41,827 nt of DNA from a virus: positions 1 to 41,827 of IMG/VR virus record IMGVR_UViG_3300036782_000148. One strand, 5' to 3'. Numbering within the stretch: position 1 is the stretch's first letter; every line of letters begins with the position of its first letter. A model generated the notes under the pieces. The model saw only the letters and a list, made by a program, of their open reading frames with translations, searched no databases and was not told the origin of the DNA. Made by a program: the position numbers and the translations under genes. Shown here in pieces: positions 1 through 41,827 of the stretch.

Positions 1-239
1 TGCTCGTACTCAACGCCGTACATGGGTCTCATGCCGTCCGGCATATTCATGTCTAGCCCGTCCGCGCGGCACTGCGACAGCCACGCCTGAGCGTCCCAAT
101 GCACGGTAAACATGAGCGGCCGGTGTACGCCGTCCGGGTAGGGCAAGCCTGCGTAGGCACGGTGCACGTGGTCAACGATCCGCCAGTGTCCGGCCGTGTG
201 GTAGGCGAGTTCGTACCGCGCAGCCGGGGGCAACTTCAT
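1..239 (-). CDS. Partial unknown protein, 3' end beyond the window
   Basis: An open frame starts with ATG at 239 and stays open to base 1 (79 codons seen). The ATG overlaps the TGA of the preceding gene (ATGA), which indicates translational coupling in the operon that begins near 1165. The visible part is rich in Trp, Tyr and His and matches no family I recognise. If base 1 joins base 41827 in a circular genome, the frame would continue about 20 codons into the integrase gene in another frame before a TAA; that overlap is inferred, not seen. Confidence 0.7.
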   Translation of the reverse strand, partial: MKLPPAARYELAYHTAGHWRIVDHVHRAYAGLPYPDGVHRPLMFTVHWDAQAWLSQCRADGLDMNMPDGMRPMYGVEYE

Positions 240-502
240 ACGGTCACCTTCCGGGGGTCGTACGGCATTGCCTCGCCGTCTATCAGCGGGATGCGTCCCC
301 ACACCCGGTAGCACCTCGCTAGCCACGCTTCCGCCGCTTCCTTGGACGTCCATTCCAGGGGTAGGCGGTTAGCCCCTTCCGGCAGCGTGCAATACCCCCT
401 TACCTCGCCGTCCAGGATCACCCATGGGCGGTGCTCCTCGGTCCTCTTCAGTACTTCCGTTCGCCAGTCCGGCGGACGCTGCGTTACTCGGTATCGCCGC
501 AT
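236..502 (-). CDS. Unknown 88-aa protein
   Basis: An 88-residue soluble protein, basic and Trp-rich at the N-terminus (VTQRPPDWRTEVLKR), with a central segment WVILDGEVRGYCTLPEGANR and a helical EWTSKEAAEAWLARCYRVWG stretch. No family recognised. The ATG at 502 has no clear Shine-Dalgarno and follows the previous stop by 19 nt, so the start is less certain than for its neighbours. The stop overlaps the next start. It is the third gene of a four-gene cluster at the end of the early region. Confidence 0.7.
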   Translation of the reverse strand: MRRYRVTQRPPDWRTEVLKRTEEHRPWVILDGEVRGYCTLPEGANRLPLEWTSKEAAEAWLARCYRVWGRIPLIDGEAMPYDPRKVTV

Positions 503-521
503 GGGGTAAGGCTACTGACGA

Positions 522-791
522 TCACTCACCTAGGACAGAGAACGTCACGACTACCCCACTCGCGCGGTACTCCCATGAGTTGCCCCGAGAAAGGGCTAGA
601 GCGCCGTCTGTGGCCGCTTGTAGCCGCATTGGGTGCAGTACCGCCCCCAACACGTTTGCGGCCATCTCAGCGGGCATGTGAGCCAGCGTCGGGCGCATCT
701 CAGCGATGACCGCCCGCGCTGCGTCCTCGGCCGTCTCGCCGTCCGCTCGTCCGGCACCTACACCCGCTATCAACCACTCGGCACGGATCAT
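522..791 (-). CDS. Unknown 89-aa protein
   Basis: The start ATG at 791 overlaps the TGA of the upstream gene (ATGA), so I chose MIRAEWLIAG over an upstream in-frame GTG. The protein has an Ala-rich, probably helical N-terminal half (EDAARAVIAEMRPTLAHMPAEMAANVLGA) and a beta-like C-terminus (YRASGVVVTFSV). No family recognised. Coupling to both neighbours suggests joint expression with the adjacent unknown genes. Confidence 0.7.
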   Translation of the reverse strand: MIRAEWLIAGVGAGRADGETAEDAARAVIAEMRPTLAHMPAEMAANVLGAVLHPMRLQAATDGALALSRGNSWEYRASGVVVTFSVLGE

Positions 792-1165
792 GCAATGGAG
801 GCTAGCCGGGTTGTCGTGACGTCGAGTTGCCACGCCTCAAATGCTCGCGGGTTGTCCAGGATGAACCACTCACCGCCGGTCGGCTCGTACCGGTCCAACC
901 TGTCGCACCAGCGGAACGGCAGAACGGCCAACAGACGCCCCGTGACGCACCCGTGGACCACGAGCCGAGTCAACACCGGGCGCGGGTTCTTACGGGTCGC
1001 TGAGGCGGTCATACAGTGCCCGTACGCGGCGACTAGGGCCCGCACCTCCCCCACGTTGTCCGCGTACTCTCTCGCGCTACCGCACTGCCCCCAGCGTTTC
1101 CCGTCCGGGCTGCACTCGTACGTCAGTTCGATATCAAGCGCGATGCGGTACCCGTCGCTAAACAC
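788..1165 (-). CDS. Unknown 125-aa protein, first gene of the left-end operon
   Basis: The GTG at 1165 is preceded by AAGGGG at 6-nt spacing; a TTG at 1183 is an alternative start. The sequence has scattered cysteines (YECSPDGKRWGQCGSAREY, VHGCVTGR, FRWCDRLDRYE) and a C-terminal FILDNPRAFEAWQLDVTTTR. Its C-terminus resembles the PLEW-SKEAAEAWLARC segment of the gene at 236-502 (both look like short helix-containing tails near a domain end), but I cannot assign a family. A 298-nt gap upstream probably contains the operon promoter. Confidence 0.7.
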   Translation of the reverse strand: MFSDGYRIALDIELTYECSPDGKRWGQCGSAREYADNVGEVRALVAAYGHCMTASATRKNPRPVLTRLVVHGCVTGRLLAVLPFRWCDRLDRYEPTGGEWFILDNPRAFEAWQLDVTTTRLASIA

Positions 1166-1463
1166 CCTTGTCCCCTTGCGCAACTGTGAATATCTAGTGA
1201 GATTCTGTCACGCGCCGTTCATGATCACTTTACGGACTCTTGACGCGATCTTGGGCAACACGGACATACAGGCGATCTTTCCGTGAGCTTTATGAACACA
1301 ACTTCAATAGATCGTTGAAAACTCAAGGAAGTTGACGCCCTGTGATCTGCATCACGCACCCATGGCGCAACCCGTTGATGGTTACAGGTGACGCTCATTC
1401 GACTACAAACAGTGAGGACCACCTAGGAACGTCCCTAGGTGGTCCTACTGCAAGCGCAGTACG
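1166..1463 (-). promoter_or_regulatory. Non-coding leader region, AT-rich, with palindrome copy 1
   Basis: No supportable gene is seen here. The stretch is visibly richer in A and T than its surroundings. It contains an inverted repeat with arms CAACTTC/GAAGTTG (about 1298-1333) and, at 1415-1446, an extended palindrome around repeat copy 1. It probably holds the promoter for the 788-1165 operon, but no convincing -35/-10 pair stands out. The AT-rich dyad could also be a protein-binding or recombination site. Confidence 0.4.
1420..1441. repeat. Palindrome copy 1 (one change)
   Basis: Half-site CACCTAGGAAC, right half carries one change (GTCCC for GTTCC). Flanks AGGAC/GTCCT extend the dyad to 1415-1446. 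Lies after the stop of the 1464-1709 gene, so it could also act as a hairpin at the mRNA end. Confidence 0.9.
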
Positions 1464-1709
1464 TTACTTGGCGATCAGTTCGCCCCAACCCCCGCCGGTC
1501 GCGCGGTAAAGGGAAACGGCCTCGCCGGTCTCGCGAGTGAAGCACTGGTACGCGTCGGCCACGTTCTCAAAGACGAACTTGTGAACGCCGACGTTCACCC
1601 AGTAGTTAACCGCCGCAGCCTTAGCGCGGTACGCCCGCTCTTCCCAGCTACGGGGCAGGTCACCCGGAACGGTGTACAGCGCGCGGTCCGCCTCGGTGAG
1701 CTTGATCAT
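1464..1709 (-). CDS. Unknown 81-aa protein
   Basis: ATG at 1709 preceded by GGAAGGAA at good spacing. The protein is largely helical by composition (SWEERAYRAKAAAVNYWVNVGVHKFVFENVADAYQCFTRE) and ends in a Gly/Trp-rich tail. No family recognised. It is a single-gene unit: palindrome copy 2 and a copy of the leader element lie upstream, palindrome copy 1 lies downstream. The self-contained arrangement is shared by the next five genes. Confidence 0.75.
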   Translation of the reverse strand: MIKLTEADRALYTVPGDLPRSWEERAYRAKAAAVNYWVNVGVHKFVFENVADAYQCFTRETGEAVSLYRATGGGWGELIAK

Positions 1710-1728
1710 TTCGATTCCTTCCGTTTCC

Positions 1729-1754
1729 CTCGCGGCGTGTTCCGCTCGGTGTGG
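1729..1754 (-). promoter_or_regulatory. Leader element copy 1 (diverged)
   Basis: Diverged copy of the leader element (consensus on the minus strand GCCGAACGG, AACAC, GCCGAACGG) located 20-45 nt upstream of the start at 1709. Confidence 0.6.
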
Positions 1755-1786
1755 TTGAACCGTAGCACGTGCGTGCCGTGCTGCAC

Positions 1787-1808
1787 CACCTAGGAACGTC
1801 CCTAGGTG
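1787..1808. repeat. Palindrome copy 2 (one change)
   Basis: Same variant as copy 1 (GTCCC in the right half). Sits between the terminator of the 1924-2088 gene and the start of the 1464-1709 gene. Confidence 0.9.
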
Positions 1809-1837
1809 CTATCCGCTGTACGCCCGTCTGCGGGCAT

Positions 1838-1876
1838 GAAATAGCCCCGCCCGACCACGGGGCCGAACGGGGCTGT
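1838..1876 (-). terminator. Rho-independent terminator of the 54-aa gene
   Basis: On the minus strand AGCCCCG...CGGGGCT forms a stem followed by ATTTC. It lies 48 nt after the stop of the 1924-2088 gene. Confidence 0.7.
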
Positions 1877-1923
1877 GAGGCTGCGAGAGGGGCCGTCAGG
1901 CGCTCTGGCGACCCCCCACCAGC

Positions 1924-2088
1924 CTAGGCGGTCAGCCGGGCAAGCTCCGCACGCCAGTAGGCGAGTTCCCGCGCCTGCTCAAAGTAGATGGGCTGACCGA
2001 CCCACCCGCACGCCTCATAGCCGGACAGCGCCCGCTCAGTGTCGGCAACGTAGGTGCGGCACATCTCGATTTCCTGAGCCTTGGTCAT
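1924..2088 (-). CDS. Small 54-aa protein
   Basis: ATG at 2088 with GGAAGG at proper spacing; TAG at 1924. The protein (starting MTKAQEIEMCRTYVADTERA) looks all-helical with two Cys and many Arg/Glu, suited to a short coiled coil or helical hairpin. No family recognised. It has its own sigma70-like promoter, leader element and terminator, so it is transcribed as a single-gene unit within the small-gene array. No palindrome lies directly upstream of this one. Confidence 0.75.
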   Translation of the reverse strand: MTKAQEIEMCRTYVADTERALSGYEACGWVGQPIYFEQARELAYWRAELARLTA

Positions 2089-2106
2089 TGTGGTTCCTTC
2101 CGGTCA

Positions 2107-2133
2107 CCCCTCGGGCGTGTTCCCTCGGCGGTG
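2107..2133 (-). promoter_or_regulatory. Leader element copy 2 (diverged)
   Basis: Diverged copy keeping GAACACGCC, located about 20-45 nt upstream of the 2088 start and downstream of the -10 box. Confidence 0.6.
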
Positions 2134-2139
2134 AGGCCA

Positions 2140-2168
2140 TCTAAACACGAGAAACCCCCCGGTCGCAA
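2140..2168 (-). promoter_or_regulatory. Sigma70-like promoter for the 54-aa gene
   Basis: Minus strand -35 TTGCGA (2163-2168), 17-nt spacer, -10 TTTAGA (2140-2145). The -35 box overlaps the terminator hairpin of the upstream gene. Confidence 0.5.
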
Positions 2169-2180
2169 CCGAGGGGTTCT
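2150..2180 (-). terminator. Terminator of the 81-aa gene
   Basis: Minus strand AACCCCTCGG...CCGGGGGGTTTC stem with a short T-tract, about 20 nt after the stop at 2201. Confidence 0.7.
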
Positions 2181-2200
2181 CATACTTAAGGCGTAGCCGA

Positions 2201-2446
2201 TCAGGGAATGATTGCTTCAGTGGGGGAGACGACCCGCACGTCAATGAGCATCACGCCACGCTCAGCGGCCACACGCTCTACAACCTCGCGCACCTCGGGC
2301 AGCAACTCGTCAAGGTGGTTGGTGGTCACGACCGGAGTGGTCTTGGACCGGCCAAGCGGGTTGGCCTTACGGCGGGGACGGGGGGTGTTGGCAACCTCGC
2401 CCGTGAGCCGGACCTGATCCCGGAAACCTCCGCGACGGTTGTTCAT
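2201..2446 (-). CDS. Unknown 81-aa basic protein
   Basis: ATG at 2446 with AGAGGAAA upstream; an upstream in-frame GTG was rejected because the leader element and promoter lie there. The N-terminal 35 residues are Arg/Asn/Pro-rich and probably disordered (FRDQVRLTGE, RPRRKANPLGRSK); the C-terminal half (ELLPEVREVVERVAAERGVMLIDVRVVSPTEA would fold as helix plus strands) is compact. A nucleic-acid-binding role would fit the basic tail, but that is only inference. It is a single-gene unit with promoter, palindrome copy 3, leader element and terminator. Confidence 0.75.
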   Translation of the reverse strand: MNNRRGGFRDQVRLTGEVANTPRPRRKANPLGRSKTTPVVTTNHLDELLPEVREVVERVAAERGVMLIDVRVVSPTEAIIP

Positions 2447-2465
2447 ATTCTTTCCTCTCGTCTCT

Positions 2466-2490
2466 GCCGTTCGGCGTGTTCCGTTCGGCG
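2466..2490 (-). promoter_or_regulatory. Leader element copy 3 (canonical)
   Basis: Two copies of GCCGAACGG separated by AACAC on the minus strand. It starts about 8 nt downstream of the predicted transcription start and ends about 20 nt before the start codon. Confidence 0.7.
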
Positions 2491-2499
2491 ACAAACAGA

Positions 2500-2529
2500 A
2501 CAGTACACATGCGCGCCGCTCGTGTCCAA
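2500..2529 (-). promoter_or_regulatory. Sigma70-like promoter for the 2201-2446 gene
   Basis: Minus strand -35 TTGGAC (2524-2529), 18-nt spacer, -10 TACTGT (2500-2505). The palindrome copy 3 ends only 2 nt from the -35 box, as an operator would. Confidence 0.6.
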
Positions 2530-2531
2530 TC

Positions 2532-2553
2532 CACCTAGGAACGTTCCCAGGTG
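2532..2553. repeat. Palindrome copy 3 (one change)
   Basis: One change (CCCAGG for CCTAGG). Abuts the -35 box of the promoter at 2500-2529. Confidence 0.9.
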
Positions 2554-2569
2554 CTCATCCCCGGGCACG

Positions 2570-2603
2570 ACGTAGGGCCCCGGTCGAAACCGGGGCCCTA
2601 CGT
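2570..2603 (-). terminator. Perfect 14-bp hairpin after the 106-aa gene
   Basis: Arms ACGTAGGGCCCCGG and its exact complement with a 6-nt loop, 13 nt after the stop at 2616. No T-tract follows, so termination is inferred from position and stability. Confidence 0.6.
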
Positions 2604-2615
2604 CTAAGCGCCTAC

Positions 2616-2936
2616 TTACTCGCCGAACCGACCGGCGCGGCACTGCTCGCTGTCGCACGTGGCGTTCTCAAACAGCCCATCACAGTCCATCTCCCACGTA
2701 CGGGGGCGGGAACCACAGTACATGCACGCGTTGGCGGTCCACTCCTTCACGTCCCGGATCACCTGAATAAAGTTGGCGAGTTCGGGAGTCTTGCGCGTCT
2801 CGCGGATGATAAAGGCAGCGTGGCTTTCGGTGATCTTGCTTTCAAGCTCGCGGCTCACGTAGTACGCGTAGTAAGTCACCTCAACGTCCGTCGCGGTCTT
2901 GCCGGGGAAGTAGTTGATTCCCTTGGTGAGGCTCAT
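2616..2936 (-). CDS. Unknown 106-aa protein with C-terminal zinc-ribbon-like cysteines
   Basis: ATG at 2936 with AAAGGCGAG upstream. Residues 1-65 look like a mixed alpha/beta region (VEVTYYAYYVSRELESKI, FIIRETRKTPELANFIQVI). The C-terminal 40 residues carry CMYCG and CDSEQC, plausibly a structural zinc site. Function unknown. Single-gene unit with a strong promoter next to palindrome copy 4, a leader element, and a 14-bp hairpin downstream. Confidence 0.8.
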   Translation of the reverse strand: MSLTKGINYFPGKTATDVEVTYYAYYVSRELESKITESHAAFIIRETRKTPELANFIQVIRDVKEWTANACMYCGSRPRTWEMDCDGLFENATCDSEQCRAGRFGE

Positions 2937-2955
2937 GCGCTCGCCTTTCGTTCAC

Positions 2956-2981
2956 CCGCTCGGCGTGTTCCGTGCGGTGTG
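2956..2981 (-). promoter_or_regulatory. Leader element copy 4 (diverged)
   Basis: Keeps GGAACACGCCGAGCGG; located 20-45 nt upstream of the 2936 start. Confidence 0.6.
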
Positions 2982-2986
2982 CCCTC

Positions 2987-3016
2987 ACTATAGGCATACG
3001 GCGCGACGGGATGCAA
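2987..3016 (-). promoter_or_regulatory. Sigma70-like promoter for the 106-aa gene
   Basis: Minus strand -35 TTGCAT (3011-3016), 18-nt spacer, -10 TATAGT (2987-2992). It is the best -10 box in the array. Palindrome copy 4 lies 3 nt upstream of the -35 box. Confidence 0.7.
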
Positions 3017-3019
3017 CAC

Positions 3020-3041
3020 CACCTAGGAACGTTCCTAGGTG
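3020..3041. repeat. Palindrome copy 4 (perfect)
   Basis: Perfect 22-bp copy directly upstream of the promoter at 2987-3016 and downstream of a terminator. Confidence 0.95.
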
Positions 3042-3050
3042 CTCAAACGG

Positions 3051-3079
3051 AAAAACCCCCGGCATGGTCGCCGGGGGTC
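3051..3079 (-). terminator. Rho-independent terminator of the 43-aa gene
   Basis: Minus strand ACCCCCGGC...GCCGGGGGT followed by TTTTCC. Confidence 0.8.
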
Positions 3080-3094
3080 TCTCTAGGCTAGGGC

Positions 3095-3226
3095 TTACTC
3101 GGCGTACGCGCCGGTACCCTCGAACTCATCGCGGCACTCGGGCTCACAGAACAGATCACCGGGAGCGGCGGGGGCATCCTCACAGTTGGCACACGGACGG
3201 CCGCTGATCATGTCGAAAAAGTCCAT
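3095..3226 (-). CDS. Small 43-aa acidic zinc-binding-like protein
   Basis: ATG at 3226 with GAGGAGAG upstream; TAA at 3095. The protein (MDFFDMISGRPCANCE...) is acidic and carries C-x2-C and C-x3-C (CANC, CEPEC), enough for one zinc ion. It resembles the many tiny treble-clef/zinc-ribbon proteins of actinophages, but no function is known to me. It is a single-gene unit with its own leader element and terminator; a weak promoter (TTATCG, 19 nt, TACTGT at 3275-3305) overlaps the upstream gene's end. Confidence 0.75.
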   Translation of the reverse strand: MDFFDMISGRPCANCEDAPAAPGDLFCEPECRDEFEGTGAYAE

Positions 3227-3242
3227 CGTCTCTCCTCGGGTC

Positions 3243-3270
3243 GCCGTTCGGCGTGTTCCGTTCGGCGTGG
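3243..3270 (-). promoter_or_regulatory. Leader element copy 5 (canonical)
   Basis: Canonical copy, GCCGAACGG, AACAC, GCCGAACGG on the minus strand, 17-44 nt upstream of the 3226 start. Confidence 0.7.
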
Positions 3271-3564
3271 TCACACAGTAGCACGCTCTTGCGTGTGCTC
3301 GATAACCTCACTCTTGTGCCGAGTGCGTATCAGCGTCCACCCGTCCGCGCGCAACTCCTTATGGAGCGGGCCGGTTATCTCGAAAACGGCATCAAGGTTC
3401 GGGAAGATCGTACGCGTCTCGTCCGGTTCCTCACCGTGCGTGCGGTCGATAAACGTAAGAGCCTTACGATCGTCGCCCGCCCGGTCGCTACGGCGTACGC
3501 GGATGATGAACCAATCCAGCGCGTCAGGGTCCGTCGCGCTCTGCCGTGACCATTCCCAATCCAT
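3271..3564 (-). CDS. Unknown 97-aa protein
   Basis: ATG at 3564 with AAAGGGG upstream. The protein begins MDWEWSRQSATDPDALDWFI and is highly charged; beta-like segments WFIIRVRRS, KALTFIDR, AVFEITGPLH and WTLIRTRH suggest a small alpha/beta fold. No family recognised. Single-gene unit downstream of palindrome copy 5 and leader element copy 6. A -10-like TAGGTT lies next to the palindrome so that the palindrome would cover the -35 region. Confidence 0.75.
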   Translation of the reverse strand: MDWEWSRQSATDPDALDWFIIRVRRSDRAGDDRKALTFIDRTHGEEPDETRTIFPNLDAVFEITGPLHKELRADGWTLIRTRHKSEVIEHTQERATV

Positions 3565-3581
3565 CGGTGCCCCTTTCGTTC

Positions 3582-3609
3582 GCCGTCCGGCGTGTTCCGT
3601 TCGGCATGG
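3582..3609 (-). promoter_or_regulatory. Leader element copy 6
   Basis: Near-canonical copy (one half GCCGGACGG) in the 5' leader of the 3271-3564 gene. Confidence 0.65.
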
Positions 3610-3624
3610 ATGAACCTAGCACAC

Positions 3625-3646
3625 CACCTAGGAACGTTCCTAGGTG
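3625..3646. repeat. Palindrome copy 5 (perfect)
   Basis: Perfect copy between the terminator of the 31-aa gene and the 3271-3564 gene. Confidence 0.95.
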
Positions 3647-3652
3647 CTACGA

Positions 3653-3687
3653 GAAAACCCCCGGCGGGCCGTAGCCAACCGGGGGTC
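3653..3687 (-). terminator. Rho-independent terminator of the 31-aa gene
   Basis: Minus strand ACCCCCGG...CCGGGGGT followed by TTTC, 11 nt after the stop at 3698. Confidence 0.75.
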
Positions 3688-3697
3688 ACTCATCTAG

Positions 3698-3793
3698 CTA
3701 GCGCTTGACCCAAACAAAGATATGGGCCCGCTTAGGGTGTCCGTCGCACGCCTTGCCGTGCGCCTTGCAGTACAACTCTCGAATCTCCGGCAT
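3698..3793 (-). CDS. 31-aa microprotein with Cys/His pattern
   Basis: ATG at 3793 preceded by AGGGAGG at optimal spacing; TAG at 3698. The product (MPEIRELYCKAHGKACDGHP...) has C-x2-H and C-x2-H, the spacing of a miniature zinc knuckle, then a basic-hydrophobic tail. Function unknown. It has its own palindrome (copy 6), a -10-like TTACTGT at 3836-3841 and a terminator, but lacks the leader element seen in neighbouring units. The strong ribosome site and private terminator make it a convincing gene despite its size. Confidence 0.7.
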   Translation of the reverse strand: MPEIRELYCKAHGKACDGHPKRAHIFVWVKR

Positions 3794-3863
3794 GTTGCCT
3801 CCCTTGTGGGCCCGCCCTTGTTGGCGTCGAGACCGACAGTAACACGACTCAGCGGGGAGGCAC

Positions 3864-3885
3864 CACCTAGGAACGTTCCTAGGTG
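3864..3885. repeat. Palindrome copy 6 (perfect)
   Basis: Perfect copy starting right after the TGA of the 3887-4069 gene and upstream of the 31-aa gene. Confidence 0.95.
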
Positions 3886-3886
3886 C

Positions 3887-4069
3887 TCAGGGTCGCGCGC
3901 CTACTAGCTCCGCCCGTCCCTGGAAAGGGTCCACGCGGATACCGGCAGCGTTCACAGCCTCAGCGGCAACGGCGATCACGTCGCCCCGATGCTGAGTTTC
4001 CGGTGCCGATAGGTCGAGTTGCACCACCTTGCACCCCGTAGGGAACTCCACACGCCACACGTTCCGCAT
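3887..4069 (-). CDS. Unknown 60-aa protein
   Basis: ATG at 4069 has a strong CAGGAGGGG site, which is why I prefer it to the upstream in-frame GTG at 4117. The product starts MRNVWRVEFPTGCKVVQLDL and includes an Ala/Val-rich helix (DVIAVAAEAVNAAGI). It looks like a small alpha/beta domain with two or three strands around one helix. Last gene of the ThyX operon, 54 nt after the deaminase stop. No family recognised. Confidence 0.7.
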   Translation of the reverse strand: MRNVWRVEFPTGCKVVQLDLSAPETQHRGDVIAVAAEAVNAAGIRVDPFQGRAELVGARP

Positions 4070-4123
4070 GACCCCTCCTGACTCTAGACGAACTCCCAGT
4101 GTCTCAAGTGAGCGCACCCGCTG

Positions 4124-4507
4124 TCAAACCGGCGTCACTACGCGTGCGATCCCTGCGGACTCAATTAGCGTCGCGCACTGTGGGCACGGTGCCCGCGTCA
4201 CGTACAGCGTAGACCCCGGTAGATCCTCGGGGCGTGCTCGCGTAATCGCGTTGAACTCCGCATGGTTTGCGGCACAGTTGGCATAGTTACTGTCCGGCGC
4301 ACAAGTCTCGCGGCTCATCTTCCCGCGCGGACAGTTACCGGCGCTAGCACACCCCGGGATACCGGCAGGCAAGCCGTTGTAGCCGGGGGTAACCCTGTGG
4401 TCCCGAGAGACCAACAGGGCCCCCACCTGTGCGCGTGTGCAGTCGGCGCGAGTAGCCGCCCACCCGGCACCAGCAAGGTAGTAGCTATCCCAATCCGGGC
4501 GCGTCAC
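4124..4507 (-). CDS. Deoxycytidylate (dCMP) deaminase-like protein
   Basis: A 127-aa zinc-dependent cytidine/deoxycytidylate deaminase. The signature is complete: the HAE motif (NCAANHAEFNAI, about residues 78-89) supplies the zinc His and the catalytic Glu, and PCPQC (about residues 107-111) supplies the two zinc cysteines. The family converts dCMP to dUMP, the substrate for thymidylate synthase, and ThyX lies in the same operon, so together they feed dTTP synthesis. The start is GTG at 4507 in a 4-nt overlap (GTGA) with the upstream gene. A further Cys cluster (CASAGNC, CAPDSNYANC) may bind a second zinc, as in phage dCMP deaminases. Confidence 0.9.
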   Translation of the reverse strand: MTRPDWDSYYLAGAGWAATRADCTRAQVGALLVSRDHRVTPGYNGLPAGIPGCASAGNCPRGKMSRETCAPDSNYANCAANHAEFNAITRARPEDLPGSTLYVTRAPCPQCATLIESAGIARVVTPV

Positions 4508-4842
4508 CGGTACCTCTGTTCAAACTCGATGTAGACGCTGTTCGACGCGCGAGGGTGGATCACAAACGAGTGATCACCCTGTATGCACAGTTTCCCATCT
4601 TCCACGTGCGCCATGATTGAGCGCCTTAGCCGTCCGTCATCCGGCAGCGTGTGAAACGCGATACGCGCACCACGGGGAAGGGGCCTATCCTCGCTCGTGT
4701 AGTCCCTCACGAACGTGTCAGCGTCCGGCACGTTCCCGCGCATCTCCTCTATGCGCTGCCGTTCAACATTCAGCGCACGCCGCAGGCTGGACAGTTCCTC
4801 TTGTGCCCACTTGGGCAAACGCACCTCGCGCGGGTCACGCAT
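4504..4842 (-). CDS. Unknown 112-aa protein with N-terminal coiled coil
   Basis: ATG at 4842 overlaps the previous gene by 8 nt. Residues 8-38 (LPKWAQEELSSLRRALNVERQRIEEM) form a charged helix; the rest (RIAFHTLPDDGRLRRSIMAHV, KLCIQGDHSFVIHP, SVYIEFEQR) looks like a small beta domain. It resembles the helix-plus-beta small proteins that are common between nucleotide-metabolism genes in actinophages. Function unknown. Confidence 0.75.
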   Translation of the reverse strand: MRDPREVRLPKWAQEELSSLRRALNVERQRIEEMRGNVPDADTFVRDYTSEDRPLPRGARIAFHTLPDDGRLRRSIMAHVEDGKLCIQGDHSFVIHPRASNSVYIEFEQRYR

Positions 4843-5176
4843 TCTTGCCTGCCTTGGGCTTGTTGAAGTGTCGGCGTACCGTGCGGATTAGGCGCTCTAT
4901 CGCGTCCCGATCGTCAGCGCTCACGCCGTACGACTCGCGGAGCCACGTACGCGCGGACTTGGCAAACTCGGACGGGTCCGTAATCCGGGTCATGTTGCTG
5001 AAGTTGGAATCATCGAACGGCGAGACGCACGAGCAGCCGTTATCGGTGTCCCAGAACAGCGCACCATCTGACGCGCGCTTGAACACGCCCAACATGTTGA
5101 ACTCATATCCGCCGATGGTGTCCACCGTGCCGATAATCTCGGCGGCGTTGTCCTCGGGGCCGTAGTAGATGTTCAT
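4835..5176 (-). CDS. Unknown 113-aa protein
   Basis: ATG at 5176 overlaps the preceding stop (ATGA). N-terminal half: MNIYYGPEDNAAEIIGTVDT then a predicted beta-rich part ending in NGCSCVSPFDD, with a C-x-C; C-terminal half: a basic helix (WLRESYGVSADDRDAIERLIRTVRRHFNKPK). The layout (short metal-binding-like part, then basic helix) would allow nucleic-acid contact, which is inference. No family recognised. Confidence 0.75.
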   Translation of the reverse strand: MNIYYGPEDNAAEIIGTVDTIGGYEFNMLGVFKRASDGALFWDTDNGCSCVSPFDDSNFSNMTRITDPSEFAKSARTWLRESYGVSADDRDAIERLIRTVRRHFNKPKAGKNA

Positions 5177-5316
5177 GCGGAAACCTCGCCATTCTCAAAC
5201 GGCCCGTAGTAGTCGCGGTACATGTCGCTATCGGCCCACTCGTTAGCCTGCGATTCGGAAATAGTCACACCCTTAATGACCATGTCCGAATACCAACCCT
5301 CAGTAAGTACGTACAC
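5173..5316 (-). CDS. Small 47-aa protein
   Basis: GTG at 5316 follows GAGGAG at 5-nt spacing; the stop overlaps the next ATG. The product starts MYVLTEGWYSDMVIKGVTIS and is rich in Tyr, Asp and Glu. Overlapping stop/start pairs on both sides and the good ribosome site support it as a real coupled gene. Function unknown. Confidence 0.65.
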   Translation of the reverse strand: MYVLTEGWYSDMVIKGVTISESQANEWADSDMYRDYYGPFENGEVSA

Positions 5317-5318
5317 AG

Positions 5319-5405
5319 TCACTCCTCATCGTCCGGGTAGTCATAAATGCAGCTATCGCCGCCGCAGTGTCGGCAATCGTCGTCATCTTCAATCCACGCG
5401 ATCAC
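5319..5405 (-). CDS. 28-aa acidic Cys-containing microprotein
   Basis: GTG at 5405 overlaps the ThyX stop (GTGA), and the TGA at 5319 lies inside the ribosome site of the next gene. The product contains an unbroken run of Asp residues and CRHCGGDSC, a plausible metal-binding knuckle, with an acidic tail. Coupling to ThyX argues for translation; without it the ORF would be too short to call. Function unknown. Confidence 0.55.
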
Positions 5406-6100
5406 TTGTAAGGCTCCTCGGGGATGTCCTGAACGCACGCGGGAGCGATGTTCCGCAGGCGAGCGAGGATGAGCCCCGCAAACTCCCTGATCTCAGCGTC
5501 TGCGGCCACGTGGTGACGCTTGCCCAGCGTGTCACGCCATGCACGCAGATTGCCCGTAACCACCATGTCTACCGGGGCGGCGTTCGGCAGGATCGCCCGT
5601 GCAGCCTCGCGCGCTTGCTTACGCTTGTGTCCACGCTTGGTCAGCAGCGAAACCGCAGCGTCATAAGCCTTGAGAGATGCGCGGTAGTCGTTGCGGAACG
5701 GGCGCTCTAGGTCAGTGCCGCGAATGGCGGGCGGAATGACCGGCTCTGTGTCGGCGTAGTTGACGTAGCGCTGAGACACAACCGAGAACGAAAGGTGTCG
5801 GTGTCGGGTCAACTCGGCGAGCAGCGCACGCGATACGCCCCGAACGAGGAACGAGACCGACGCGTGTTCCATGACGCTGTAATGCCCCTGCCCAATGATG
5901 TTGGCGAGGTAATCGGCGTTCGCCGCAGTCTTGGGGTTGGGCCGGTTGAACGACTTGTAACAGATGCGGCCCGCAGCTTCGGCAAGCGCGTCAGCATCGG
6001 TCGCGTACGTCCGTCCGTTATCGGGCCACGCGTCATACCCGTACGCTTCCCACATCGGAAGATCACCAAGGGTGGTAGCGGCCATCACGTCAACGTGCAT
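5402..6100 (-). CDS. thyX: Flavin-dependent thymidylate synthase ThyX
   Basis: A 232-aa ThyX. The diagnostic RHR-x7-S motif is intact ([14 protein letters not shown], about residues 98-111) and the upstream [21 protein letters not shown] segment is typical of the family. ThyX makes dTMP from dUMP using FAD, NADPH and methylenetetrahydrofolate; the dUMP can come from the dCMP deaminase four genes downstream. The C-terminal part ([20 protein letters not shown]) also fits, giving full length. ATG at 6100 has a GAGGAGAG site; palindrome copy 7 ends 22 nt upstream of the start codon. It heads a six- to seven-gene overlapping operon. Confidence 0.96.
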
Positions 6101-6122
6101 TTTCTCTCCTCAAGGGGGTGAC

Positions 6123-6144
6123 CACCTAGGAACGTTCCTAGGTG
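6123..6144. repeat. Palindrome copy 7 (perfect, extended to 34 bp)
   Basis: Flanks GGTGAC/GTCACC extend this copy to a perfect 34-bp palindrome at 6117-6150. It ends 17-22 nt upstream of the thyX ATG, leaving room only for the ribosome site. Confidence 0.95.
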
Positions 6145-6179
6145 GTCACCGGGGTTGTGCTGCTAACGGATGATCTTTC

Positions 6180-6335
6180 CTACTCGCCCACGATGAAACG
6201 AGCTAGGTCTAGTACGTCCTCGGGCGTCTTGTCCAAACGCAAGTCACTACCGTCTAGCAGCGCGTGAGCAATACGCCATGCGTCCGCACGTTCCGCGAAC
6301 GTCTCGTCAGTCTCGCCAATATCAACCATGACCAT
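6180..6335 (-). CDS. Small 51-aa acidic protein
   Basis: ATG at 6335 overlaps the previous TGA (TGATG); TAG at 6180. The product (starting MVMVDIGETDETFAERADAW) is acidic and probably two helices. A second in-frame ATG at 6329 is an alternative start. Coupled expression with the two genes upstream is likely. No family recognised. Confidence 0.65.
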   Translation of the reverse strand: MVMVDIGETDETFAERADAWRIAHALLDGSDLRLDKTPEDVLDLARFIVGE

Positions 6336-6472
6336 CACTCGTCGGTGTCGAACTCATCGAGCAATTCCGGCGAGGAAATTTCCTCACGGTCCCACTCGTC
6401 CCACACGCTCAGCGTCGGTGCCTCGCCCGCGTCGTATCCATCGAGCCCCGGAATGTGCTTCTTGCCGTTCAC
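6335..6472 (-). CDS. Small 45-aa acidic protein
   Basis: GTG at 6472 overlaps the preceding TGA (GTGA), and the stop overlaps the next ATG. After a short basic start (MNGKKHIPGLDGYDAG) the chain is strongly acidic (SVWDEWDREE, FDTDE). Highly acidic small phage proteins often mimic DNA or bind basic host proteins; here that is only a thought. No family recognised. Confidence 0.6.
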   Translation of the reverse strand: MNGKKHIPGLDGYDAGEAPTLSVWDEWDREEISSPELLDEFDTDE

Positions 6473-6639
6473 GCGTTCAGCTCCTCGCCCAGAGTCTTGA
6501 AAAGGTCCCAAGCCTTACGGTCGCTGACAACCACGGTTGCGATCGTCTCGCCGTCGGCGTTCTTAACGTTCAGGTCAAACCCGGCAAGCGTGCGGGTCGC
6601 CTCAATGGTTCCGGCATCCTGCGTTGCGAAAGTCGGCAC
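6469..6639 (-). CDS. Unknown 56-aa protein
   Basis: GTG at 6639 lies 6 nt after GAGGAGAG, which decides the start. The product has beta-like stretches (TIEATRTLAGFDLNVKN, ETIATVVVSDRKA) and a short C-terminal helix (WDLFKTLGEELN), suggesting a single small alpha/beta domain. It heads a chain of three overlapping small genes. No family recognised. Confidence 0.7.
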   Translation of the reverse strand: MPTFATQDAGTIEATRTLAGFDLNVKNADGETIATVVVSDRKAWDLFKTLGEELNA

Positions 6640-6650
6640 TCTGTCTCTCC

Positions 6651-6842
6651 TCAGAATGTGGCGGCCCACTCGGCAAGAGTGAGTGCGCCTTTACTCAAAT
6701 TGCATTCAGCGCAAGCGGGGACAACGTTGCTCAGCACGTCGCCCCCGCCCTTACTGATCGGGGTTACGTGGTCTAGATGCTCGGCCGGTGCGTCGCAGTA
6801 GCAGCAACCGCCCCAGCGGGGGAACACGTCGCCTTGCCGCAC
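6651..6842 (-). CDS. HNH endonuclease domain, possibly split by a frameshift
   Basis: This 63-aa frame encodes a complete HNH core: CCYC, then AEHLDHVTPISKGG, then SNVVPACAECNLSKG, ending TLAEWAATF. It is very similar to the C-terminus of the HNH protein at 12934-13365, so one is probably a duplicate of the other. It overlaps the 3' end of the 6773-7243 gene in another frame. No strong ribosome site precedes the GTG at 6842 (a second GTG is at 6827), so it may be made by coupling or frameshift, or be a relic of a single disrupted gene. Confidence 0.6.
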   Translation of the reverse strand: MRQGDVFPRWGGCCYCDAPAEHLDHVTPISKGGGDVLSNVVPACAECNLSKGALTLAEWAATF

Positions 6843-7243
6843 TCCGGGGCGAGGTTCGCGGGTTCGTGTGCCCCGCCCTTGTAGAGCGGTGTCACGTGCA
6901 CGATTGCGCGCCACGCTTGCCCGCACCCGTTCCGGCAAGTGTTCGCTACCCCGGTCGCTTCCCAGTGGGCGACGAGTGCGCGGGGGTCGATAGGTTCGGC
7001 GGGCTCGCCGTGACCGTTGAGGCTGTGCCACAGGGTGTAAACCTCCTCGGTCTCTGTCAGGTGAGCGGCAACCCGTCGCCGGTACCGTCCCGCGCGGCTC
7101 TGAGCGCGCCTCTCAGCGGCGTTCTCGTCGCGGTAGGCCCGTACCCTGTCCGAGTTGCGCTTGCGCCACTCACGGCCGTACGCGGCTTTCGCTTCCGCGT
7201 GTATCGAGTGATACAGCGCGTGGTATTCGGTCCGGTCGCTCAC
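6773..7243 (-). CDS. HNH-like protein with degraded second half
   Basis: A 156-aa frame starting at GTG 7243 in a GTGA overlap with the sigma-like gene. The N-terminal third is a basic helical region (AKAAYGREWRKRNSDRVRAYRDENAAERRAQSR) typical of phage HNH proteins. A partial HNH core follows (CRNGCGQAWRAIVHVTPLYKGG, NLAPECGKATC) and the last 22 residues are low-complexity and look out of frame. The adjoining frame resumes a full HNH core, so the pair reads like a two-HNH protein interrupted by a frameshift near 6830-6860. Confidence 0.65.
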   Translation of the reverse strand: MSDRTEYHALYHSIHAEAKAAYGREWRKRNSDRVRAYRDENAAERRAQSRAGRYRRRVAAHLTETEEVYTLWHSLNGHGEPAEPIDPRALVAHWEATGVANTCRNGCGQAWRAIVHVTPLYKGGAHEPANLAPECGKATCSPAGAVAATATHRPSI

Positions 7244-8043
7244 TTGGTCAGCCCCGTAACCTTCGTGTAGCGGGTCTCAAAGCTCTTGTGAGCCTGCGAA
7301 CGCAGAACCTTGACGCTGCTAGGCGTGGTCCCAAGCTCCTGTGCAAGCTCCTCGCTCGCCTGCGCGTCGGTACCGAGGCACGGCACGGGGTCAATCCCGT
7401 ACGTGGCCTTGAGTATGTGAGCTTGCTTAGCCCCCATGCTGTCGATGACCGCGCGAACGGTCTTGATCTTTCGGTCTCGCTGGTCACGCGCAATGTCGGC
7501 AGCGTCAATGAGGTCATCCGGCACGCCGTAGTCAGACGCGAGCACGTCAGCGAGCGAGAAACCGTCATCGTCGCCGGTCGGGAGATCCAGCGAAACGGGG
7601 CCCTCCCAAGCCATACGCGCGGCGTTCGCACGGTCCGCACTCAGGCGACGGCCCTTGGGCGGGAGCGTCTGTGAAAGGCGCTCAGCAACGTCTATATCCC
7701 CGTTCGCTTCCTTGACCATGGCCGCGAACACCTTGATTGCGTCATGGTCAGCGCCGGTCGCCCCTGCGTTCTTTTCGTCGCGGGCAGCGTCGCGAACCTT
7801 GGCGTCAACGGTCTTGTACATGAACGCGTAGAACGCTTCCACGCTGTCACCGGTGAAGCGGGGGAGTCCTTCCCAAACCGCGATGCGGCCAACCTGTGCG
7901 AACTCGTCGCGCTGGTCTGCGCTTGCCCCCAGCTTGTAGGCGATGTTCGCGATTCGGGTTTCCATGGCCTTGACAACGTCGCCCGTGGCGGGAATGTCGT
8001 TGGTCTGAGCGGCCTTGATCGTGTCAAGCGTCAGGGTGTCCAT
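7240..8043 (-). CDS. Sigma70-family-like transcription factor
   Basis: A 267-aa protein. Residues 25-75 resemble sigma region 2 (RIANIAYKLGASADQRDEFAQ, GRIAVWEGLPRF, YAFMYKTVDAKVRDAARDE). The C-terminal 70 residues resemble region 4: a helix around MGAKQAHILKATYG and a helix-turn-helix ELAQELGTTPSSVKVLRSQAHKSF. The middle is a variable linker. Such proteins direct RNA polymerase to alternative promoters. ATG at 8043 has GGAAGGAAA upstream, excluding the long upstream in-frame extension. The 22-bp directional element lies 36-57 nt upstream and also precedes several replication genes, so it is a candidate target. An alternative is a non-sigma DNA-binding regulator. Confidence 0.65.
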   Translation of the reverse strand: MDTLTLDTIKAAQTNDIPATGDVVKAMETRIANIAYKLGASADQRDEFAQVGRIAVWEGLPRFTGDSVEAFYAFMYKTVDAKVRDAARDEKNAGATGADHDAIKVFAAMVKEANGDIDVAERLSQTLPPKGRRLSADRANAARMAWEGPVSLDLPTGDDDGFSLADVLASDYGVPDDLIDAADIARDQRDRKIKTVRAVIDSMGAKQAHILKATYGIDPVPCLGTDAQASEELAQELGTTPSSVKVLRSQAHKSFETRYTKVTGLTK

Positions 8044-8078
8044 GGTGCGTTTCCTTCCGGTTTTCCGTCTCTCACCGG

Positions 8079-8100
8079 TCAGTGAGTGAGTGGGTAAAGC
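8079..8100 (-). promoter_or_regulatory. Directional element copy 1
   Basis: Minus strand GCTTTACC, then CA, then CTCACTCACTGA. Lies 36-57 nt upstream of the sigma-like gene start. Confidence 0.65.
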
Positions 8101-8436
8101 CCGGAAGGGGCAGCCGCGTAGACACCTTGCGTGACGTGAGTCACAGCAGGTCGGAGCGACAGTGAAGACACGTCGCCCCATCCGGGTAGGTGCTCGGACG
8201 GGGCTACGCGTCGCCGTTTCGTCGTTGCAGGGACAACAAAACGCGCAAACGAAATCACTCGCAAGTGCGAACAGGGTTCGCATACAAGGTCATGACAGGC
8301 ACTGACATGACTTTCTAAGGCGAGGGGGCACCCCCTACCTTCGATCGCTCTTGGTGTACCGGGTCAAAGTTGCGAATCTCTTGATCATGTCCGGTTTGCC
8401 ATACTTACCAAACTGAAGTGGAAAAAAGTTGAGGAC
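8101..8436 (-). promoter_or_regulatory. Non-coding region upstream of the sigma-like gene, several dyads
   Basis: No supportable gene. It holds three dyads: a hairpin with 10-bp arms GCCCCATCCG/CGGACGGGGC (8175-8204), a 17-bp inverted repeat with 7-bp arms TGCGAAC/GTTCGCA (8266-8282), and a 23-bp interrupted palindrome with arms GTCATG-CAG/CTG-CATGAC (8289-8311). A GGGGGCACCCCC dyad follows at about 8325. The set fits an operator/leader control region; a replication origin is an alternative. Confidence 0.45.
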
Positions 8437-8458
8437 CACCTAGGAACGTTCCTAGGTG
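8437..8458. repeat. Palindrome copy 8 (perfect, extended to 30 bp)
   Basis: Flanks GGAC/GTCC extend it to 8433-8462. On the minus strand it lies 15 nt after the DNA polymerase stop and is followed within 6 nt by a run of six T, so it could double as a terminator. Confidence 0.95.
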
Positions 8459-8476
8459 GTCCCCCTCAAGTCGCGG

Positions 8477-10333
8477 TCAGTAGTCGGCCCCATACAGAGA
8501 GCCCCAGGAACGTAGTTCCTTGGTCTCCGCACCCGCAGTGATGGGCACACCACCTAGTGTCATGGTCATACAGCGCTCAATCTCGCGCGCGTATTCGTCC
8601 GCCTCGCGGGCGGGGACAGACGCCAAAACCTCGTCATGGATCGGCAAGCGGAGGTAGGGGAGTAGCCCAGCCTCAGACATGTTGATCAACGCTTGCCCCA
8701 GCACGTCACGCGCAGCGCTCTGTACCTGATAGTTGGTCACGGCGTACGCCCGGTCACGGTCCAACGGCAGGCGACGACCAGTCAGGGTCACGGTCACCAT
8801 GCGGTTTTCACGCGCTAGCCGCTGGTGACGTGAACCAAATCGCTTGATCTCGGGGTACACGCGGTCATAGGTGCTGATCGCGTTCTGTACCTCGGCGAGC
8901 CCCGCACCGGTTTGCCTGGAAATGGTGGCAGCGCCGCCCCCATAGACCTTTCCGAATCCGACACCCTTACAAATCTTGCGGTGTTTCTTGGTGAACTCCG
9001 GGCCGTACACCAGGGACGCCGTAAAGTCGTGCAAGTCGCGACCGGCCGTAATGGCTTCCTTCATACGCTTAACGTCAGCGAGAGCAGCCAATACGCGCAT
9101 TTCCACGGCGTCGAAATCGCAAGAGACCATGACGTGTCCCTCATCGGCGAGCAACGCGCGCCTAATCATCTGGTCGCTTGACGGCAGCGTTTGAAGCGCC
9201 GGACGGGTTATGGACATACGACCCGTCCGCGCCTGAAGTGTGTTCACCATCGGGTGCACCCGCCCCGACGCGTCCACGGTCTCTAGGAACGTCTGTACGT
9301 ACGCCTTACGCCACTTACCGGCACGCTTGGAACGAACTACCGCGTCAGCGAGCGGGTTAGGCGTACGCGTGCCCAACGGTTCCCATGAGTGCAAGTCGAG
9401 ATCCGCGAGCCCCAGCAAGACAGACTTGTCAACCTTGACGTTCCCGGAATCGGTCCGCTCGGTCAGCGTCTCGCCCATGGCTAGCAGCGCGTCAACGATC
9501 TGCGCGTTACTGTTCACGTTCTCAACGCCGTACCGGCGAGCCTTACCGGCGAACTCCCCGGCCTCTTCGGACAGTTGCCCGTCAAGCGTCTGGCAGTACT
9601 CCTGATCAAGCACAAGCCCCGTACGCTGCATCGTCGCGCAGATACGCGCTATCTCGTGCTCATAGTCCAAGAGCATCGGGCGCACGTCCAACCGCTCAAG
9701 CTCAGCGCTGAGGATCGGATAGAGCCGTGACGTGAGGATGACGTCAAGTCCCGCGTACAAGTTGTAAGTTGGGTGGTCAAGGTCGATACCCGCCCACCCC
9801 GTGGCCTTAGTGAGCCCCAGCGAGCGGAAGACCGCCGTAAGGTCCCCTTGTGTGTCCGGCGCGGACGGGTCAATGTAGTGGCCGGACAACGGCTTAAGGC
9901 CGGTGCCTATGCCCCCCTCCATCGTTTGGCGGGGGTCAATGAGCGTCGCCATGATCTTGGTATCGCGCGTGATCGGCGCGAGTTCTTCCAACGTCACCCC
10001 GGCCCGCTGGTTCAACACGAGCCAGTCATAAGGCGCGTTGTGGATGAGCAGACGCGGACGCAGGCGACGCAGTACCCACAGCACTGCCTCACGGAACTTA
10101 CCGCCCCGTTCCCAGTGGATCACCCAACCCGTGCGCGAGTCGCCAAACTGCACCGTGCGTAGGCGGAAGCTGTCGCCGAAGATGTCAAGGCCGGTTGTCT
10201 CGGTATCCAGCGCGATCGGTCCCCGTGCTGCGGCATCCTCGGCCCACACGGCGAACGCGCGCAAGTCGTCGTAGTCCTCGGGGACCTTGACGTAAGTCGT
10301 TTCCCCGGCAACGTCGTGTGTGTAAGTGCGCAA
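8477..10333 (-). CDS. Family A DNA polymerase with 3'-5' exonuclease domain
   Basis: A 618-aa PolA-type replicative polymerase. The exonuclease domain starts with DTETTGLD (about residue 43) and includes LLIHNAPYDWLVL and the YAGLDVILTSRLYP motif. The polymerase domain has motif A (CDFDAVEMRVLA), motif B (RKICKGVGFGKVYGGG) and motif C (PIHDEVLASV). There is no 5'-3' exonuclease domain, as is usual for phage enzymes. The start is probably TTG at 10333, 7 nt after AGGAGG; the longer frame would begin inside palindrome copy 9. It follows the primase-helicase and forms the replication core with it. Confidence 0.95.
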   Translation of the reverse strand: MRTYTHDVAGETTYVKVPEDYDDLRAFAVWAEDAAARGPIALDTETTGLDIFGDSFRLRTVQFGDSRTGWVIHWERGGKFREAVLWVLRRLRPRLLIHNAPYDWLVLNQRAGVTLEELAPITRDTKIMATLIDPRQTMEGGIGTGLKPLSGHYIDPSAPDTQGDLTAVFRSLGLTKATGWAGIDLDHPTYNLYAGLDVILTSRLYPILSAELERLDVRPMLLDYEHEIARICATMQRTGLVLDQEYCQTLDGQLSEEAGEFAGKARRYGVENVNSNAQIVDALLAMGETLTERTDSGNVKVDKSVLLGLADLDLHSWEPLGTRTPNPLADAVVRSKRAGKWRKAYVQTFLETVDASGRVHPMVNTLQARTGRMSITRPALQTLPSSDQMIRRALLADEGHVMVSCDFDAVEMRVLAALADVKRMKEAITAGRDLHDFTASLVYGPEFTKKHRKICKGVGFGKVYGGGAATISRQTGAGLAEVQNAISTYDRVYPEIKRFGSRHQRLARENRMVTVTLTGRRLPLDRDRAYAVTNYQVQSAARDVLGQALINMSEAGLLPYLRLPIHDEVLASVPAREADEYAREIERCMTMTLGGVPITAGAETKELRSWGSLYGADY

Positions 10334-10360
10334 GTTCTCTCCTCCTAACGACGGAGGGAC

Positions 10361-10382
10361 CACCTAGGAACGTTCCTAGGTG
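10361..10382. repeat. Palindrome copy 9 (perfect)
   Basis: Perfect copy in the 75-nt gap between the primase-helicase stop and the DNA polymerase start. Confidence 0.95.
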
Positions 10383-10408
10383 ATCCCTCAACTTGTGTGC
10401 GCTAGTGC

Positions 10409-12847
10409 CTACTTGGCAAAGATGCCGGGTCCGGTCGGTTCGGCGGGGGCACCGGCAGGCGCGTACGCGATACCGTCAAGCGCCATGCCTGCGGCAATCC
10501 GCACCTTGCTAATCTCCCGTTCCTCAAGAGCCCCGTAGAACGCGCGACGCGTCCAACGCTCCTTACTCGGCAGGTTCTCCGCCTCGCACCAATCGAGGTA
10601 CGCGTTAAACACCTCGGACCCGATGATGCGCGAACCCTTTTCCTTGACGAATACACCGGGCAGGAAACCGGCGAGCGCATCCGACGTTTCGCGGTACTCG
10701 CGTGACGCGTCGGCAACCATGACCGGGTCTTTCAGCCCGTCCCGGTACCACTCGACAGCACCCCGGACCGCCCAAGCGATGATGCCCGCAGACTCAGCGA
10801 GTAGCTTTCGGTCAAGGTCGTAATCCCGCTCATGCGGAGCGAAGAATCGCGCAAAGGGAATCAGCTTGACGCGTCGCCAAAGCCCCTCATCCTGCCCGCG
10901 AAAGTTGGGCTTGTGGTTGGTGGCAAGCATGATCAGGAACGTGGGGGAGAACGTAAAGAACTCCTGCCGCAGGAATCGCGCCGTAACCTTGTCCTTGCCG
11001 GTCACACGCTTTAGCACCGCCTCAGACATGCGCTTACCCGCTTCACCCTCGCTCGCCATGACGAGACGGGCACCCCTCAGCGCTGCAATGTCGTTGGGGA
11101 TGCCACCGCTTCCCTTGTCCTCAAACGTGGCAAACGGCGTTGTTTTGGTGATCGCCCCGAACACCTCGGAGAGCACGTCAGTAAACACGCTCTTGCCGTT
11201 CGCACCCTTGCCGTGCAGCACCGCGAAACACTGTTCTGTCGTGCTGCCCGTAATGCCGTAGCCGGTGAGGCGACGCAGGTACGCGGGCATGTCAGGCATA
11301 CCCGGCATGATCTCCGAGAGGAACGATTCCCAGCGCGGACACGTCGCGTTCGCGTTGTACTCAAGCGGCAGCGAGACCGTAAGCATGTCGGCCATGTCGT
11401 GATCACGCAGCACACCCGTGCGCAAGTCCACAACTCCGTTACGGAAGCTGAGCAGTTCGGGCCGTGCGTCGAACTCCTCGGCGTTCACGTAGACGTTAGG
11501 GACGCTGCGAAGTTCCGTCATCAGCGCGTCAATGCGCGTCGTCATCAGGAACGGCTTAGCCTTTTCCCGTTCACCTGCCAGCATGAGCGCGGCACCCATA
11601 CGGTGCACTTCCTGACGGACCTTGGTTTCTGAACGCTCCCACGTGCGACCGTTCCATACGAAGAACCCGAGACCCTTAGCGAACTTGATACGGCCGTTCG
11701 TCCACGCGACCAGCGCATGAGCGTTCACCGCGTCAGTCTCGCCGTACTGTGCCTCAAGCTCCTTGAGCTGTTCGGCAGCGTCGGTACCGTCGGCATCGTT
11801 CACGCTGATGGTGCCCACCCGCTGTACCACCTCGGCGCGGCGTTCTTCGGCCTTTACCTCAGCGACACCCCGAACGGGGCGAGCGGTCTTGACAGCGTGG
11901 TGCAGCGCTGCGGGGAAACTCTGGGGGTCACGCATACGCCAACTGTTCAAGTCGTCGCCGGGCGTGGGAATCGACAGCGTGTAAACGTCGATACCGTGCG
12001 CCTTGAGCGCGTCAGCGAGGCGACGCGTGAACCCCTCGCCTGCGGGGTCGTGGTCACCGGCAACGATTACTTGAGATCCGCGCAGACCCTCGGCAAGCTC
12101 ACGTGCAAGCTCAGGGTTACCGGCGAGCGAGGCACCCCGCACCGCTACCGCGTCATAGCCCACAGAAACCGCTGTAAGCGCGTCTGAGGGGCCCTCGGTA
12201 ATCAGGGTGGCCCCGTACCCACCGGAGCCCCTGAAAACGCCGTACAGGGCCCACCGTGCCCCCATGGGGTTGGTCAGCCCAACCCACCGACCGGGGCAAG
12301 CGCCGGACACGTCCCGACCCTGCAAGCCACGGGCAACCCCGGTGAAGTCGAAGAACGGCACCGTAAGTCGGGGGTAGTGCATGAACGAGCGAGACCGGTA
12401 CGTGAACGTATCAACGTACATCCCGTCATCCGCGCCCAACTCAAGATCGTGCAGCGCGTCAATGTCCAACCCGAATCGGTCAGAGGCGTACTTAATCGCG
12501 TCCGCCCCAACCTGCGAGTTGGAAGCGTGCAGCGCGTAAATCGTCTTGTCCAGATACATGCGCAGCGCAGCAACGGGGCCCGCCCCGACAAGCGCGGGCT
12601 TTTCCTTGGCTACGGTCAGACCCTCGCCGGTCGCGTCGAACATGTCGGCCCACGTGAGGCTAGCGGCCTTGACGATATCCGCAGGCTTGCAACCCGAACG
12701 GCACGTAATCCGGACCTTGTTGTCATCCCCTCGCCACACCCTCAGCGAGGGGCGCGAGTCGTTGTGGGCCGGGCAGAGTGCGAGGTAACCCCCGTCGTTC
12801 TGTTCCTCAACGGCCGTGAAGTGGTCAAGCACCTTACGAAATTCCAT
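10409..12847 (-). CDS. Primase-helicase (zinc finger, TOPRIM, D5/SF3 helicase)
   Basis: An 812-aa fusion. The N-terminal zinc-finger part has C-x2-H and C-x3-C (LCPAHNDSRPSLRV, CRSGCKPADI). A TOPRIM domain follows (LITEGPSDALTAV, VIVAGDHDPAGEG). After a linker the C-terminal half is a D5-type SF3 helicase with Walker A GKGANGKSVF and the downstream ASEGEAGKRM and MLATNHKPNFRG segments. The enzyme primes and unwinds phage DNA. ATG at 12847 has GGAGGAAAA; directional element copy 2 lies 20-43 nt upstream. It pairs with the DNA polymerase that follows. Confidence 0.95.
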   Translation of the reverse strand: MEFRKVLDHFTAVEEQNDGGYLALCPAHNDSRPSLRVWRGDDNKVRITCRSGCKPADIVKAASLTWADMFDATGEGLTVAKEKPALVGAGPVAALRMYLDKTIYALHASNSQVGADAIKYASDRFGLDIDALHDLELGADDGMYVDTFTYRSRSFMHYPRLTVPFFDFTGVARGLQGRDVSGACPGRWVGLTNPMGARWALYGVFRGSGGYGATLITEGPSDALTAVSVGYDAVAVRGASLAGNPELARELAEGLRGSQVIVAGDHDPAGEGFTRRLADALKAHGIDVYTLSIPTPGDDLNSWRMRDPQSFPAALHHAVKTARPVRGVAEVKAEERRAEVVQRVGTISVNDADGTDAAEQLKELEAQYGETDAVNAHALVAWTNGRIKFAKGLGFFVWNGRTWERSETKVRQEVHRMGAALMLAGEREKAKPFLMTTRIDALMTELRSVPNVYVNAEEFDARPELLSFRNGVVDLRTGVLRDHDMADMLTVSLPLEYNANATCPRWESFLSEIMPGMPDMPAYLRRLTGYGITGSTTEQCFAVLHGKGANGKSVFTDVLSEVFGAITKTTPFATFEDKGSGGIPNDIAALRGARLVMASEGEAGKRMSEAVLKRVTGKDKVTARFLRQEFFTFSPTFLIMLATNHKPNFRGQDEGLWRRVKLIPFARFFAPHERDYDLDRKLLAESAGIIAWAVRGAVEWYRDGLKDPVMVADASREYRETSDALAGFLPGVFVKEKGSRIIGSEVFNAYLDWCEAENLPSKERWTRRAFYGALEEREISKVRIAAGMALDGIAYAPAGAPAEPTGPGIFAK

Positions 12848-12866
12848 GTTTTTCCTCCTTCACTGG

Positions 12867-12890
12867 CCAGTGAGTGAGTCGGTAAAGCGT
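12867..12890 (-). promoter_or_regulatory. Directional element copy 2
   Basis: Minus strand CGCTTTACC, GA, CTCACTCACTGG. The element starts inside the last bases of the 14-bp hairpin at 12888-12924 and lies just upstream of the primase ribosome site. Confidence 0.65.
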
Positions 12891-12924
12891 CACGCCCTAC
12901 GGTCGTAACTCGTAGGGCGTGACG
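12888..12924 (-). terminator. Perfect 14-bp hairpin after the HNH gene
   Basis: Arms CGTCACGCCCTACG and exact complement with a 9-nt loop, 10 nt after the HNH stop. No T-tract; the next bases are directional element copy 2. Confidence 0.6.
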
Positions 12925-12933
12925 TAGACCACA

Positions 12934-13365
12934 TCAGAACGGGGGAGGCTCAACGCCGAACGTCTCTGACCACTCGGCGAGCGTCTTAGCACCCTTGGAC
13001 AAGTTGCAACTAGCGCACGCCGGAACCATGTTGGATTCCTTGTCCGCGCCACCCTTGCTCAACGGGCGCACGTGGTCTAGGTGTTCGGCCCGCGCGTTGC
13101 AGTACGCACACCGGTAACCCCAGCGAGCGAGGATGGCCGTACGGCTGTACTCCTCATGCTCCGTGCCGTACTCCTCGGCACGCCGCTTGTGTGTAAGCGT
13201 GTGGCGCTTGTCCGTGCTGAGACTGGCGTAATACTTCCGCCGATGCTGTGCGGCAAGTCGCTTACGGCAAGCGGCACATGTGGACGATGGACGCTTAGCC
13301 TTACCAGCGAGGAAATCAGTAGCGGGCTTCACCCGCCCGCATAGTCCGCACGGCTTACCGCTCAT
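12934..13365 (-). CDS. HNH endonuclease with zinc ribbon
   Basis: A 143-aa HNH protein. The N-terminus has CGLCG and CAACRKR, a four-cysteine zinc site; a basic helical linker follows; the HNH core is CAYC, AEHLDHVRPLSKGG and MVPACASCNLSKG. ATG at 13365 is chosen over an in-frame GTG at 13374; it overlaps the end of the 32-aa gene. The core is nearly the same as that at 6651-6842. Such free-standing HNH genes are usually homing or processing nucleases; position between replication genes favours a mobile homing-type gene. Confidence 0.9.
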   Translation of the reverse strand: MSGKPCGLCGRVKPATDFLAGKAKRPSSTCAACRKRLAAQHRRKYYASLSTDKRHTLTHKRRAEEYGTEHEEYSRTAILARWGYRCAYCNARAEHLDHVRPLSKGGADKESNMVPACASCNLSKGAKTLAEWSETFGVEPPPF

Positions 13366-13453
13366 CCGTGCCACCAGCGGACAGCGCTAGCCACGCAAGG
13401 AAAGCAATTCCGAACAACGTACCGAGGATGAAACCACCCAGGAACTCAAGCAC
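13355..13453 (-). CDS. 32-aa single-span membrane microprotein
   Basis: GTG at 13453 follows AGGTGG and overlaps the end of the 13446-13625 gene; TAA at 13355 overlaps the HNH start. The product (MLEFLGGFILGTLFGIAFLA...) has one continuous hydrophobic segment of about 22 residues, WLAL at its end, and a short hydrophilic tail (TDER). The glycine spacing (GG-x3-G-x3-G) suits helix packing in a membrane oligomer. It could be a superinfection-exclusion or accessory lysis protein, but nothing proves this. Confidence 0.6.
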   Translation of the reverse strand: MLEFLGGFILGTLFGIAFLAWLALSAGGTDER

Positions 13454-13625
13454 GAACCCACCTCACATCAACGCCGCGAGTCGTCGCGGTAGCGAGCGCG
13501 TCAAGGTACCGGCCCCAATCGCGCCGACCCTCAACACCCGCAGCGAGCCACACAGTCTCGCCCGGTCCCATCTGCCGAATGTCCCCAAGAGCGGGGGCAG
13601 TGTCGGCCGTAATCTGCCGGTCCAT
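13446..13625 (-). CDS. Unknown 59-aa protein
   Basis: ATG at 13625 with GGAAGGG; the upstream in-frame extension runs through palindrome copy 10 and was rejected. The product starts MDRQITADTAPALGDIRQMG and contains GETVWLAAGVEGRRDWGRYLDALA, probably a small alpha/beta domain. No family recognised. Overlaps the microprotein gene and so probably shares an mRNA with it and the HNH gene. Confidence 0.65.
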   Translation of the reverse strand: MDRQITADTAPALGDIRQMGPGETVWLAAGVEGRRDWGRYLDALATATTRGVDVRWVRA

Positions 13626-13641
13626 CAAATCCCTTCCGTAG

Positions 13642-13663
13642 CACCTAGGAACGTTCCTAGGTG
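13642..13663. repeat. Palindrome copy 10 (perfect)
   Basis: Perfect copy 17 nt upstream of the 13625 start, adjoining the terminator at 13672-13714. Confidence 0.95.
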
Positions 13664-13671
13664 GTGAACGC

Positions 13672-13714
13672 AAAAAAGCCCCGGACCACAGCGGTTAAGC
13701 TGCAATCCGGGGCA
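13672..13714 (-). terminator. Rho-independent terminator of the 96-aa gene
   Basis: Minus strand GCCCCGGA...TCCGGGGC followed by TTTTTTG, 14 nt after the stop at 13727. Confidence 0.85.
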
Positions 13715-13726
13715 CCCCCTTAGCGA

Positions 13727-14017
13727 CTACTCGTCGTCGTAGTCCTCGGCAGGCTCACCAGGCTGAATGAGCCGCACGTGTTCGGCGGACACCCACACCT
13801 CACGGAAGCTACGGCGCTTGGTGAAACCCGACTCAACACCAGTCGGGGCAAGCCTCAGCATGGGGCGGAGCCTGCCACCCTCAAGACGCGTAGTTACCTG
13901 CCGGACAACGGCGTCAGTCATGCGGACCCGGTTACCCTGACGAGCGGCGTACGCGACGAGATCACCCGCGTAAAGCTCCTCGCCTGCGTAGTCCGTGACA
14001 ACCCCACGCTTACCCAT
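13727..14017 (-). CDS. Unknown 96-aa protein
   Basis: ATG at 14017 with TTAGGAGAG. The chain is rich in beta-like segments (RGVVTDYAGEELYAGDLVAYA, RMTDAVVRQVTTRLEGGRLRPMLRL, FREVWVSAEHVRLI) with an acidic tail. This looks like an SH3/KOW-like or Tudor-like small barrel, as in many phage accessory proteins of this size, but the assignment is not secure. Last gene of the Gp3-like operon before a terminator. Confidence 0.75.
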   Translation of the reverse strand: MGKRGVVTDYAGEELYAGDLVAYAARQGNRVRMTDAVVRQVTTRLEGGRLRPMLRLAPTGVESGFTKRRSFREVWVSAEHVRLIQPGEPAEDYDDE

Positions 14018-14060
14018 GTTCTCTCCTAACGCGGGGGAGTGGACCCCCTAACGCCTCTAA

Positions 14061-14090
14061 GCCCGGCCCCGGTATCAACCAGGGTCGGGC
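14061..14090 (-). terminator. Hairpin after the 85-aa gene
   Basis: Arms GCCCGACCCTGG/CCGGGGCCGGGC with two wobble pairs, 14 nt after the stop at 14105; no T-tract. Confidence 0.4.
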
Positions 14091-14104
14091 GTAAAGGCTT
14101 TGGG

Positions 14105-14362
14105 CTAGAACTCCTCGGGGACGTAGCCGTAAACGTTCGGGTCCTCGGCGGTCACCGGCTCAGGCTCATGATCCGCGAGCGACGACAGGATGACCACGTT
14201 AGGCACATTCCGGCCGTCGTCCAGCTTGGTCACGGTCGCGTTCTTAGCGTCAGCGACAGGAGCGATAGCCGCAGCCTGCCGGACACCGGACGCGCGGACA
14301 ACGAACGTGTCGGCGTCGCCGTACTCGTTCCGCTTACCGTCAACCACAAGGTAAAACGCCAT
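14105..14362 (-). CDS. Unknown 85-aa protein
   Basis: ATG at 14362 with GAGGAGAG. The first 60 residues (FYLVVDGKRNEYGDADTFVVRASG, RQAAAIAPVADAKNATVTKLDD, PNVVILSSLA) suggest a compact alpha/beta domain, the rest is acidic. No family recognised. It follows the Gp3-like gene by 23 nt and is likely co-transcribed. Confidence 0.75.
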   Translation of the reverse strand: MAFYLVVDGKRNEYGDADTFVVRASGVRQAAAIAPVADAKNATVTKLDDGRNVPNVVILSSLADHEPEPVTAEDPNVYGYVPEEF

Positions 14363-14385
14363 GATTGGTTCTCTCTCCTCGGTTC

Positions 14386-15102
14386 TTACTTGGTCAGGTA
14401 GTCGGTGCCGTGGTCGTCGGCCATGGCGTCAGCGAACGGCTTGATGACCTTAACGACGGGCTTTCGGTACGACACGTCACGGCCGCTCTTGGTCGTGAAC
14501 TCCACAAGCTCTAGCGACAGTTCGGCCAGAACCTCCCCGCTGTAACGCGACAGAGCCGCGTCAATCTCGTGCACCACCTCAGCGAGCTTCCAAGAGGCAG
14601 ACTGAAAGCGGAACTTGCCAAGGTCGTAATCCTCAGCGAGGCGGAAAACAAGGTTTGTGTTCGGCTGCGGACCACGGCCGCTCTTAGCCTGCGCCTTACG
14701 GTCTTCCATGAGCGGGGGGCACCCGCACGGCTGTCCCTTGTCCTCCTCGGGAGACAGGAACTCAACACCGTCACAGTGATGAATCAGACCCGACCGACCC
14801 CACAGCTTCATATCGGCCGAAAGCGCCTGCGGACCGTCAACAACAATGAGGATCTTGTCAGTCTCGGTAAGAACCTCGTTGAAGTCTTCCCCGCTGGTCT
14901 CCCACTCGCCCGGCGTCCCGCCCATGAGCTTGGAAACCGCGTCGGCAACCTCGGGGTCACCAGTGGTCACGCGCCAACTGGGAAGCGACTCGGGCCGGTT
15001 ACCGACCATGCGCCCCGAACGGAAGCGACCAACGAAATCATCCGCGAACTGTCGCGGCTTAGGCTTAGCGGCCGGGTCGGTCTCGAAAATGCGGAGCGCC
15101 AT
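14386..15102 (-). CDS. Gp3-like protein, candidate recombination directionality factor
   Basis: A 238-aa protein that I recognise as resembling the phiC31 Gp3-like family: an early FVGRFRSGRMV segment, SWRVTTGDPEVADAVSKLMGG, the Cys-containing HHCDG...GQPCGCPP region, then NTNLVFRLAEDYDLGKFRFQS and a helical WKLAEVVHEI. In phiC31 and relatives Gp3 binds the serine integrase and switches it to excision. Not all family members are proven directionality factors, so the role here is inferred from family resemblance plus the presence of a serine integrase at 40046-41827. ATG at 15102 with AAGAGGTAG. Palindrome copy 11 and directional element copy 3 lie upstream. Confidence 0.6.
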   Translation of the reverse strand: MALRIFETDPAAKPKPRQFADDFVGRFRSGRMVGNRPESLPSWRVTTGDPEVADAVSKLMGGTPGEWETSGEDFNEVLTETDKILIVVDGPQALSADMKLWGRSGLIHHCDGVEFLSPEEDKGQPCGCPPLMEDRKAQAKSGRGPQPNTNLVFRLAEDYDLGKFRFQSASWKLAEVVHEIDAALSRYSGEVLAELSLELVEFTTKSGRDVSYRKPVVKVIKPFADAMADDHGTDYLTK

Positions 15103-15137
15103 ACTTCTACCTCTTGTCTGAGTCTTTGATGTGACGA

Positions 15138-15232
15138 GAGGAAACGGGCGGGGGCGCGGCTATGTCCCGTACCACCTAGGAACGTTCCTAGGTGATGATC
15201 CTTGCTAGCCGTTCCGGCCGCCCGTTTCCCTC
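15138..15232. repeat. Long inverted repeat enclosing palindrome copy 11
   Basis: Arms GAGGAAACGGGCGG (15138-15151) and CCGCCCGTTTCCCTC (15218-15232) are complementary over at least 12 bp and flank the central palindrome, giving a nested dyad between the exonuclease and Gp3-like genes. Confidence 0.75.
15173..15194. repeat. Palindrome copy 11 (perfect)
   Basis: Perfect copy at the centre of a larger inverted repeat. Confidence 0.95.
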
Positions 15233-15239
15233 TGTCTTT

Positions 15240-15261
15240 CAGAGAGTGAGTCGGTAAAGCG
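15240..15261 (-). promoter_or_regulatory. Directional element copy 3
   Basis: Minus strand CGCTTTACC, GA, CTCACTCTCTG, directly after the exonuclease stop (15265) and 138-159 nt upstream of the Gp3-like start. Confidence 0.65.
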
Positions 15262-15264
15262 CTC

Positions 15265-16083
15265 TTATCGCGCACGCCGCTGAGTGCCGGTCACGATGCC
15301 TCGCGTACCGCCCGTGGCGTACGGCTTACCAATGACAGTCTTGGAAACCTCGCGGTCCCAATCGAACGTCTTGCGCAGCGTCAGGAAGTGCGAGAACACG
15401 TCATCATCGAACCGAACGGGCTTGAACGCCCACTGTTCCGGCGTGATGTGGAGAACGGCCGCAGCGTCAATGTGCGGCATGGGCTCGCTGTTGCCCTCGG
15501 GGTCAATGAGCCTGTCAGCGTAGCCGTAAGCGGCCATCTGTAGGGCAACGTCCGGGTACGTGGCCTTAGACGTCTTCCAGTCGGCAATAACCGTGACCGT
15601 GGACCCGTCCTCATCCTTGATGGACAGCAGCGCGTCAAAGCTACCGGCGTACTTGTGGGTATCGGACCATGCCACATCCTCAGCGCGGATAAGCTCCGGC
15701 TGCACCACATCAAGGAACTCTGCGAAGTTCTCGCGGTACGGCTGCAAGTCGGGGTGCACGCGACGGGGGACGTACTCACCCCGGATCATGCGCTCAAACA
15801 GGTCATGCGCGTCAGAGCCAATGTCGGCCCGCGTCTTGGTGTAGCGGCGGTGGGCACCCTTGAGGTAGTCAACCGCGCCGTCTCGGTCGCGCTCAGCGAT
15901 AGACGCAACGGCGGACAGGTTGTCTACCGCCGCCTCTGCGGTCATCTTCGCTGCCCAGAACGTAAGGAACGGCTTAGGGAGCATCCCGACCACGCTGGTA
16001 ACACCGGGCACCTTTTCGTGCGTGTCGGCGTCAACGTAGAAGCGCGATCCCCCGCGCTGGATGGTGGAAACCTTGGCGGCCAT
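15265..16083 (-). CDS. RecB/Cas4-like exonuclease (PD-(D/E)XK)
   Basis: A 272-aa phage exonuclease. The nuclease core is visible as KYAGSFDALLSI (acidic motif), VIADWKTSKATYP (the D-x-K signature) and ALQMAAYGYAD (the QxxxY-like helix of RecB-family nucleases). N-terminal VPGVTSVVGMLPKPFLTFWAAK and IGSDAHDLFERMIRGE are typical too. Such enzymes process DNA ends for recombination or replication. ATG at 16083 with GAGAGGGG; directional element copy 4 lies 38-59 nt upstream. No Cas4 cysteine cluster is seen. Confidence 0.88.
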   Translation of the reverse strand: MAAKVSTIQRGGSRFYVDADTHEKVPGVTSVVGMLPKPFLTFWAAKMTAEAAVDNLSAVASIAERDRDGAVDYLKGAHRRYTKTRADIGSDAHDLFERMIRGEYVPRRVHPDLQPYRENFAEFLDVVQPELIRAEDVAWSDTHKYAGSFDALLSIKDEDGSTVTVIADWKTSKATYPDVALQMAAYGYADRLIDPEGNSEPMPHIDAAAVLHITPEQWAFKPVRFDDDVFSHFLTLRKTFDWDREVSKTVIGKPYATGGTRGIVTGTQRRAR

Positions 16084-16120
16084 GTTCGGCCCCTCTCACT
16101 GCGGTGTGTTGGACACCTGC

Positions 16121-16142
16121 CAGTGAGTGAGCCGGTTAAGCG
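16121..16142 (-). promoter_or_regulatory. Directional element copy 4
   Basis: Minus strand CGCTTAACC, GG, CTCACTCACTG, upstream of the exonuclease gene. Confidence 0.65.
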
Positions 16143-16215
16143 TGTAGAAAGTGCAGTTGTGACCTACACTCTGGTTTTTCTTGTGGAGCCTCAATGGGAA
16201 TGTCTAGGTGTAGTA

Positions 16216-16236
16216 CAGAAATACACTTCCTACACT
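16216..16236. repeat. 21-bp repeat, copy A
   Basis: Identical to 39867-39887; contains TACACTTCCTACACT. Immediately follows (in transcription order) the terminator at 16244-16283. Confidence 0.85.
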
Positions 16237-16243
16237 GGGCATG

Positions 16244-16283
16244 AAAAAACCCCCGTTCCTCGCGCTGAGGTTCGGGGGTTCTT
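16244..16283 (-). terminator. Rho-independent terminator before regulatory region A
   Basis: Minus strand AACCCCCG...CGGGGGTT followed by TTTT, 13 nt after the stop at 16296. Confidence 0.9.
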
Positions 16284-16295
16284 CCGCTGTAGGGG

Positions 16296-16613
16296 TTACG
16301 CGTGCGCGCGCCGGTGTCGTGCCTCGCCGGTCTCCCACTCGCCGGTCATGTGCTCGGTGCCCGGACCGCCCGCCGCTCGAATTCGGTTGCGCGTCCGTAC
16401 GCAGGGGTCACACACGGGGTGTTTGTAAGCGCGTGCGGTGGCCGCAGGGTCCGGGTTCGGGTTGTGCACTGCCTTGCCGTCCGGGCCCATCACGCTGTCC
16501 GGGGGTAGACCGGTCTCCGGGTCGATGAACACGGACGGCTGACAGTCGAGGCACGCCGTAAACCGGCGCTTGCAGTCAGCGCACGTGACGAATGCCAACG
16601 CTTGGCCGGTCAC
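16296..16613 (-). CDS. Unknown 105-aa protein with multiple CxxC zinc motifs
   Basis: GTG at 16613 in a GTGA overlap. N-terminus has CADCKRRFTACLDC, two CxxC pairs that likely form one zinc ribbon; CDPCVRTRNRIRAAGG follows near residue 70. The middle (PETGLPPDSVMGPDGKAVHN) is probably a loop, the C-terminus is charged. It looks like a small zinc-ribbon nucleic-acid-binding protein. Last of four overlapping genes before a strong terminator. Confidence 0.75.
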   Translation of the reverse strand: MTGQALAFVTCADCKRRFTACLDCQPSVFIDPETGLPPDSVMGPDGKAVHNPNPDPAATARAYKHPVCDPCVRTRNRIRAAGGPGTEHMTGEWETGEARHRRAHA

Positions 16614-16846
16614 TGCTGTGTCTCCTTGGTGTCGTCAGCGAACAGCCGTGTGACTTCCGCTGTTCCGTTGTCGGTGGCCGCACGAGCGGCGAAACCTAGG
16701 TGTTGGTCGCAAGCGAATAGTTCGCGGTCCGTCTTCCTGAAAGGCCAACGTCCCGTACGGCGGACCACTCGCCAGTTTGCCGGGGGCATGTTCTCGCGCC
16801 GTCCGGCTTTGGCTTGAGCGTGGCACACCTGACACACACCCTGCAC
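16610..16846 (-). CDS. Unknown 78-aa protein with CxxC and C-x2-H
   Basis: GTG at 16846, 7 nt after GAGGGG, and only 4 nt after the upstream stop. It has CQVCHAQAK at the N-terminus and CDQHLG about 40 residues later, a plausible zinc site around a basic segment (WRVVRRTGRWPFRKTDR). Function unknown. Coupled to the genes on both sides. Confidence 0.7.
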   Translation of the reverse strand: MQGVCQVCHAQAKAGRRENMPPANWRVVRRTGRWPFRKTDRELFACDQHLGFAARAATDNGTAEVTRLFADDTKETQQ

Positions 16847-16850
16847 CCTG

Positions 16851-17072
16851 CTACCCCTCTTCCCGTCCCTTGAGAGCCCCTAGGAACGTCTCTGCGGCTT
16901 CCCCTGGGGGTTCGGTCGCCGGACCGCCCAAGAGGACGTGCAGCGACCACGTGAGCGCTTTACGGCGGGTGTCTAGCTCAGCGCGCCGATTCTTGCCCAT
17001 GTGGTTACCGCGCTCTAGCTGAGCGTCAAGCCGCAGAATCTCGCGCCCGATGGTCTCGGGTCCGTCACTCAT
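16851..17072 (-). CDS. Unknown 73-aa helical protein
   Basis: ATG at 17072 overlaps the previous gene by 8 nt (ATGAGTGA). The product starts MSDGPETIGREILRLDAQLERG and is dominated by charged helices (MGKNRRAELDTRRKALTWSL); likely a coiled coil dimer. No family recognised. The 3' part contains a chance half-site of the palindrome (see rejected items). Confidence 0.7.
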   Translation of the reverse strand: MSDGPETIGREILRLDAQLERGNHMGKNRRAELDTRRKALTWSLHVLLGGPATEPPGEAAETFLGALKGREEG

Positions 17073-17316
17073 GGTCGCTGTCCTCGGGCTGCGACTCGGC
17101 GACGACAACCACCAAGTCATCAAACGGACACGTGCACTCGCCCGTATTCGATCGCTCAATGTCCCCATCGGGGAGACGAACAACGCTGATACTCCGGTAA
17201 AACGGGTTCTTGGTGAGGTACTTAGCCGTTGGGTGGTTCTTGCACGTCAACGTGCGCAGGTACGAGTAATCATCGGTCCACTCGTACTCACGAACGGGCA
17301 CCAGGGTTACGGCCAT
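17065..17316 (-). CDS. Unknown 83-aa protein
   Basis: ATG at 17316 with GGAGAG. It has three cysteines (TCKNHP, ECTCPFDD), beta-like segments (RSISVVRLPDGD, DLVVVVAESQ) and an acidic tail. The Cys pattern allows a small zinc site. First gene of a four-gene overlapping operon that follows palindrome copy 12 and ends at the terminator at 16244-16283. Confidence 0.7.
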   Translation of the reverse strand: MAVTLVPVREYEWTDDYSYLRTLTCKNHPTAKYLTKNPFYRSISVVRLPDGDIERSNTGECTCPFDDLVVVVAESQPEDSDHE

Positions 17317-17353
17317 GGGGTTTACTCTCCGATCATCGGTCGTGACACTAGGT

Positions 17354-17375
17354 CACCTAGGAACGTTCCTAGGTG
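17354..17375. repeat. Palindrome copy 12 (perfect)
   Basis: Perfect copy between the terminator of the 339-aa gene and the 17065-17316 gene. Confidence 0.95.
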
Positions 17376-17381
17376 GGTAGG

Positions 17382-17416
17382 AAAAGGGGCCCCCGGTTGC
17401 CATCCCGAGGGCCCCT
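17382..17416 (-). terminator. Rho-independent terminator of the 339-aa gene
   Basis: Minus strand GGGGCCCTCGG...CCGGGGGCCCC followed by TTTTCC, 13 nt after the stop at 17429. Confidence 0.85.
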
Positions 17417-17428
17417 CACCGTCGCGCC

Positions 17429-18448
17429 TTACTTCCGCGCGCTGAGCTTAAGGGCGATCTCCTGAACCTTGCTGCTCAGCGCGAGCATCTGCGCCCGCAG
17501 CTTGTCCGCCTCAGCGTCGGTCAGTTCCTCAACCTTGATCTTGTCCAGCGCCTTAGTGTCGCGCTCAAGAGCGGCGGTCAGCTTCTCGGCGGGCGTCTTG
17601 GTCTCTGTCTCCTCGCCGTCGCCCTCTCCTTCACCCTCGCCCTCACCCTCGCCGGAACCCTCGCCGCCACCGTTGGCAAGCTCCTTAGCAGCCGCGCGCC
17701 GGTCCGCCGCAAGCTCCGCCTTGCTCTTGCGGTTGATCCCGTAGAACTCAAAGATCGTGTCCGACGGCTTAGCGTCCTCGGCGAGCGCTTCCGCAAGCTG
17801 CGGGAACAGGTCCCCGAACGTCACGCGGTCATCGTCCAGACCCCGCACGAACTCCGGGATGACTGCCGTCATCTGGTACTGAACCTTGTTCTGAAGCCCC
17901 TTCAGGAGTTCGTCAACGTCGGCGATCTCCGAGCGGTACCCCTGGGCCACGAGCTTGTGCGCTGCCGCAGTGTAGATGTTGTTTGCAAGATCCTTGGCCG
18001 CCTGACGCGTGCCCTTAAGGTCCGGCATCCCCTTCTTGTTGTAGATCCGCAGGCGACCGTCAAAGATCGCGCTAGCAACGGTCTTGGCCGCACTCTGCGC
18101 GTCAACCTCAGACTTGATGCCCTCGGCCACCCGGTCAGCGGCGTTGTCCACGATGTCCGCGTAACCCTCAATGGTGGTCACGTCCTCGGTGGGCTTGTGC
18201 ACGACCAGTTCAGCGGCATTCGCCTTGCGGTCCTTGGCGGACGCTACCGCTTCCTTGAGCCGCATGGACAGCGGGGCGCGCTTGTTGGCGCTGAGCTTCA
18301 GCAGCTCCGCATTAGCCTGCGCCATAAGGCTAGTGATCTGCTCGCCGTCGTCCTTGCTCAGCGTGCCGAGAACATCAATGATGTTCTCTACGTCCGCCTT
18401 GACCTGCGCGGGGTCAACCTCGGTCTTGGTCTCGGTCGCCTTAGCCAT
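17429..18448 (-). CDS. Unknown 339-aa protein with Gly-Glu linker and coiled-coil tail
   Basis: ATG at 18448 (MAKATETKTEVDP) follows CAGGAGGAAAAC, one of the best ribosome sites in the window. Residues 5-200 are helix-rich (ADVENIIDVLGTLSK, ADIVDNAADRVAEGI), with GRLRIYNKKGMPDLKGTR in the middle. Around residue 255 there is a long Gly-Glu repeat linker, then a charged C-terminal coiled coil. No family recognised. An in-frame open extension continues upstream to 18721, so a longer 430-aa product is possible. Strong own promoter beside palindrome copy 13 and own terminator suggest high, regulated expression. Confidence 0.8.
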   Translation of the reverse strand: MAKATETKTEVDPAQVKADVENIIDVLGTLSKDDGEQITSLMAQANAELLKLSANKRAPLSMRLKEAVASAKDRKANAAELVVHKPTEDVTTIEGYADIVDNAADRVAEGIKSEVDAQSAAKTVASAIFDGRLRIYNKKGMPDLKGTRQAAKDLANNIYTAAAHKLVAQGYRSEIADVDELLKGLQNKVQYQMTAVIPEFVRGLDDDRVTFGDLFPQLAEALAEDAKPSDTIFEFYGINRKSKAELAADRRAAAKELANGGGEGSGEGEGEGEGEGDGEETETKTPAEKLTAALERDTKALDKIKVEELTDAEADKLRAQMLALSSKVQEIALKLSARK

Positions 18449-18721
18449 GCTGTTTTCCTCCTGAGTGGTGGTGTTCGGGGTGAAAGCCTTTACGCAGTTC
18501 CCGCAGACGCGCAGGTTACCGTCTGCGACGTTAGCCGTCTTGACTTCCGTGCCGGTGCACAGTGACTTGCCAAGAGCAATAACGATGTGCGGGGTCTTGC
18601 CGTTGCCGACCATGCCAACCGTGGCACCGTGACCGAGCACATCCGAAACTGTAAGCGAACCCTGCACCCTGAACACCTTCTCTGATTCCGGCCGACCCCC
18701 TGTCGGCCTCACGTGGAACAC
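18449..18721 (-). other. In-frame upstream extension of the 339-aa gene / long leader
   Basis: Ninety-one codons upstream of the 18448 ATG are open in the same frame. The encoded stretch includes HIVIALGKSLCTGTEVK and LRVCGNCVKAF, a zinc-ribbon-like C...CxxC pattern, which suggests real coding. The promoter at 18720-18750 starts transcription near 18713, so the GTG at 18721 cannot be the start; inner GTG codons could serve. Either a small upstream product fused in frame, a longer isoform, or a non-coding leader of about 265 nt. Confidence 0.45.
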
Positions 18722-18750
18722 ATTAGCACGGTCTCAAGGGGCCGTGTCAA
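18720..18750 (-). promoter_or_regulatory. Sigma70-like promoter of the 339-aa gene
   Basis: Minus strand perfect -35 TTGACA (18745-18750) and -10 TAATGT (18720-18725), spacer 19 nt (17 nt if GCTAAT is taken). Palindrome copy 13 lies 17 nt upstream of the -35 box. Confidence 0.55.
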
Positions 18751-18767
18751 GCTCTGCCCAGAGGTAT

Positions 18768-18789
18768 CACCTAGGAACGTTCCTAGGTG
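18768..18789. repeat. Palindrome copy 13 (perfect)
   Basis: Perfect copy; it supplies the TAG stop codon (18783-18785) of the endonuclease VII-like gene. Confidence 0.95.
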
Positions 18790-19184
18790 GTCCGGTGGTC
18801 CGTGTCGCTTCCCAGTAGCGCGAGCGCAGCGCGCAGGCGCGCGGGGTCGTGCGCGAGGAACCCCAGCGCGGTAGCGCACTTCTGACAGATGGTGCCGACC
18901 ACCGCCCCAGTGTCCTTACGCGCGTACGCGCTGTTGTGCTTTCGGGTCTCGGGTGCCTCGCTGCCGCAGACGCCACACGGGGCAGTCATGAGCGTTGTAA
19001 GCGTGTCCATGGATACGCCTAGCTTCCGCGCCATGCTTGGCCAAACCGAATCCTCAGCGGGCCGGGTGGTTCCCTGACGAGTGTTCCGCATACGTGCTGC
19101 CCGACGCTTTCGCACGCATTCGGGGTTGTGGTTCAGACTCACGCCGGACGTGTTGCACACCGGGCATTCGTTCAACTTGGGCAT
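18783..19184 (-). CDS. Endonuclease VII-like protein with degenerate active site
   Basis: About 133 aa. The C-terminal half follows the recombination endonuclease VII layout: CGVCG, a spacer, then TGAVVGTICQKCATALGFL and a helical tail (HDPARLRAALALLG). The N-terminus adds CPVCNTSGVSLNHNPEC, a second zinc site. In active members the segment before TG reads as a DHDH-type motif and the C-terminal one as CN; here they are YARKD and CAT, so the catalytic His/Asp/Asn residues appear lost. It may bind DNA junctions without cutting or serve another role. ATG at 19184 (GTG 19190 possible) lacks a clear ribosome site. Confidence 0.65.
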   Translation of the reverse strand: MPKLNECPVCNTSGVSLNHNPECVRKRRAARMRNTRQGTTRPAEDSVWPSMARKLGVSMDTLTTLMTAPCGVCGSEAPETRKHNSAYARKDTGAVVGTICQKCATALGFLAHDPARLRAALALLGSDTDHRTT

Positions 19185-19213
19185 ACGCACAGGATACCGC
19201 GCGTGTCAAACGC

Positions 19214-19248
19214 AAAAATGCCCCCACAGCCGTTAGGCCATGGGGGCA
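19214..19248 (-). terminator. Rho-independent terminator of the kinase gene
   Basis: Minus strand TGCCCCCA...TGGGGGCA followed by TTTTTG. A TTGACA just after it may begin the promoter of the next gene. Confidence 0.85.
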
Positions 19249-19252
19249 AAGG

Positions 19253-19813
19253 TCAGATACCTACCGCTAGCTCAATGCGTGCGCCGAGTTCTTCCGGCGT
19301 TCCCGCATTCACAACCACCTCATCCGGCGCGAAGCCGGATAGCGCCGTCTCGCTTTCGTGCTCGCTGGGGGACTGGTCGGGGAGGATCGGCCGGACGATG
19401 CGAACGAGCGTAAATCCTGCCTCGCGGAGTGCTTCCGCCTCATTCGGGTACCGCACGTCAGTGACGATTACGGGAATGTTGAACGAGCGTGCGCCGTCCA
19501 CCTGCCGCATGAGCAGCGCAACCCAGTAATCCGGGTCACGCTCGCGGATCGTCTGCCCTACGTGCTGCAAGATCCGGCGAACCTCTGGGTACGTGTCTTT
19601 GGCGTACTCCCAACCCACATCAGCAATCAGCGCACGCAAGCGCACGTGTATGCCTGCGGCAGTAGGGATAAGCGGGTTGATCTCAAGCGCCATGCCCTTA
19701 AGCGGGTCAGCGAACGCAAGTCGCACGTAAGCGTGTTGGCGCATGAGGTGGGCCGCCGCAGTGTCCTTACCGCAGCGAGCCCGCCCCATGAGTGCGATGT
19801 TCGGCAGTGACAT
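19253..19813 (-). CDS. Deoxynucleoside monophosphate kinase-like protein
   Basis: A 186-aa P-loop kinase. The Walker A is GRARCGKDTAA (residues 10-20); LAFADPLKGMALEIN and the later VTDVRYPNEAEALREAGF are typical of the phage T4 gene 1-like dNMP kinase family, which phosphorylates dGMP, dTMP and modified dCMP. It would complete the nucleotide route with dCMP deaminase and ThyX. ATG at 19813 with AAGGAGAGGG. It lies right after the holin gene, with directional element copy 5 covering the holin stop. Confidence 0.88.
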   Translation of the reverse strand: MSLPNIALMGRARCGKDTAAAHLMRQHAYVRLAFADPLKGMALEINPLIPTAAGIHVRLRALIADVGWEYAKDTYPEVRRILQHVGQTIRERDPDYWVALLMRQVDGARSFNIPVIVTDVRYPNEAEALREAGFTLVRIVRPILPDQSPSEHESETALSGFAPDEVVVNAGTPEELGARIELAVGI

Positions 19814-19842
19814 TCCCTCTCCTTTTCGGGTAGTCCCGTACT

Positions 19843-19864
19843 CAGAGAGGGAGCGGGTTAAGCG
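19843..19864 (-). promoter_or_regulatory. Directional element copy 5
   Basis: Minus strand CGCTTAACC, CG, CTCCCTCTCTG. It overlaps the holin TAA and lies 30-51 nt upstream of the kinase start, marking the shift from lysis genes to replication genes. Confidence 0.6.
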
Positions 19865-20136
19865 TCGGCGCGATGCTTGCCGGTACCGGCCTTTGCGTCC
19901 CCGGCGCGCTGCACGGCCTCACCGGTACCGAGGATGGCCGCAACCACGCCTAGGACTAGTTCAGTTGGCATGTCGGGCACGTAATGCGCTAGCAGCGCGA
20001 GAACGGCCACCGCAACGGCGTACAGTCGCGCGGCGTGTCCAACGATGAAACCCACGGGTTCCCCTTCCTTGTAACTTGCAGTGACGACCGGCGAGCCCCA
20101 GAACCGTTCAAAAACGGACATAGGGCACGCCGGCAT
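19858..20136 (-). CDS. Putative holin
   Basis: A 92-aa protein with two hydrophobic segments, LYAVAVAVLALLAHYV (about residues 40-56) and ELVLGVVAAILGTG (about 62-75), separated by a short polar turn, and a charged C-terminus. Two-span topology and position directly after the endolysin (16-nt gap) support a holin. The ATG at 20136 has AGGGTGAAA in front; a GTG at 20142 and a further ATG at 20121 could give dual starts, as in several holins, but that is not shown. Confidence 0.8.
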   Translation of the reverse strand: MPACPMSVFERFWGSPVVTASYKEGEPVGFIVGHAARLYAVAVAVLALLAHYVPDMPTELVLGVVAAILGTGEAVQRAGDAKAGTGKHRADA

Positions 20137-20151
20137 TTTCACCCTGTGTAA

Positions 20152-21186
20152 CTAAACCTTCGGAACCTTGAGCGCATCCCACTGCTTCTTACCGGGCCAC
20201 CCGTCGCAGTACGCGGGAGCGTCGCCTAGCTTGCGCTGCCACTTGCGGAACGACTCGCGGTCAGCGTTCGTCCACTTGGAACCCGGACCCGACGCGTACG
20301 CCGAGCAACCCACAGCAACTAGCCGCTTGCCCATGGCAGTTACGATCGGGGAGTTAGGCGACTTCTGAAAGAACGCAGCACCGGGGAACGGCTCGTAACC
20401 GGCAGGCTTAGCGACCGATGCACCCGGAAGAGAACCAAGTAGCTTGGTCAGGCTCGTTGCACCGGGCACGCCGTCAGCGTCAGCACCGGAGAACCCTAGC
20501 GACCGCTGAAAGTCTGCATAGTTGAGCGTGTCAGCGTCGGTCCAGTTCGGGCCGGGCCCCTCGGTGTAGTGCTTGCCGCAACCCTTAGCAACAAGCGCCT
20601 TACCAACCTGCGTCACGTGGTCGCCATGCGCCCCGTAGCCGTACACGAGACCGTTAATGGTCACCTGCGCGCGAGACGGAGTGGTGCCACCGCCGGAACC
20701 GCCCGCACGCTTAACGATCTCGCCAAGCTGGGCAACGATGTTCGAGCCGGGGCACGACGTGTGACCGCCCCAAGCGCTACCGCCCATGGCGTGATAGCCG
20801 AGACCCCGCCCGTTCGGGTCGCTGGTCACCTGTAGCGGCACGCCGTAGACCTCATGGGCCCAACGCAGCACATCCGCACAGCGGTTGATCTGCGCATCGG
20901 TCAGCGAGTCGCCCCCGCGTCCCTCGTTCTCGACAGACAGCCAAGTGCGGTTACCGCCCGCCTGCGCCCAAGCACGGTCGCCAGTGTCAACCCACTGGTA
21001 AAGCTCGCCACCCCTGCCGGTGCCAAAGTGGCTAGATGCCTGCGCGGCAGGGTTGCGGAACCAAGAATCGGTGCCCGCTAGCGAACCGTCCATGATGTGG
21101 ATCACGACACCGTTAACGGCATCCTGTCCACCCTTGGTGAAGTTGTCCGGGATCGGTCGCCAAGTGGCACCCGAGAAACGAGCCAT
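20152..21186 (-). CDS. Endolysin: N-acetylmuramoyl-L-alanine amidase with two C-terminal repeats
   Basis: 344 aa. N-terminal amidase_2/PGRP domain: VVIHIMDGSLAGTDSWF (zinc His), SSHFGTGRGGELYQWVDTGDRAWAQ, WLSVENEGRGGDSL and HTSCPGSNI (second His and Cys). A Gly-rich linker follows, then two homologous repeats of about 70 residues (YGAHGDHVTQVGKALVAKGC... and SPIVTAMGKRLVAVGCSAY..., each ending in WTDADTLNYADFQR or WTNADRESFRKWQR), peptidoglycan-binding domains. It cuts the amide bond between MurNAc and the stem peptide. ATG at 21186 with AGAAAGGTAAC; the longer frame through the upstream hairpin was rejected. Confidence 0.95.
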   Translation of the reverse strand: MARFSGATWRPIPDNFTKGGQDAVNGVVIHIMDGSLAGTDSWFRNPAAQASSHFGTGRGGELYQWVDTGDRAWAQAGGNRTWLSVENEGRGGDSLTDAQINRCADVLRWAHEVYGVPLQVTSDPNGRGLGYHAMGGSAWGGHTSCPGSNIVAQLGEIVKRAGGSGGGTTPSRAQVTINGLVYGYGAHGDHVTQVGKALVAKGCGKHYTEGPGPNWTDADTLNYADFQRSLGFSGADADGVPGATSLTKLLGSLPGASVAKPAGYEPFPGAAFFQKSPNSPIVTAMGKRLVAVGCSAYASGPGSKWTNADRESFRKWQRKLGDAPAYCDGWPGKKQWDALKVPKV

Positions 21187-21212
21187 GAGAGTTACCTTTC
21201 TGGCAAGAGGGG

Positions 21213-21239
21213 GCCCCGCCCGGAAAGCCCGGACGGGGC
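21213..21239 (-). terminator. Hairpin in the endolysin leader
   Basis: Arms GCCCCGTCCGG/CCGGGCGGGGC with a 5-nt loop, between palindrome copy 14 and the endolysin ribosome site. No T-tract; may attenuate or insulate lysis genes. Confidence 0.5.
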
Positions 21240-21243
21240 ATAG

Positions 21244-21265
21244 CACCTAGGAACGTTCCTAGGTG
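21244..21265. repeat. Palindrome copy 14 (perfect)
   Basis: Perfect copy immediately after the stop of the 21267-21689 gene and before the lysis genes. Confidence 0.95.
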
Positions 21266-21266
21266 G

Positions 21267-21689
21267 TTAGACTCCCTGGGGGAGCGGGAGAGTGTCCGCC
21301 CACATCTGTAGCGCGAACGACGACCAACCGGCAGGAATCGGGGACCACTCGTCACCAACCGGGATGCGCATAACGCGAATCTCGTTCGGGGCTAGAGTCA
21401 GGCGCTCCATGGTCCCTGCGGAATACTCGCCCGATTCAGGGTTGATCAGGAACGAGTCAACGCGCACGTTCACCGGCGCTGCAACCTTGTTCCGCAGCGT
21501 GTAGCACATGAACGCCGCACCGGTACCGCCCGAGGGGTTAGCCTCAGACAGCCCGGACGTGAACTCAACGAAACGGGAAGCCTCAAAAGCGGCAACCCTG
21601 TAGCCCATACTCCGCATCTCGTCAGTAGTGACGTAGCCGGTTAGCGAAACCGGAATTGTCGCCCATGCCCTCGGGTCATCAGCAGCCAT
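21267..21689 (-). CDS. Minor tail / fibre-associated protein
   Basis: 140 aa. Beta-rich (TIPVSLTGYVTTDEMRSMG, FVEFTSGLSEANPSGG, NKVAAPVNVRVDSFLINPESGEY, ERLTLAPNEIRVMRI), ATG at 21689 with GAGAGGAAA. It directly follows the collagen-like fibre gene and precedes lysis genes, the usual site of a fibre tip, fibre chaperone or receptor-binding accessory protein. No specific family recognised. Confidence 0.65.
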   Translation of the reverse strand: MAADDPRAWATIPVSLTGYVTTDEMRSMGYRVAAFEASRFVEFTSGLSEANPSGGTGAAFMCYTLRNKVAAPVNVRVDSFLINPESGEYSAGTMERLTLAPNEIRVMRIPVGDEWSPIPAGWSSFALQMWADTLPLPQGV

Positions 21690-21705
21690 TTAAATTTCCT
21701 CTCGT

Positions 21706-23784
21706 TTACGCAAGCGCCATCCAATAGCGCGTGCAGATTCCAGTAACGGCCGTACCCGTCCAGCTAACGGAAGCCGGTAGGTCAGTGTTCGTCTTATCGG
21801 CAGACATGAAAAAGCGCGGCGGCTTGCTCGCGCTGATCGTGCCCACCTTGCCGGAAGCGTCGTTACCCTGCCCGATAGACGCGATGATCGGCGCGTTGGC
21901 ACTGTTAGAGATGCTGATCAGCAGCGCCATAACATACACACCAGGGGCAAGCGACTGTGCCGTAATCGGAATGTACGTAGTCGCACCGCCCACACTGTGC
22001 TCATCCTTGAAAACGCTAGTGGATGAAAGCGGAGCACTCTTAGCAAGCAGCCCACCGGACGCGCTGTAAATTCCCGCGAAAGAGGCCCCAGTGATTCCAC
22101 CCGCAGACCCGGAATAGCCGTACGTGTGAACGCACAGCTTGCTAACCGTAGTTGCCTTGCGGATGATGAACGACGAGTAATAGATACGCCCCGATGCGGG
22201 AATATCGCCCGGTGCACCACTAGGGCTGTTCGGCGTCTTACCGTCCATAACGGCAGGGTCGGCGTTCCACGCGACAAACCCGAGATCACCCGGCGTCCAG
22301 ATGTTCGGCGTAGCGTCGCCCGTTGCCGGTAGCTGAGCGGCCGGAACCTTGCCCGTACCGTCCAGCGTTGCAACGCCGTTCGCAACGCCGCGAGTTGAGA
22401 CCTTGACATACGTCGAACCTAGGTCCGGAAGGTTCGCGGTCGGCACGTTGCCAAACTCGTTGAGCCCCGCAACACCGTTCGCAACATTCTTGTCTGTCGC
22501 CCGTAGGACGTCAGCAGGAACGCCCCCCAACTCGACAGCATCGCCAGTCGTGTTGAGTAGCTTTAGCTTGCCACCCTCGGAGTACAGAACCGCGCCGTTG
22601 GTCGGGTTGGTGGTCGGCGCAACGGACGCGTTCTTGAAACCAAGCACGAACTTACCGCCGCCGAACGGGGTAGCGGTGTCGCCGATTCCCACGTTGTAGA
22701 ACGTGGCGCGCGTGCTGTTGCTGTACGGGTGCCCCTCGGCCGTGATCCGGAAATACGTAGCCGGATCGGTGCTGCCGTACACGGTAAGGCCGTGCCCCGT
22801 AGCAGGGGTAATCGTCCCGCCCGTGGTGGACAGCGCGCCAACGTCACCGGCCGCTAGCGTCACGTTGCCCGTTCCGTCCGGCTGTACGGCGTTCACAGCG
22901 GTTACGGTGCCCGCTCCGGTGCCATCCTTGCCGGGCTCACCCTGCGGCCCCTGTGAGCCCGTGTCACCCTTCGGACCCTGCACACCAGCGGGACCGGTCG
23001 CGCCTACGTCGCCCTTGTCGCCCTTCGCACCCTGGATACCCTGCGGTCCCTGTGCGCCGGTAACGCCGATGTCGCCCTTATCGCCCTTGGGCCCCTTGAG
23101 GTTGCCCCGGACCGTGCCCCACCCGGACGCGTCGCGCTGGTAAAAGTCGCCGTTGTCCGACCGGATCAAAAGATCACCGGGCTTGGTGGCCGTGCTAGGC
23201 GTAGACGCGTTGTTAACGTAGATCTTCGAGCCGCGAACCTCGCCGCTCTGCATAACCCACGTGCCGTCAACATTCGCGTAAACCGTGACGCGAGTATCAG
23301 AGACGTTCAGGAATGCGGCGGTAACCTCGGTGCGAACGTACATGTCACCATGGCGACCGAGACCAGCGGGAGGAACAGCGGAACCCTGATAGATCCGATT
23401 GCCCTCAACGCCAACGTAGTTTGGGGTTCCGGGGTCGGTCGGCGCAAGCTGATCTAGCCACGGGTCCTTAAGTGCCTGCGGTAGCTTGATCGCGTACGGC
23501 TTGCGATCCCGCATCCCCTGTAGCTTTTCGGTAATCCAGTAAGCCCAATCGGCCGGATTACTACCCTCAACGTCCGTCGCCGGAAGCGTGACGGTAAACC
23601 CGCCCTCGGCATCCAGCGGGATCACGACCGGGCCGGTAACGAATGCTTGCGCTGTCGGGAACGTCAGGGGAGTGGGGGCGAGGATTTCCACCCAACCACG
23701 TAGCGGACGGCCGTCCGGCCCGAGGTACTTGCCGTGCAGCGTGACCGTGGGCACCGACGCCGGTAGGTTGAACAGCGTTGCCAT
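21706..23784 (-). CDS. Tail fibre protein with collagen-like repeats
   Basis: 692 aa. The N-terminal 120 residues (LPASVPTVTLHGKYLGPDGR, WVEILAPTPLTFP) look like a tail attachment domain. About residues 215-290 hold Gly-X-Y repeats (GPKGDKGDIGVTGAQGPQ, GPKGDTGSQGPQGEPGKDG), a collagen-like triple-helical rod. Then come repeated ADVLRATDKNVANGVAGLNEFG / VATLDGTGKVPAAQLP blocks as in phage fibres, and a C-terminal beta domain (about 500-692) probably for receptor binding. ATG at 23784 overlaps the upstream stop. Confidence 0.9.
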   Translation of the reverse strand: MATLFNLPASVPTVTLHGKYLGPDGRPLRGWVEILAPTPLTFPTAQAFVTGPVVIPLDAEGGFTVTLPATDVEGSNPADWAYWITEKLQGMRDRKPYAIKLPQALKDPWLDQLAPTDPGTPNYVGVEGNRIYQGSAVPPAGLGRHGDMYVRTEVTAAFLNVSDTRVTVYANVDGTWVMQSGEVRGSKIYVNNASTPSTATKPGDLLIRSDNGDFYQRDASGWGTVRGNLKGPKGDKGDIGVTGAQGPQGIQGAKGDKGDVGATGPAGVQGPKGDTGSQGPQGEPGKDGTGAGTVTAVNAVQPDGTGNVTLAAGDVGALSTTGGTITPATGHGLTVYGSTDPATYFRITAEGHPYSNSTRATFYNVGIGDTATPFGGGKFVLGFKNASVAPTTNPTNGAVLYSEGGKLKLLNTTGDAVELGGVPADVLRATDKNVANGVAGLNEFGNVPTANLPDLGSTYVKVSTRGVANGVATLDGTGKVPAAQLPATGDATPNIWTPGDLGFVAWNADPAVMDGKTPNSPSGAPGDIPASGRIYYSSFIIRKATTVSKLCVHTYGYSGSAGGITGASFAGIYSASGGLLAKSAPLSSTSVFKDEHSVGGATTYIPITAQSLAPGVYVMALLISISNSANAPIIASIGQGNDASGKVGTISASKPPRFFMSADKTNTDLPASVSWTGTAVTGICTRYWMALA

Positions 23785-24044
23785 TATTCCCCCTCACCAC
23801 CTAGGAACGTTCCTAGGTGCTCGTCACTCAGCAGCGCTCGAAGCTCTGCGTTTTCAGCGCGTAGGGCCCGAACCTCGGCGGTTAGCTCCGCCACCTGTTC
23901 GGCTAGCCAGTCTGCGCGCCTCTTCTGGTTCTCGGCCTCTTCCTTCCACGTGTCCGTAATTCCGCGCTTGAACTTTTGCAGCGCAAACGCGGCGTACACG
24001 AGAACGGGAATAACTACCTCTAGCCCCGCCGGAATGTTGTTCAT
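23784..24044 (-). CDS. Small membrane-anchored coiled-coil protein
   Basis: 86 aa. Residues 5-22 are hydrophobic (AGLEVVIPVLVYAAFAL), then a basic-acidic helix (FKRGITDTWKEEAENQKRRA) and a clear heptad coiled coil (VAELTAEVRALRAENAELRALL). The last residues (HLGTFLG) are encoded by palindrome copy 15. ATG at 24044 overlaps the upstream TAA. Its place between baseplate and fibre genes with membrane-plus-coil architecture recalls spanin- or exclusion-like proteins, but function is unknown. Confidence 0.8.
   Translation of the reverse strand: MNNIPAGLEVVIPVLVYAAFALQKFKRGITDTWKEEAENQKRRADWLAEQVAELTAEVRALRAENAELRALLSDEHLGTFLGGEGE
23798..23819. repeat. Palindrome copy 15 (perfect, inside a coding region)
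   Basis: Perfect copy within the 3' end of the 23784-24044 gene, 14 nt upstream of the fibre gene start. Only copy wholly inside an ORF. Confidence 0.95.
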
Positions 24045-24436
24045 TAGGTCACCTTGTCAATCACGCCGTAGCCGAGCCCACCGCCAACTAGGAAGCCGCC
24101 TGCCCTGATGTGCCCCATCATTCCTACGTGCAGTTCTGTTACTTCCTCGCCGTAGGTGTTGACGTACGCATAATCGTTAGGAATGGTGAACTCCCAAATG
24201 CCGTCGTCCTCTGTGCCATCAACTAGCGTGAAATCGACGTAGCGCAGTAGGCCGCCGCGCTCGGACCAGAAGAATTCCCAGGACTCCAGGTCACCGGCGT
24301 TATGGAAGTGCACGCGCGCTGTGAGCGAAACGTAAACGTACCCATACTTGTCCGGCGCTGTTGCGCTGAAGTCGGCCGACACAACCTCGGCGTAAGACTT
24401 CTCAGACAGAACGCTCGGGTAATTGGTGATTGCCAT
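24044..24436 (-). CDS. Minor tail protein, unknown
   Basis: 130 aa, beta-rich (YGYVYVSLTARVHFHNAGDLESW, LLRYVDFTLVDGTEDDGIW) with a Gly-rich C-terminus (GGFLVGGGLGYG). ATG at 24436 with AGGAG. Located between baseplate genes and the fibre gene; likely a baseplate or fibre-attachment component. No family recognised. Confidence 0.75.
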   Translation of the reverse strand: MAITNYPSVLSEKSYAEVVSADFSATAPDKYGYVYVSLTARVHFHNAGDLESWEFFWSERGGLLRYVDFTLVDGTEDDGIWEFTIPNDYAYVNTYGEEVTELHVGMMGHIRAGGFLVGGGLGYGVIDKVT

Positions 24437-24447
24437 ACGGCAGACTC

Positions 24448-25332
24448 CTAAATGAAATTCTCGTCAAGTACAGTGTTTGCGGGGCGGACCATCTTGCCCC
24501 CGGCGTCCTTGTACGCACGCCACTTACCGGCAGGCGTAGCGTCCGGCGCGCGGTCCTCGGGTAGTCCAGCGCAGTAGTGCATGGAAGTTACCTTGTAAAA
24601 CTGAGGCGACCCGTACCAATCGCCTTGCGGGTCAACGATGGACCAGCCATACGGCGGAACGCCGCCCTTAGCGGTCGAGTCCCAATAGTCAAAGAAAGAG
24701 GTATTGCCCGGTCCGATGCCGCCGGTACCAAACTGCCAACGACCAACGGTGTAATCGGACCCGTGGTTACCGTCCATGTAATGGGTGAAGACGCGGCGAC
24801 GGTCATCAATAGGCTTCTGTACCGCGTACCGGTGCTGTAGCTCGATGGTGTAAACGGCGTTGTCTTCACCCTCGCCGTAGTTCCATCCGTACTGTAGGCC
24901 GTGCATCCAGCGCACAGACACGTGATGCATGGTGTACCGGCCCGGCGCGTCCTTGGGCATCCCCGTAAACTTCCAAGCATCACTGCAATTAACCACAGCC
25001 TTGCTGGGGTAATCGGCACTCTGGTAATGCCGGAATGCGGCTAGCCGGAACTCACCCTCTAGTACACCCGGCATCATGTTCTCAAACGAGAACCGGCATT
25101 CAATCCGGTCGTACTTGAGCCCGGTAACGTTGGCAACGCCGCAGGAATTCCATACGTTCTGCTGTAGACCAACAATGTTCATCGGCTCGCGCTTAAGCGC
25201 CGCCGCCTCAGTCGCCGGGTACCGGTCGTAAATGGTCTGCGGTACCGGCTTGCGCTCTAGCGACTCTAGGCGGCTCTGTAGCCTGCGGATCTCGCCTACT
25301 AGATCCGGCTCTGTGGTTCCCGGTCGTGCCAT
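24448..25332 (-). CDS. Minor tail protein
   Basis: 294 aa. A short coiled-coil start (LVGEIRRLQSRLESLERK) precedes a beta-rich, aromatic region (WNSCGVANVTGLKYDRIECRF, YGWNYGEGEDNAVYTIELQH, SDYTVGRWQFGTGG). Aromatic richness is typical of baseplate/receptor-binding proteins of actinophages. The start ATG overlaps the upstream TAA (TAATG). Confidence 0.75.
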   Translation of the reverse strand: MARPGTTEPDLVGEIRRLQSRLESLERKPVPQTIYDRYPATEAAALKREPMNIVGLQQNVWNSCGVANVTGLKYDRIECRFSFENMMPGVLEGEFRLAAFRHYQSADYPSKAVVNCSDAWKFTGMPKDAPGRYTMHHVSVRWMHGLQYGWNYGEGEDNAVYTIELQHRYAVQKPIDDRRRVFTHYMDGNHGSDYTVGRWQFGTGGIGPGNTSFFDYWDSTAKGGVPPYGWSIVDPQGDWYGSPQFYKVTSMHYCAGLPEDRAPDATPAGKWRAYKDAGGKMVRPANTVLDENFI

Positions 25333-26450
25333 TAGTTCGCAGTCTCCTTGAATAGGTCAGTCTGAACGAGCGACAGTGATAGCCGGTCCGAACCGCCAGA
25401 GTCCACGGAAACCGACGTTTGCGTAATCACGTAGTCCTCACCAATGAGGTTCAAGAACCCGTCATCAGTCGTCACGCCGACGCTTGCACCGGGCTTGAGC
25501 AACAGCGGGGAGAACAGCCCGGGGTACGTGTTTGCCTGCGGGAGCGTCACCGGAATAGAACCAAAGCTCAGCGCTGACAGGCACTTGTATTGCAATGTCC
25601 CCTTTTCCTTAACGCTGGTCTCGTTAAGGATCTCGTTTAGCTGCGGAATCTTCGCTAGCAACGTCTTGTTACTGTCGGTCGCGTACGGGGTGATGCTCGC
25701 CGTTCCGTCCGTAGCGCCAACAGCGTATGCCGTAGTGGCTAGGCCGGTACCGTCAACCGAGATATCCGGGAACTCACAATTAACGCCCTGGTGGAGACTT
25801 ACCCCGCTGTCGTACGGGTGCCGGTTGGTCGTGTTGTAAACCCGGTTACCGATGGTCGTACCCTGCGTCACCCAATACGGCTCGAAGTACAGGAAGAACC
25901 CGCCACCCTCTTTACCGGTCACTAGGTCTTTAGACGTAATGTCGTCGGCGAGATCCGAGAAAAGCTCGTCAAGAGCCTTGAACTCGTACGGGTTCCACAC
26001 ACGATCGCGGACCATGTTGGTAGCCACGATCCCGGACGTGTCAGTCTTGATACCGTTGGTGGAAGTAGCGATTAGCTGCCGGACCATGAATGACTGTTCC
26101 ATGGACAGCTTCACAGCCGCCGTACCGCCAACGTGACGGTAGCGGTAGTACGACAGATAGTCACCCGCGCTGATCTGAATAACGCGCTTGCTTAGATCCA
26201 GCTTGTACGCCCACAGCAGACCACCCCAAACTAGCTGCCCGTCTCGCTCAATGGCGACACCGGTACGCACGGGGAACAGGTCATCGGCGGTAAGCTCGCG
26301 GCCGTCCAGCTTGGGCACACCTATTGGAAGTTCAACGGTGGCCGATCCGGACTCATCCATAACGTAGGTGTACGAGAGACCGGAAAACGGAATCTCCGCA
26401 AAGACAGCCTGCGTCAGCATGTTGTATAGGTACACACGGTAAGTAGCCAT
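25332..26450 (-). CDS. Minor tail / baseplate protein (Tal- or gp27-like position)
   Basis: 372 aa. Begins MATYRVYLYNMLTQAVFAEI, then SYTYVMDESGSATVELPIG, VWGGLLWAYKLDLSKRVIQI and DYLSYYRYRHV, the layout of the siphophage tail hub protein that follows the distal tail protein. C-terminal LSLSLVQTDLF is consistent. ATG at 26450 overlaps the Dit stop (TAATG). Confidence 0.8.
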   Translation of the reverse strand: MATYRVYLYNMLTQAVFAEIPFSGLSYTYVMDESGSATVELPIGVPKLDGRELTADDLFPVRTGVAIERDGQLVWGGLLWAYKLDLSKRVIQISAGDYLSYYRYRHVGGTAAVKLSMEQSFMVRQLIATSTNGIKTDTSGIVATNMVRDRVWNPYEFKALDELFSDLADDITSKDLVTGKEGGGFFLYFEPYWVTQGTTIGNRVYNTTNRHPYDSGVSLHQGVNCEFPDISVDGTGLATTAYAVGATDGTASITPYATDSNKTLLAKIPQLNEILNETSVKEKGTLQYKCLSALSFGSIPVTLPQANTYPGLFSPLLLKPGASVGVTTDDGFLNLIGEDYVITQTSVSVDSGGSDRLSLSLVQTDLFKETAN

Positions 26451-27166
26451 TACACCCACGTATCCCGGAAAGTGAACAGCGCGGAAGCGTTCGCGTTCGT
26501 GCCGCTCTCCGAAAGGGTTAGGTACCGGTTGCCGGGGAGGTAGTTAGGCCCGTCAACGGTGAACGTGCCGGTACGGGTTACGGAGAACGTAGACTTTCCC
26601 GTTTCGGCATTCAGAATCTTGGGGTTGGTCACGCTGGTGAACGCAATACTTGGCTTGGCCACCTGCGAGCCATCAATAGGAACGAGCGTCGGAACGTCCT
26701 TCCGGAGCATTACCGAGGTTTCCTCAGCGGCGTAAACGATCGGGTCGGTAGCGAATAGCTCAACCTCAAACGCGCAGTACCGGGCCGCAAAGGCAGCGTC
26801 AAGCGGGTTAGAGCGCTTGCGCGTGCGCGCGTTTACGTAGGCTTCCCGACCGTTGCATAGTCCCGGCATCTTGAACGTAAACGGAGACTCGCCGTTAACA
26901 GCGGGAGAGAACGCGCGATAGATCATGTTCACTGCCGAACTGAACTCGTCGTCAGTGTCCGCGTGAACCTCTAGAGAGAGACTGATAGAACGACCACCCA
27001 TGTAGTCGTTACCGGCCCAATACCCGTCGCGCTGAATCAGCGTCACGTCACTGGTACGGATCTCCGGCAACGACATAACGTCAAGGTTCTTGAACGTCAC
27101 GGAGGGCAGGATCTCGGGGTCACCAATGGTGAGCGGCCCGTATGAGAGTGACCAATTTTCTAGCAA
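26450..27166 (-). CDS. Distal tail (Dit-like) protein
   Basis: 238 aa. N-terminal LSYGPLTIGDPEILPSVTF and RTSDVTLIQRDGYWAGNDYMGGRSISLSLEV match the N-terminal ring domain of phage distal tail proteins; the C-terminal half is a beta domain (KSTFSVTRTGTFTVDG). Position directly after the tape measure supports the call. Start is probably TTG at 27166 (MLENWSLSY); the ribosome site is weak, so an alternative start is possible. Confidence 0.8.
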   Translation of the reverse strand: MLENWSLSYGPLTIGDPEILPSVTFKNLDVMSLPEIRTSDVTLIQRDGYWAGNDYMGGRSISLSLEVHADTDDEFSSAVNMIYRAFSPAVNGESPFTFKMPGLCNGREAYVNARTRKRSNPLDAAFAARYCAFEVELFATDPIVYAAEETSVMLRKDVPTLVPIDGSQVAKPSIAFTSVTNPKILNAETGKSTFSVTRTGTFTVDGPNYLPGNRYLTLSESGTNANASALFTFRDTWV

Positions 27167-27191
27167 GGATGCACAGCCTTACTGTGAGGGC

Positions 27192-27221
27192 CGGGCCGGG
27201 GGAGTGGTTACCCCCGACCCG
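27192..27221 (-). terminator. Hairpin after the tape measure gene
   Basis: Arms CGGGTCGGGGG/CCCCCGGCCCG with a 8-9 nt loop, between palindrome copy 16 and the Dit gene. No T-tract. Confidence 0.5.
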
Positions 27222-27231
27222 ACAACGGGAC

Positions 27232-27253
27232 CACATAGGAACGTTCCTAGGTG
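27232..27253. repeat. Palindrome copy 16 (one change)
   Basis: One change (CACATAGG). Starts 1-2 nt after the tape measure stop. Confidence 0.9.
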
Positions 27254-27254
27254 C

Positions 27255-29879
27255 TTAGCGGCCCGCCGTACGCAACACCCAAGCAAGCTCACGGCCGATC
27301 TCAGACGGGTTGGCGTTCGTCTGCGCGTTGACCGTCACGTGTGGCGTGGTCGTCGGCGTAGCCTGCGCAGGCTGTGAACGCTGCTCAGCGGCAAGCCTCA
27401 CGGCCGGAACCTTGAGGTTGGGCAACTCGGCGTCACGCGCGAGCGGCGCAATCGGTGCGGACCAGTCGTCAGCGAAAGCGGCAATGCCCGGCATGGAAGG
27501 CGTGGGAACTAGGTTCCGCATCACCTTCGCGATAGCCGGGGCCCCCATCTTCACACCCTCGACAACACCGGCAGGGATGAACTTACCGATTTTGTCTCGC
27601 ATGAGCCGTGAGGGGGAGTGAATGCCGAGTGCCTTAGCGATCGGGCCCGGGATCATATCCTTGGCCCAACCCATGAGCGTTGACCGGAGCCAACTACCCA
27701 TACCCTGAATACCGCGCCACAGGCCACGGATTAGATCCTGACCCTTGCCGTACAGCATTGAGCCGAAGTTTCCGAAGAAACCAACGATCTGCCCCGGTAG
27801 GCCCCGAACGTAAGACAGCATGGAACCAGCGACACGCATAGTCCCGCTCTTGATGCTGTCCCAGTGCTTGATGATCAATCCCGGAAGCGTCCAGTTAAGG
27901 AAGAACGAGACGATGCGGCCCGGAATGCCCTTGATGAAATCAAGTAGCCCGTTCCACATGCTCTTTGCAACCGAACTGATCGCATCCCATGCAATGGAAA
28001 GCAGGTTCTGTAGGTACGTCATCGCACCCGAGATAATCCCGCCGATGGCATCCCAGACAGACGAAATAATCATCTTGATGCCGTCCCATGCGCCGGACCA
28101 ATCGCCGGTAATGATGGACGTTACAGTCTTGATGATGCCCTGAATAACGCCGAGCGCGCCGATTACAACGCTGCTGACGATCTCCCAAGCACCCTGCACC
28201 ATGCCGATGATGTTGTCTCCCCAGCGATTCCAAATCGCCATTACGAGATCAACCCACATCGTGACGTAATCCACGATCAGCCCTAGAACAGACTTGAACG
28301 TGTCGCCCAGCGCGGTAAGGATCGGCTGTACCTTCGCCCACATGTCGCCGGACGAACCAACGATCTGATCAAACACGCGCTTGACAGCATCAAAAACCGG
28401 CTGTAGCGCAACCATGATCGTGTCAAAGGCAACCTTGAGCGCGGCAAATGCCTTGTCTACCGCCTCGCGGAATGGCGCGCAGTGCTGGTACGCCTCATAG
28501 AACGCGACACCCAGCGCGACAATCGCCAGGACGACGAGCGTAACCGGGTTCGTCAGAAACGCCGTGTTAAGTCCAAGCATTGCGGTCTTTACCGCTGTGA
28601 TAGCCGGGCCTATCTTGCTCATCCACCCGAACAGCGCGCCGCCGACCTTGAGGACCGGGCCGATAGCCGCAACCACCGCGCCGAACGCGAACGCCCATTT
28701 CATGATTTCAGGGTTCGTCTCGGTCATCTTGCGGACAACCTTTGTGACAGCGCCGAGAATCTGCGTGAACGCGTCGAGTACGCCACTCTCTGAAATGGCG
28801 ATCGATAGACCCTCAAGGGCGGACGTGAAACCCTGCATTCCCGCCTTAGCGGTTGTGCCCATGTCCTTAGCGAATCGGTCCGTTGTACCGGCTGCGCCCT
28901 CAATGTCCGTAGTCAGTTTCCGCATTGCGTCGGAACCCTGTTCGGACAGGGCCGACATTGCGCGCCCGCCCTCGGTACCGAAGATGCGTAGAAACTGCTC
29001 ATTGGTCATGCCAGACTTACCGACCTGATCAATGATGTCCGGCAGGGGCTTTAGCTTGCCGTCAGCAGTCTGGAAAGAAAGCCCTAGGGCGTCCATTTCC
29101 TTCTGTGCCATCCGGCTTGGCTTCATCATGGACCGTAGTGCGGCACCAACGGCCGTACCACCCATGGAACCCTGCATACCGGCGTTACCCATCAGGGTGA
29201 ATGCGGCGGCGGTTTCCTCGACGGAGAGACCGGCCATTTTGGCCATGCTCCCGCCGTACTTGAACGACTCGCCGAGTCCCTGAACATCAACGTTACCCAT
29301 CTGCGAAGCCTTAGTAAGAAGGTCAGTCGCGCGGGTCGCCTCAGTAGCCTTCAGACCGAAACCGGTCATGATGTTAGAGACGATATTCGCCGTGTCGCCT
29401 AGGTCCATATTCGCGGCAGCGGCACCATTCAGAATGGCGGGCATAGCTTCGTAAATCTGCTTAGGCTTGAAACCCGCCATTGCGAGGTATTCCATGCCCT
29501 GTGCTGCCTGCGTAGCACTGAACTGCGTTGACGCGCCTAGGTCCTTAGCCTGCTTCTTCATCATGTCGAAGTCAGCGCCGGTCGCCTGCGAGATGTTCTT
29601 TACGCGCCCCATCTGGTACTGAAAGTCAGAACCCATCTTGATGATGGCAGCACCAGCACCGACGAGCGGGAGCGTTAGGTTACGACTCATGGTCGAACCA
29701 ACCTCGCTCATCTTCGAGCCCATAGAGCCCATGCGCTGACTGAGGCTCTGTGACAGCGTCGTACCGGCCTGTTGTCCGGCTTGCTGCGCTGCCCGCTGTA
29801 CGTCGCTCAGTAGCTTGTCAGCGCGTGCCTGTAGCTCGATGTACGCGGCACCCGCACGCATTGCGTTCGTGCCGGACAT
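27255..29879 (-). CDS. Tape measure protein
   Basis: 874 aa, TP901-type. N-terminal coiled coil (ELQARADKLLSDVQRAAQQ), then the conserved MGRVKNISQATGADFDMM, ATQAAQGMEYLAMAGF and GLGESFKYGGSMAKMAGLS blocks, several hydrophobic segments (VTLVVLAIVALGVAFYEAYQ) and Trp/Gly-rich repeats (WDGIKMIISSVWDAIGGII). It sets tail length; at about 0.15 nm per residue a tail near 130 nm is expected. It directly follows the frameshifted tail chaperones. Confidence 0.95.
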   Translation of the reverse strand: MSGTNAMRAGAAYIELQARADKLLSDVQRAAQQAGQQAGTTLSQSLSQRMGSMGSKMSEVGSTMSRNLTLPLVGAGAAIIKMGSDFQYQMGRVKNISQATGADFDMMKKQAKDLGASTQFSATQAAQGMEYLAMAGFKPKQIYEAMPAILNGAAAANMDLGDTANIVSNIMTGFGLKATEATRATDLLTKASQMGNVDVQGLGESFKYGGSMAKMAGLSVEETAAAFTLMGNAGMQGSMGGTAVGAALRSMMKPSRMAQKEMDALGLSFQTADGKLKPLPDIIDQVGKSGMTNEQFLRIFGTEGGRAMSALSEQGSDAMRKLTTDIEGAAGTTDRFAKDMGTTAKAGMQGFTSALEGLSIAISESGVLDAFTQILGAVTKVVRKMTETNPEIMKWAFAFGAVVAAIGPVLKVGGALFGWMSKIGPAITAVKTAMLGLNTAFLTNPVTLVVLAIVALGVAFYEAYQHCAPFREAVDKAFAALKVAFDTIMVALQPVFDAVKRVFDQIVGSSGDMWAKVQPILTALGDTFKSVLGLIVDYVTMWVDLVMAIWNRWGDNIIGMVQGAWEIVSSVVIGALGVIQGIIKTVTSIITGDWSGAWDGIKMIISSVWDAIGGIISGAMTYLQNLLSIAWDAISSVAKSMWNGLLDFIKGIPGRIVSFFLNWTLPGLIIKHWDSIKSGTMRVAGSMLSYVRGLPGQIVGFFGNFGSMLYGKGQDLIRGLWRGIQGMGSWLRSTLMGWAKDMIPGPIAKALGIHSPSRLMRDKIGKFIPAGVVEGVKMGAPAIAKVMRNLVPTPSMPGIAAFADDWSAPIAPLARDAELPNLKVPAVRLAAEQRSQPAQATPTTTPHVTVNAQTNANPSEIGRELAWVLRTAGR

Positions 29880-29890
29880 GGGCCACCCCC

Positions 29891-30292
29891 TTACGTGAGT
29901 TTGACGGGTTGACCCATCTTCTTAGCGAGAGACATCAAGCCCCGATTTTCAGCACGCGCGGGCTTTTCAACGGCGACGCCGGGCCGCTCAATAGGCTTAG
30001 GCTGCGGAACCGGGTTTTCCTTGGTCCCGCCGAGACTTACGAGAACGCCGCCGAGTAGATACGCAACGACGTTAAGACTGTCGATAGTGCCCGCTAGTAG
30101 GTGGCGCTCCGGGGTCCACATGGCCGCATCACTGCCAGCAAGAGCCCGCGCTAGGGCCGACTCTTCCGGCACCCGCTGAATGAGAACCCCAAGCCTGCGC
30201 CATGTCAGGCGAGGAGTTCCCAAATCGGCGACGAGATCCAAACCCCAAAACCGCAATAGGTCCGACTCTATGTCGTCCCCATACTCATCCAC
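29891..30292 (-). CDS. Tail assembly chaperone, frameshifted second part
   Basis: 133 aa from GTG 30292, but normally expected as the C-terminal part of a fusion with the 30310-30609 product. The frame upstream of the GTG stays open to the slip site and reads IVALAEFVDEYGDDIESDLLRFWG, the hallmark of the long chaperone form (gpG-T type). A -1 shift at the GGGGG run (30315-30319) would give about 239 aa. Tail chaperones bind the tape measure during tail assembly and are absent from virions. Confidence 0.85.
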   Translation of the reverse strand: MDEYGDDIESDLLRFWGLDLVADLGTPRLTWRRLGVLIQRVPEESALARALAGSDAAMWTPERHLLAGTIDSLNVVAYLLGGVLVSLGGTKENPVPQPKPIERPGVAVEKPARAENRGLMSLAKKMGQPVKLT

Positions 30293-30309
30293 GAACTCAG
30301 CGAGCGCGA

Positions 30310-30609
30310 CTATTCCCCCAGGGAAATACCCTGCGCGTCGGCGTAAGCGGCGACGACTAGCATTACGTCATCTGCACGCCCGCCCGCCTCGCGGAAGTCG
30401 TCGTAAGCGTCGCCCATGAGCGCACGAGCCGCGCCGATGTCGTCGCCACCCTTAAGCGCGGTCTTAACCTCATCCGGCCAGAAGCCGGGGGCCGCAATCT
30501 CGTACGTCTTGCCGTCGTGCTCAAAGTCGATAACGTCGCCGCCGTTCTTGTCGGCGTGCGCCTGCCGCAGCGTGGCGAGGTTAAAACGTGCCTTGTTGGG
30601 CTTGCTCAT
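30310..30609 (-). CDS. Tail assembly chaperone, short form
   Basis: 99 aa: MSKPNKARFNLATLRQAHAD, then FEHDGKTYEIAAPGFWPDEV and DDFREAGGRADDVMLVVAAY. Its position between major tail and tape measure genes, the small size and the -1 frame overlap identify it. ATG at 30609 with TAGGAGAG. Palindrome copy 17 lies 42 nt upstream. Confidence 0.88.
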   Translation of the reverse strand: MSKPNKARFNLATLRQAHADKNGGDVIDFEHDGKTYEIAAPGFWPDEVKTALKGGDDIGAARALMGDAYDDFREAGGRADDVMLVVAAYADAQGISLGE

Positions 30610-30650
30610 GATGTTGTGCTCTCCTAAAGCTAAGTGATGGGGGAGGGGAC

Positions 30651-30672
30651 CACCTAGGAACGTTCCTAGGTG
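30651..30672. repeat. Palindrome copy 17 (perfect)
   Basis: Perfect copy between the major tail protein stop and the tail chaperone start, inside the late operon. Confidence 0.95.
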
Positions 30673-30683
30673 GTCGTGAGGGC

Positions 30684-31277
30684 TTAGCCCTCGGAGACAA
30701 CGCCGCCCGCGTCAGCGAAGAACTCCGCGTCAGTGATCTGCCACTGTGCAAGAGCCTCGCCGGAACCAAGCGCCTGAATCGTCATGCCCCACATAACGGC
30801 GTCACCACCGCTGAACTTGGGGGACTCCACTTCCGAAACCTGACCGCTCGGAATGTGCATCCGCCAAACCTTGTCGTCCCCGTCGCGGAACTCAAACAGG
30901 AACGCATTCTTCGGACGAGCAACGTTGGGCTTAACGTCGAACGTCACAGCCTTGTTCGCGCTGTCGATAACCGGTGCAGCACCGTAGAAAGCCTCAAGGA
31001 CCGACGGGGACGACTCAAGCGCGGATAGCTTGAGGGTCAGCGTACGGCCGGTGACGATCACGCGGACGGTACCGCGCTGCCACGACTTGACTTCCTGCGT
31101 GTCCTCACTAAATCCGTGCTCTACGCCGTCATCAGTGAAGGTGCCTAGCGGGGTCCACTCCTTACCGGCTTCCTTGCCGGGGGTGGGAATATCGGTGTTC
31201 GGGTCAGCCTTGTAAATCGTGCCGGTGACTGCCACCCGCACTAGGTCAGTGTCGAAACCCTCAGCGTCACGCGCCAT
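30684..31277 (-). CDS. Major tail protein
   Basis: 197 aa. A beta-rich tube-forming protein (LVRVAVTGTIYKADP, GTVRVIVTGRTLTLKLSALESS, FEFRDGDDKVWRMHIPSGQV, WGMTIQALGS) at the standard place between the tail terminator and the chaperones. ATG at 31277 with AGAGAGGG; it shares one base with the upstream TAA (TAATG), so an earlier in-frame start was rejected. Confidence 0.88.
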   Translation of the reverse strand: MARDAEGFDTDLVRVAVTGTIYKADPNTDIPTPGKEAGKEWTPLGTFTDDGVEHGFSEDTQEVKSWQRGTVRVIVTGRTLTLKLSALESSPSVLEAFYGAAPVIDSANKAVTFDVKPNVARPKNAFLFEFRDGDDKVWRMHIPSGQVSEVESPKFSGGDAVMWGMTIQALGSGEALAQWQITDAEFFADAGGVVSEG

Positions 31278-31669
31278 TATCGGGCCCTCTCTGGTCGAGT
31301 AGATATCTGAAAAGTCATGACCCATCGGTGTAGCTCCGTTAGGTCATCCACCATGTAGACCAATCCCGCGATCACGTTGACCCGTACGAACGGGCCACCG
31401 GTAACCCGCGTGCCCATGAGCGCGCCGGTAACGATCTGTGATAGGTCGTGGGATTCCTCGCGTGACGCTGACCAGACTTCAACGTCCATAGTGGCGAAAT
31501 CGAGATGCGGCCAACGCATGTACCCGCCAATACGACGGGCGATCACGAGCGGGTGTGAGCCGTCGTAATCGCCCTCAACGAACGTTCCGTATTCGGTATT
31601 GGCCGGTAGGTGTTCCCGTAGGAACCTCAGCGTTAGCGCCTCAACGTCTGGAAAGACGGGAACGCTCAA
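31277..31669 (-). CDS. Tail terminator protein
   Basis: 130 aa. FPDVEALTLRFLREHLP, PLVIARRIGGYMRWPHLDFATMDVEVWSASREESHDLS and WVMTFQISTRP fit the tail terminator family (gpU/HK97 gp10 neighbourhood) that caps the tail tube. TTG start at 31669 with GGGGG upstream. Four connector genes are in the standard order. Confidence 0.8.
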   Translation of the reverse strand: MSVPVFPDVEALTLRFLREHLPANTEYGTFVEGDYDGSHPLVIARRIGGYMRWPHLDFATMDVEVWSASREESHDLSQIVTGALMGTRVTGGPFVRVNVIAGLVYMVDDLTELHRWVMTFQISTRPERAR

Positions 31670-31672
31670 CGC

Positions 31673-32014
31673 TTAACCCCCAATCAGTCGGCCGACAGCA
31701 GCGTCTAGCGCACGGCCGAGAACGCGAGACCGCTTACGGGGCCCCTTACGCTTGGGGGCGCCAAACTCAATTAGGTTGGCGATAGGGGAGGAGTTCCACA
31801 CCCGGACCCATACGTAAGCGCCTCGCCCCCGACCCTTGACACCCTCGCGAATCGAGAATGAGTGGTTAAACCCGCCCTCGGTCGGTGCCCCAGCACGAGC
31901 GACGCTCAAGGCGGAGTTAGCGGCGTTCGTCAGCAGCGCGCGGGTTTCCTGCCCCTGCGCTAGCCGCTCTATCGCTGCCTCATCAATGACAACCTTTACG
32001 CCCCTACTGGCCAC
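31673..32014 (-). CDS. Head-tail connector, HK97 gp10-like
   Basis: 113 aa. VVIDEAAIERLAQGQETRALLTNAANSALSVARAGAPTEGG followed by YVWVRVWNSSPIANLIEFG is the usual pattern of HK97 gp10-like tail completion proteins, with a basic C-terminus (PKRKGPRKRSRVLGRALD). GTG at 32014 overlaps the upstream TAG (TAGTG). Confidence 0.8.
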   Translation of the reverse strand: MASRGVKVVIDEAAIERLAQGQETRALLTNAANSALSVARAGAPTEGGFNHSFSIREGVKGRGRGAYVWVRVWNSSPIANLIEFGAPKRKGPRKRSRVLGRALDAAVGRLIGG

Positions 32015-32364
32015 TAGCTCACCGCCTTAAGCGTCGCTGTGATGTGGTGTACGCGTCGCATCGTGCGCCGGATGATCGGGTGACCCTCAACGCTGTACGT
32101 GGTCCCGTCCTCAAGCTCTACGCGGCACGTCGCATCAATCGGCGTATCAGCGGGGAGAATCAGGGCCCATGAGCCCTCAACAGCGATGCGCACCGTTGTG
32201 TGAACCTCGCCGTTCCCCTGCGTGGCTATCGCACGGGCCACAAGACGCCCGTAGACAGCCGTTCGTGTCGCCTGCGACCAGTTGGGCACCCCGTTGCCGT
32301 AACGATCCTCAGAACGACTAGGACGCACGATGGTGACCGCATCCGGCATCAACGCTGCCCGCAT
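32014..32364 (-). CDS. Head closure / stopper protein
   Basis: 116 aa, beta-rich (PDAVTIVRPSRSEDRYGNGVPNW, GEVHTTVRIAVEGSWALILPAD, CRVELEDGTTYSVEGHPI), consistent with gp16/gpFII-like head closure proteins that plug the portal vertex. Overlaps the previous gene's stop region. Position gives most of the support. Confidence 0.75.
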   Translation of the reverse strand: MRAALMPDAVTIVRPSRSEDRYGNGVPNWSQATRTAVYGRLVARAIATQGNGEVHTTVRIAVEGSWALILPADTPIDATCRVELEDGTTYSVEGHPIIRRTMRRVHHITATLKAVS

Positions 32365-32365
32365 G

Positions 32366-32800
32366 TCACCACCACCAAGTCACATCCTCGCCGTCAGCCC
32401 AACCGGTCGGGGTGAAGCGGCGTACGGTCTCGCCGGACATGCCGGAACTCATCGGGGCAGACGCCATGAACGGGATACCAAGACAGCGGTAAAGCGCCTC
32501 ACGCTCAGCGGGCATAAGTGCCATGCCGTTGATAGCGCTACGGGCCAAGCTGTACGAGTAATCCCCGATGTTCTCTGTAGTGATCCCCTTGGGGTTGCTG
32601 AAAACTCGGCCCGCTAGGTCCATCACCAACTGACGGACCACGAAAGGGGCGGGGTCCGGTATCTCTACCGGCCCCACCTCTTCCCGCACCAAATCCGACG
32701 CATCCTGTAGCAGTAGCTCAGCGCGCTTCCGCTCATCTGCTGTCAGCGATTCGGCTAGGCGAGCCTCATAGTCAGCGAAAGAAACTAGAGGCTCTGCCAT
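32366..32800 (-). CDS. Head-tail adaptor (gp6/gp15-like)
   Basis: 144 aa, all-helical: FADYEARLAESLTADERKRAELLLQDASDLVREE and PAPFVVRQLVMDLAGRVFSNPKG, then IGDYSYSLARSAINGMALMPAEREALYR, the typical adaptor segment ending with the SY-type motif of the HK97 gp6 family. ATG at 32800 follows the capsid stop with GAGGG. Confidence 0.85.
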   Translation of the reverse strand: MAEPLVSFADYEARLAESLTADERKRAELLLQDASDLVREEVGPVEIPDPAPFVVRQLVMDLAGRVFSNPKGITTENIGDYSYSLARSAINGMALMPAEREALYRCLGIPFMASAPMSSGMSGETVRRFTPTGWADGEDVTWWW

Positions 32801-32802
32801 GA

Positions 32803-33771
32803 CTAGCCCTCAACCGGGGGAGTGACCGGCTTCAGCTTGAACGAAACCGCGCGAAGCTGCTTAGCGTTCGCGGCCTCGGTGCCCGGGGTCGTGCCCTCGG
32901 GAGCGTCGGTCACCTCACCAATACCTAGGTAGGTGGAGAGGAACGACCGGTCAGAAGCGGTCTTCGAGTTGTAGTCACGCATAACCCGAATCGACAGGTT
33001 GTCGTAAGAGCGGGTAGCACCCTGCGCGCTGGTCGGAACAACCGGAGCGCGGTTAACTAGAATGTACGCGGTCGGGTGAAGCGCGATAGCCGAACCGGGG
33101 TCAATGTCGTTACTGGTCACGATGGTGAAACCGGCTAGACGCCCAATGGTGGCCTCACGTAGGACCGAGTCCGAACCCGAGGTGTCCACGCGAACTAGGG
33201 TCGGGTCGTTCAGTAGGGCCGACTCAACGTCAGCACCGACCACGAGGTAACGGCCGGAAACCGGAACGTCGTTGCGGTTAAGAGCGTTGCGAGCCTTAAC
33301 CACCATCTTGCGAACAGTGCCCGAAACGATCTCGTCGCCGGTAGCCTTGTCAACGTCCACCGTGCCAATAGCCGGGGCAGACGCGAGCTTAGCCGCTAGC
33401 TTCTTTTCGATGCGCCGAACAACGCTCTTAACCTGCGGGTCAAGAACCTGCGCGCCGAAGTCCTCAACGTCTAGCGTTAGCTCAGCGTCGGAAAGGTCAA
33501 CCGCCGAGTAAGCGTGGGAATCCAGCTTAACGGCAATCTTCCACTCGTTCAGGTTCTCGGACGCGATCTCACGCGAGACCGAGCGGGTTAGCGCCTCCTC
33601 GGCACCGATCAGAACGGACGGACGCTTGATGTTCACAACGTCACCCGCAGCGCCGGTAAAGGCCGCGCCACCATCACGGGTAACTAGCCCACCTAGGATC
33701 GCCTGTCGGTCGAGTAGACCGAGGGCGGCACCCGCGAGCTTTTCAGCCTTGACAAACACGTTGTCAGCCAT
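32803..33771 (-). CDS. Major capsid protein (HK97 fold)
   Basis: 322 aa. DVVNIKRPSVLIGAEEALTR, SHAYSAVDLSDAELTLDVEDFGAQVLDPQVKSV and RLAGFTIVTSNDIDPGSAIALHPTAYILVNRAP are typical of HK97-fold coat proteins of the P22-type/actinophage group. No long N-terminal delta domain is present, matching a separate scaffold gene just upstream. The A-domain Asp/Gly loop (DPGSAIALHP) is clear. Follows the scaffold gene by 26 nt. Confidence 0.92.
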   Translation of the reverse strand: MADNVFVKAEKLAGAALGLLDRQAILGGLVTRDGGAAFTGAAGDVVNIKRPSVLIGAEEALTRSVSREIASENLNEWKIAVKLDSHAYSAVDLSDAELTLDVEDFGAQVLDPQVKSVVRRIEKKLAAKLASAPAIGTVDVDKATGDEIVSGTVRKMVVKARNALNRNDVPVSGRYLVVGADVESALLNDPTLVRVDTSGSDSVLREATIGRLAGFTIVTSNDIDPGSAIALHPTAYILVNRAPVVPTSAQGATRSYDNLSIRVMRDYNSKTASDRSFLSTYLGIGEVTDAPEGTTPGTEAANAKQLRAVSFKLKPVTPPVEG

Positions 33772-33797
33772 GCCAAATACCTTTCGTTAGACGCCCG

Positions 33798-34295
33798 TTA
33801 GAAGCGGACGCGCTTAGCGATTGCCGCCGCGAGCTTTACGGGGTCAATCTCGTCTGAATCCGTAGACTTGGCGTCAGCGCCACCGCCCACAGTGGGATTA
33901 GGTCGCGCGGGAGTTCCCTTGCGTGCCTTGGTCTGGTCGGCAATCTTGGACGCTGCCGCTAGTAGCTCATCCTTTGTCGCACCCTGAATCAGGGAAACCA
34001 CATCGCTAGATAGGCCGGTCTCCTCGGCAACCTCGCGGAGCATGAGTCCGCGCATTGCCTCATCCCGTTCACGCTGTGCCGCCGAAAGCTCATCACGTAG
34101 CTTTTCCTCGGCGGTCTTGCGCGCCTCTTCAGCGTCCTTATGCGCCTGCACGATCGGGGCAACCTCGGCTAGCTGAGCCTTAAGCCGCTCAATCTCCGTC
34201 GTAGCCTCAGCGTCCACAGCGGGAGTCTCCGCCGTTTCGGTCTCGGCCGTCTCGGTCGCGCCGGTTTCCTCGGCAGGCTTGATCTCATCACTCAC
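33798..34295 (-). CDS. Capsid scaffold protein
   Basis: 165 aa, strongly acidic start (EETGATETAETETAETPAVD), then a long coiled coil (IERLKAQLAEVAPIVQAHKD, RKTAEEKLRDELSAAQRERDEAM) and a C-terminal basic helix (PVKLAAAIAKRVRF) that would contact the coat protein. ATG at 34295 with CAGGAGAG. Palindrome copy 18 lies 17 nt upstream of the start. Confidence 0.9.
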   Translation of the reverse strand: MSDEIKPAEETGATETAETETAETPAVDAEATTEIERLKAQLAEVAPIVQAHKDAEEARKTAEEKLRDELSAAQRERDEAMRGLMLREVAEETGLSSDVVSLIQGATKDELLAAASKIADQTKARKGTPARPNPTVGGGADAKSTDSDEIDPVKLAAAIAKRVRF

Positions 34296-34311
34296 TAGGA
34301 ACTCTCCTGAC

Positions 34312-34333
34312 CACCTAGGAACGTTCCTAGGTG
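34312..34333. repeat. Palindrome copy 18 (perfect)
   Basis: Perfect copy in the 39-nt gap between the MuF-like gene and the scaffold gene, adjoining its ribosome site. Confidence 0.95.
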
Positions 34334-34334
34334 A

Positions 34335-35132
34335 CTACGAGCGACCCTCAACAAGTCGCCGGAATTGAAGGGGATCGCCGCCCGACTCACGCCAAAGCGC
34401 CTCATAGCGCGTAACGTTGGCGGTCGGACGTGACTTACGGGAATAGACAGGTTCCATCCAGCACTGACACGAACGGTGAACCTCAGCACCTCGGGCGCCC
34501 TTGGCCTTACCGGTGCTGAGACTGACGCGCTGCCCCTTGTAGCCGCTACGGAACGAATCCTCTTTGTAGACAGCTCCACGGGTGGCGAGCATTGCGCAGA
34601 ACGAGCAAGCGGCACCCGAGCAGCAACGGCGGTAACCGATACAGCGCCGGTCACGGTCAATGCCGCTTGAGACCACGTCACGACCGGGGGAGAGGATGCG
34701 GCCCGTTAGGTTGCCCAGTTGGCCGGACAGTGCGAGCCGCTTAGCCTCTTCCACGGACACGCCGGAAGCGATCAGACGACGCACGTAAGCGGGTCCATAC
34801 GCCTCTATGACGCCCTCAAACTCGCCCGGTAGGGCCAAGCTAGGGCGAGCGACTGATAGGCCGTCTACGAGCTGCCCAAGGGCTTTCAGCTCAGCGCGCC
34901 GGAAACGCTCAAAGTAGCGAAACGCTGTGTTGGCGCTAGCGGTCTGCGCTGAGCTGCAAAGCTCCTCGGCCGTGTTCACGTAGCGGAGCCACGTTGCAGC
35001 GTCCTCGGGGTCAACCTCGGCCCATGCAACCTGTAGCTTGCTCAGCGCGTCGCCGGTAAGCGCACGCTGTGCCCGCTGGTGTGCAGCCGTTAGCCGCTCG
35101 CCCTCATCGCTAACCGCCAACGGGCCCACCAT
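34335..35132 (-). CDS. MuF-like minor head protein
   Basis: 265 aa. N-terminal helical part (LTAAHQRAQRALTGDALSKLQVAWAEVD, SANTAFRYFERFRRAELKAL) and a C-terminal CSGAACSFCAMLATRGAVYKED...HRSCQCWMEPVY cysteine cluster, as in the VG15/MuF minor head proteins that sit with the portal. It overlaps the portal 3' end by 23 nt in another frame. ATG at 35132 (MVGPLAVSDEG) is chosen because the upstream part of the frame is a shadow of the portal gene. Confidence 0.82.
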   Translation of the reverse strand: MVGPLAVSDEGERLTAAHQRAQRALTGDALSKLQVAWAEVDPEDAATWLRYVNTAEELCSSAQTASANTAFRYFERFRRAELKALGQLVDGLSVARPSLALPGEFEGVIEAYGPAYVRRLIASGVSVEEAKRLALSGQLGNLTGRILSPGRDVVSSGIDRDRRCIGYRRCCSGAACSFCAMLATRGAVYKEDSFRSGYKGQRVSLSTGKAKGARGAEVHRSCQCWMEPVYSRKSRPTANVTRYEALWRESGGDPLQFRRLVEGRS

Positions 35133-36501
35133 CCTGCGGCGGGAACGGGTCTGCGGTGTGCTGACCGGTGAGCAACTGGGCGACGAGATCCGTAGAAGCG
35201 CTCTTATCGCGCATCTTCCGCCACGCCTGCACATCGAACGAGGTAACGCCCGGTACACGCTCCCACAGAGCCTCAGCGGGAACGCCGAGCATCTGAGACA
35301 GCTTGCCCAACGCGTCAACCGTCGCGGACAACGAGCGAGCCTCAGCGTCATGCCACACGATCCGTGCGTCTGTGTCGCCTGCGCGGTCGTCTTGTCCCTC
35401 AACCTCAGCGGCTAGCCGTAGAACCTGTTCCCAGCTTTCGCCGAACATCAGTTGCCGCTCATGCACCTTGCGGGATAGCCCAGACTCAGCAGCCGTAAGC
35501 GCGTCGGCCGAAATGTTGACCATTCCGCCGAGTAGGTAATGGGGCGGAACCTGCGCAATCGCGCTCATGGCCTTAACCGCAGCCTCACGAGACGAGAGGT
35601 AGCCGGTTAGGTCCGTCTGTTCAAACTCCCCAAACTTGACATCCTTGTTTTCGACCATCCACAGCCGGTCAACGGCAGCGCGGAAAGTCTCGACAGGATG
35701 ACCGGTCTTAGGGTCGCGCGGAATGCTAATGCCGGTCGCCCAACGCTGCCGGAATGCCGAGTAAGACTCAGCAATCTTCATATTCAGCGTGGTTTCATTG
35801 AGCCGATCCTGAATCGGAATCAGGGGGAAGACTTCCCCAAGCTCATGGGGGCGCGTGTCCGGCGCATCGGCCCACCGGTTCCGGAACGGCACGATAGGGC
35901 AGCGCGTAAGTCCGTGCGGCTGCACAGAGACAACCTGCCACGTCTCGCGGTTATCGTGCTCGCCCTCGGGGGTCGTGACCTCGGTAACGGCGTAGTCGTC
36001 CCACACCTGCCACCGCTCAAGCGTCTTGCCCTCGGCAACCTTGACGCGCCCCATGTAACGGATAGCGCCGTCTAGCCACTCGCTATCAGGTTCGGCAGAG
36101 ACGCCAGTCACAGACAGCGGGGACATGGGCCGGATGGCCGGTCCGTTGTCCCCAGGGGTAACGGCAACGTAGCTACGGCCGAACGTGAGCGCAGCACGGT
36201 GCACGGCGTTCTGTCGGCTGTCTAGCTGATTCGCTGCCCAGTAGCCCCACGGCTCTAGGTCGTCAGGGTTCTTGGTGCTGCGGTAGCCCTCAACGCGAAG
36301 GTTCTGCGCAACAACGCCGACGATCAGCGGTAGCCAATTCTCAAGCGACCGCGCGACGAGACGCCGGAACTCTGCCTCAGCACGCTTGGGCAAGTACGGC
36401 GCATCCTGAATGCCCCTCATGTACTTGTCCACGCGGATTAGTTCCGGCATCTCTGCCTTGCGCTGAGCTAGCCCCATGGCTAGCAGCGTCTTTGGGTCCA
36501 T
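35110..36501 (-). CDS. Portal protein (SPP1 gp6-like)
   Basis: 463 aa. LPLIVGVVAQNLRVEGYR, GRSYVAVTPGDNGPAIRPMSPLSVTG, HELGEVFPLIPIQDRLNETTLNMKIAESYSAFRQRWATG and AIAQVPPHYLLGG are conserved portal segments; the ring of 12 forms the DNA channel. ATG at 36501 (MDPKTLLAMG) is preferred; a GGGAG lies 11-12 nt upstream. Palindrome copy 19 is 28 nt upstream of the start. Confidence 0.92.
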   Translation of the reverse strand: MDPKTLLAMGLAQRKAEMPELIRVDKYMRGIQDAPYLPKRAEAEFRRLVARSLENWLPLIVGVVAQNLRVEGYRSTKNPDDLEPWGYWAANQLDSRQNAVHRAALTFGRSYVAVTPGDNGPAIRPMSPLSVTGVSAEPDSEWLDGAIRYMGRVKVAEGKTLERWQVWDDYAVTEVTTPEGEHDNRETWQVVSVQPHGLTRCPIVPFRNRWADAPDTRPHELGEVFPLIPIQDRLNETTLNMKIAESYSAFRQRWATGISIPRDPKTGHPVETFRAAVDRLWMVENKDVKFGEFEQTDLTGYLSSREAAVKAMSAIAQVPPHYLLGGMVNISADALTAAESGLSRKVHERQLMFGESWEQVLRLAAEVEGQDDRAGDTDARIVWHDAEARSLSATVDALGKLSQMLGVPAEALWERVPGVTSFDVQAWRKMRDKSASTDLVAQLLTGQHTADPFPPQDGGPVGG

Positions 36502-36528
36502 GTTTGCGGGTCTCCCTGTGGCCGGAAG

Positions 36529-36550
36529 CACCTAGGAACGTTCCCAGGTG
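36529..36550. repeat. Palindrome copy 19 (one change)
   Basis: One change (CCCAGG), same variant as copy 3. In the gap between large terminase and portal. Confidence 0.9.
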
Positions 36551-36569
36551 CTAGGGGTAGGTGCCCGCG

Positions 36570-38189
36570 CTAGAACCCCCAAACGGTAGCGTCGCCGGGC
36601 TTGGTGCGTTTCTCGAACACGCCTGCCTCAATGGCCTTACGGCGTGCCTCGCGTGCCAGCACAAGAGCGGCGGCAGCGTCCACCTTGCGGTCAGACTCGC
36701 GCGATTCCTTGCCAAAGCTCACGCCATACGCGTTCGGGCGACGACGAGCGTTTTTCAGGTGGGTAACTAGGCGCGGGTCGTCAGCAACGGTCAATGACCG
36801 ATCCTCGAAAGCTGCAACCGTCGATTCAGCAGCAGCGGTAAAATCCTTGACCCTGCGCCGCATGTCGAACGCGACGGAATGACCGGGGGATGCCTTGGTA
36901 AACAGCGTCTCGCGGTAGTCCTCGGCCCACCGGTCTACGTAGCCCTCAAAGAACGCTAGGTCAGCGAAGAACGCCACAACGTCCCAGCGTTCAAAGGCCG
37001 TTCGTACGGCAGTGTCTACCGCCTCGCGGTCAACCTCCCACCCGTGACCGTCCGGGCCGTCCGGCTTCTGCCAGATGCCTAGCGGCCAACTGTGGCCGGT
37101 GCTCACGTCGCAGGCGATCAACGCTGTTGCGTCATGCCCGCGCGAGCCATCGAAGCCAAGCGTGATCATCTCGCCATCGTCGGGCAAGTCCATACGTGCT
37201 GCGGCGGCATCAACGTCTAGCGGCTCTAGCCACGCGTCCGAGGATGCGACCACTTGGTTTAGGTAGAACCTGCGCTTTTCCTGCGGGTCCGCCGTCGGGT
37301 CGTAAATCTCGGCCATGAGCCGATCAAGGTCAACCCACGTGGAATCGCCGTAAGCGGCCCTAAGACCGCCTCGCACGGCTTCCGGGTCCGATGGTTCCCA
37401 AGACTCCGCCGGAGCCTCTACACAGTCGTACAGGACGTCATCTAGGCCACCGTCAGACTTGCGCGCTAGGTGCGCTTCGTACTCGGCGCGGCCTACCGTC
37501 TCTTCGCTGGGATCGTGCGCGTTCGTCGTGAGAACAGCGCGACCACCCACCTTGGCAAGATTTCGCTTGATGACCTGAATCATCTTTTGGCCACCCTGCG
37601 AGTACAGCCAATGATGGATTTCGTCCCCAACCACGAAATTCGGTCGGGCACCCTCAAGCGAGGCAGACGACGCGGTAACCGGCTCAATCTTGCCGATACC
37701 GTGGTTGAACTGAATCAACGTCTTGCCGGGGTCAATGCCATAGTCGGCAACGGCCGGACCCTCAGCGAGCATTCCGCGCACCGGCTCAAGGGTGTTCATG
37801 ACCTGTTGATACGAAACAGCGGCCATCTGCACCCAAGGGGCGTTACGGCGTTTCCCGCTGGGGTTCCAGTTACCGAACGGGTCAATGACACCGGGGCCGT
37901 CAGGGTCCACCACGCACGGGCCGACAAACTCAATCAGCGCGAATGCGCCGAGCAAGGGGGACTTTCCCCACCCCTTTGAACGTCGCAGAACACCCATGCG
38001 GTAAAGAAACTTGTTGTTGTCGTCCAGCGCGTAAAACCAGACCAAGAAACGGACTTGTTCACGCGTGAAAACGAACGGCTCGCCCGCTCGGGGGCCGTCC
38101 GGCTGTCGGACATAGCGGAGCGTCCACGCGAGGATGTGCCACCCTAGGGACCGCTTAGGCCAACCATCGGGAAGATTGCCAGTCTGCAC
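36570..38189 (-). CDS. Terminase large subunit
   Basis: 539 aa. ATPase motifs: RRSKGWGKSPL (Walker A-like), FVVGDEIHHW (Walker B/catalytic Glu), LTTNAHDP (coupling motif). Nuclease domain: MITLGFDGSRGHDATALIACD, FADLAFFEGYVDRW and the late ESDRKVDAAAALVLA. It packages DNA into proheads and cuts it. GTG at 38189 with GGGAGG. Follows the small terminase by 14 nt. Confidence 0.95.
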   Translation of the reverse strand: MQTGNLPDGWPKRSLGWHILAWTLRYVRQPDGPRAGEPFVFTREQVRFLVWFYALDDNNKFLYRMGVLRRSKGWGKSPLLGAFALIEFVGPCVVDPDGPGVIDPFGNWNPSGKRRNAPWVQMAAVSYQQVMNTLEPVRGMLAEGPAVADYGIDPGKTLIQFNHGIGKIEPVTASSASLEGARPNFVVGDEIHHWLYSQGGQKMIQVIKRNLAKVGGRAVLTTNAHDPSEETVGRAEYEAHLARKSDGGLDDVLYDCVEAPAESWEPSDPEAVRGGLRAAYGDSTWVDLDRLMAEIYDPTADPQEKRRFYLNQVVASSDAWLEPLDVDAAAARMDLPDDGEMITLGFDGSRGHDATALIACDVSTGHSWPLGIWQKPDGPDGHGWEVDREAVDTAVRTAFERWDVVAFFADLAFFEGYVDRWAEDYRETLFTKASPGHSVAFDMRRRVKDFTAAAESTVAAFEDRSLTVADDPRLVTHLKNARRRPNAYGVSFGKESRESDRKVDAAAALVLAREARRKAIEAGVFEKRTKPGDATVWGF

Positions 38190-38203
38190 CGGTCAACCTC
38201 CCT

Positions 38204-38665
38204 CTAGCCGGTAAACATCTCCTTGTACGCGCTCAGGTCAAGCACGGCAGCGCTAGGGCCCTCAGCGGGCTTGGTCTGCGCTGTGCTGGTCATCCGGCCC
38301 CGTAGCCGGTCAAGATGCGTCGCACCTAGTAGGGATTCGTTTTGGCGAATCTCCTTGATGATCTCCAGTGCGGCGCGCATCTTCCGCGTGTCCTCGGCAT
38401 TCGCTGACACGGTAAGTCTGTGGTAGCTGTCCACCAGCGGGAGGAGCGCCAAGAGACGCTGCCAATCCGTCGCGGTGAAGTGCGCAGCCTGCCCGCTCTC
38501 GGTCCACGTGGACCACCAATCACGCGTGCCCTTAAGCCAACGCTTGGGGGTCGGGAGTGGGGGAGCGGCTACGCCGTCCAGCGGGGGAGCGTCGGTGTCT
38601 GCGCCGAACGTGTCGGCGTTCCGCCTGCGGGCATTCTCCTTGGGCGGTGGCCCGAATCCTGCCAC
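38204..38665 (-). CDS. Terminase small subunit
   Basis: 153 aa. GTG at 38665 with GAGGGGG. Proline-rich N-terminus, then WWSTWTESGQAAHFTATDWQRLLALLPLVDSY and RKMRAALEIIKEIRQNESLLGATHLDRLRGRM, typical of P27/actinophage-type small terminases with a helical oligomerisation part. It recognises the packaging site. Directly upstream lies a non-coding stretch. Confidence 0.85.
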   Translation of the reverse strand: MAGFGPPPKENARRRNADTFGADTDAPPLDGVAAPPLPTPKRWLKGTRDWWSTWTESGQAAHFTATDWQRLLALLPLVDSYHRLTVSANAEDTRKMRAALEIIKEIRQNESLLGATHLDRLRGRMTSTAQTKPAEGPSAAVLDLSAYKEMFTG

Positions 38666-38839
38666 GCTGTCACCCCCTCGCGCGTGTGCGCGCGTATTGA
38701 GAACCTAGGGCCGAACCTTCCAGACCCGTACACGAACAAGGCTGCTATTGGCCCCCGGTCAGCGTGATTATCAAAAGGGGGGCACCCCCCACCCTTTCGC
38801 TAAAAACTTCACGCGGGGTAACTTGCAACATTGATTTTT
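38666..38839. other. Non-coding stretch, possible packaging (cos) region
   Basis: A 174-nt gap between the HNH and small terminase genes. It contains alternating purine-pyrimidine DNA (CGCGCGTGTGCGCGCG type, about 38680-38696), a GGGGGGCACCCCCC dyad (38777-38790) that may act as terminator with TTTT on the minus strand, and no ORF. cos sites of HK97-like phages lie at this place; assignment is positional only. Confidence 0.4.
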
Positions 38840-39220
38840 TCACTCTTCGTGATCGCGTTGCGCGTTCAACATTGCTTGTCTCATCGAACCGCTTTGTTCG
38901 CGCTCTCGCTCGCGCTTGGGTTGCTTAGCGGTCTTGGCTTGCGCTCCTTCACGAGCGCTCTTACGCGCGTGATGAAAGCGGCACAGCGCTTGCAGGTTCG
39001 ATGGGTTGTGGTTGTCGCCATGCTCGATGTGGTCAACGTCAGACGCAGGCATACCGCATAGCGTGCCAGTGTCCACCCGTACCCACTGGCATAGCCAACG
39101 GTCACGAGCAAGCACAGCAGCACGGCGCGTACGCCAGTCCACCGGTAGGCGACCCCTACGCGTGGACCCTGACCAACCACCAGGGGCACCCAAGATAAGC
39201 ACCCCCGTATGTACAACCAC
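38840..39220 (-). CDS. HNH endonuclease next to terminase
   Basis: About 126 aa from GTG 39220 (an inner GTG is possible). GSTRRGRLPVDWRTRRAAVLARDRWLCQ leads into SDVDHIEHGDNHNPSNLQALCRFHH, a full HNH signature with the zinc pair C (WLC, LC). HNH proteins encoded beside terS in HK97-type phages are required for cos cleavage together with the terminase, so this is probably a packaging nuclease rather than a homing enzyme. Its C-terminus is highly charged. Confidence 0.9.
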   Translation of the reverse strand: MVVHTGVLILGAPGGWSGSTRRGRLPVDWRTRRAAVLARDRWLCQWVRVDTGTLCGMPASDVDHIEHGDNHNPSNLQALCRFHHARKSAREGAQAKTAKQPKREREREQSGSMRQAMLNAQRDHEE

Positions 39221-39264
39221 CTGCCGTATAGGGGCCCCCTAAAGAAAGGACCCCCCGTATGTGT

Positions 39265-39345
39265 ACCCGCTGAGGGATTCGAACCCCCACGCCTTACGGC
39301 AACGCGTCCTAAGCGCGTCGTGTCTCCCAGTTCCACCAAGCGGGC
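39265..39345 (-). tRNA. tRNA-Leu (anticodon TAG)
   Basis: Minus strand. Acceptor GCCCGCT pairs with AGCGGGT (first pair G-U); anticodon stem ACGCG/CGCGT around loop CTTAGGA, anticodon TAG; long variable arm GCCGTAAGGC; T-arm GGGGG-TTCGAAT-CCCTC type. CCA is not encoded. Reads CUA (and wobble CUN) leucine codons, rare in high-GC hosts. Confidence 0.93.
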
Positions 39346-39559
39346 TTAAGGGTTACTCGCCGCTCACTTTGCTAGGGACTAGCTAGCCAGTGTTGAGCCG
39401 GTTTCACCCAGGGTGCATATCGTCGCGCCAGTCACGGCCCTATTGTCTGCACCGGTCTTTGGCACCTAGGAACGTTCCTAGGTGGATAGGCAGGCGAACC
39501 ACTTCACCCCTGCCACGGGCACCCCGACAACAATACGCATTCGGTGCCGTTCCTGACGC
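39346..39559. other. Spacer between the two tRNA genes
   Basis: 214 nt without an ORF worth calling. It holds palindrome copy 20 at 39463-39484; nothing else recognised. Confidence 0.6.
39463..39484. repeat. Palindrome copy 20 (perfect)
   Basis: Perfect copy between tRNA-Asn and tRNA-Leu. Confidence 0.95.
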
Positions 39560-39630
39560 TGGTCTGCCTGGACTCGAACCAGGAACCCCCGGATTAACAA
39601 TCCGGTGCTCTGCCGATTGAGCTACAAACC
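39560..39630 (-). tRNA. tRNA-Asn (anticodon GTT)
   Basis: Minus strand. Acceptor GGTTTGT/GCAGACC, D-arm GCTC-AATCGGCA-GAGC, anticodon stem CCGGA/TCCGG around TTGTTAA (anticodon GTT), T-arm CCTGG-TTCGAGT-CCAGG, discriminator A. CCA not encoded. Confidence 0.94.
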
Positions 39631-39635
39631 ACTAT

Positions 39636-39690
39636 GGCCCCGATGTGCTCTACCGTCGGAGAGAGGGAACGGGAGTCGAACACCGGGGCC
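39636..39690 (-). other. tRNA-like inverted repeat element
   Basis: On the minus strand a 7-bp acceptor-like stem GGCCCCG...CGGGGCC with discriminator-like A encloses a GTTCGACTCC (T-arm-like) and later a GGTAGAGCA (D-arm-like) segment, in reverse of normal tRNA order; no anticodon stem. Total 55 nt. Arms can be extended to about 10 of 12 matching bases. A tRNA relic or a recombination dyad are both possible. Confidence 0.35.
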
Positions 39691-39743
39691 GGTGAGGGGC
39701 GCTCGGTCCACCGTGTGAATGTGCGGCAATCACCCTCACTCAT

Positions 39744-39765
39744 AAGAGAGTGAGTCAGTTAAGCG
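39744..39765 (-). promoter_or_regulatory. Directional element copy 6 (diverged)
   Basis: Minus strand CGCTTAACT, GA, CTCACTCTCTT. It is the only copy not upstream of a replication or nucleotide gene; it precedes tRNAs and the late operon. Confidence 0.55.
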
Positions 39766-39866
39766 CTACAGCGGGGGAGGGGCGCGGCGCGCTGTGTAGT
39801 AGTGCTGTAGTGACTTACACTCCGGGATTGCCATTGAGGTGTTACAAGAGAAACGTAGATGTGGTG

Positions 39867-39887
39867 CAGAAATACACTTCCTACACT
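39867..39887. repeat. 21-bp repeat, copy B
   Basis: Identical to 16216-16236. Confidence 0.85.
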
Positions 39888-39981
39888 AGAGATCATGTTT
39901 TCGCAGGTCAGAGGCTTATGGAGTGTTCCGGCTCGAATGTAGGAATGCACCTCGCCCCCGTGCGCTGTCCGCAGGAACAAC

Positions 39982-40015
39982 GAAAAACGGCCACGGGGTG
40001 ATTTCCCGTGACCGT
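39982..40015 (-). terminator. Rho-independent terminator of the integrase gene
   Basis: Minus strand ACGGTCACGGG...CCCGTGGCCGT followed by TTTTCG, about 30 nt after the integrase stop. Confidence 0.85.
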
Positions 40016-40045
40016 TCCGTGATTCTCAAGTGTGGCGTAGATCAC

Positions 40046-41827
40046 CTACGCCGCGTGTGCGTAGTCGTGCCATTCCGGCGCGCTTGCCCACTCGATATCG
40101 ACTCGCGCCCCCGTGTCGTACTCCACCCAGCGATGCCCGCCCCTCTTGACTGCCTTACGAACCGTGATCCGCTCTACGAACAGCGTGATGAACTCTCGCC
40201 GCTCGTCCCGCGTCGCGCTGTACCACCACGATCCGGGCCCGATCGGGTCTGTGTCGTCTGCCGGTAGCCACTCGCCGTAGGGGAGATCCGGCGTTTCAGA
40301 CTCGCCGATCTCGGCCAATCGCGCGTCAGCAGCGCTCAAACGGTCCTCTAGCTTGCGCTCGGACTGTCGGAACCGCTTACGGCCGATCTCGCTGCGGAAC
40401 CCTCCTGCGTCGCGCTCGTCGTAAAGCTCCTCAAGGCCCCGTACGGCGTCCGCGCGCTCTGCGAGCAAGGAACTACGCTCCTGCGCTGTCTCGGGGCTCT
40501 GACGGAGCCTCCCAAAGCGTCGCGCAGCCTCAGCGAGAACGCCGGAAACCTCGGGGTCCTCCTCGCCTGCCTGGATGAGCGCGAACACGCGCCGTGCAAC
40601 GTATTCGTCTAGGTACGGCTGAGCGATCGTGTTATACCCGCTGTGTTCGCCCGGTCCGCCGATCTTGCTACCGCGCGTGCACCGGTAATTGGGCTTCTGT
40701 GCGCTGTCCTCGGTCGCCCCGTTGTTGAGCCCGCCCATGGGTCGCGCACATTCGCACGTCGTGATTGCGTTGCCCTCAAGGGTGCGGAGACCGGACAGCA
40801 GCGAGCCGCCCCGGTTGAGTCCGCGTCCACGTCCACGGCCGTCTAGCCACGCTTGCAGCTCGTACCAGTCGGCGCGGGGGATGATCTCGGTTCCGTCGCC
40901 AAAGGGCACGGGTTCCATGGTTTCCGGGTCGCGAACGATCGTGTATCCGGCGACTTTGGTTGTGGGCTCGCCGGTCTTCTGGTTCGTGCCGTACACCGGC
41001 TCTGCGTCCATGCCGGAAATGCGCGGGTCCATGAGAATGCGTTTCAGCGTGCCAACGAGCCACCGCGAGTTAGCGCGTTTCTTGCCGGTCCGTGCTCCTC
41101 GGGTGGGGTACTCGTCGGGATGCTCGTTCATGTGGTTACAAATGCCGGACAGCGAACCGGGGCTAGCGCCGTTCTTGGCCTTGACGGGTGCGTGCATGTG
41201 CTCGCGGATACGGTCCCACGCGGAGCGGATCAATTCCGCCTCAGCGTCCATGACGCGCGGTACCTGAATGGCGATTTTGCGTGTCTGGCCGTTCTCGTCG
41301 GTCTCGTACGCGCTGTCAGGCTCAAGGTAGAACCCGAACGGCGCGGTACCGCCGACGTACCCGCCATGCTTGCGCGCCTTCTTCTTTGCGCTGGATACCG
41401 CCTCGCTCTTGTTCTTGCTTTCGCGGTACGAGCCGTCAAGGCGCACGATTAGCGTGATTAGGTCCCCGAGGTTGTCTTTTCGGAACACGCCCTCATTGAT
41501 GCTGACGATCGTTACGCCGATGTTCAGAAGCTCCATAAGGAGGGGGAGCGATTCCGAGGGGTCACGGCGCGTCAGTCGGGAAATGTAGTAAACGATAATC
41601 ATGTTCAACTGTCCGGCGCGGCAGTCGGCAACGAGCCGGTTAAAGTCGGGCCGTTCTACGCCGTCCTTGAACGCGCTAATACCAAGATCCTCATAGACGC
41701 GAATCTGCGTCGCCTGCCTGCGCCGTGCCTCGGCGATACCTAGTTCCCGCTGGTCAGCGGTGCTTACCTCGCTGCCGTTCTCCCGCTTGTCCGACTGTCG
41801 GCCGTAGACTCCGGCGTGAATGGCCAT
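40046..41827 (-). CDS. int: Large serine integrase
   Basis: 593 aa. The catalytic domain begins AGVYGRQSD with the nucleophile Ser12 and the arginines of YYISRLTRR (about residues 81-88); IVSINEGVF is also typical. The recombinase domain runs about 160-330 (GGTAPFGFYLEPDSA, RWLVGTLKRILMDPRISG), then a zinc ribbon (CECARPMGG at 358-366, YRC at 381-383) and a coiled coil at about 440-520 that controls synapsis. It integrates the phage at attB without host factors; the Gp3-like protein at 14386-15102 is the candidate excision partner. The start ATG is exactly the last base of the window, so upstream signals are not visible. It has its own terminator. Confidence 0.97.
   Translation of the reverse strand: MAIHAGVYGRQSDKRENGSEVSTADQRELGIAEARRRQATQIRVYEDLGISAFKDGVERPDFNRLVADCRAGQLNMIIVYYISRLTRRDPSESLPLLMELLNIGVTIVSINEGVFRKDNLGDLITLIVRLDGSYRESKNKSEAVSSAKKKARKHGGYVGGTAPFGFYLEPDSAYETDENGQTRKIAIQVPRVMDAEAELIRSAWDRIREHMHAPVKAKNGASPGSLSGICNHMNEHPDEYPTRGARTGKKRANSRWLVGTLKRILMDPRISGMDAEPVYGTNQKTGEPTTKVAGYTIVRDPETMEPVPFGDGTEIIPRADWYELQAWLDGRGRGRGLNRGGSLLSGLRTLEGNAITTCECARPMGGLNNGATEDSAQKPNYRCTRGSKIGGPGEHSGYNTIAQPYLDEYVARRVFALIQAGEEDPEVSGVLAEAARRFGRLRQSPETAQERSSLLAERADAVRGLEELYDERDAGGFRSEIGRKRFRQSERKLEDRLSAADARLAEIGESETPDLPYGEWLPADDTDPIGPGSWWYSATRDERREFITLFVERITVRKAVKRGGHRWVEYDTGARVDIEWASAPEWHDYAHAA

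Follow-up and report, generated by a model that had tools for sequence, protein, structure and literature searches.

Palindromes and gene organization of the window

The 41,827-nucleotide stretch of DNA analyzed here (hereafter, the window) belongs to a phiC31-like Streptomyces phage; an Rfam scan returned two tRNAs only, and repeats at the window ends were 10-mers at best. A scan allowing up to 3 mismatches recovered 20 matches to a 22-bp palindrome, 15 exact and 5 with a single change (those starting at 1420, 1787, 2532, 27232 and 36529), and 100 dinucleotide shuffles of the window yielded no match, so that the copy number and positions given in a preliminary description of this sequence were recovered exactly. 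A second scan, requiring at least 15/22 identity to the consensus, additionally gave 16887 and 33700, both of which match at 15/22, are not near-palindromic, and were left uncounted.

The preliminary description had also placed the palindromes at gene boundaries throughout the early, lysis, tail, head and tRNA regions, and the ORF list, the ortholog map and the tRNA finds agree with this, two copies overlapping coding sequence. Six palindromes lie in the early right arm. No promoter-like sequence was detected next to the first (1420..1441), which makes up a terminator-like hairpin stem; those at 1787..1808, 2532..2553, 3020..3041 and 3864..3885 have a promoter-like sequence downstream on the minus strand, and the one at 3625..3646 overlaps the -35 side of another on the same strand. 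Further along, palindromes are found upstream of thyX (6123..6144, with six more pairs beyond the 22 bp), after the DNA polymerase gene (8437..8458), between the primase and DNA polymerase genes (10361..10382), between the Shady S30 and S31 homologues, following a terminator-like hairpin (13642..13663), and between the exonuclease and recombination directionality factor genes (15173..15194). Two flank the repressor region: one downstream of the repressor gene (17354..17375), and one upstream of its promoter (18768..18789) in which the upstream ORF (18783-19190) has its stop codon. The others are located upstream of the endolysin gene (21244..21265); upstream of the tail fibre gene (23798..23819), where the upstream 86-codon ORF 23784-24044 crosses the palindrome in frame; between the tape measure and distal tail genes (27232..27253); after the major tail protein gene (30651..30672); after a protease-like gene (34312..34333); between the terminase large subunit and portal genes (36529..36550); and between the tRNA-Asn and tRNA-Leu genes (39463..39484).

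The repressor gene and its promoter

The ORF at 17429..18721 on the minus strand, listed with 430 codons, matches Pfam family PF25746, the phiC31 c-repressor family ("Streptomyces phage repressor protein c"; E 8.5e-45, 153.9 bits, cut-off 27), which rules out a wholly new repressor class, and lies, like its counterparts in phiC31 and phiBT1, between the genes for dNMP kinase and exonuclease. Its promoter, TTGACA-19-TAATGT (approximately 18706..18750, minus strand), starts 18 bases after the palindrome at 18768 and is conserved in Shady, Shaeky and L018. Because the GTG given as its start overlaps with the -10 hexamer, the true repressor start lies further in; a predicted short form (17429..18448, minus strand) begins at codon 92 of this ORF as listed, an internal ATG which is preceded by aggagg and aligned, as ATG or GTG, in ten family members. 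The phiC31 repressor is made in several forms from internal starts. The structure model of the window's protein is confident from residue 101 to about 350.

No DNA-binding domain of known type was recognized in this protein by Pfam or Foldseek, a result that counts against reading the palindromes as its operators. The Foldseek search of the model against the PDB gave no matches at E<=0.001; a separate search of solved structures gave three weak matches, the best (E 0.017) to a designed protein; and no NCBIfam match was obtained. Neither Pfam (to E<=1) nor PHROGs listed any helix-turn-helix family, such as marks the N terminus of L5-type repressors, which, together with the symmetry of the sites, rules out L5-type stoperators as the family involved. 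When viral contigs were searched, the window and Shady repressors retrieved no relatives, and the phiBT1 repressor retrieved 8 loci.

Palindrome families and shared borders among related phages

Among eight relatives examined, seven carry a multi-copy palindrome family, unlike that of the window or merely akin to it, and the eighth a degenerate one. The window shares with phiC31, phiBT1 and TG1 the PF25746 repressor, the gene order, palindromes running through early and late regions, a site before the repressor gene, and ACGT at the consensus center. In phiC31, the site recovered at 19208 is the inverted repeat B/B' annotated before the repressor gene. The window differs from phiC31 in that its half-site matches at 6/11 letters, its repressor is 24% identical over the alignment, and its sites are more uniform (15/20 perfect).

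The places of the sites were compared using 29 gene borders labelled by the analyst. Thirteen of them bear a site in the window, and 9 of these 13 also do so in phiC31 (9 of 29 common, P 0.0026); the corresponding numbers of common site-bearing borders were 8 of 29 for phiBT1 (P 0.0021), 9 of 29 for TG1 (P 0.00059) and 11 of 29 for Shady (P 2.4e-5). AbbeyMikolon and Sebastisaurus were left out of the border-sharing, promoter-association and symmetry counts, and the site counts leave out Sycamore 6742 and TG1 18357 (each 15/22) and one of the 24 Shady matches of at least 15/22.

By DNA, the nearest relatives of the window are Shady, Sycamore and Shaeky, whose repressors are 45%, 45% and 49% identical to that of the window and whose half-sites have 10/11, 7/11 and 5/11 letters in common with it, respectively; the database records of these phages mention no operators. 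Their site cores are less symmetric than those of the window, being asymmetric in 22/23 sites of Shady, 20/21 of Sycamore and 26/26 of Shaeky, which counts against the operator interpretation. A second phage carries 28 copies of the window's own palindrome, 26 of them exact, and its repressor, also from this family, is 49% identical.

The preliminary description had proposed a new repressor/silencer system with symmetric sites in both early and late regions. The symmetric-site network is well supported, but the novelty of the system is not, because the repressor matches the phiC31 c-repressor family and 9/13 site borders are common to phiC31: it is of the known phiC31 type, which the preliminary description had cited for comparison, with a new site sequence.

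Promoter-like sequences and hairpins at the sites

Promoter-like sequences lie beside 5 of the 6 early right-arm sites in the window, and across four phages a score of at least 7 was found beside 26/33 early sites versus 4/57 of the others, with a background of 4.1%; in the second phage, the same threshold gave 9/10 early versus 3/18 other sites. Two results count against the operator interpretation: a stricter -10 pattern retained only 2/10 early sites of the second phage, and a generic promoter scan of the window gave none in 1-20000 and a single prediction in 20001-40000, fewer than in shuffles.

It is highly improbable that the palindromes serve mainly as intergenic RNA hairpins involved in termination, processing or stability, with the repressor using other sites, although several observations point that way. 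The palindrome at 8437 constitutes the stem of a terminator-like hairpin followed by a T run (8464-8431, minus strand), at a place annotated as a terminator in Shady and Shaeky, and in seven phages 27/137 sites have at least 4 further pairs outside the palindrome. Furthermore, departures from symmetry read on the sense strand favor G-U over A-C by 88 to 35, with the excess present in all seven phages. This lean and the extension of some sites into hairpins are features that an operator does not need, and we counted them against the operator interpretation. Conversely, the dyad is continuous through its center, without a loop; 17/20 sites of the window have fewer than 4 further pairs; a generic terminator scan was not above shuffles overall (15 vs 14.8, and 10 vs 16.6); and the same 22 letters are repeated 20 to 28 times, beyond what structure alone demands. 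The G-U excess, in turn, could come from strand-biased mutation, and the copies within one phage are related.

Copies of the palindrome in Streptomyces chromosomes

The exact 22-mer was found in 29 stretches of Streptomyces chromosomes, and in 25 of them it forms the apex of a terminator-like hairpin behind tRNA-Pro or tRNA-Arg, an identity that also speaks for RNA-level hairpins. These isolated copies at host tRNA terminators came as a surprise. At the genome level, 25 of 199 Streptomyces genomes had a match, compared with 0/199 for a reversed palindrome of equal composition; the copy was single in 24 of the 25, and the remaining genome has four copies near a contig end, in a prophage-like arrangement. 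A density similar to that of the window, which would have spoken against a phage regulatory network, was thus not seen in non-phage DNA. A plasmid search gave three Sphingobium records at E 9.

Near matches of several phage palindromes, that of Sycamore being without one, also occur among tRNA-Pro flanks, as judged from 110 hand-chosen places of the 133 listed; those left out include the places in genome G001 and one in G034, where the palindrome or a close copy is present, and one G031 place with a one-mismatch copy was among the 110. The 29 host stretches contain no repressor homologue and PF25746 is present in only 3/199 genomes, which rules out a host-encoded orphan repressor for the chromosomal sites. 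A biological reason for the resemblance between phage operators and host tRNA terminator hairpins is conceivable but rather unlikely: operator specificities may have been drawn from tRNA terminator palindromes, or a prophage repressor may sit on the host tRNA terminator and alter read-through. Phage sites that double as terminators, e.g., that at 8437, would fit with an origin of operators in tRNA terminators.

The presence of the palindrome in hosts also bears on whether the sites could be operators of another protein, such as a host regulator or the sigma-like phage protein encoded at 7240-8283, which has a sigma-70 region 2 according to Pfam. That protein and the promoters at early sites would suit such an arrangement, but, in contrast to activator sites, the majority lie at a distance from promoter-like sequences, and the corresponding border of phiC31 is occupied by the inverted repeat annotated ahead of the repressor gene; we regard this alternative as very unlikely. 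A mobile or host-derived repeat without regulatory role, to which the 29 chromosomal stretches might point, can be dismissed almost entirely, since matching genomes are single-copy in 24/25 cases and the sites of related phages stay in place while their sequence differs, unlike those of a spreading repeat.

Discussion

Taking the bioinformatics findings together, we consider it highly probable (roughly 0.9) that the phiC31-type immunity repressor encoded at 17429-18721 on the minus strand uses the 20 palindromes as its operators, the binding and silencing themselves being inferred from sequence comparisons. In the lysogenic state, each palindrome would be occupied by a symmetric oligomer of the repressor. 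Binding at the early right-arm sites, located at promoter-like sequences, would prevent initiation; at the promoterless sites, which lie among the genes for replication, lysis, tail, head and tRNAs, bound repressor may halt the elongating polymerase or thicken silencing, in a stoperator-like manner; and the copy ahead of the repressor's own promoter may adjust repressor synthesis. Since the early right-arm sites adjoin promoter-like sequences, the remaining sites probably act as roadblocks, and a stoperator role is plausible for the 14 sites of the window without an adjacent promoter-like sequence of score at least 7.

The phiC31 repressor binds about 18 conserved inverted repeats. A literature search on phiC31 operators returned no paper on the subject, as judged by title. 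For the cluster A mycobacteriophage L5, many sites are described genome-wide, some at promoters and some between genes, the stoperators being 13-mers that lack symmetry, follow the direction of transcription and are bound by a monomer (PMC9283540). The window resembles L5 in having many sites across the genome, both at promoters and between genes, and differs from it in having 22-bp palindromes without orientation and a repressor of a different family. The asymmetry and single orientation of L5 sites were not seen: 15/20 sites are perfectly symmetric, and an uncontrolled, orientation-free clustering put 12/20 on one strand. The repressor-stoperator system of another Streptomyces phage, R4, is also described as blocking the polymerase at many sites (PMC10276819).

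These results bring a branch of Streptomyces phages, including Shady, Sycamore and Shaeky, within the phiC31 operator system; the repressor genes of this branch are annotated as "hypothetical protein". Within this group, the places of the operators persist and the copies inside each phage change sequence together; therefore, a joint change in the specificity of a repressor and its approximately 20 sites becomes testable with natural pairs, namely two repressors that are 49% identical and have one common operator, and the Sycamore repressor, 45% identical, which has another.

Palindromes and genome context

All 20 palindromes that the preliminary description had located were confirmed, 15 of them perfect and five with one change, and no copy appeared in 100 shuffles of the sequence. 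The palindromes are placed at gene ends throughout the 41,827-base virus record, in which all nameable genes lie on the minus strand and which ends at a serine integrase gene, on its start codon. By DNA, the closest named relatives are the Streptomyces phages Shady, Sycamore and Shaeky, and phiBT1 comes next; matches to TG1 and to some Arthrobacter phages are shorter. A second IMG/VR phage (44,999 bases) carries 28 copies of the window palindrome, 26 of them exact, at the same kinds of border, and its repressor is 49% identical to that of the window. From its sequence features, the system of the window is a phiC31-type repressor with a predicted operator network, in which the operator sequence is new.

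The repressor gene and its neighbours

The repressor ORF (17429-18721, minus strand) lies between the dNMP kinase and exonuclease genes, as does the c repressor gene of phiC31 and phiBT1. It scored 153.9 bits against Pfam PF25746, "Streptomyces phage repressor protein c" (cut-off 27), and matched the repressors of phiBT1 (E 1e-12) and TG1 (E 5e-11), as well as a Shady "hypothetical protein" (E 6e-90). In the ORF list the gene begins with a GTG that overlaps the -10 hexamer of its likely promoter (TTGACA-19-TAATGT), and thus the true translation start must be internal. Codon 92, preceded by aggagg, is such a start; it aligns with the annotated AbbeyMikolon start and, across the ten family members compared, with either ATG or GTG, these positions having been picked by eye from the alignment. 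An AlphaFold model, built from an alignment of five sequences, consists almost entirely of helices and is confident between residues 101 and 350, approximately; at E<=0.001 it matched nothing in the PDB and three entries of a viral structure library, namely the Nesbitt immunity repressor and proteins of Vash and Shawty, two phages that also match the phiBT1 repressor.

In three phages, a small Cys-rich gene, HNH-like by eye, precedes the repressor gene (window 18783-19190; phage loci L018, 5624-6376, and L017, 5508-5936), and its stop codon falls inside the palindrome or at its end.

Promoter-linked and promoterless sites

Sites of the right early arm adjoin promoter-like sequences pointing in gene direction. 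With arm limits and score threshold chosen after inspection of the four phages compared, a promoter-like score of at least 7 was reached at 26 of 33 right-early-arm sites (5/6 in the window) versus 4 of 57 elsewhere, against a background of 4.1% of random windows; three of the four high-scoring sites outside the arm score 11, the window's repressor promoter among them. In the second phage, scored later, the counts were 9/10 early sites versus 3/18 others. When the criterion was tightened to TGNTANNNT no more than 50 nt away, it was found at 18/33 early versus 2/57 other sites of the four phages, both exceptions standing before repressor genes, and at 2/10 versus 0/18 in the second phage. A ready-made promoter scan, run with other limits, returned none of these promoter-like sequences, and its total was not above that of its shuffles.

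We interpret sites next to promoter-like sequences as operators; the remaining ones would be roadblocks, by analogy with L5 (PMC9283540) and R4 (PMC10276819). According to PMC9283540, L5 stoperators are asymmetric and oriented, and PMC6550527 describes cluster A stoperators as mostly in one orientation; the window sites differ from those of L5 in that 15/20 are perfectly symmetric. Orientation-free clustering, run with no control, placed 12/20 window sites on one strand, and 13/23, 12/21, 18/26, 8/16, 8/15 and 12/16 in six relatives. Imperfectly symmetric cores are frequent in relatives (Shady 22/23, Shaeky 26/26), so perfect symmetry marks the window phage and the second phage rather than the whole family.

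RNA-level signals

A terminator-like hairpin, complete with a T run, has site 8437 as its stem, and a terminator is annotated at the matching place in Shady and Shaeky. Four or more further pairs extend 27 of the 137 sites over seven phages (3/20 in the window). On the sense strand, departures from symmetry comprised 88 G-U versus 35 A-C, with a G-U excess in each of the seven phages; since the copies of any one phage are related to each other and a strand bias in mutation could give the same excess, this bias is taken to hint that some sites also form hairpins.

After the early promoters, a shared leader near 'cggaacacgccg' was observed in the window (about 1700-3600, downstream of 1787, 2532, 3020 and 3625) and in Sycamore, and 'gagggaac..gcccgaggg'-like leaders occupy the equivalent place in Shady and Shaeky. 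This shared sequence could represent a conserved hairpin in the 5' leader.

Copies in Streptomyces genomes

The exact 22-mer is present in 29 Streptomyces genome stretches, in 25 of which it lies about 20 bases behind a tRNA, at the apex of a long hairpin. By sequence, the preceding 3' end belongs to tRNA-Pro in 17 and tRNA-Arg in 8, ARAGORN naming ten as Pro-CGG and five as Arg-CCT, and a short T run follows most tRNA-Pro copies. Two of the other four stretches come from one prophage-like S. megasporus contig with four sites. Copies with up to three mismatches occur in 25 of 199 Streptomyces genomes (single-copy in 24), the reversed palindrome in none of the 199, and PF25746 was detected in 3/199; the phiBT1 palindrome was found within three mismatches in 6/101 genomes.

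Among 110 of the 133 listed tRNA-Pro flanks, selected by us and including one known near copy of the palindrome, terminator-like hairpins were common and their apices variable. The best match of the window palindrome in these flanks, 21/22, was equalled by 0/1000 permuted half-sites and by 1/1000 permutations with the first four letters kept. For the relatives, best matches out of 22 (percentage of permutations equalling it; same with the first four letters kept) were Shady 19 (0; 2.0%), phiBT1 17 (1.0; 0.9%), phiC31 17 (1.3; 1.3%), AbbeyMikolon 17 (2.0; 12.2%), TG1 16 (4.1; 4.1%), Sebastisaurus 15 (5.3; 8.1%) and Sycamore 14 (43.5; 68.3%). Among the flanks inspected, the sequence around the palindrome differs between phage and host, and there is therefore no sign of direct exchange. 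A phage tRNA-Pro gene followed by a site within about 10 to 20 bases was seen in Shady (44079), Sycamore (43670) and Shaeky (44604), an arrangement that we liken to the host copies after host tRNA-Pro.

Palindrome families and conserved positions in relatives

Searched without a prior motif, Shady, Sycamore, Shaeky, phiBT1, TG1, AbbeyMikolon and phiC31 each yielded one dominant palindrome family (11 to 16 members before rescanning), and Sebastisaurus one of only 3 members. Half-site letters in common with the window number 10/11 in Shady, 7/11 in Sycamore, 6/11 each in AbbeyMikolon, phiBT1 and phiC31, 5/11 in Shaeky, and 4/11 each in TG1 and Sebastisaurus. Sixteen sites were found here in phiC31, whose repressor binds about 18. 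By an offset calculated in this analysis, the phiC31 site centred at 19208 falls on B/B', an inverted repeat that GenBank X12865 annotates ahead of the repressor gene. In the prophage-like genome G049 of the host set, a phiBT1-like palindrome lies about 300 bases upstream of the PF25746 gene. Around base 1501 of loci L083 and L085, from two Streptomyces genomes, phiBT1-like palindromes were also observed shortly upstream of a gene that by eye resembles a GntR-type regulator.

Across 29 gene borders, labelled by gene at our choice, sites stand at 13 in the window and at 11 in phiC31, with 9 in common (P 0.0026); borders shared with the window number 8 in phiBT1 (P 0.0021), 9 in TG1 (P 0.00059) and 11 in Shady (P 2.4e-5). 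In this labelling, 39463 was taken as upstream of the HNH gene with a tRNA-Leu gene intervening, the phiBT1 site after primase as upstream of DNA polymerase with gp9.1 intervening, and phiC31 gp16 was treated as ThyX. Site positions thus persist among these relatives while the sequence of the sites changes.

Follow-up and report, generated by a model that had tools for sequence, protein, structure and literature searches.

The window, that is, the whole stretch of viral DNA analysed here (41,827 bases), derives from a temperate Streptomyces phage with its genes on the minus strand. Among named phages, its best relatives are the phiC31-like Streptomyces phages Sycamore, Shady and Shaeky, which encode serine integrases. 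Streptomyces phages in the phiC31 group are in standard use as genetic tools, yet to our knowledge little has been described of how their small early genes are controlled. Temperate phiC31-like phages of the Sycamore, Shady and Shaeky type are currently placed in the Colingsworthviridae (PMC12451628). The genes for thymidylate synthase and dCMP deaminase are followed downstream by an array of small genes, which occupies the small-gene region found before the integrase in the relatives. An earlier note had described small genes between 1.4 and 3.9 kb, and these were confirmed as minus-strand ORFs of 31–106 aa spanning 1464–3793. The features of the array, together with the further palindromes and the sigma factor and repressor genes of the window, are as follows:

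1420–1441, no strand: operator-type palindrome 3ʹ of F7
1464–1709, minus: unit gene F7, 81 aa, 3ʹ of leader 1720–1755; Shady homolog 71%
1720–1755, minus: F7 leader hairpin (covariance model R1, 34.0 bits)
1759–1764, minus: F7 −10 box TACGGT
1787–1808, no strand: operator-type palindrome upstream of F7
1843–1874, minus: terminator-like hairpin 3ʹ of F12, 14-bp stem
1924–2088, minus: unit gene F12, 54 aa, window only, 3ʹ of leader 2100–2135
2100–2135, minus: F12 leader hairpin (R1, 41.1 bits)
2152–2179, minus: terminator-like hairpin 3ʹ of F0, 12-bp stem
2201–2446, minus: unit gene F0, 81 aa, present in 8/8 leader-bearing phages at 54–88% identity
2459–2494, minus: F0 leader hairpin (R1, 34.4 bits)
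2500–2529, minus: F0 promoter TTGGAC, 18 nt, TACTGT
2532–2553, no strand: operator-type palindrome upstream of F0
2569–2604, minus: terminator-like hairpin 3ʹ of F6 without a U tail, 16-bp stem, −35 kcal/mol
2616–2936, minus: unit gene F6, 106 aa; Shady homolog 54%
2948–2983, minus: F6 leader hairpin (R1, 31.1 bits)
2987–3016, minus: F6 promoter TTGCAT, 18 nt, TATAGT
3020–3041, no strand: operator-type palindrome upstream of F6
3050–3083, minus: terminator-like hairpin 3ʹ of F1, 15-bp stem
3095–3226, minus: unit gene F1, 43 aa, Cys-rich; six of the other leader-bearing phages have homologs
3236–3271, minus: F1 leader hairpin (R1, 40.0 bits)
3271–3564, minus: unit gene F11, 97 aa; homologs in 7/7 other leader-bearing phages, elsewhere in the gene order
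3275–3280, minus: F1 −10 box TACTGT
3575–3610, minus: F11 leader hairpin (R1, 41.4 bits)
3613–3618, minus: F11 −10 box TAGGTT
3625–3646, no strand: operator-type palindrome overlapping the F11 promoter
3658–3685, minus: terminator-like hairpin 3ʹ of ORF 3698–3793, CCCCCGG/CCGGGGG
3698–3793, minus: possible seventh unit ORF, 31 aa; upstream, operator 3864–3885, TACTGT and a small GCC-AACAAG-GGC hairpin
3864–3885, no strand: operator-type palindrome upstream of ORF 3698–3793
6123–39484, no strand: 14 further palindrome copies, starting at 6123, 8437, 10361, 13642, 15173, 17354, 18768, 21244, 23798, 27232, 30651, 34312, 36529 and 39463
7240–8043, minus: phage sigma factor gene, start uncertain (Sigma70_r2 and phrog_15865)
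17429–18721, minus: repressor gene of the phiC31 c family (PF25746 Phage_Repressor_c, E 8.5e-45, far above cutoff); matches the Nesbitt immunity repressor

The start of F0 was corrected to the ATG at 2446 because its leader falls within the longer ORF 2201–2494. The small proteins of the array, for which the earlier note had suggested possible host-takeover or anti-defence functions, gave no credible Pfam match and no PHROG match. No homolog was found for the 31-aa ORF 3698–3793, a plasmid search with the array returned no matches, and F0 was not found in 394 Streptomyces genomes in a search without a positive control.

An automatic sigma70 promoter scan detected no sites. Promoters were assessed instead with a −10-anchored profile, for which 51 units were aligned on a TANNNT −10 box. 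TTG stood at a gap of 16–19 nt from the −10 in 39 of these units, compared with 6, 0 and 0 in control windows, in keeping with the sigma70-like promoters claimed by the earlier note. The −10 begins 8–10 nt 5ʹ of the leader model in 48/51 units, and the predicted transcript start, 7 nt past the −10, is a purine-rich position right before the first paired base; the transcript should therefore open with the leader hairpin. The unit that had been worked through as an example holds in each of its parts, with TTGCAT, an 18-nt gap and TATAGT (2987–2992) followed by the leader, the gene at 2616–2936 and the hairpin at 2569–2604 with its 16-bp stem. Separate terminators, also claimed, are found for most units but not for F11 (3271–3564), which has none of its own. 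The early region of phiC31 is likewise compact with many hairpin terminators, and phiC31 early terminators are not known to have U tails. An extended inverted repeat at 1415–1446, around the palindrome 1420–1441, may double as the F7 terminator.

The common leader element reported for the region was confirmed, with six copies in the array. It is an RNA hairpin that, for most of the small genes, begins at about the predicted +1 of the transcript, and its distance from the sigma70-type promoter is fixed. A simple pattern search found 5 leaders against 0.29 expected in shuffles, and a covariance model trained on 45 copies identified 57 copies in seven phages and 4 in an eighth (L285), giving 61. 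The L285 copies and those in L188/L189 are independent finds, all lying outside the training set. The model found no copies in phiC31, TG1, Nesbitt or Sebastisaurus, nor in some 40 further contigs that encode a related dCMP deaminase. Rfam 15, searched across 1200–4200, gave nothing above the gathering score and three weak matches below it. The GC-rich leader pattern CGGAACACGCCGNNCGG, used to scan viral sequences, was set aside: among the matches listed, one per contig, most were chance matches.

Within the leader, GG..GCC and the loop AAC are near-invariant, the loop being more than 90% conserved in the 45 copies. Stem pairs switch between C-G and G-C, and double-change cells number 57, against 27.8 ± 4.1 in shuffled and 6–22 in slid controls; the shuffle controls keep the relatedness between leader copies, so some of the covariation could have been inherited. 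The outer pairs often fail, with columns 6–31 and 7–30 unpaired in 26–29 of 44 copies. Strong promoters whose GC-rich 5ʹ ends fold by chance would fit the modest single-sequence folding z-scores (−1.2 to −2.8), but loop conservation, covariation and the restriction of the hairpin to array genes make this explanation extremely improbable. The inverted repeat might otherwise reflect a dimeric DNA-binding protein, the leader being an activator site or a signal in the initial transcribed region. Although the spacing to the −10 is fixed and the palindromes of the same region are DNA sites, a DNA element is quite unlikely: a dimer site would conserve its arms and leave the centre free, the opposite of what is observed, and L008 combines differing stems (GCC..GGG and GTCGG..CCGAC) with one loop.

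The leader can be compared with two groups of known elements. SAS and ESAS sequences of Cluster K mycobacteriophages are short repeats just 5ʹ of the start codons of many non-structural gene families, about half of them with inverted repeats; the authors describe little support for an mRNA hairpin in these elements (PMC3203893). The leader is likewise a repeat 5ʹ of start codons (57 units, 28 protein families) but differs in its sequence, its covarying stem and its fixed promoter distance, and a search for the 13-bp Cluster K SAS GGGATAGGAGCCC at start codons gave one 2-mismatch match, which is at chance level. Lambdoid boxB/nut and HK022 put are likewise hairpins situated close to where early phage transcripts begin, and the likeness of the leader to them is one of placement near the predicted 5ʹ transcript end. 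No description of the leader hairpin was found in the literature searched, which lay mostly outside subscription journals, and it appears to be undescribed so far.

With the hairpin placed right at the predicted 5ʹ terminus, its most economical role would be to protect the message from 5ʹ-end-dependent decay. Simple 5ʹ protection needs no conserved loop, so a protective role alone would be incomplete; conservation of the loop speaks for a further step of recognition. Tentatively, and at odds well short of even, a phage RNA-binding regulator, possibly F0, may recognise the 5ʹ hairpin and control all small-gene units in trans. The hairpin would then serve as a transferable RNA label through which accessory genes, once acquired, enter a post-transcriptional or antitermination regulon that is already in place. 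A nut- or put-like antitermination site, at which a bound phage protein would let the polymerase read through unit terminators and palindromes, is unlikely. In its favour, the early transcripts would open with a short hairpin carrying a conserved loop and have terminators downstream; moreover, F0 has an Arg-rich N-terminus and occurs in all eight leader-bearing phages but in no other phage record. However, this co-occurrence is expected anyway because F0 is itself an array member. Its AlphaFold2 model, built from four sequences, is poor (pLDDT 63), no antitermination-protein homology was detected, and read-through would be unneeded with every unit having its own promoter.

The palindrome did not prove to be a feature of the array: CACCTAGGAACGTTCCTAGGTG occurs in 20 copies between genes along the whole window (≤3 mismatches), where 0.00 are expected. 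Four of the six leader genes have their own palindrome, as had been said of most units, but 1924–2088 and 3095–3226 have none. Unit-adjacent palindromes end 10–42 nt before the leader, over or beside the −35, and bound repressor would block initiation there. The relatives have a like layout with a palindrome sequence particular to each phage: CACCTAGCAACGTTACTAGGTG in Shady, CACCCCTTGACGTTAAGGGGTG in Sycamore, CACACCTTGACGTTTAGGGGTG in Shaeky, AACCTACTCACGTGAGTAGGTT in phiC31, AAGGCACTCACGTGAGTGTCTT in TG1 and CACCACCTCACGTGAGGTGGTG in Nesbitt. Palindromes number 9–24 per genome (window 20, Sycamore 21, Shady 24, Shaeky 24, phiC31 15, TG1 15) versus 0 for a reversed-consensus control. By coordinate comparison, phiC31, Sycamore, Shady and Shaeky share sites 3ʹ of the genes for major capsid protein, tape measure protein, primase and DNA polymerase, the window itself being compared by overall layout rather than gene by gene.

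In phiC31, conserved inverted repeats (CIRs) bind the repressor. The phiC31 system has a homologous repressor family and palindromes between genes, several 3ʹ of the same genes as in Sycamore, Shady and Shaeky, but it differs in palindrome sequence and has no leader hairpin copies. The palindromes of the window are best read as predicted operators or stoperators of a phiC31-type repressor. One repressor acts at many genome-wide stoperator sites in the mycobacteriophages L5 and Bxb1 (PMC6550527), and a repressor with operators or stoperators along the genome is reported for Streptomyces phage R4 and its relatives (PMC10276819). These systems share with the window one repressor, many sites along the genome and phage-specific site sequences. 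L5-type sites, however, lack symmetry and for the most part point the same way, an arrangement that was not found in the window, whose sites are 22-bp palindromes. Repressor control of the array, predicted from homology and layout, is well supported. A repressor-controlled on/off switch is of a known type, and the predicted operator system is a new specificity of that already known kind. The palindrome data additionally offer several more predicted repressor specificities within the immunity family of phiC31, and an immunity group is predicted from each.

The 57 leader units encode 28 protein families. The order of units is as follows:

Sycamore: F1-F8-F2-F11-F0-F3-F9
U2547: F1-F4-F2-F11-F0-F5-F3-F10
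Shady: F1-F2-F11-F6-F0-F3-F7
U33000: F1-F4-F2-F11-F0-F3
Shaeky: F4-F2-F0-F5-F11-F3-F10
U2873: F1-F4-F11-F0
U2671: F8-F1-F2-F11-F0-F5-F3-F9
Window: ORF 3698-F11-F1-F6-F0-F12-F7

The backbone order is F1-F2-F11-F0-F3, with patchy insertions, losses and a few moves; in the window, F11 is shifted in front of F1, and F2 and F3 are lost. The modular region proposed earlier is thus supported, whole units being gained, lost or moved among the eight phages, and an invariant gene set among related phages, named in advance as the contrary outcome, was looked for and is not the case. The proposal of single-gene units with separate control also finds support in the sequence, and since every unit comes with a promoter, a leader and, in most cases, a terminator, gain, loss or relocation of a whole unit could leave its neighbours undisturbed. 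In the window, two leader genes have no operator of their own and one has no terminator, which leaves room for co-transcription of some units. Leaders of the same gene are more alike across phages than chance (2/1000 label shuffles as high); therefore, a gene tends to move along with its promoter and leader. Leaders inside one phage are also more alike than background (0.63 vs 0.56), and a degree of homogenisation inside individual genomes is likely.

Such gains, losses and moves might suggest that the accessory region was assembled through its palindromes and leaders, acting as mobile repeats or as sites of recombination, the latter having been proposed in the earlier note. Homology blocks do tend to span from leader to palindrome or next leader, as in window 1749–1415 with Shady and 3599–3249 with Sycamore, but alignments would run into repeated leaders regardless. 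Moreover, there is no link to a recombinase, and the palindromes also lie across late genes, at conserved positions. Recombination at these repeats is highly doubtful, and the idea that palindromes mark exchange sites is not supported, operator-type palindromes occurring genome-wide.

At a probability of roughly 70%, the array is the immediate-early regulon of a temperate phiC31-like phage, silenced by the repressor and expressed as mRNAs with a 5ʹ stem-loop. The basis of this reading in the sequence is the palindrome layout, the repressor homolog, the promoter–leader spacing, the covarying stem and unit gain and loss; we infer repressor binding to the palindromes, early timing, separate transcripts and a role for the hairpin. 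In the lysogen, the phage repressor would bind the 22-bp palindromes, and those beside the small genes, overlapping or abutting the −35 region, would block initiation, while palindromes elsewhere would act as stoperators or terminators. Upon infection or induction, host sigma70-type RNA polymerase would transcribe the small genes separately, each transcript probably starting at the stem-loop (loop AAC) or one base before it and ending at the hairpin terminator. The 5ʹ stem-loop would most likely shield these short messages from 5ʹ-end-dependent decay, bind a protein through its loop, or both; recognition of the loop by a protein would place all units under joint control.

Because eight phages share this conserved 5ʹ hairpin across dozens of small genes unrelated to one another, it would offer a way to find immediate-early genes from sequence alone, and the leader hairpin is a candidate regulatory RNA. 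The array is also a concrete case of plug-in gene units that carry their control elements along. Weak homologs of F6 also occur in large Streptomyces phages of unrelated kinds, which is consistent with an exchangeable gene pool.

Exact copies of the phage's 22-bp palindrome are also found in Streptomyces chromosomes, being present in 17 of 394 genomes (loci L012-L040 and L237-L266). Most of these chromosomal copies form the apex of a terminator hairpin directly 3ʹ of the gene for tRNA-Pro(CGG) or tRNA-Arg(CCT), and other apexes on orthologous tRNA-Pro terminators resemble phiC31-type (CCTACTCA) or Shady-type sites. The palindrome of the eighth leader-bearing phage (L285), CACCTCCCAACGTTGGGAGGTG, adds one more specificity; the leader itself is present in this phage at 3188-5190.

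A second kind of leader, in which GTAAGCA stands shortly 3ʹ of the -10 element, replaces the hairpin at the following places:

Locus L185, 10450-10840: GTAAGCA-type leader
Shady, upstream region of 35686: GTAAGCA-type leader
Shaeky, upstream region of 36024: GTAAGCA-type leader

Within the array, the window carries a conserved non-coding stretch of about 85 nt (1814-1900) that contains two hairpins and is terminator-like; it is common to six of the phages, in which it occupies a similar array position. A unit gene of family F3 (locus L041, 34919-35479, and homologs) is carried by most relatives and is lacking in the window. Its product, which has a membrane-like segment at the N-terminus and a tail rich in Pro and Thr, is possibly a surface or exclusion protein.

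The window also contains a second repeated promoter-like box, with the minus-strand sequence GCTTTACCGACTCACTCACTG:

8080-8101, minus strand: second promoter-like box
12868-12889, minus strand: second promoter-like box
15240-15261, minus strand: second promoter-like box
16121-16142, minus strand: second promoter-like box
19843-19864, minus strand: second promoter-like box
39744-39765, minus strand: second promoter-like box

This box partially resembles a repeated box of phiC31 (GGGTTGCCGACTCCCTTACTG), and the phage sigma factor (gene 7240-8043) may possibly serve it.
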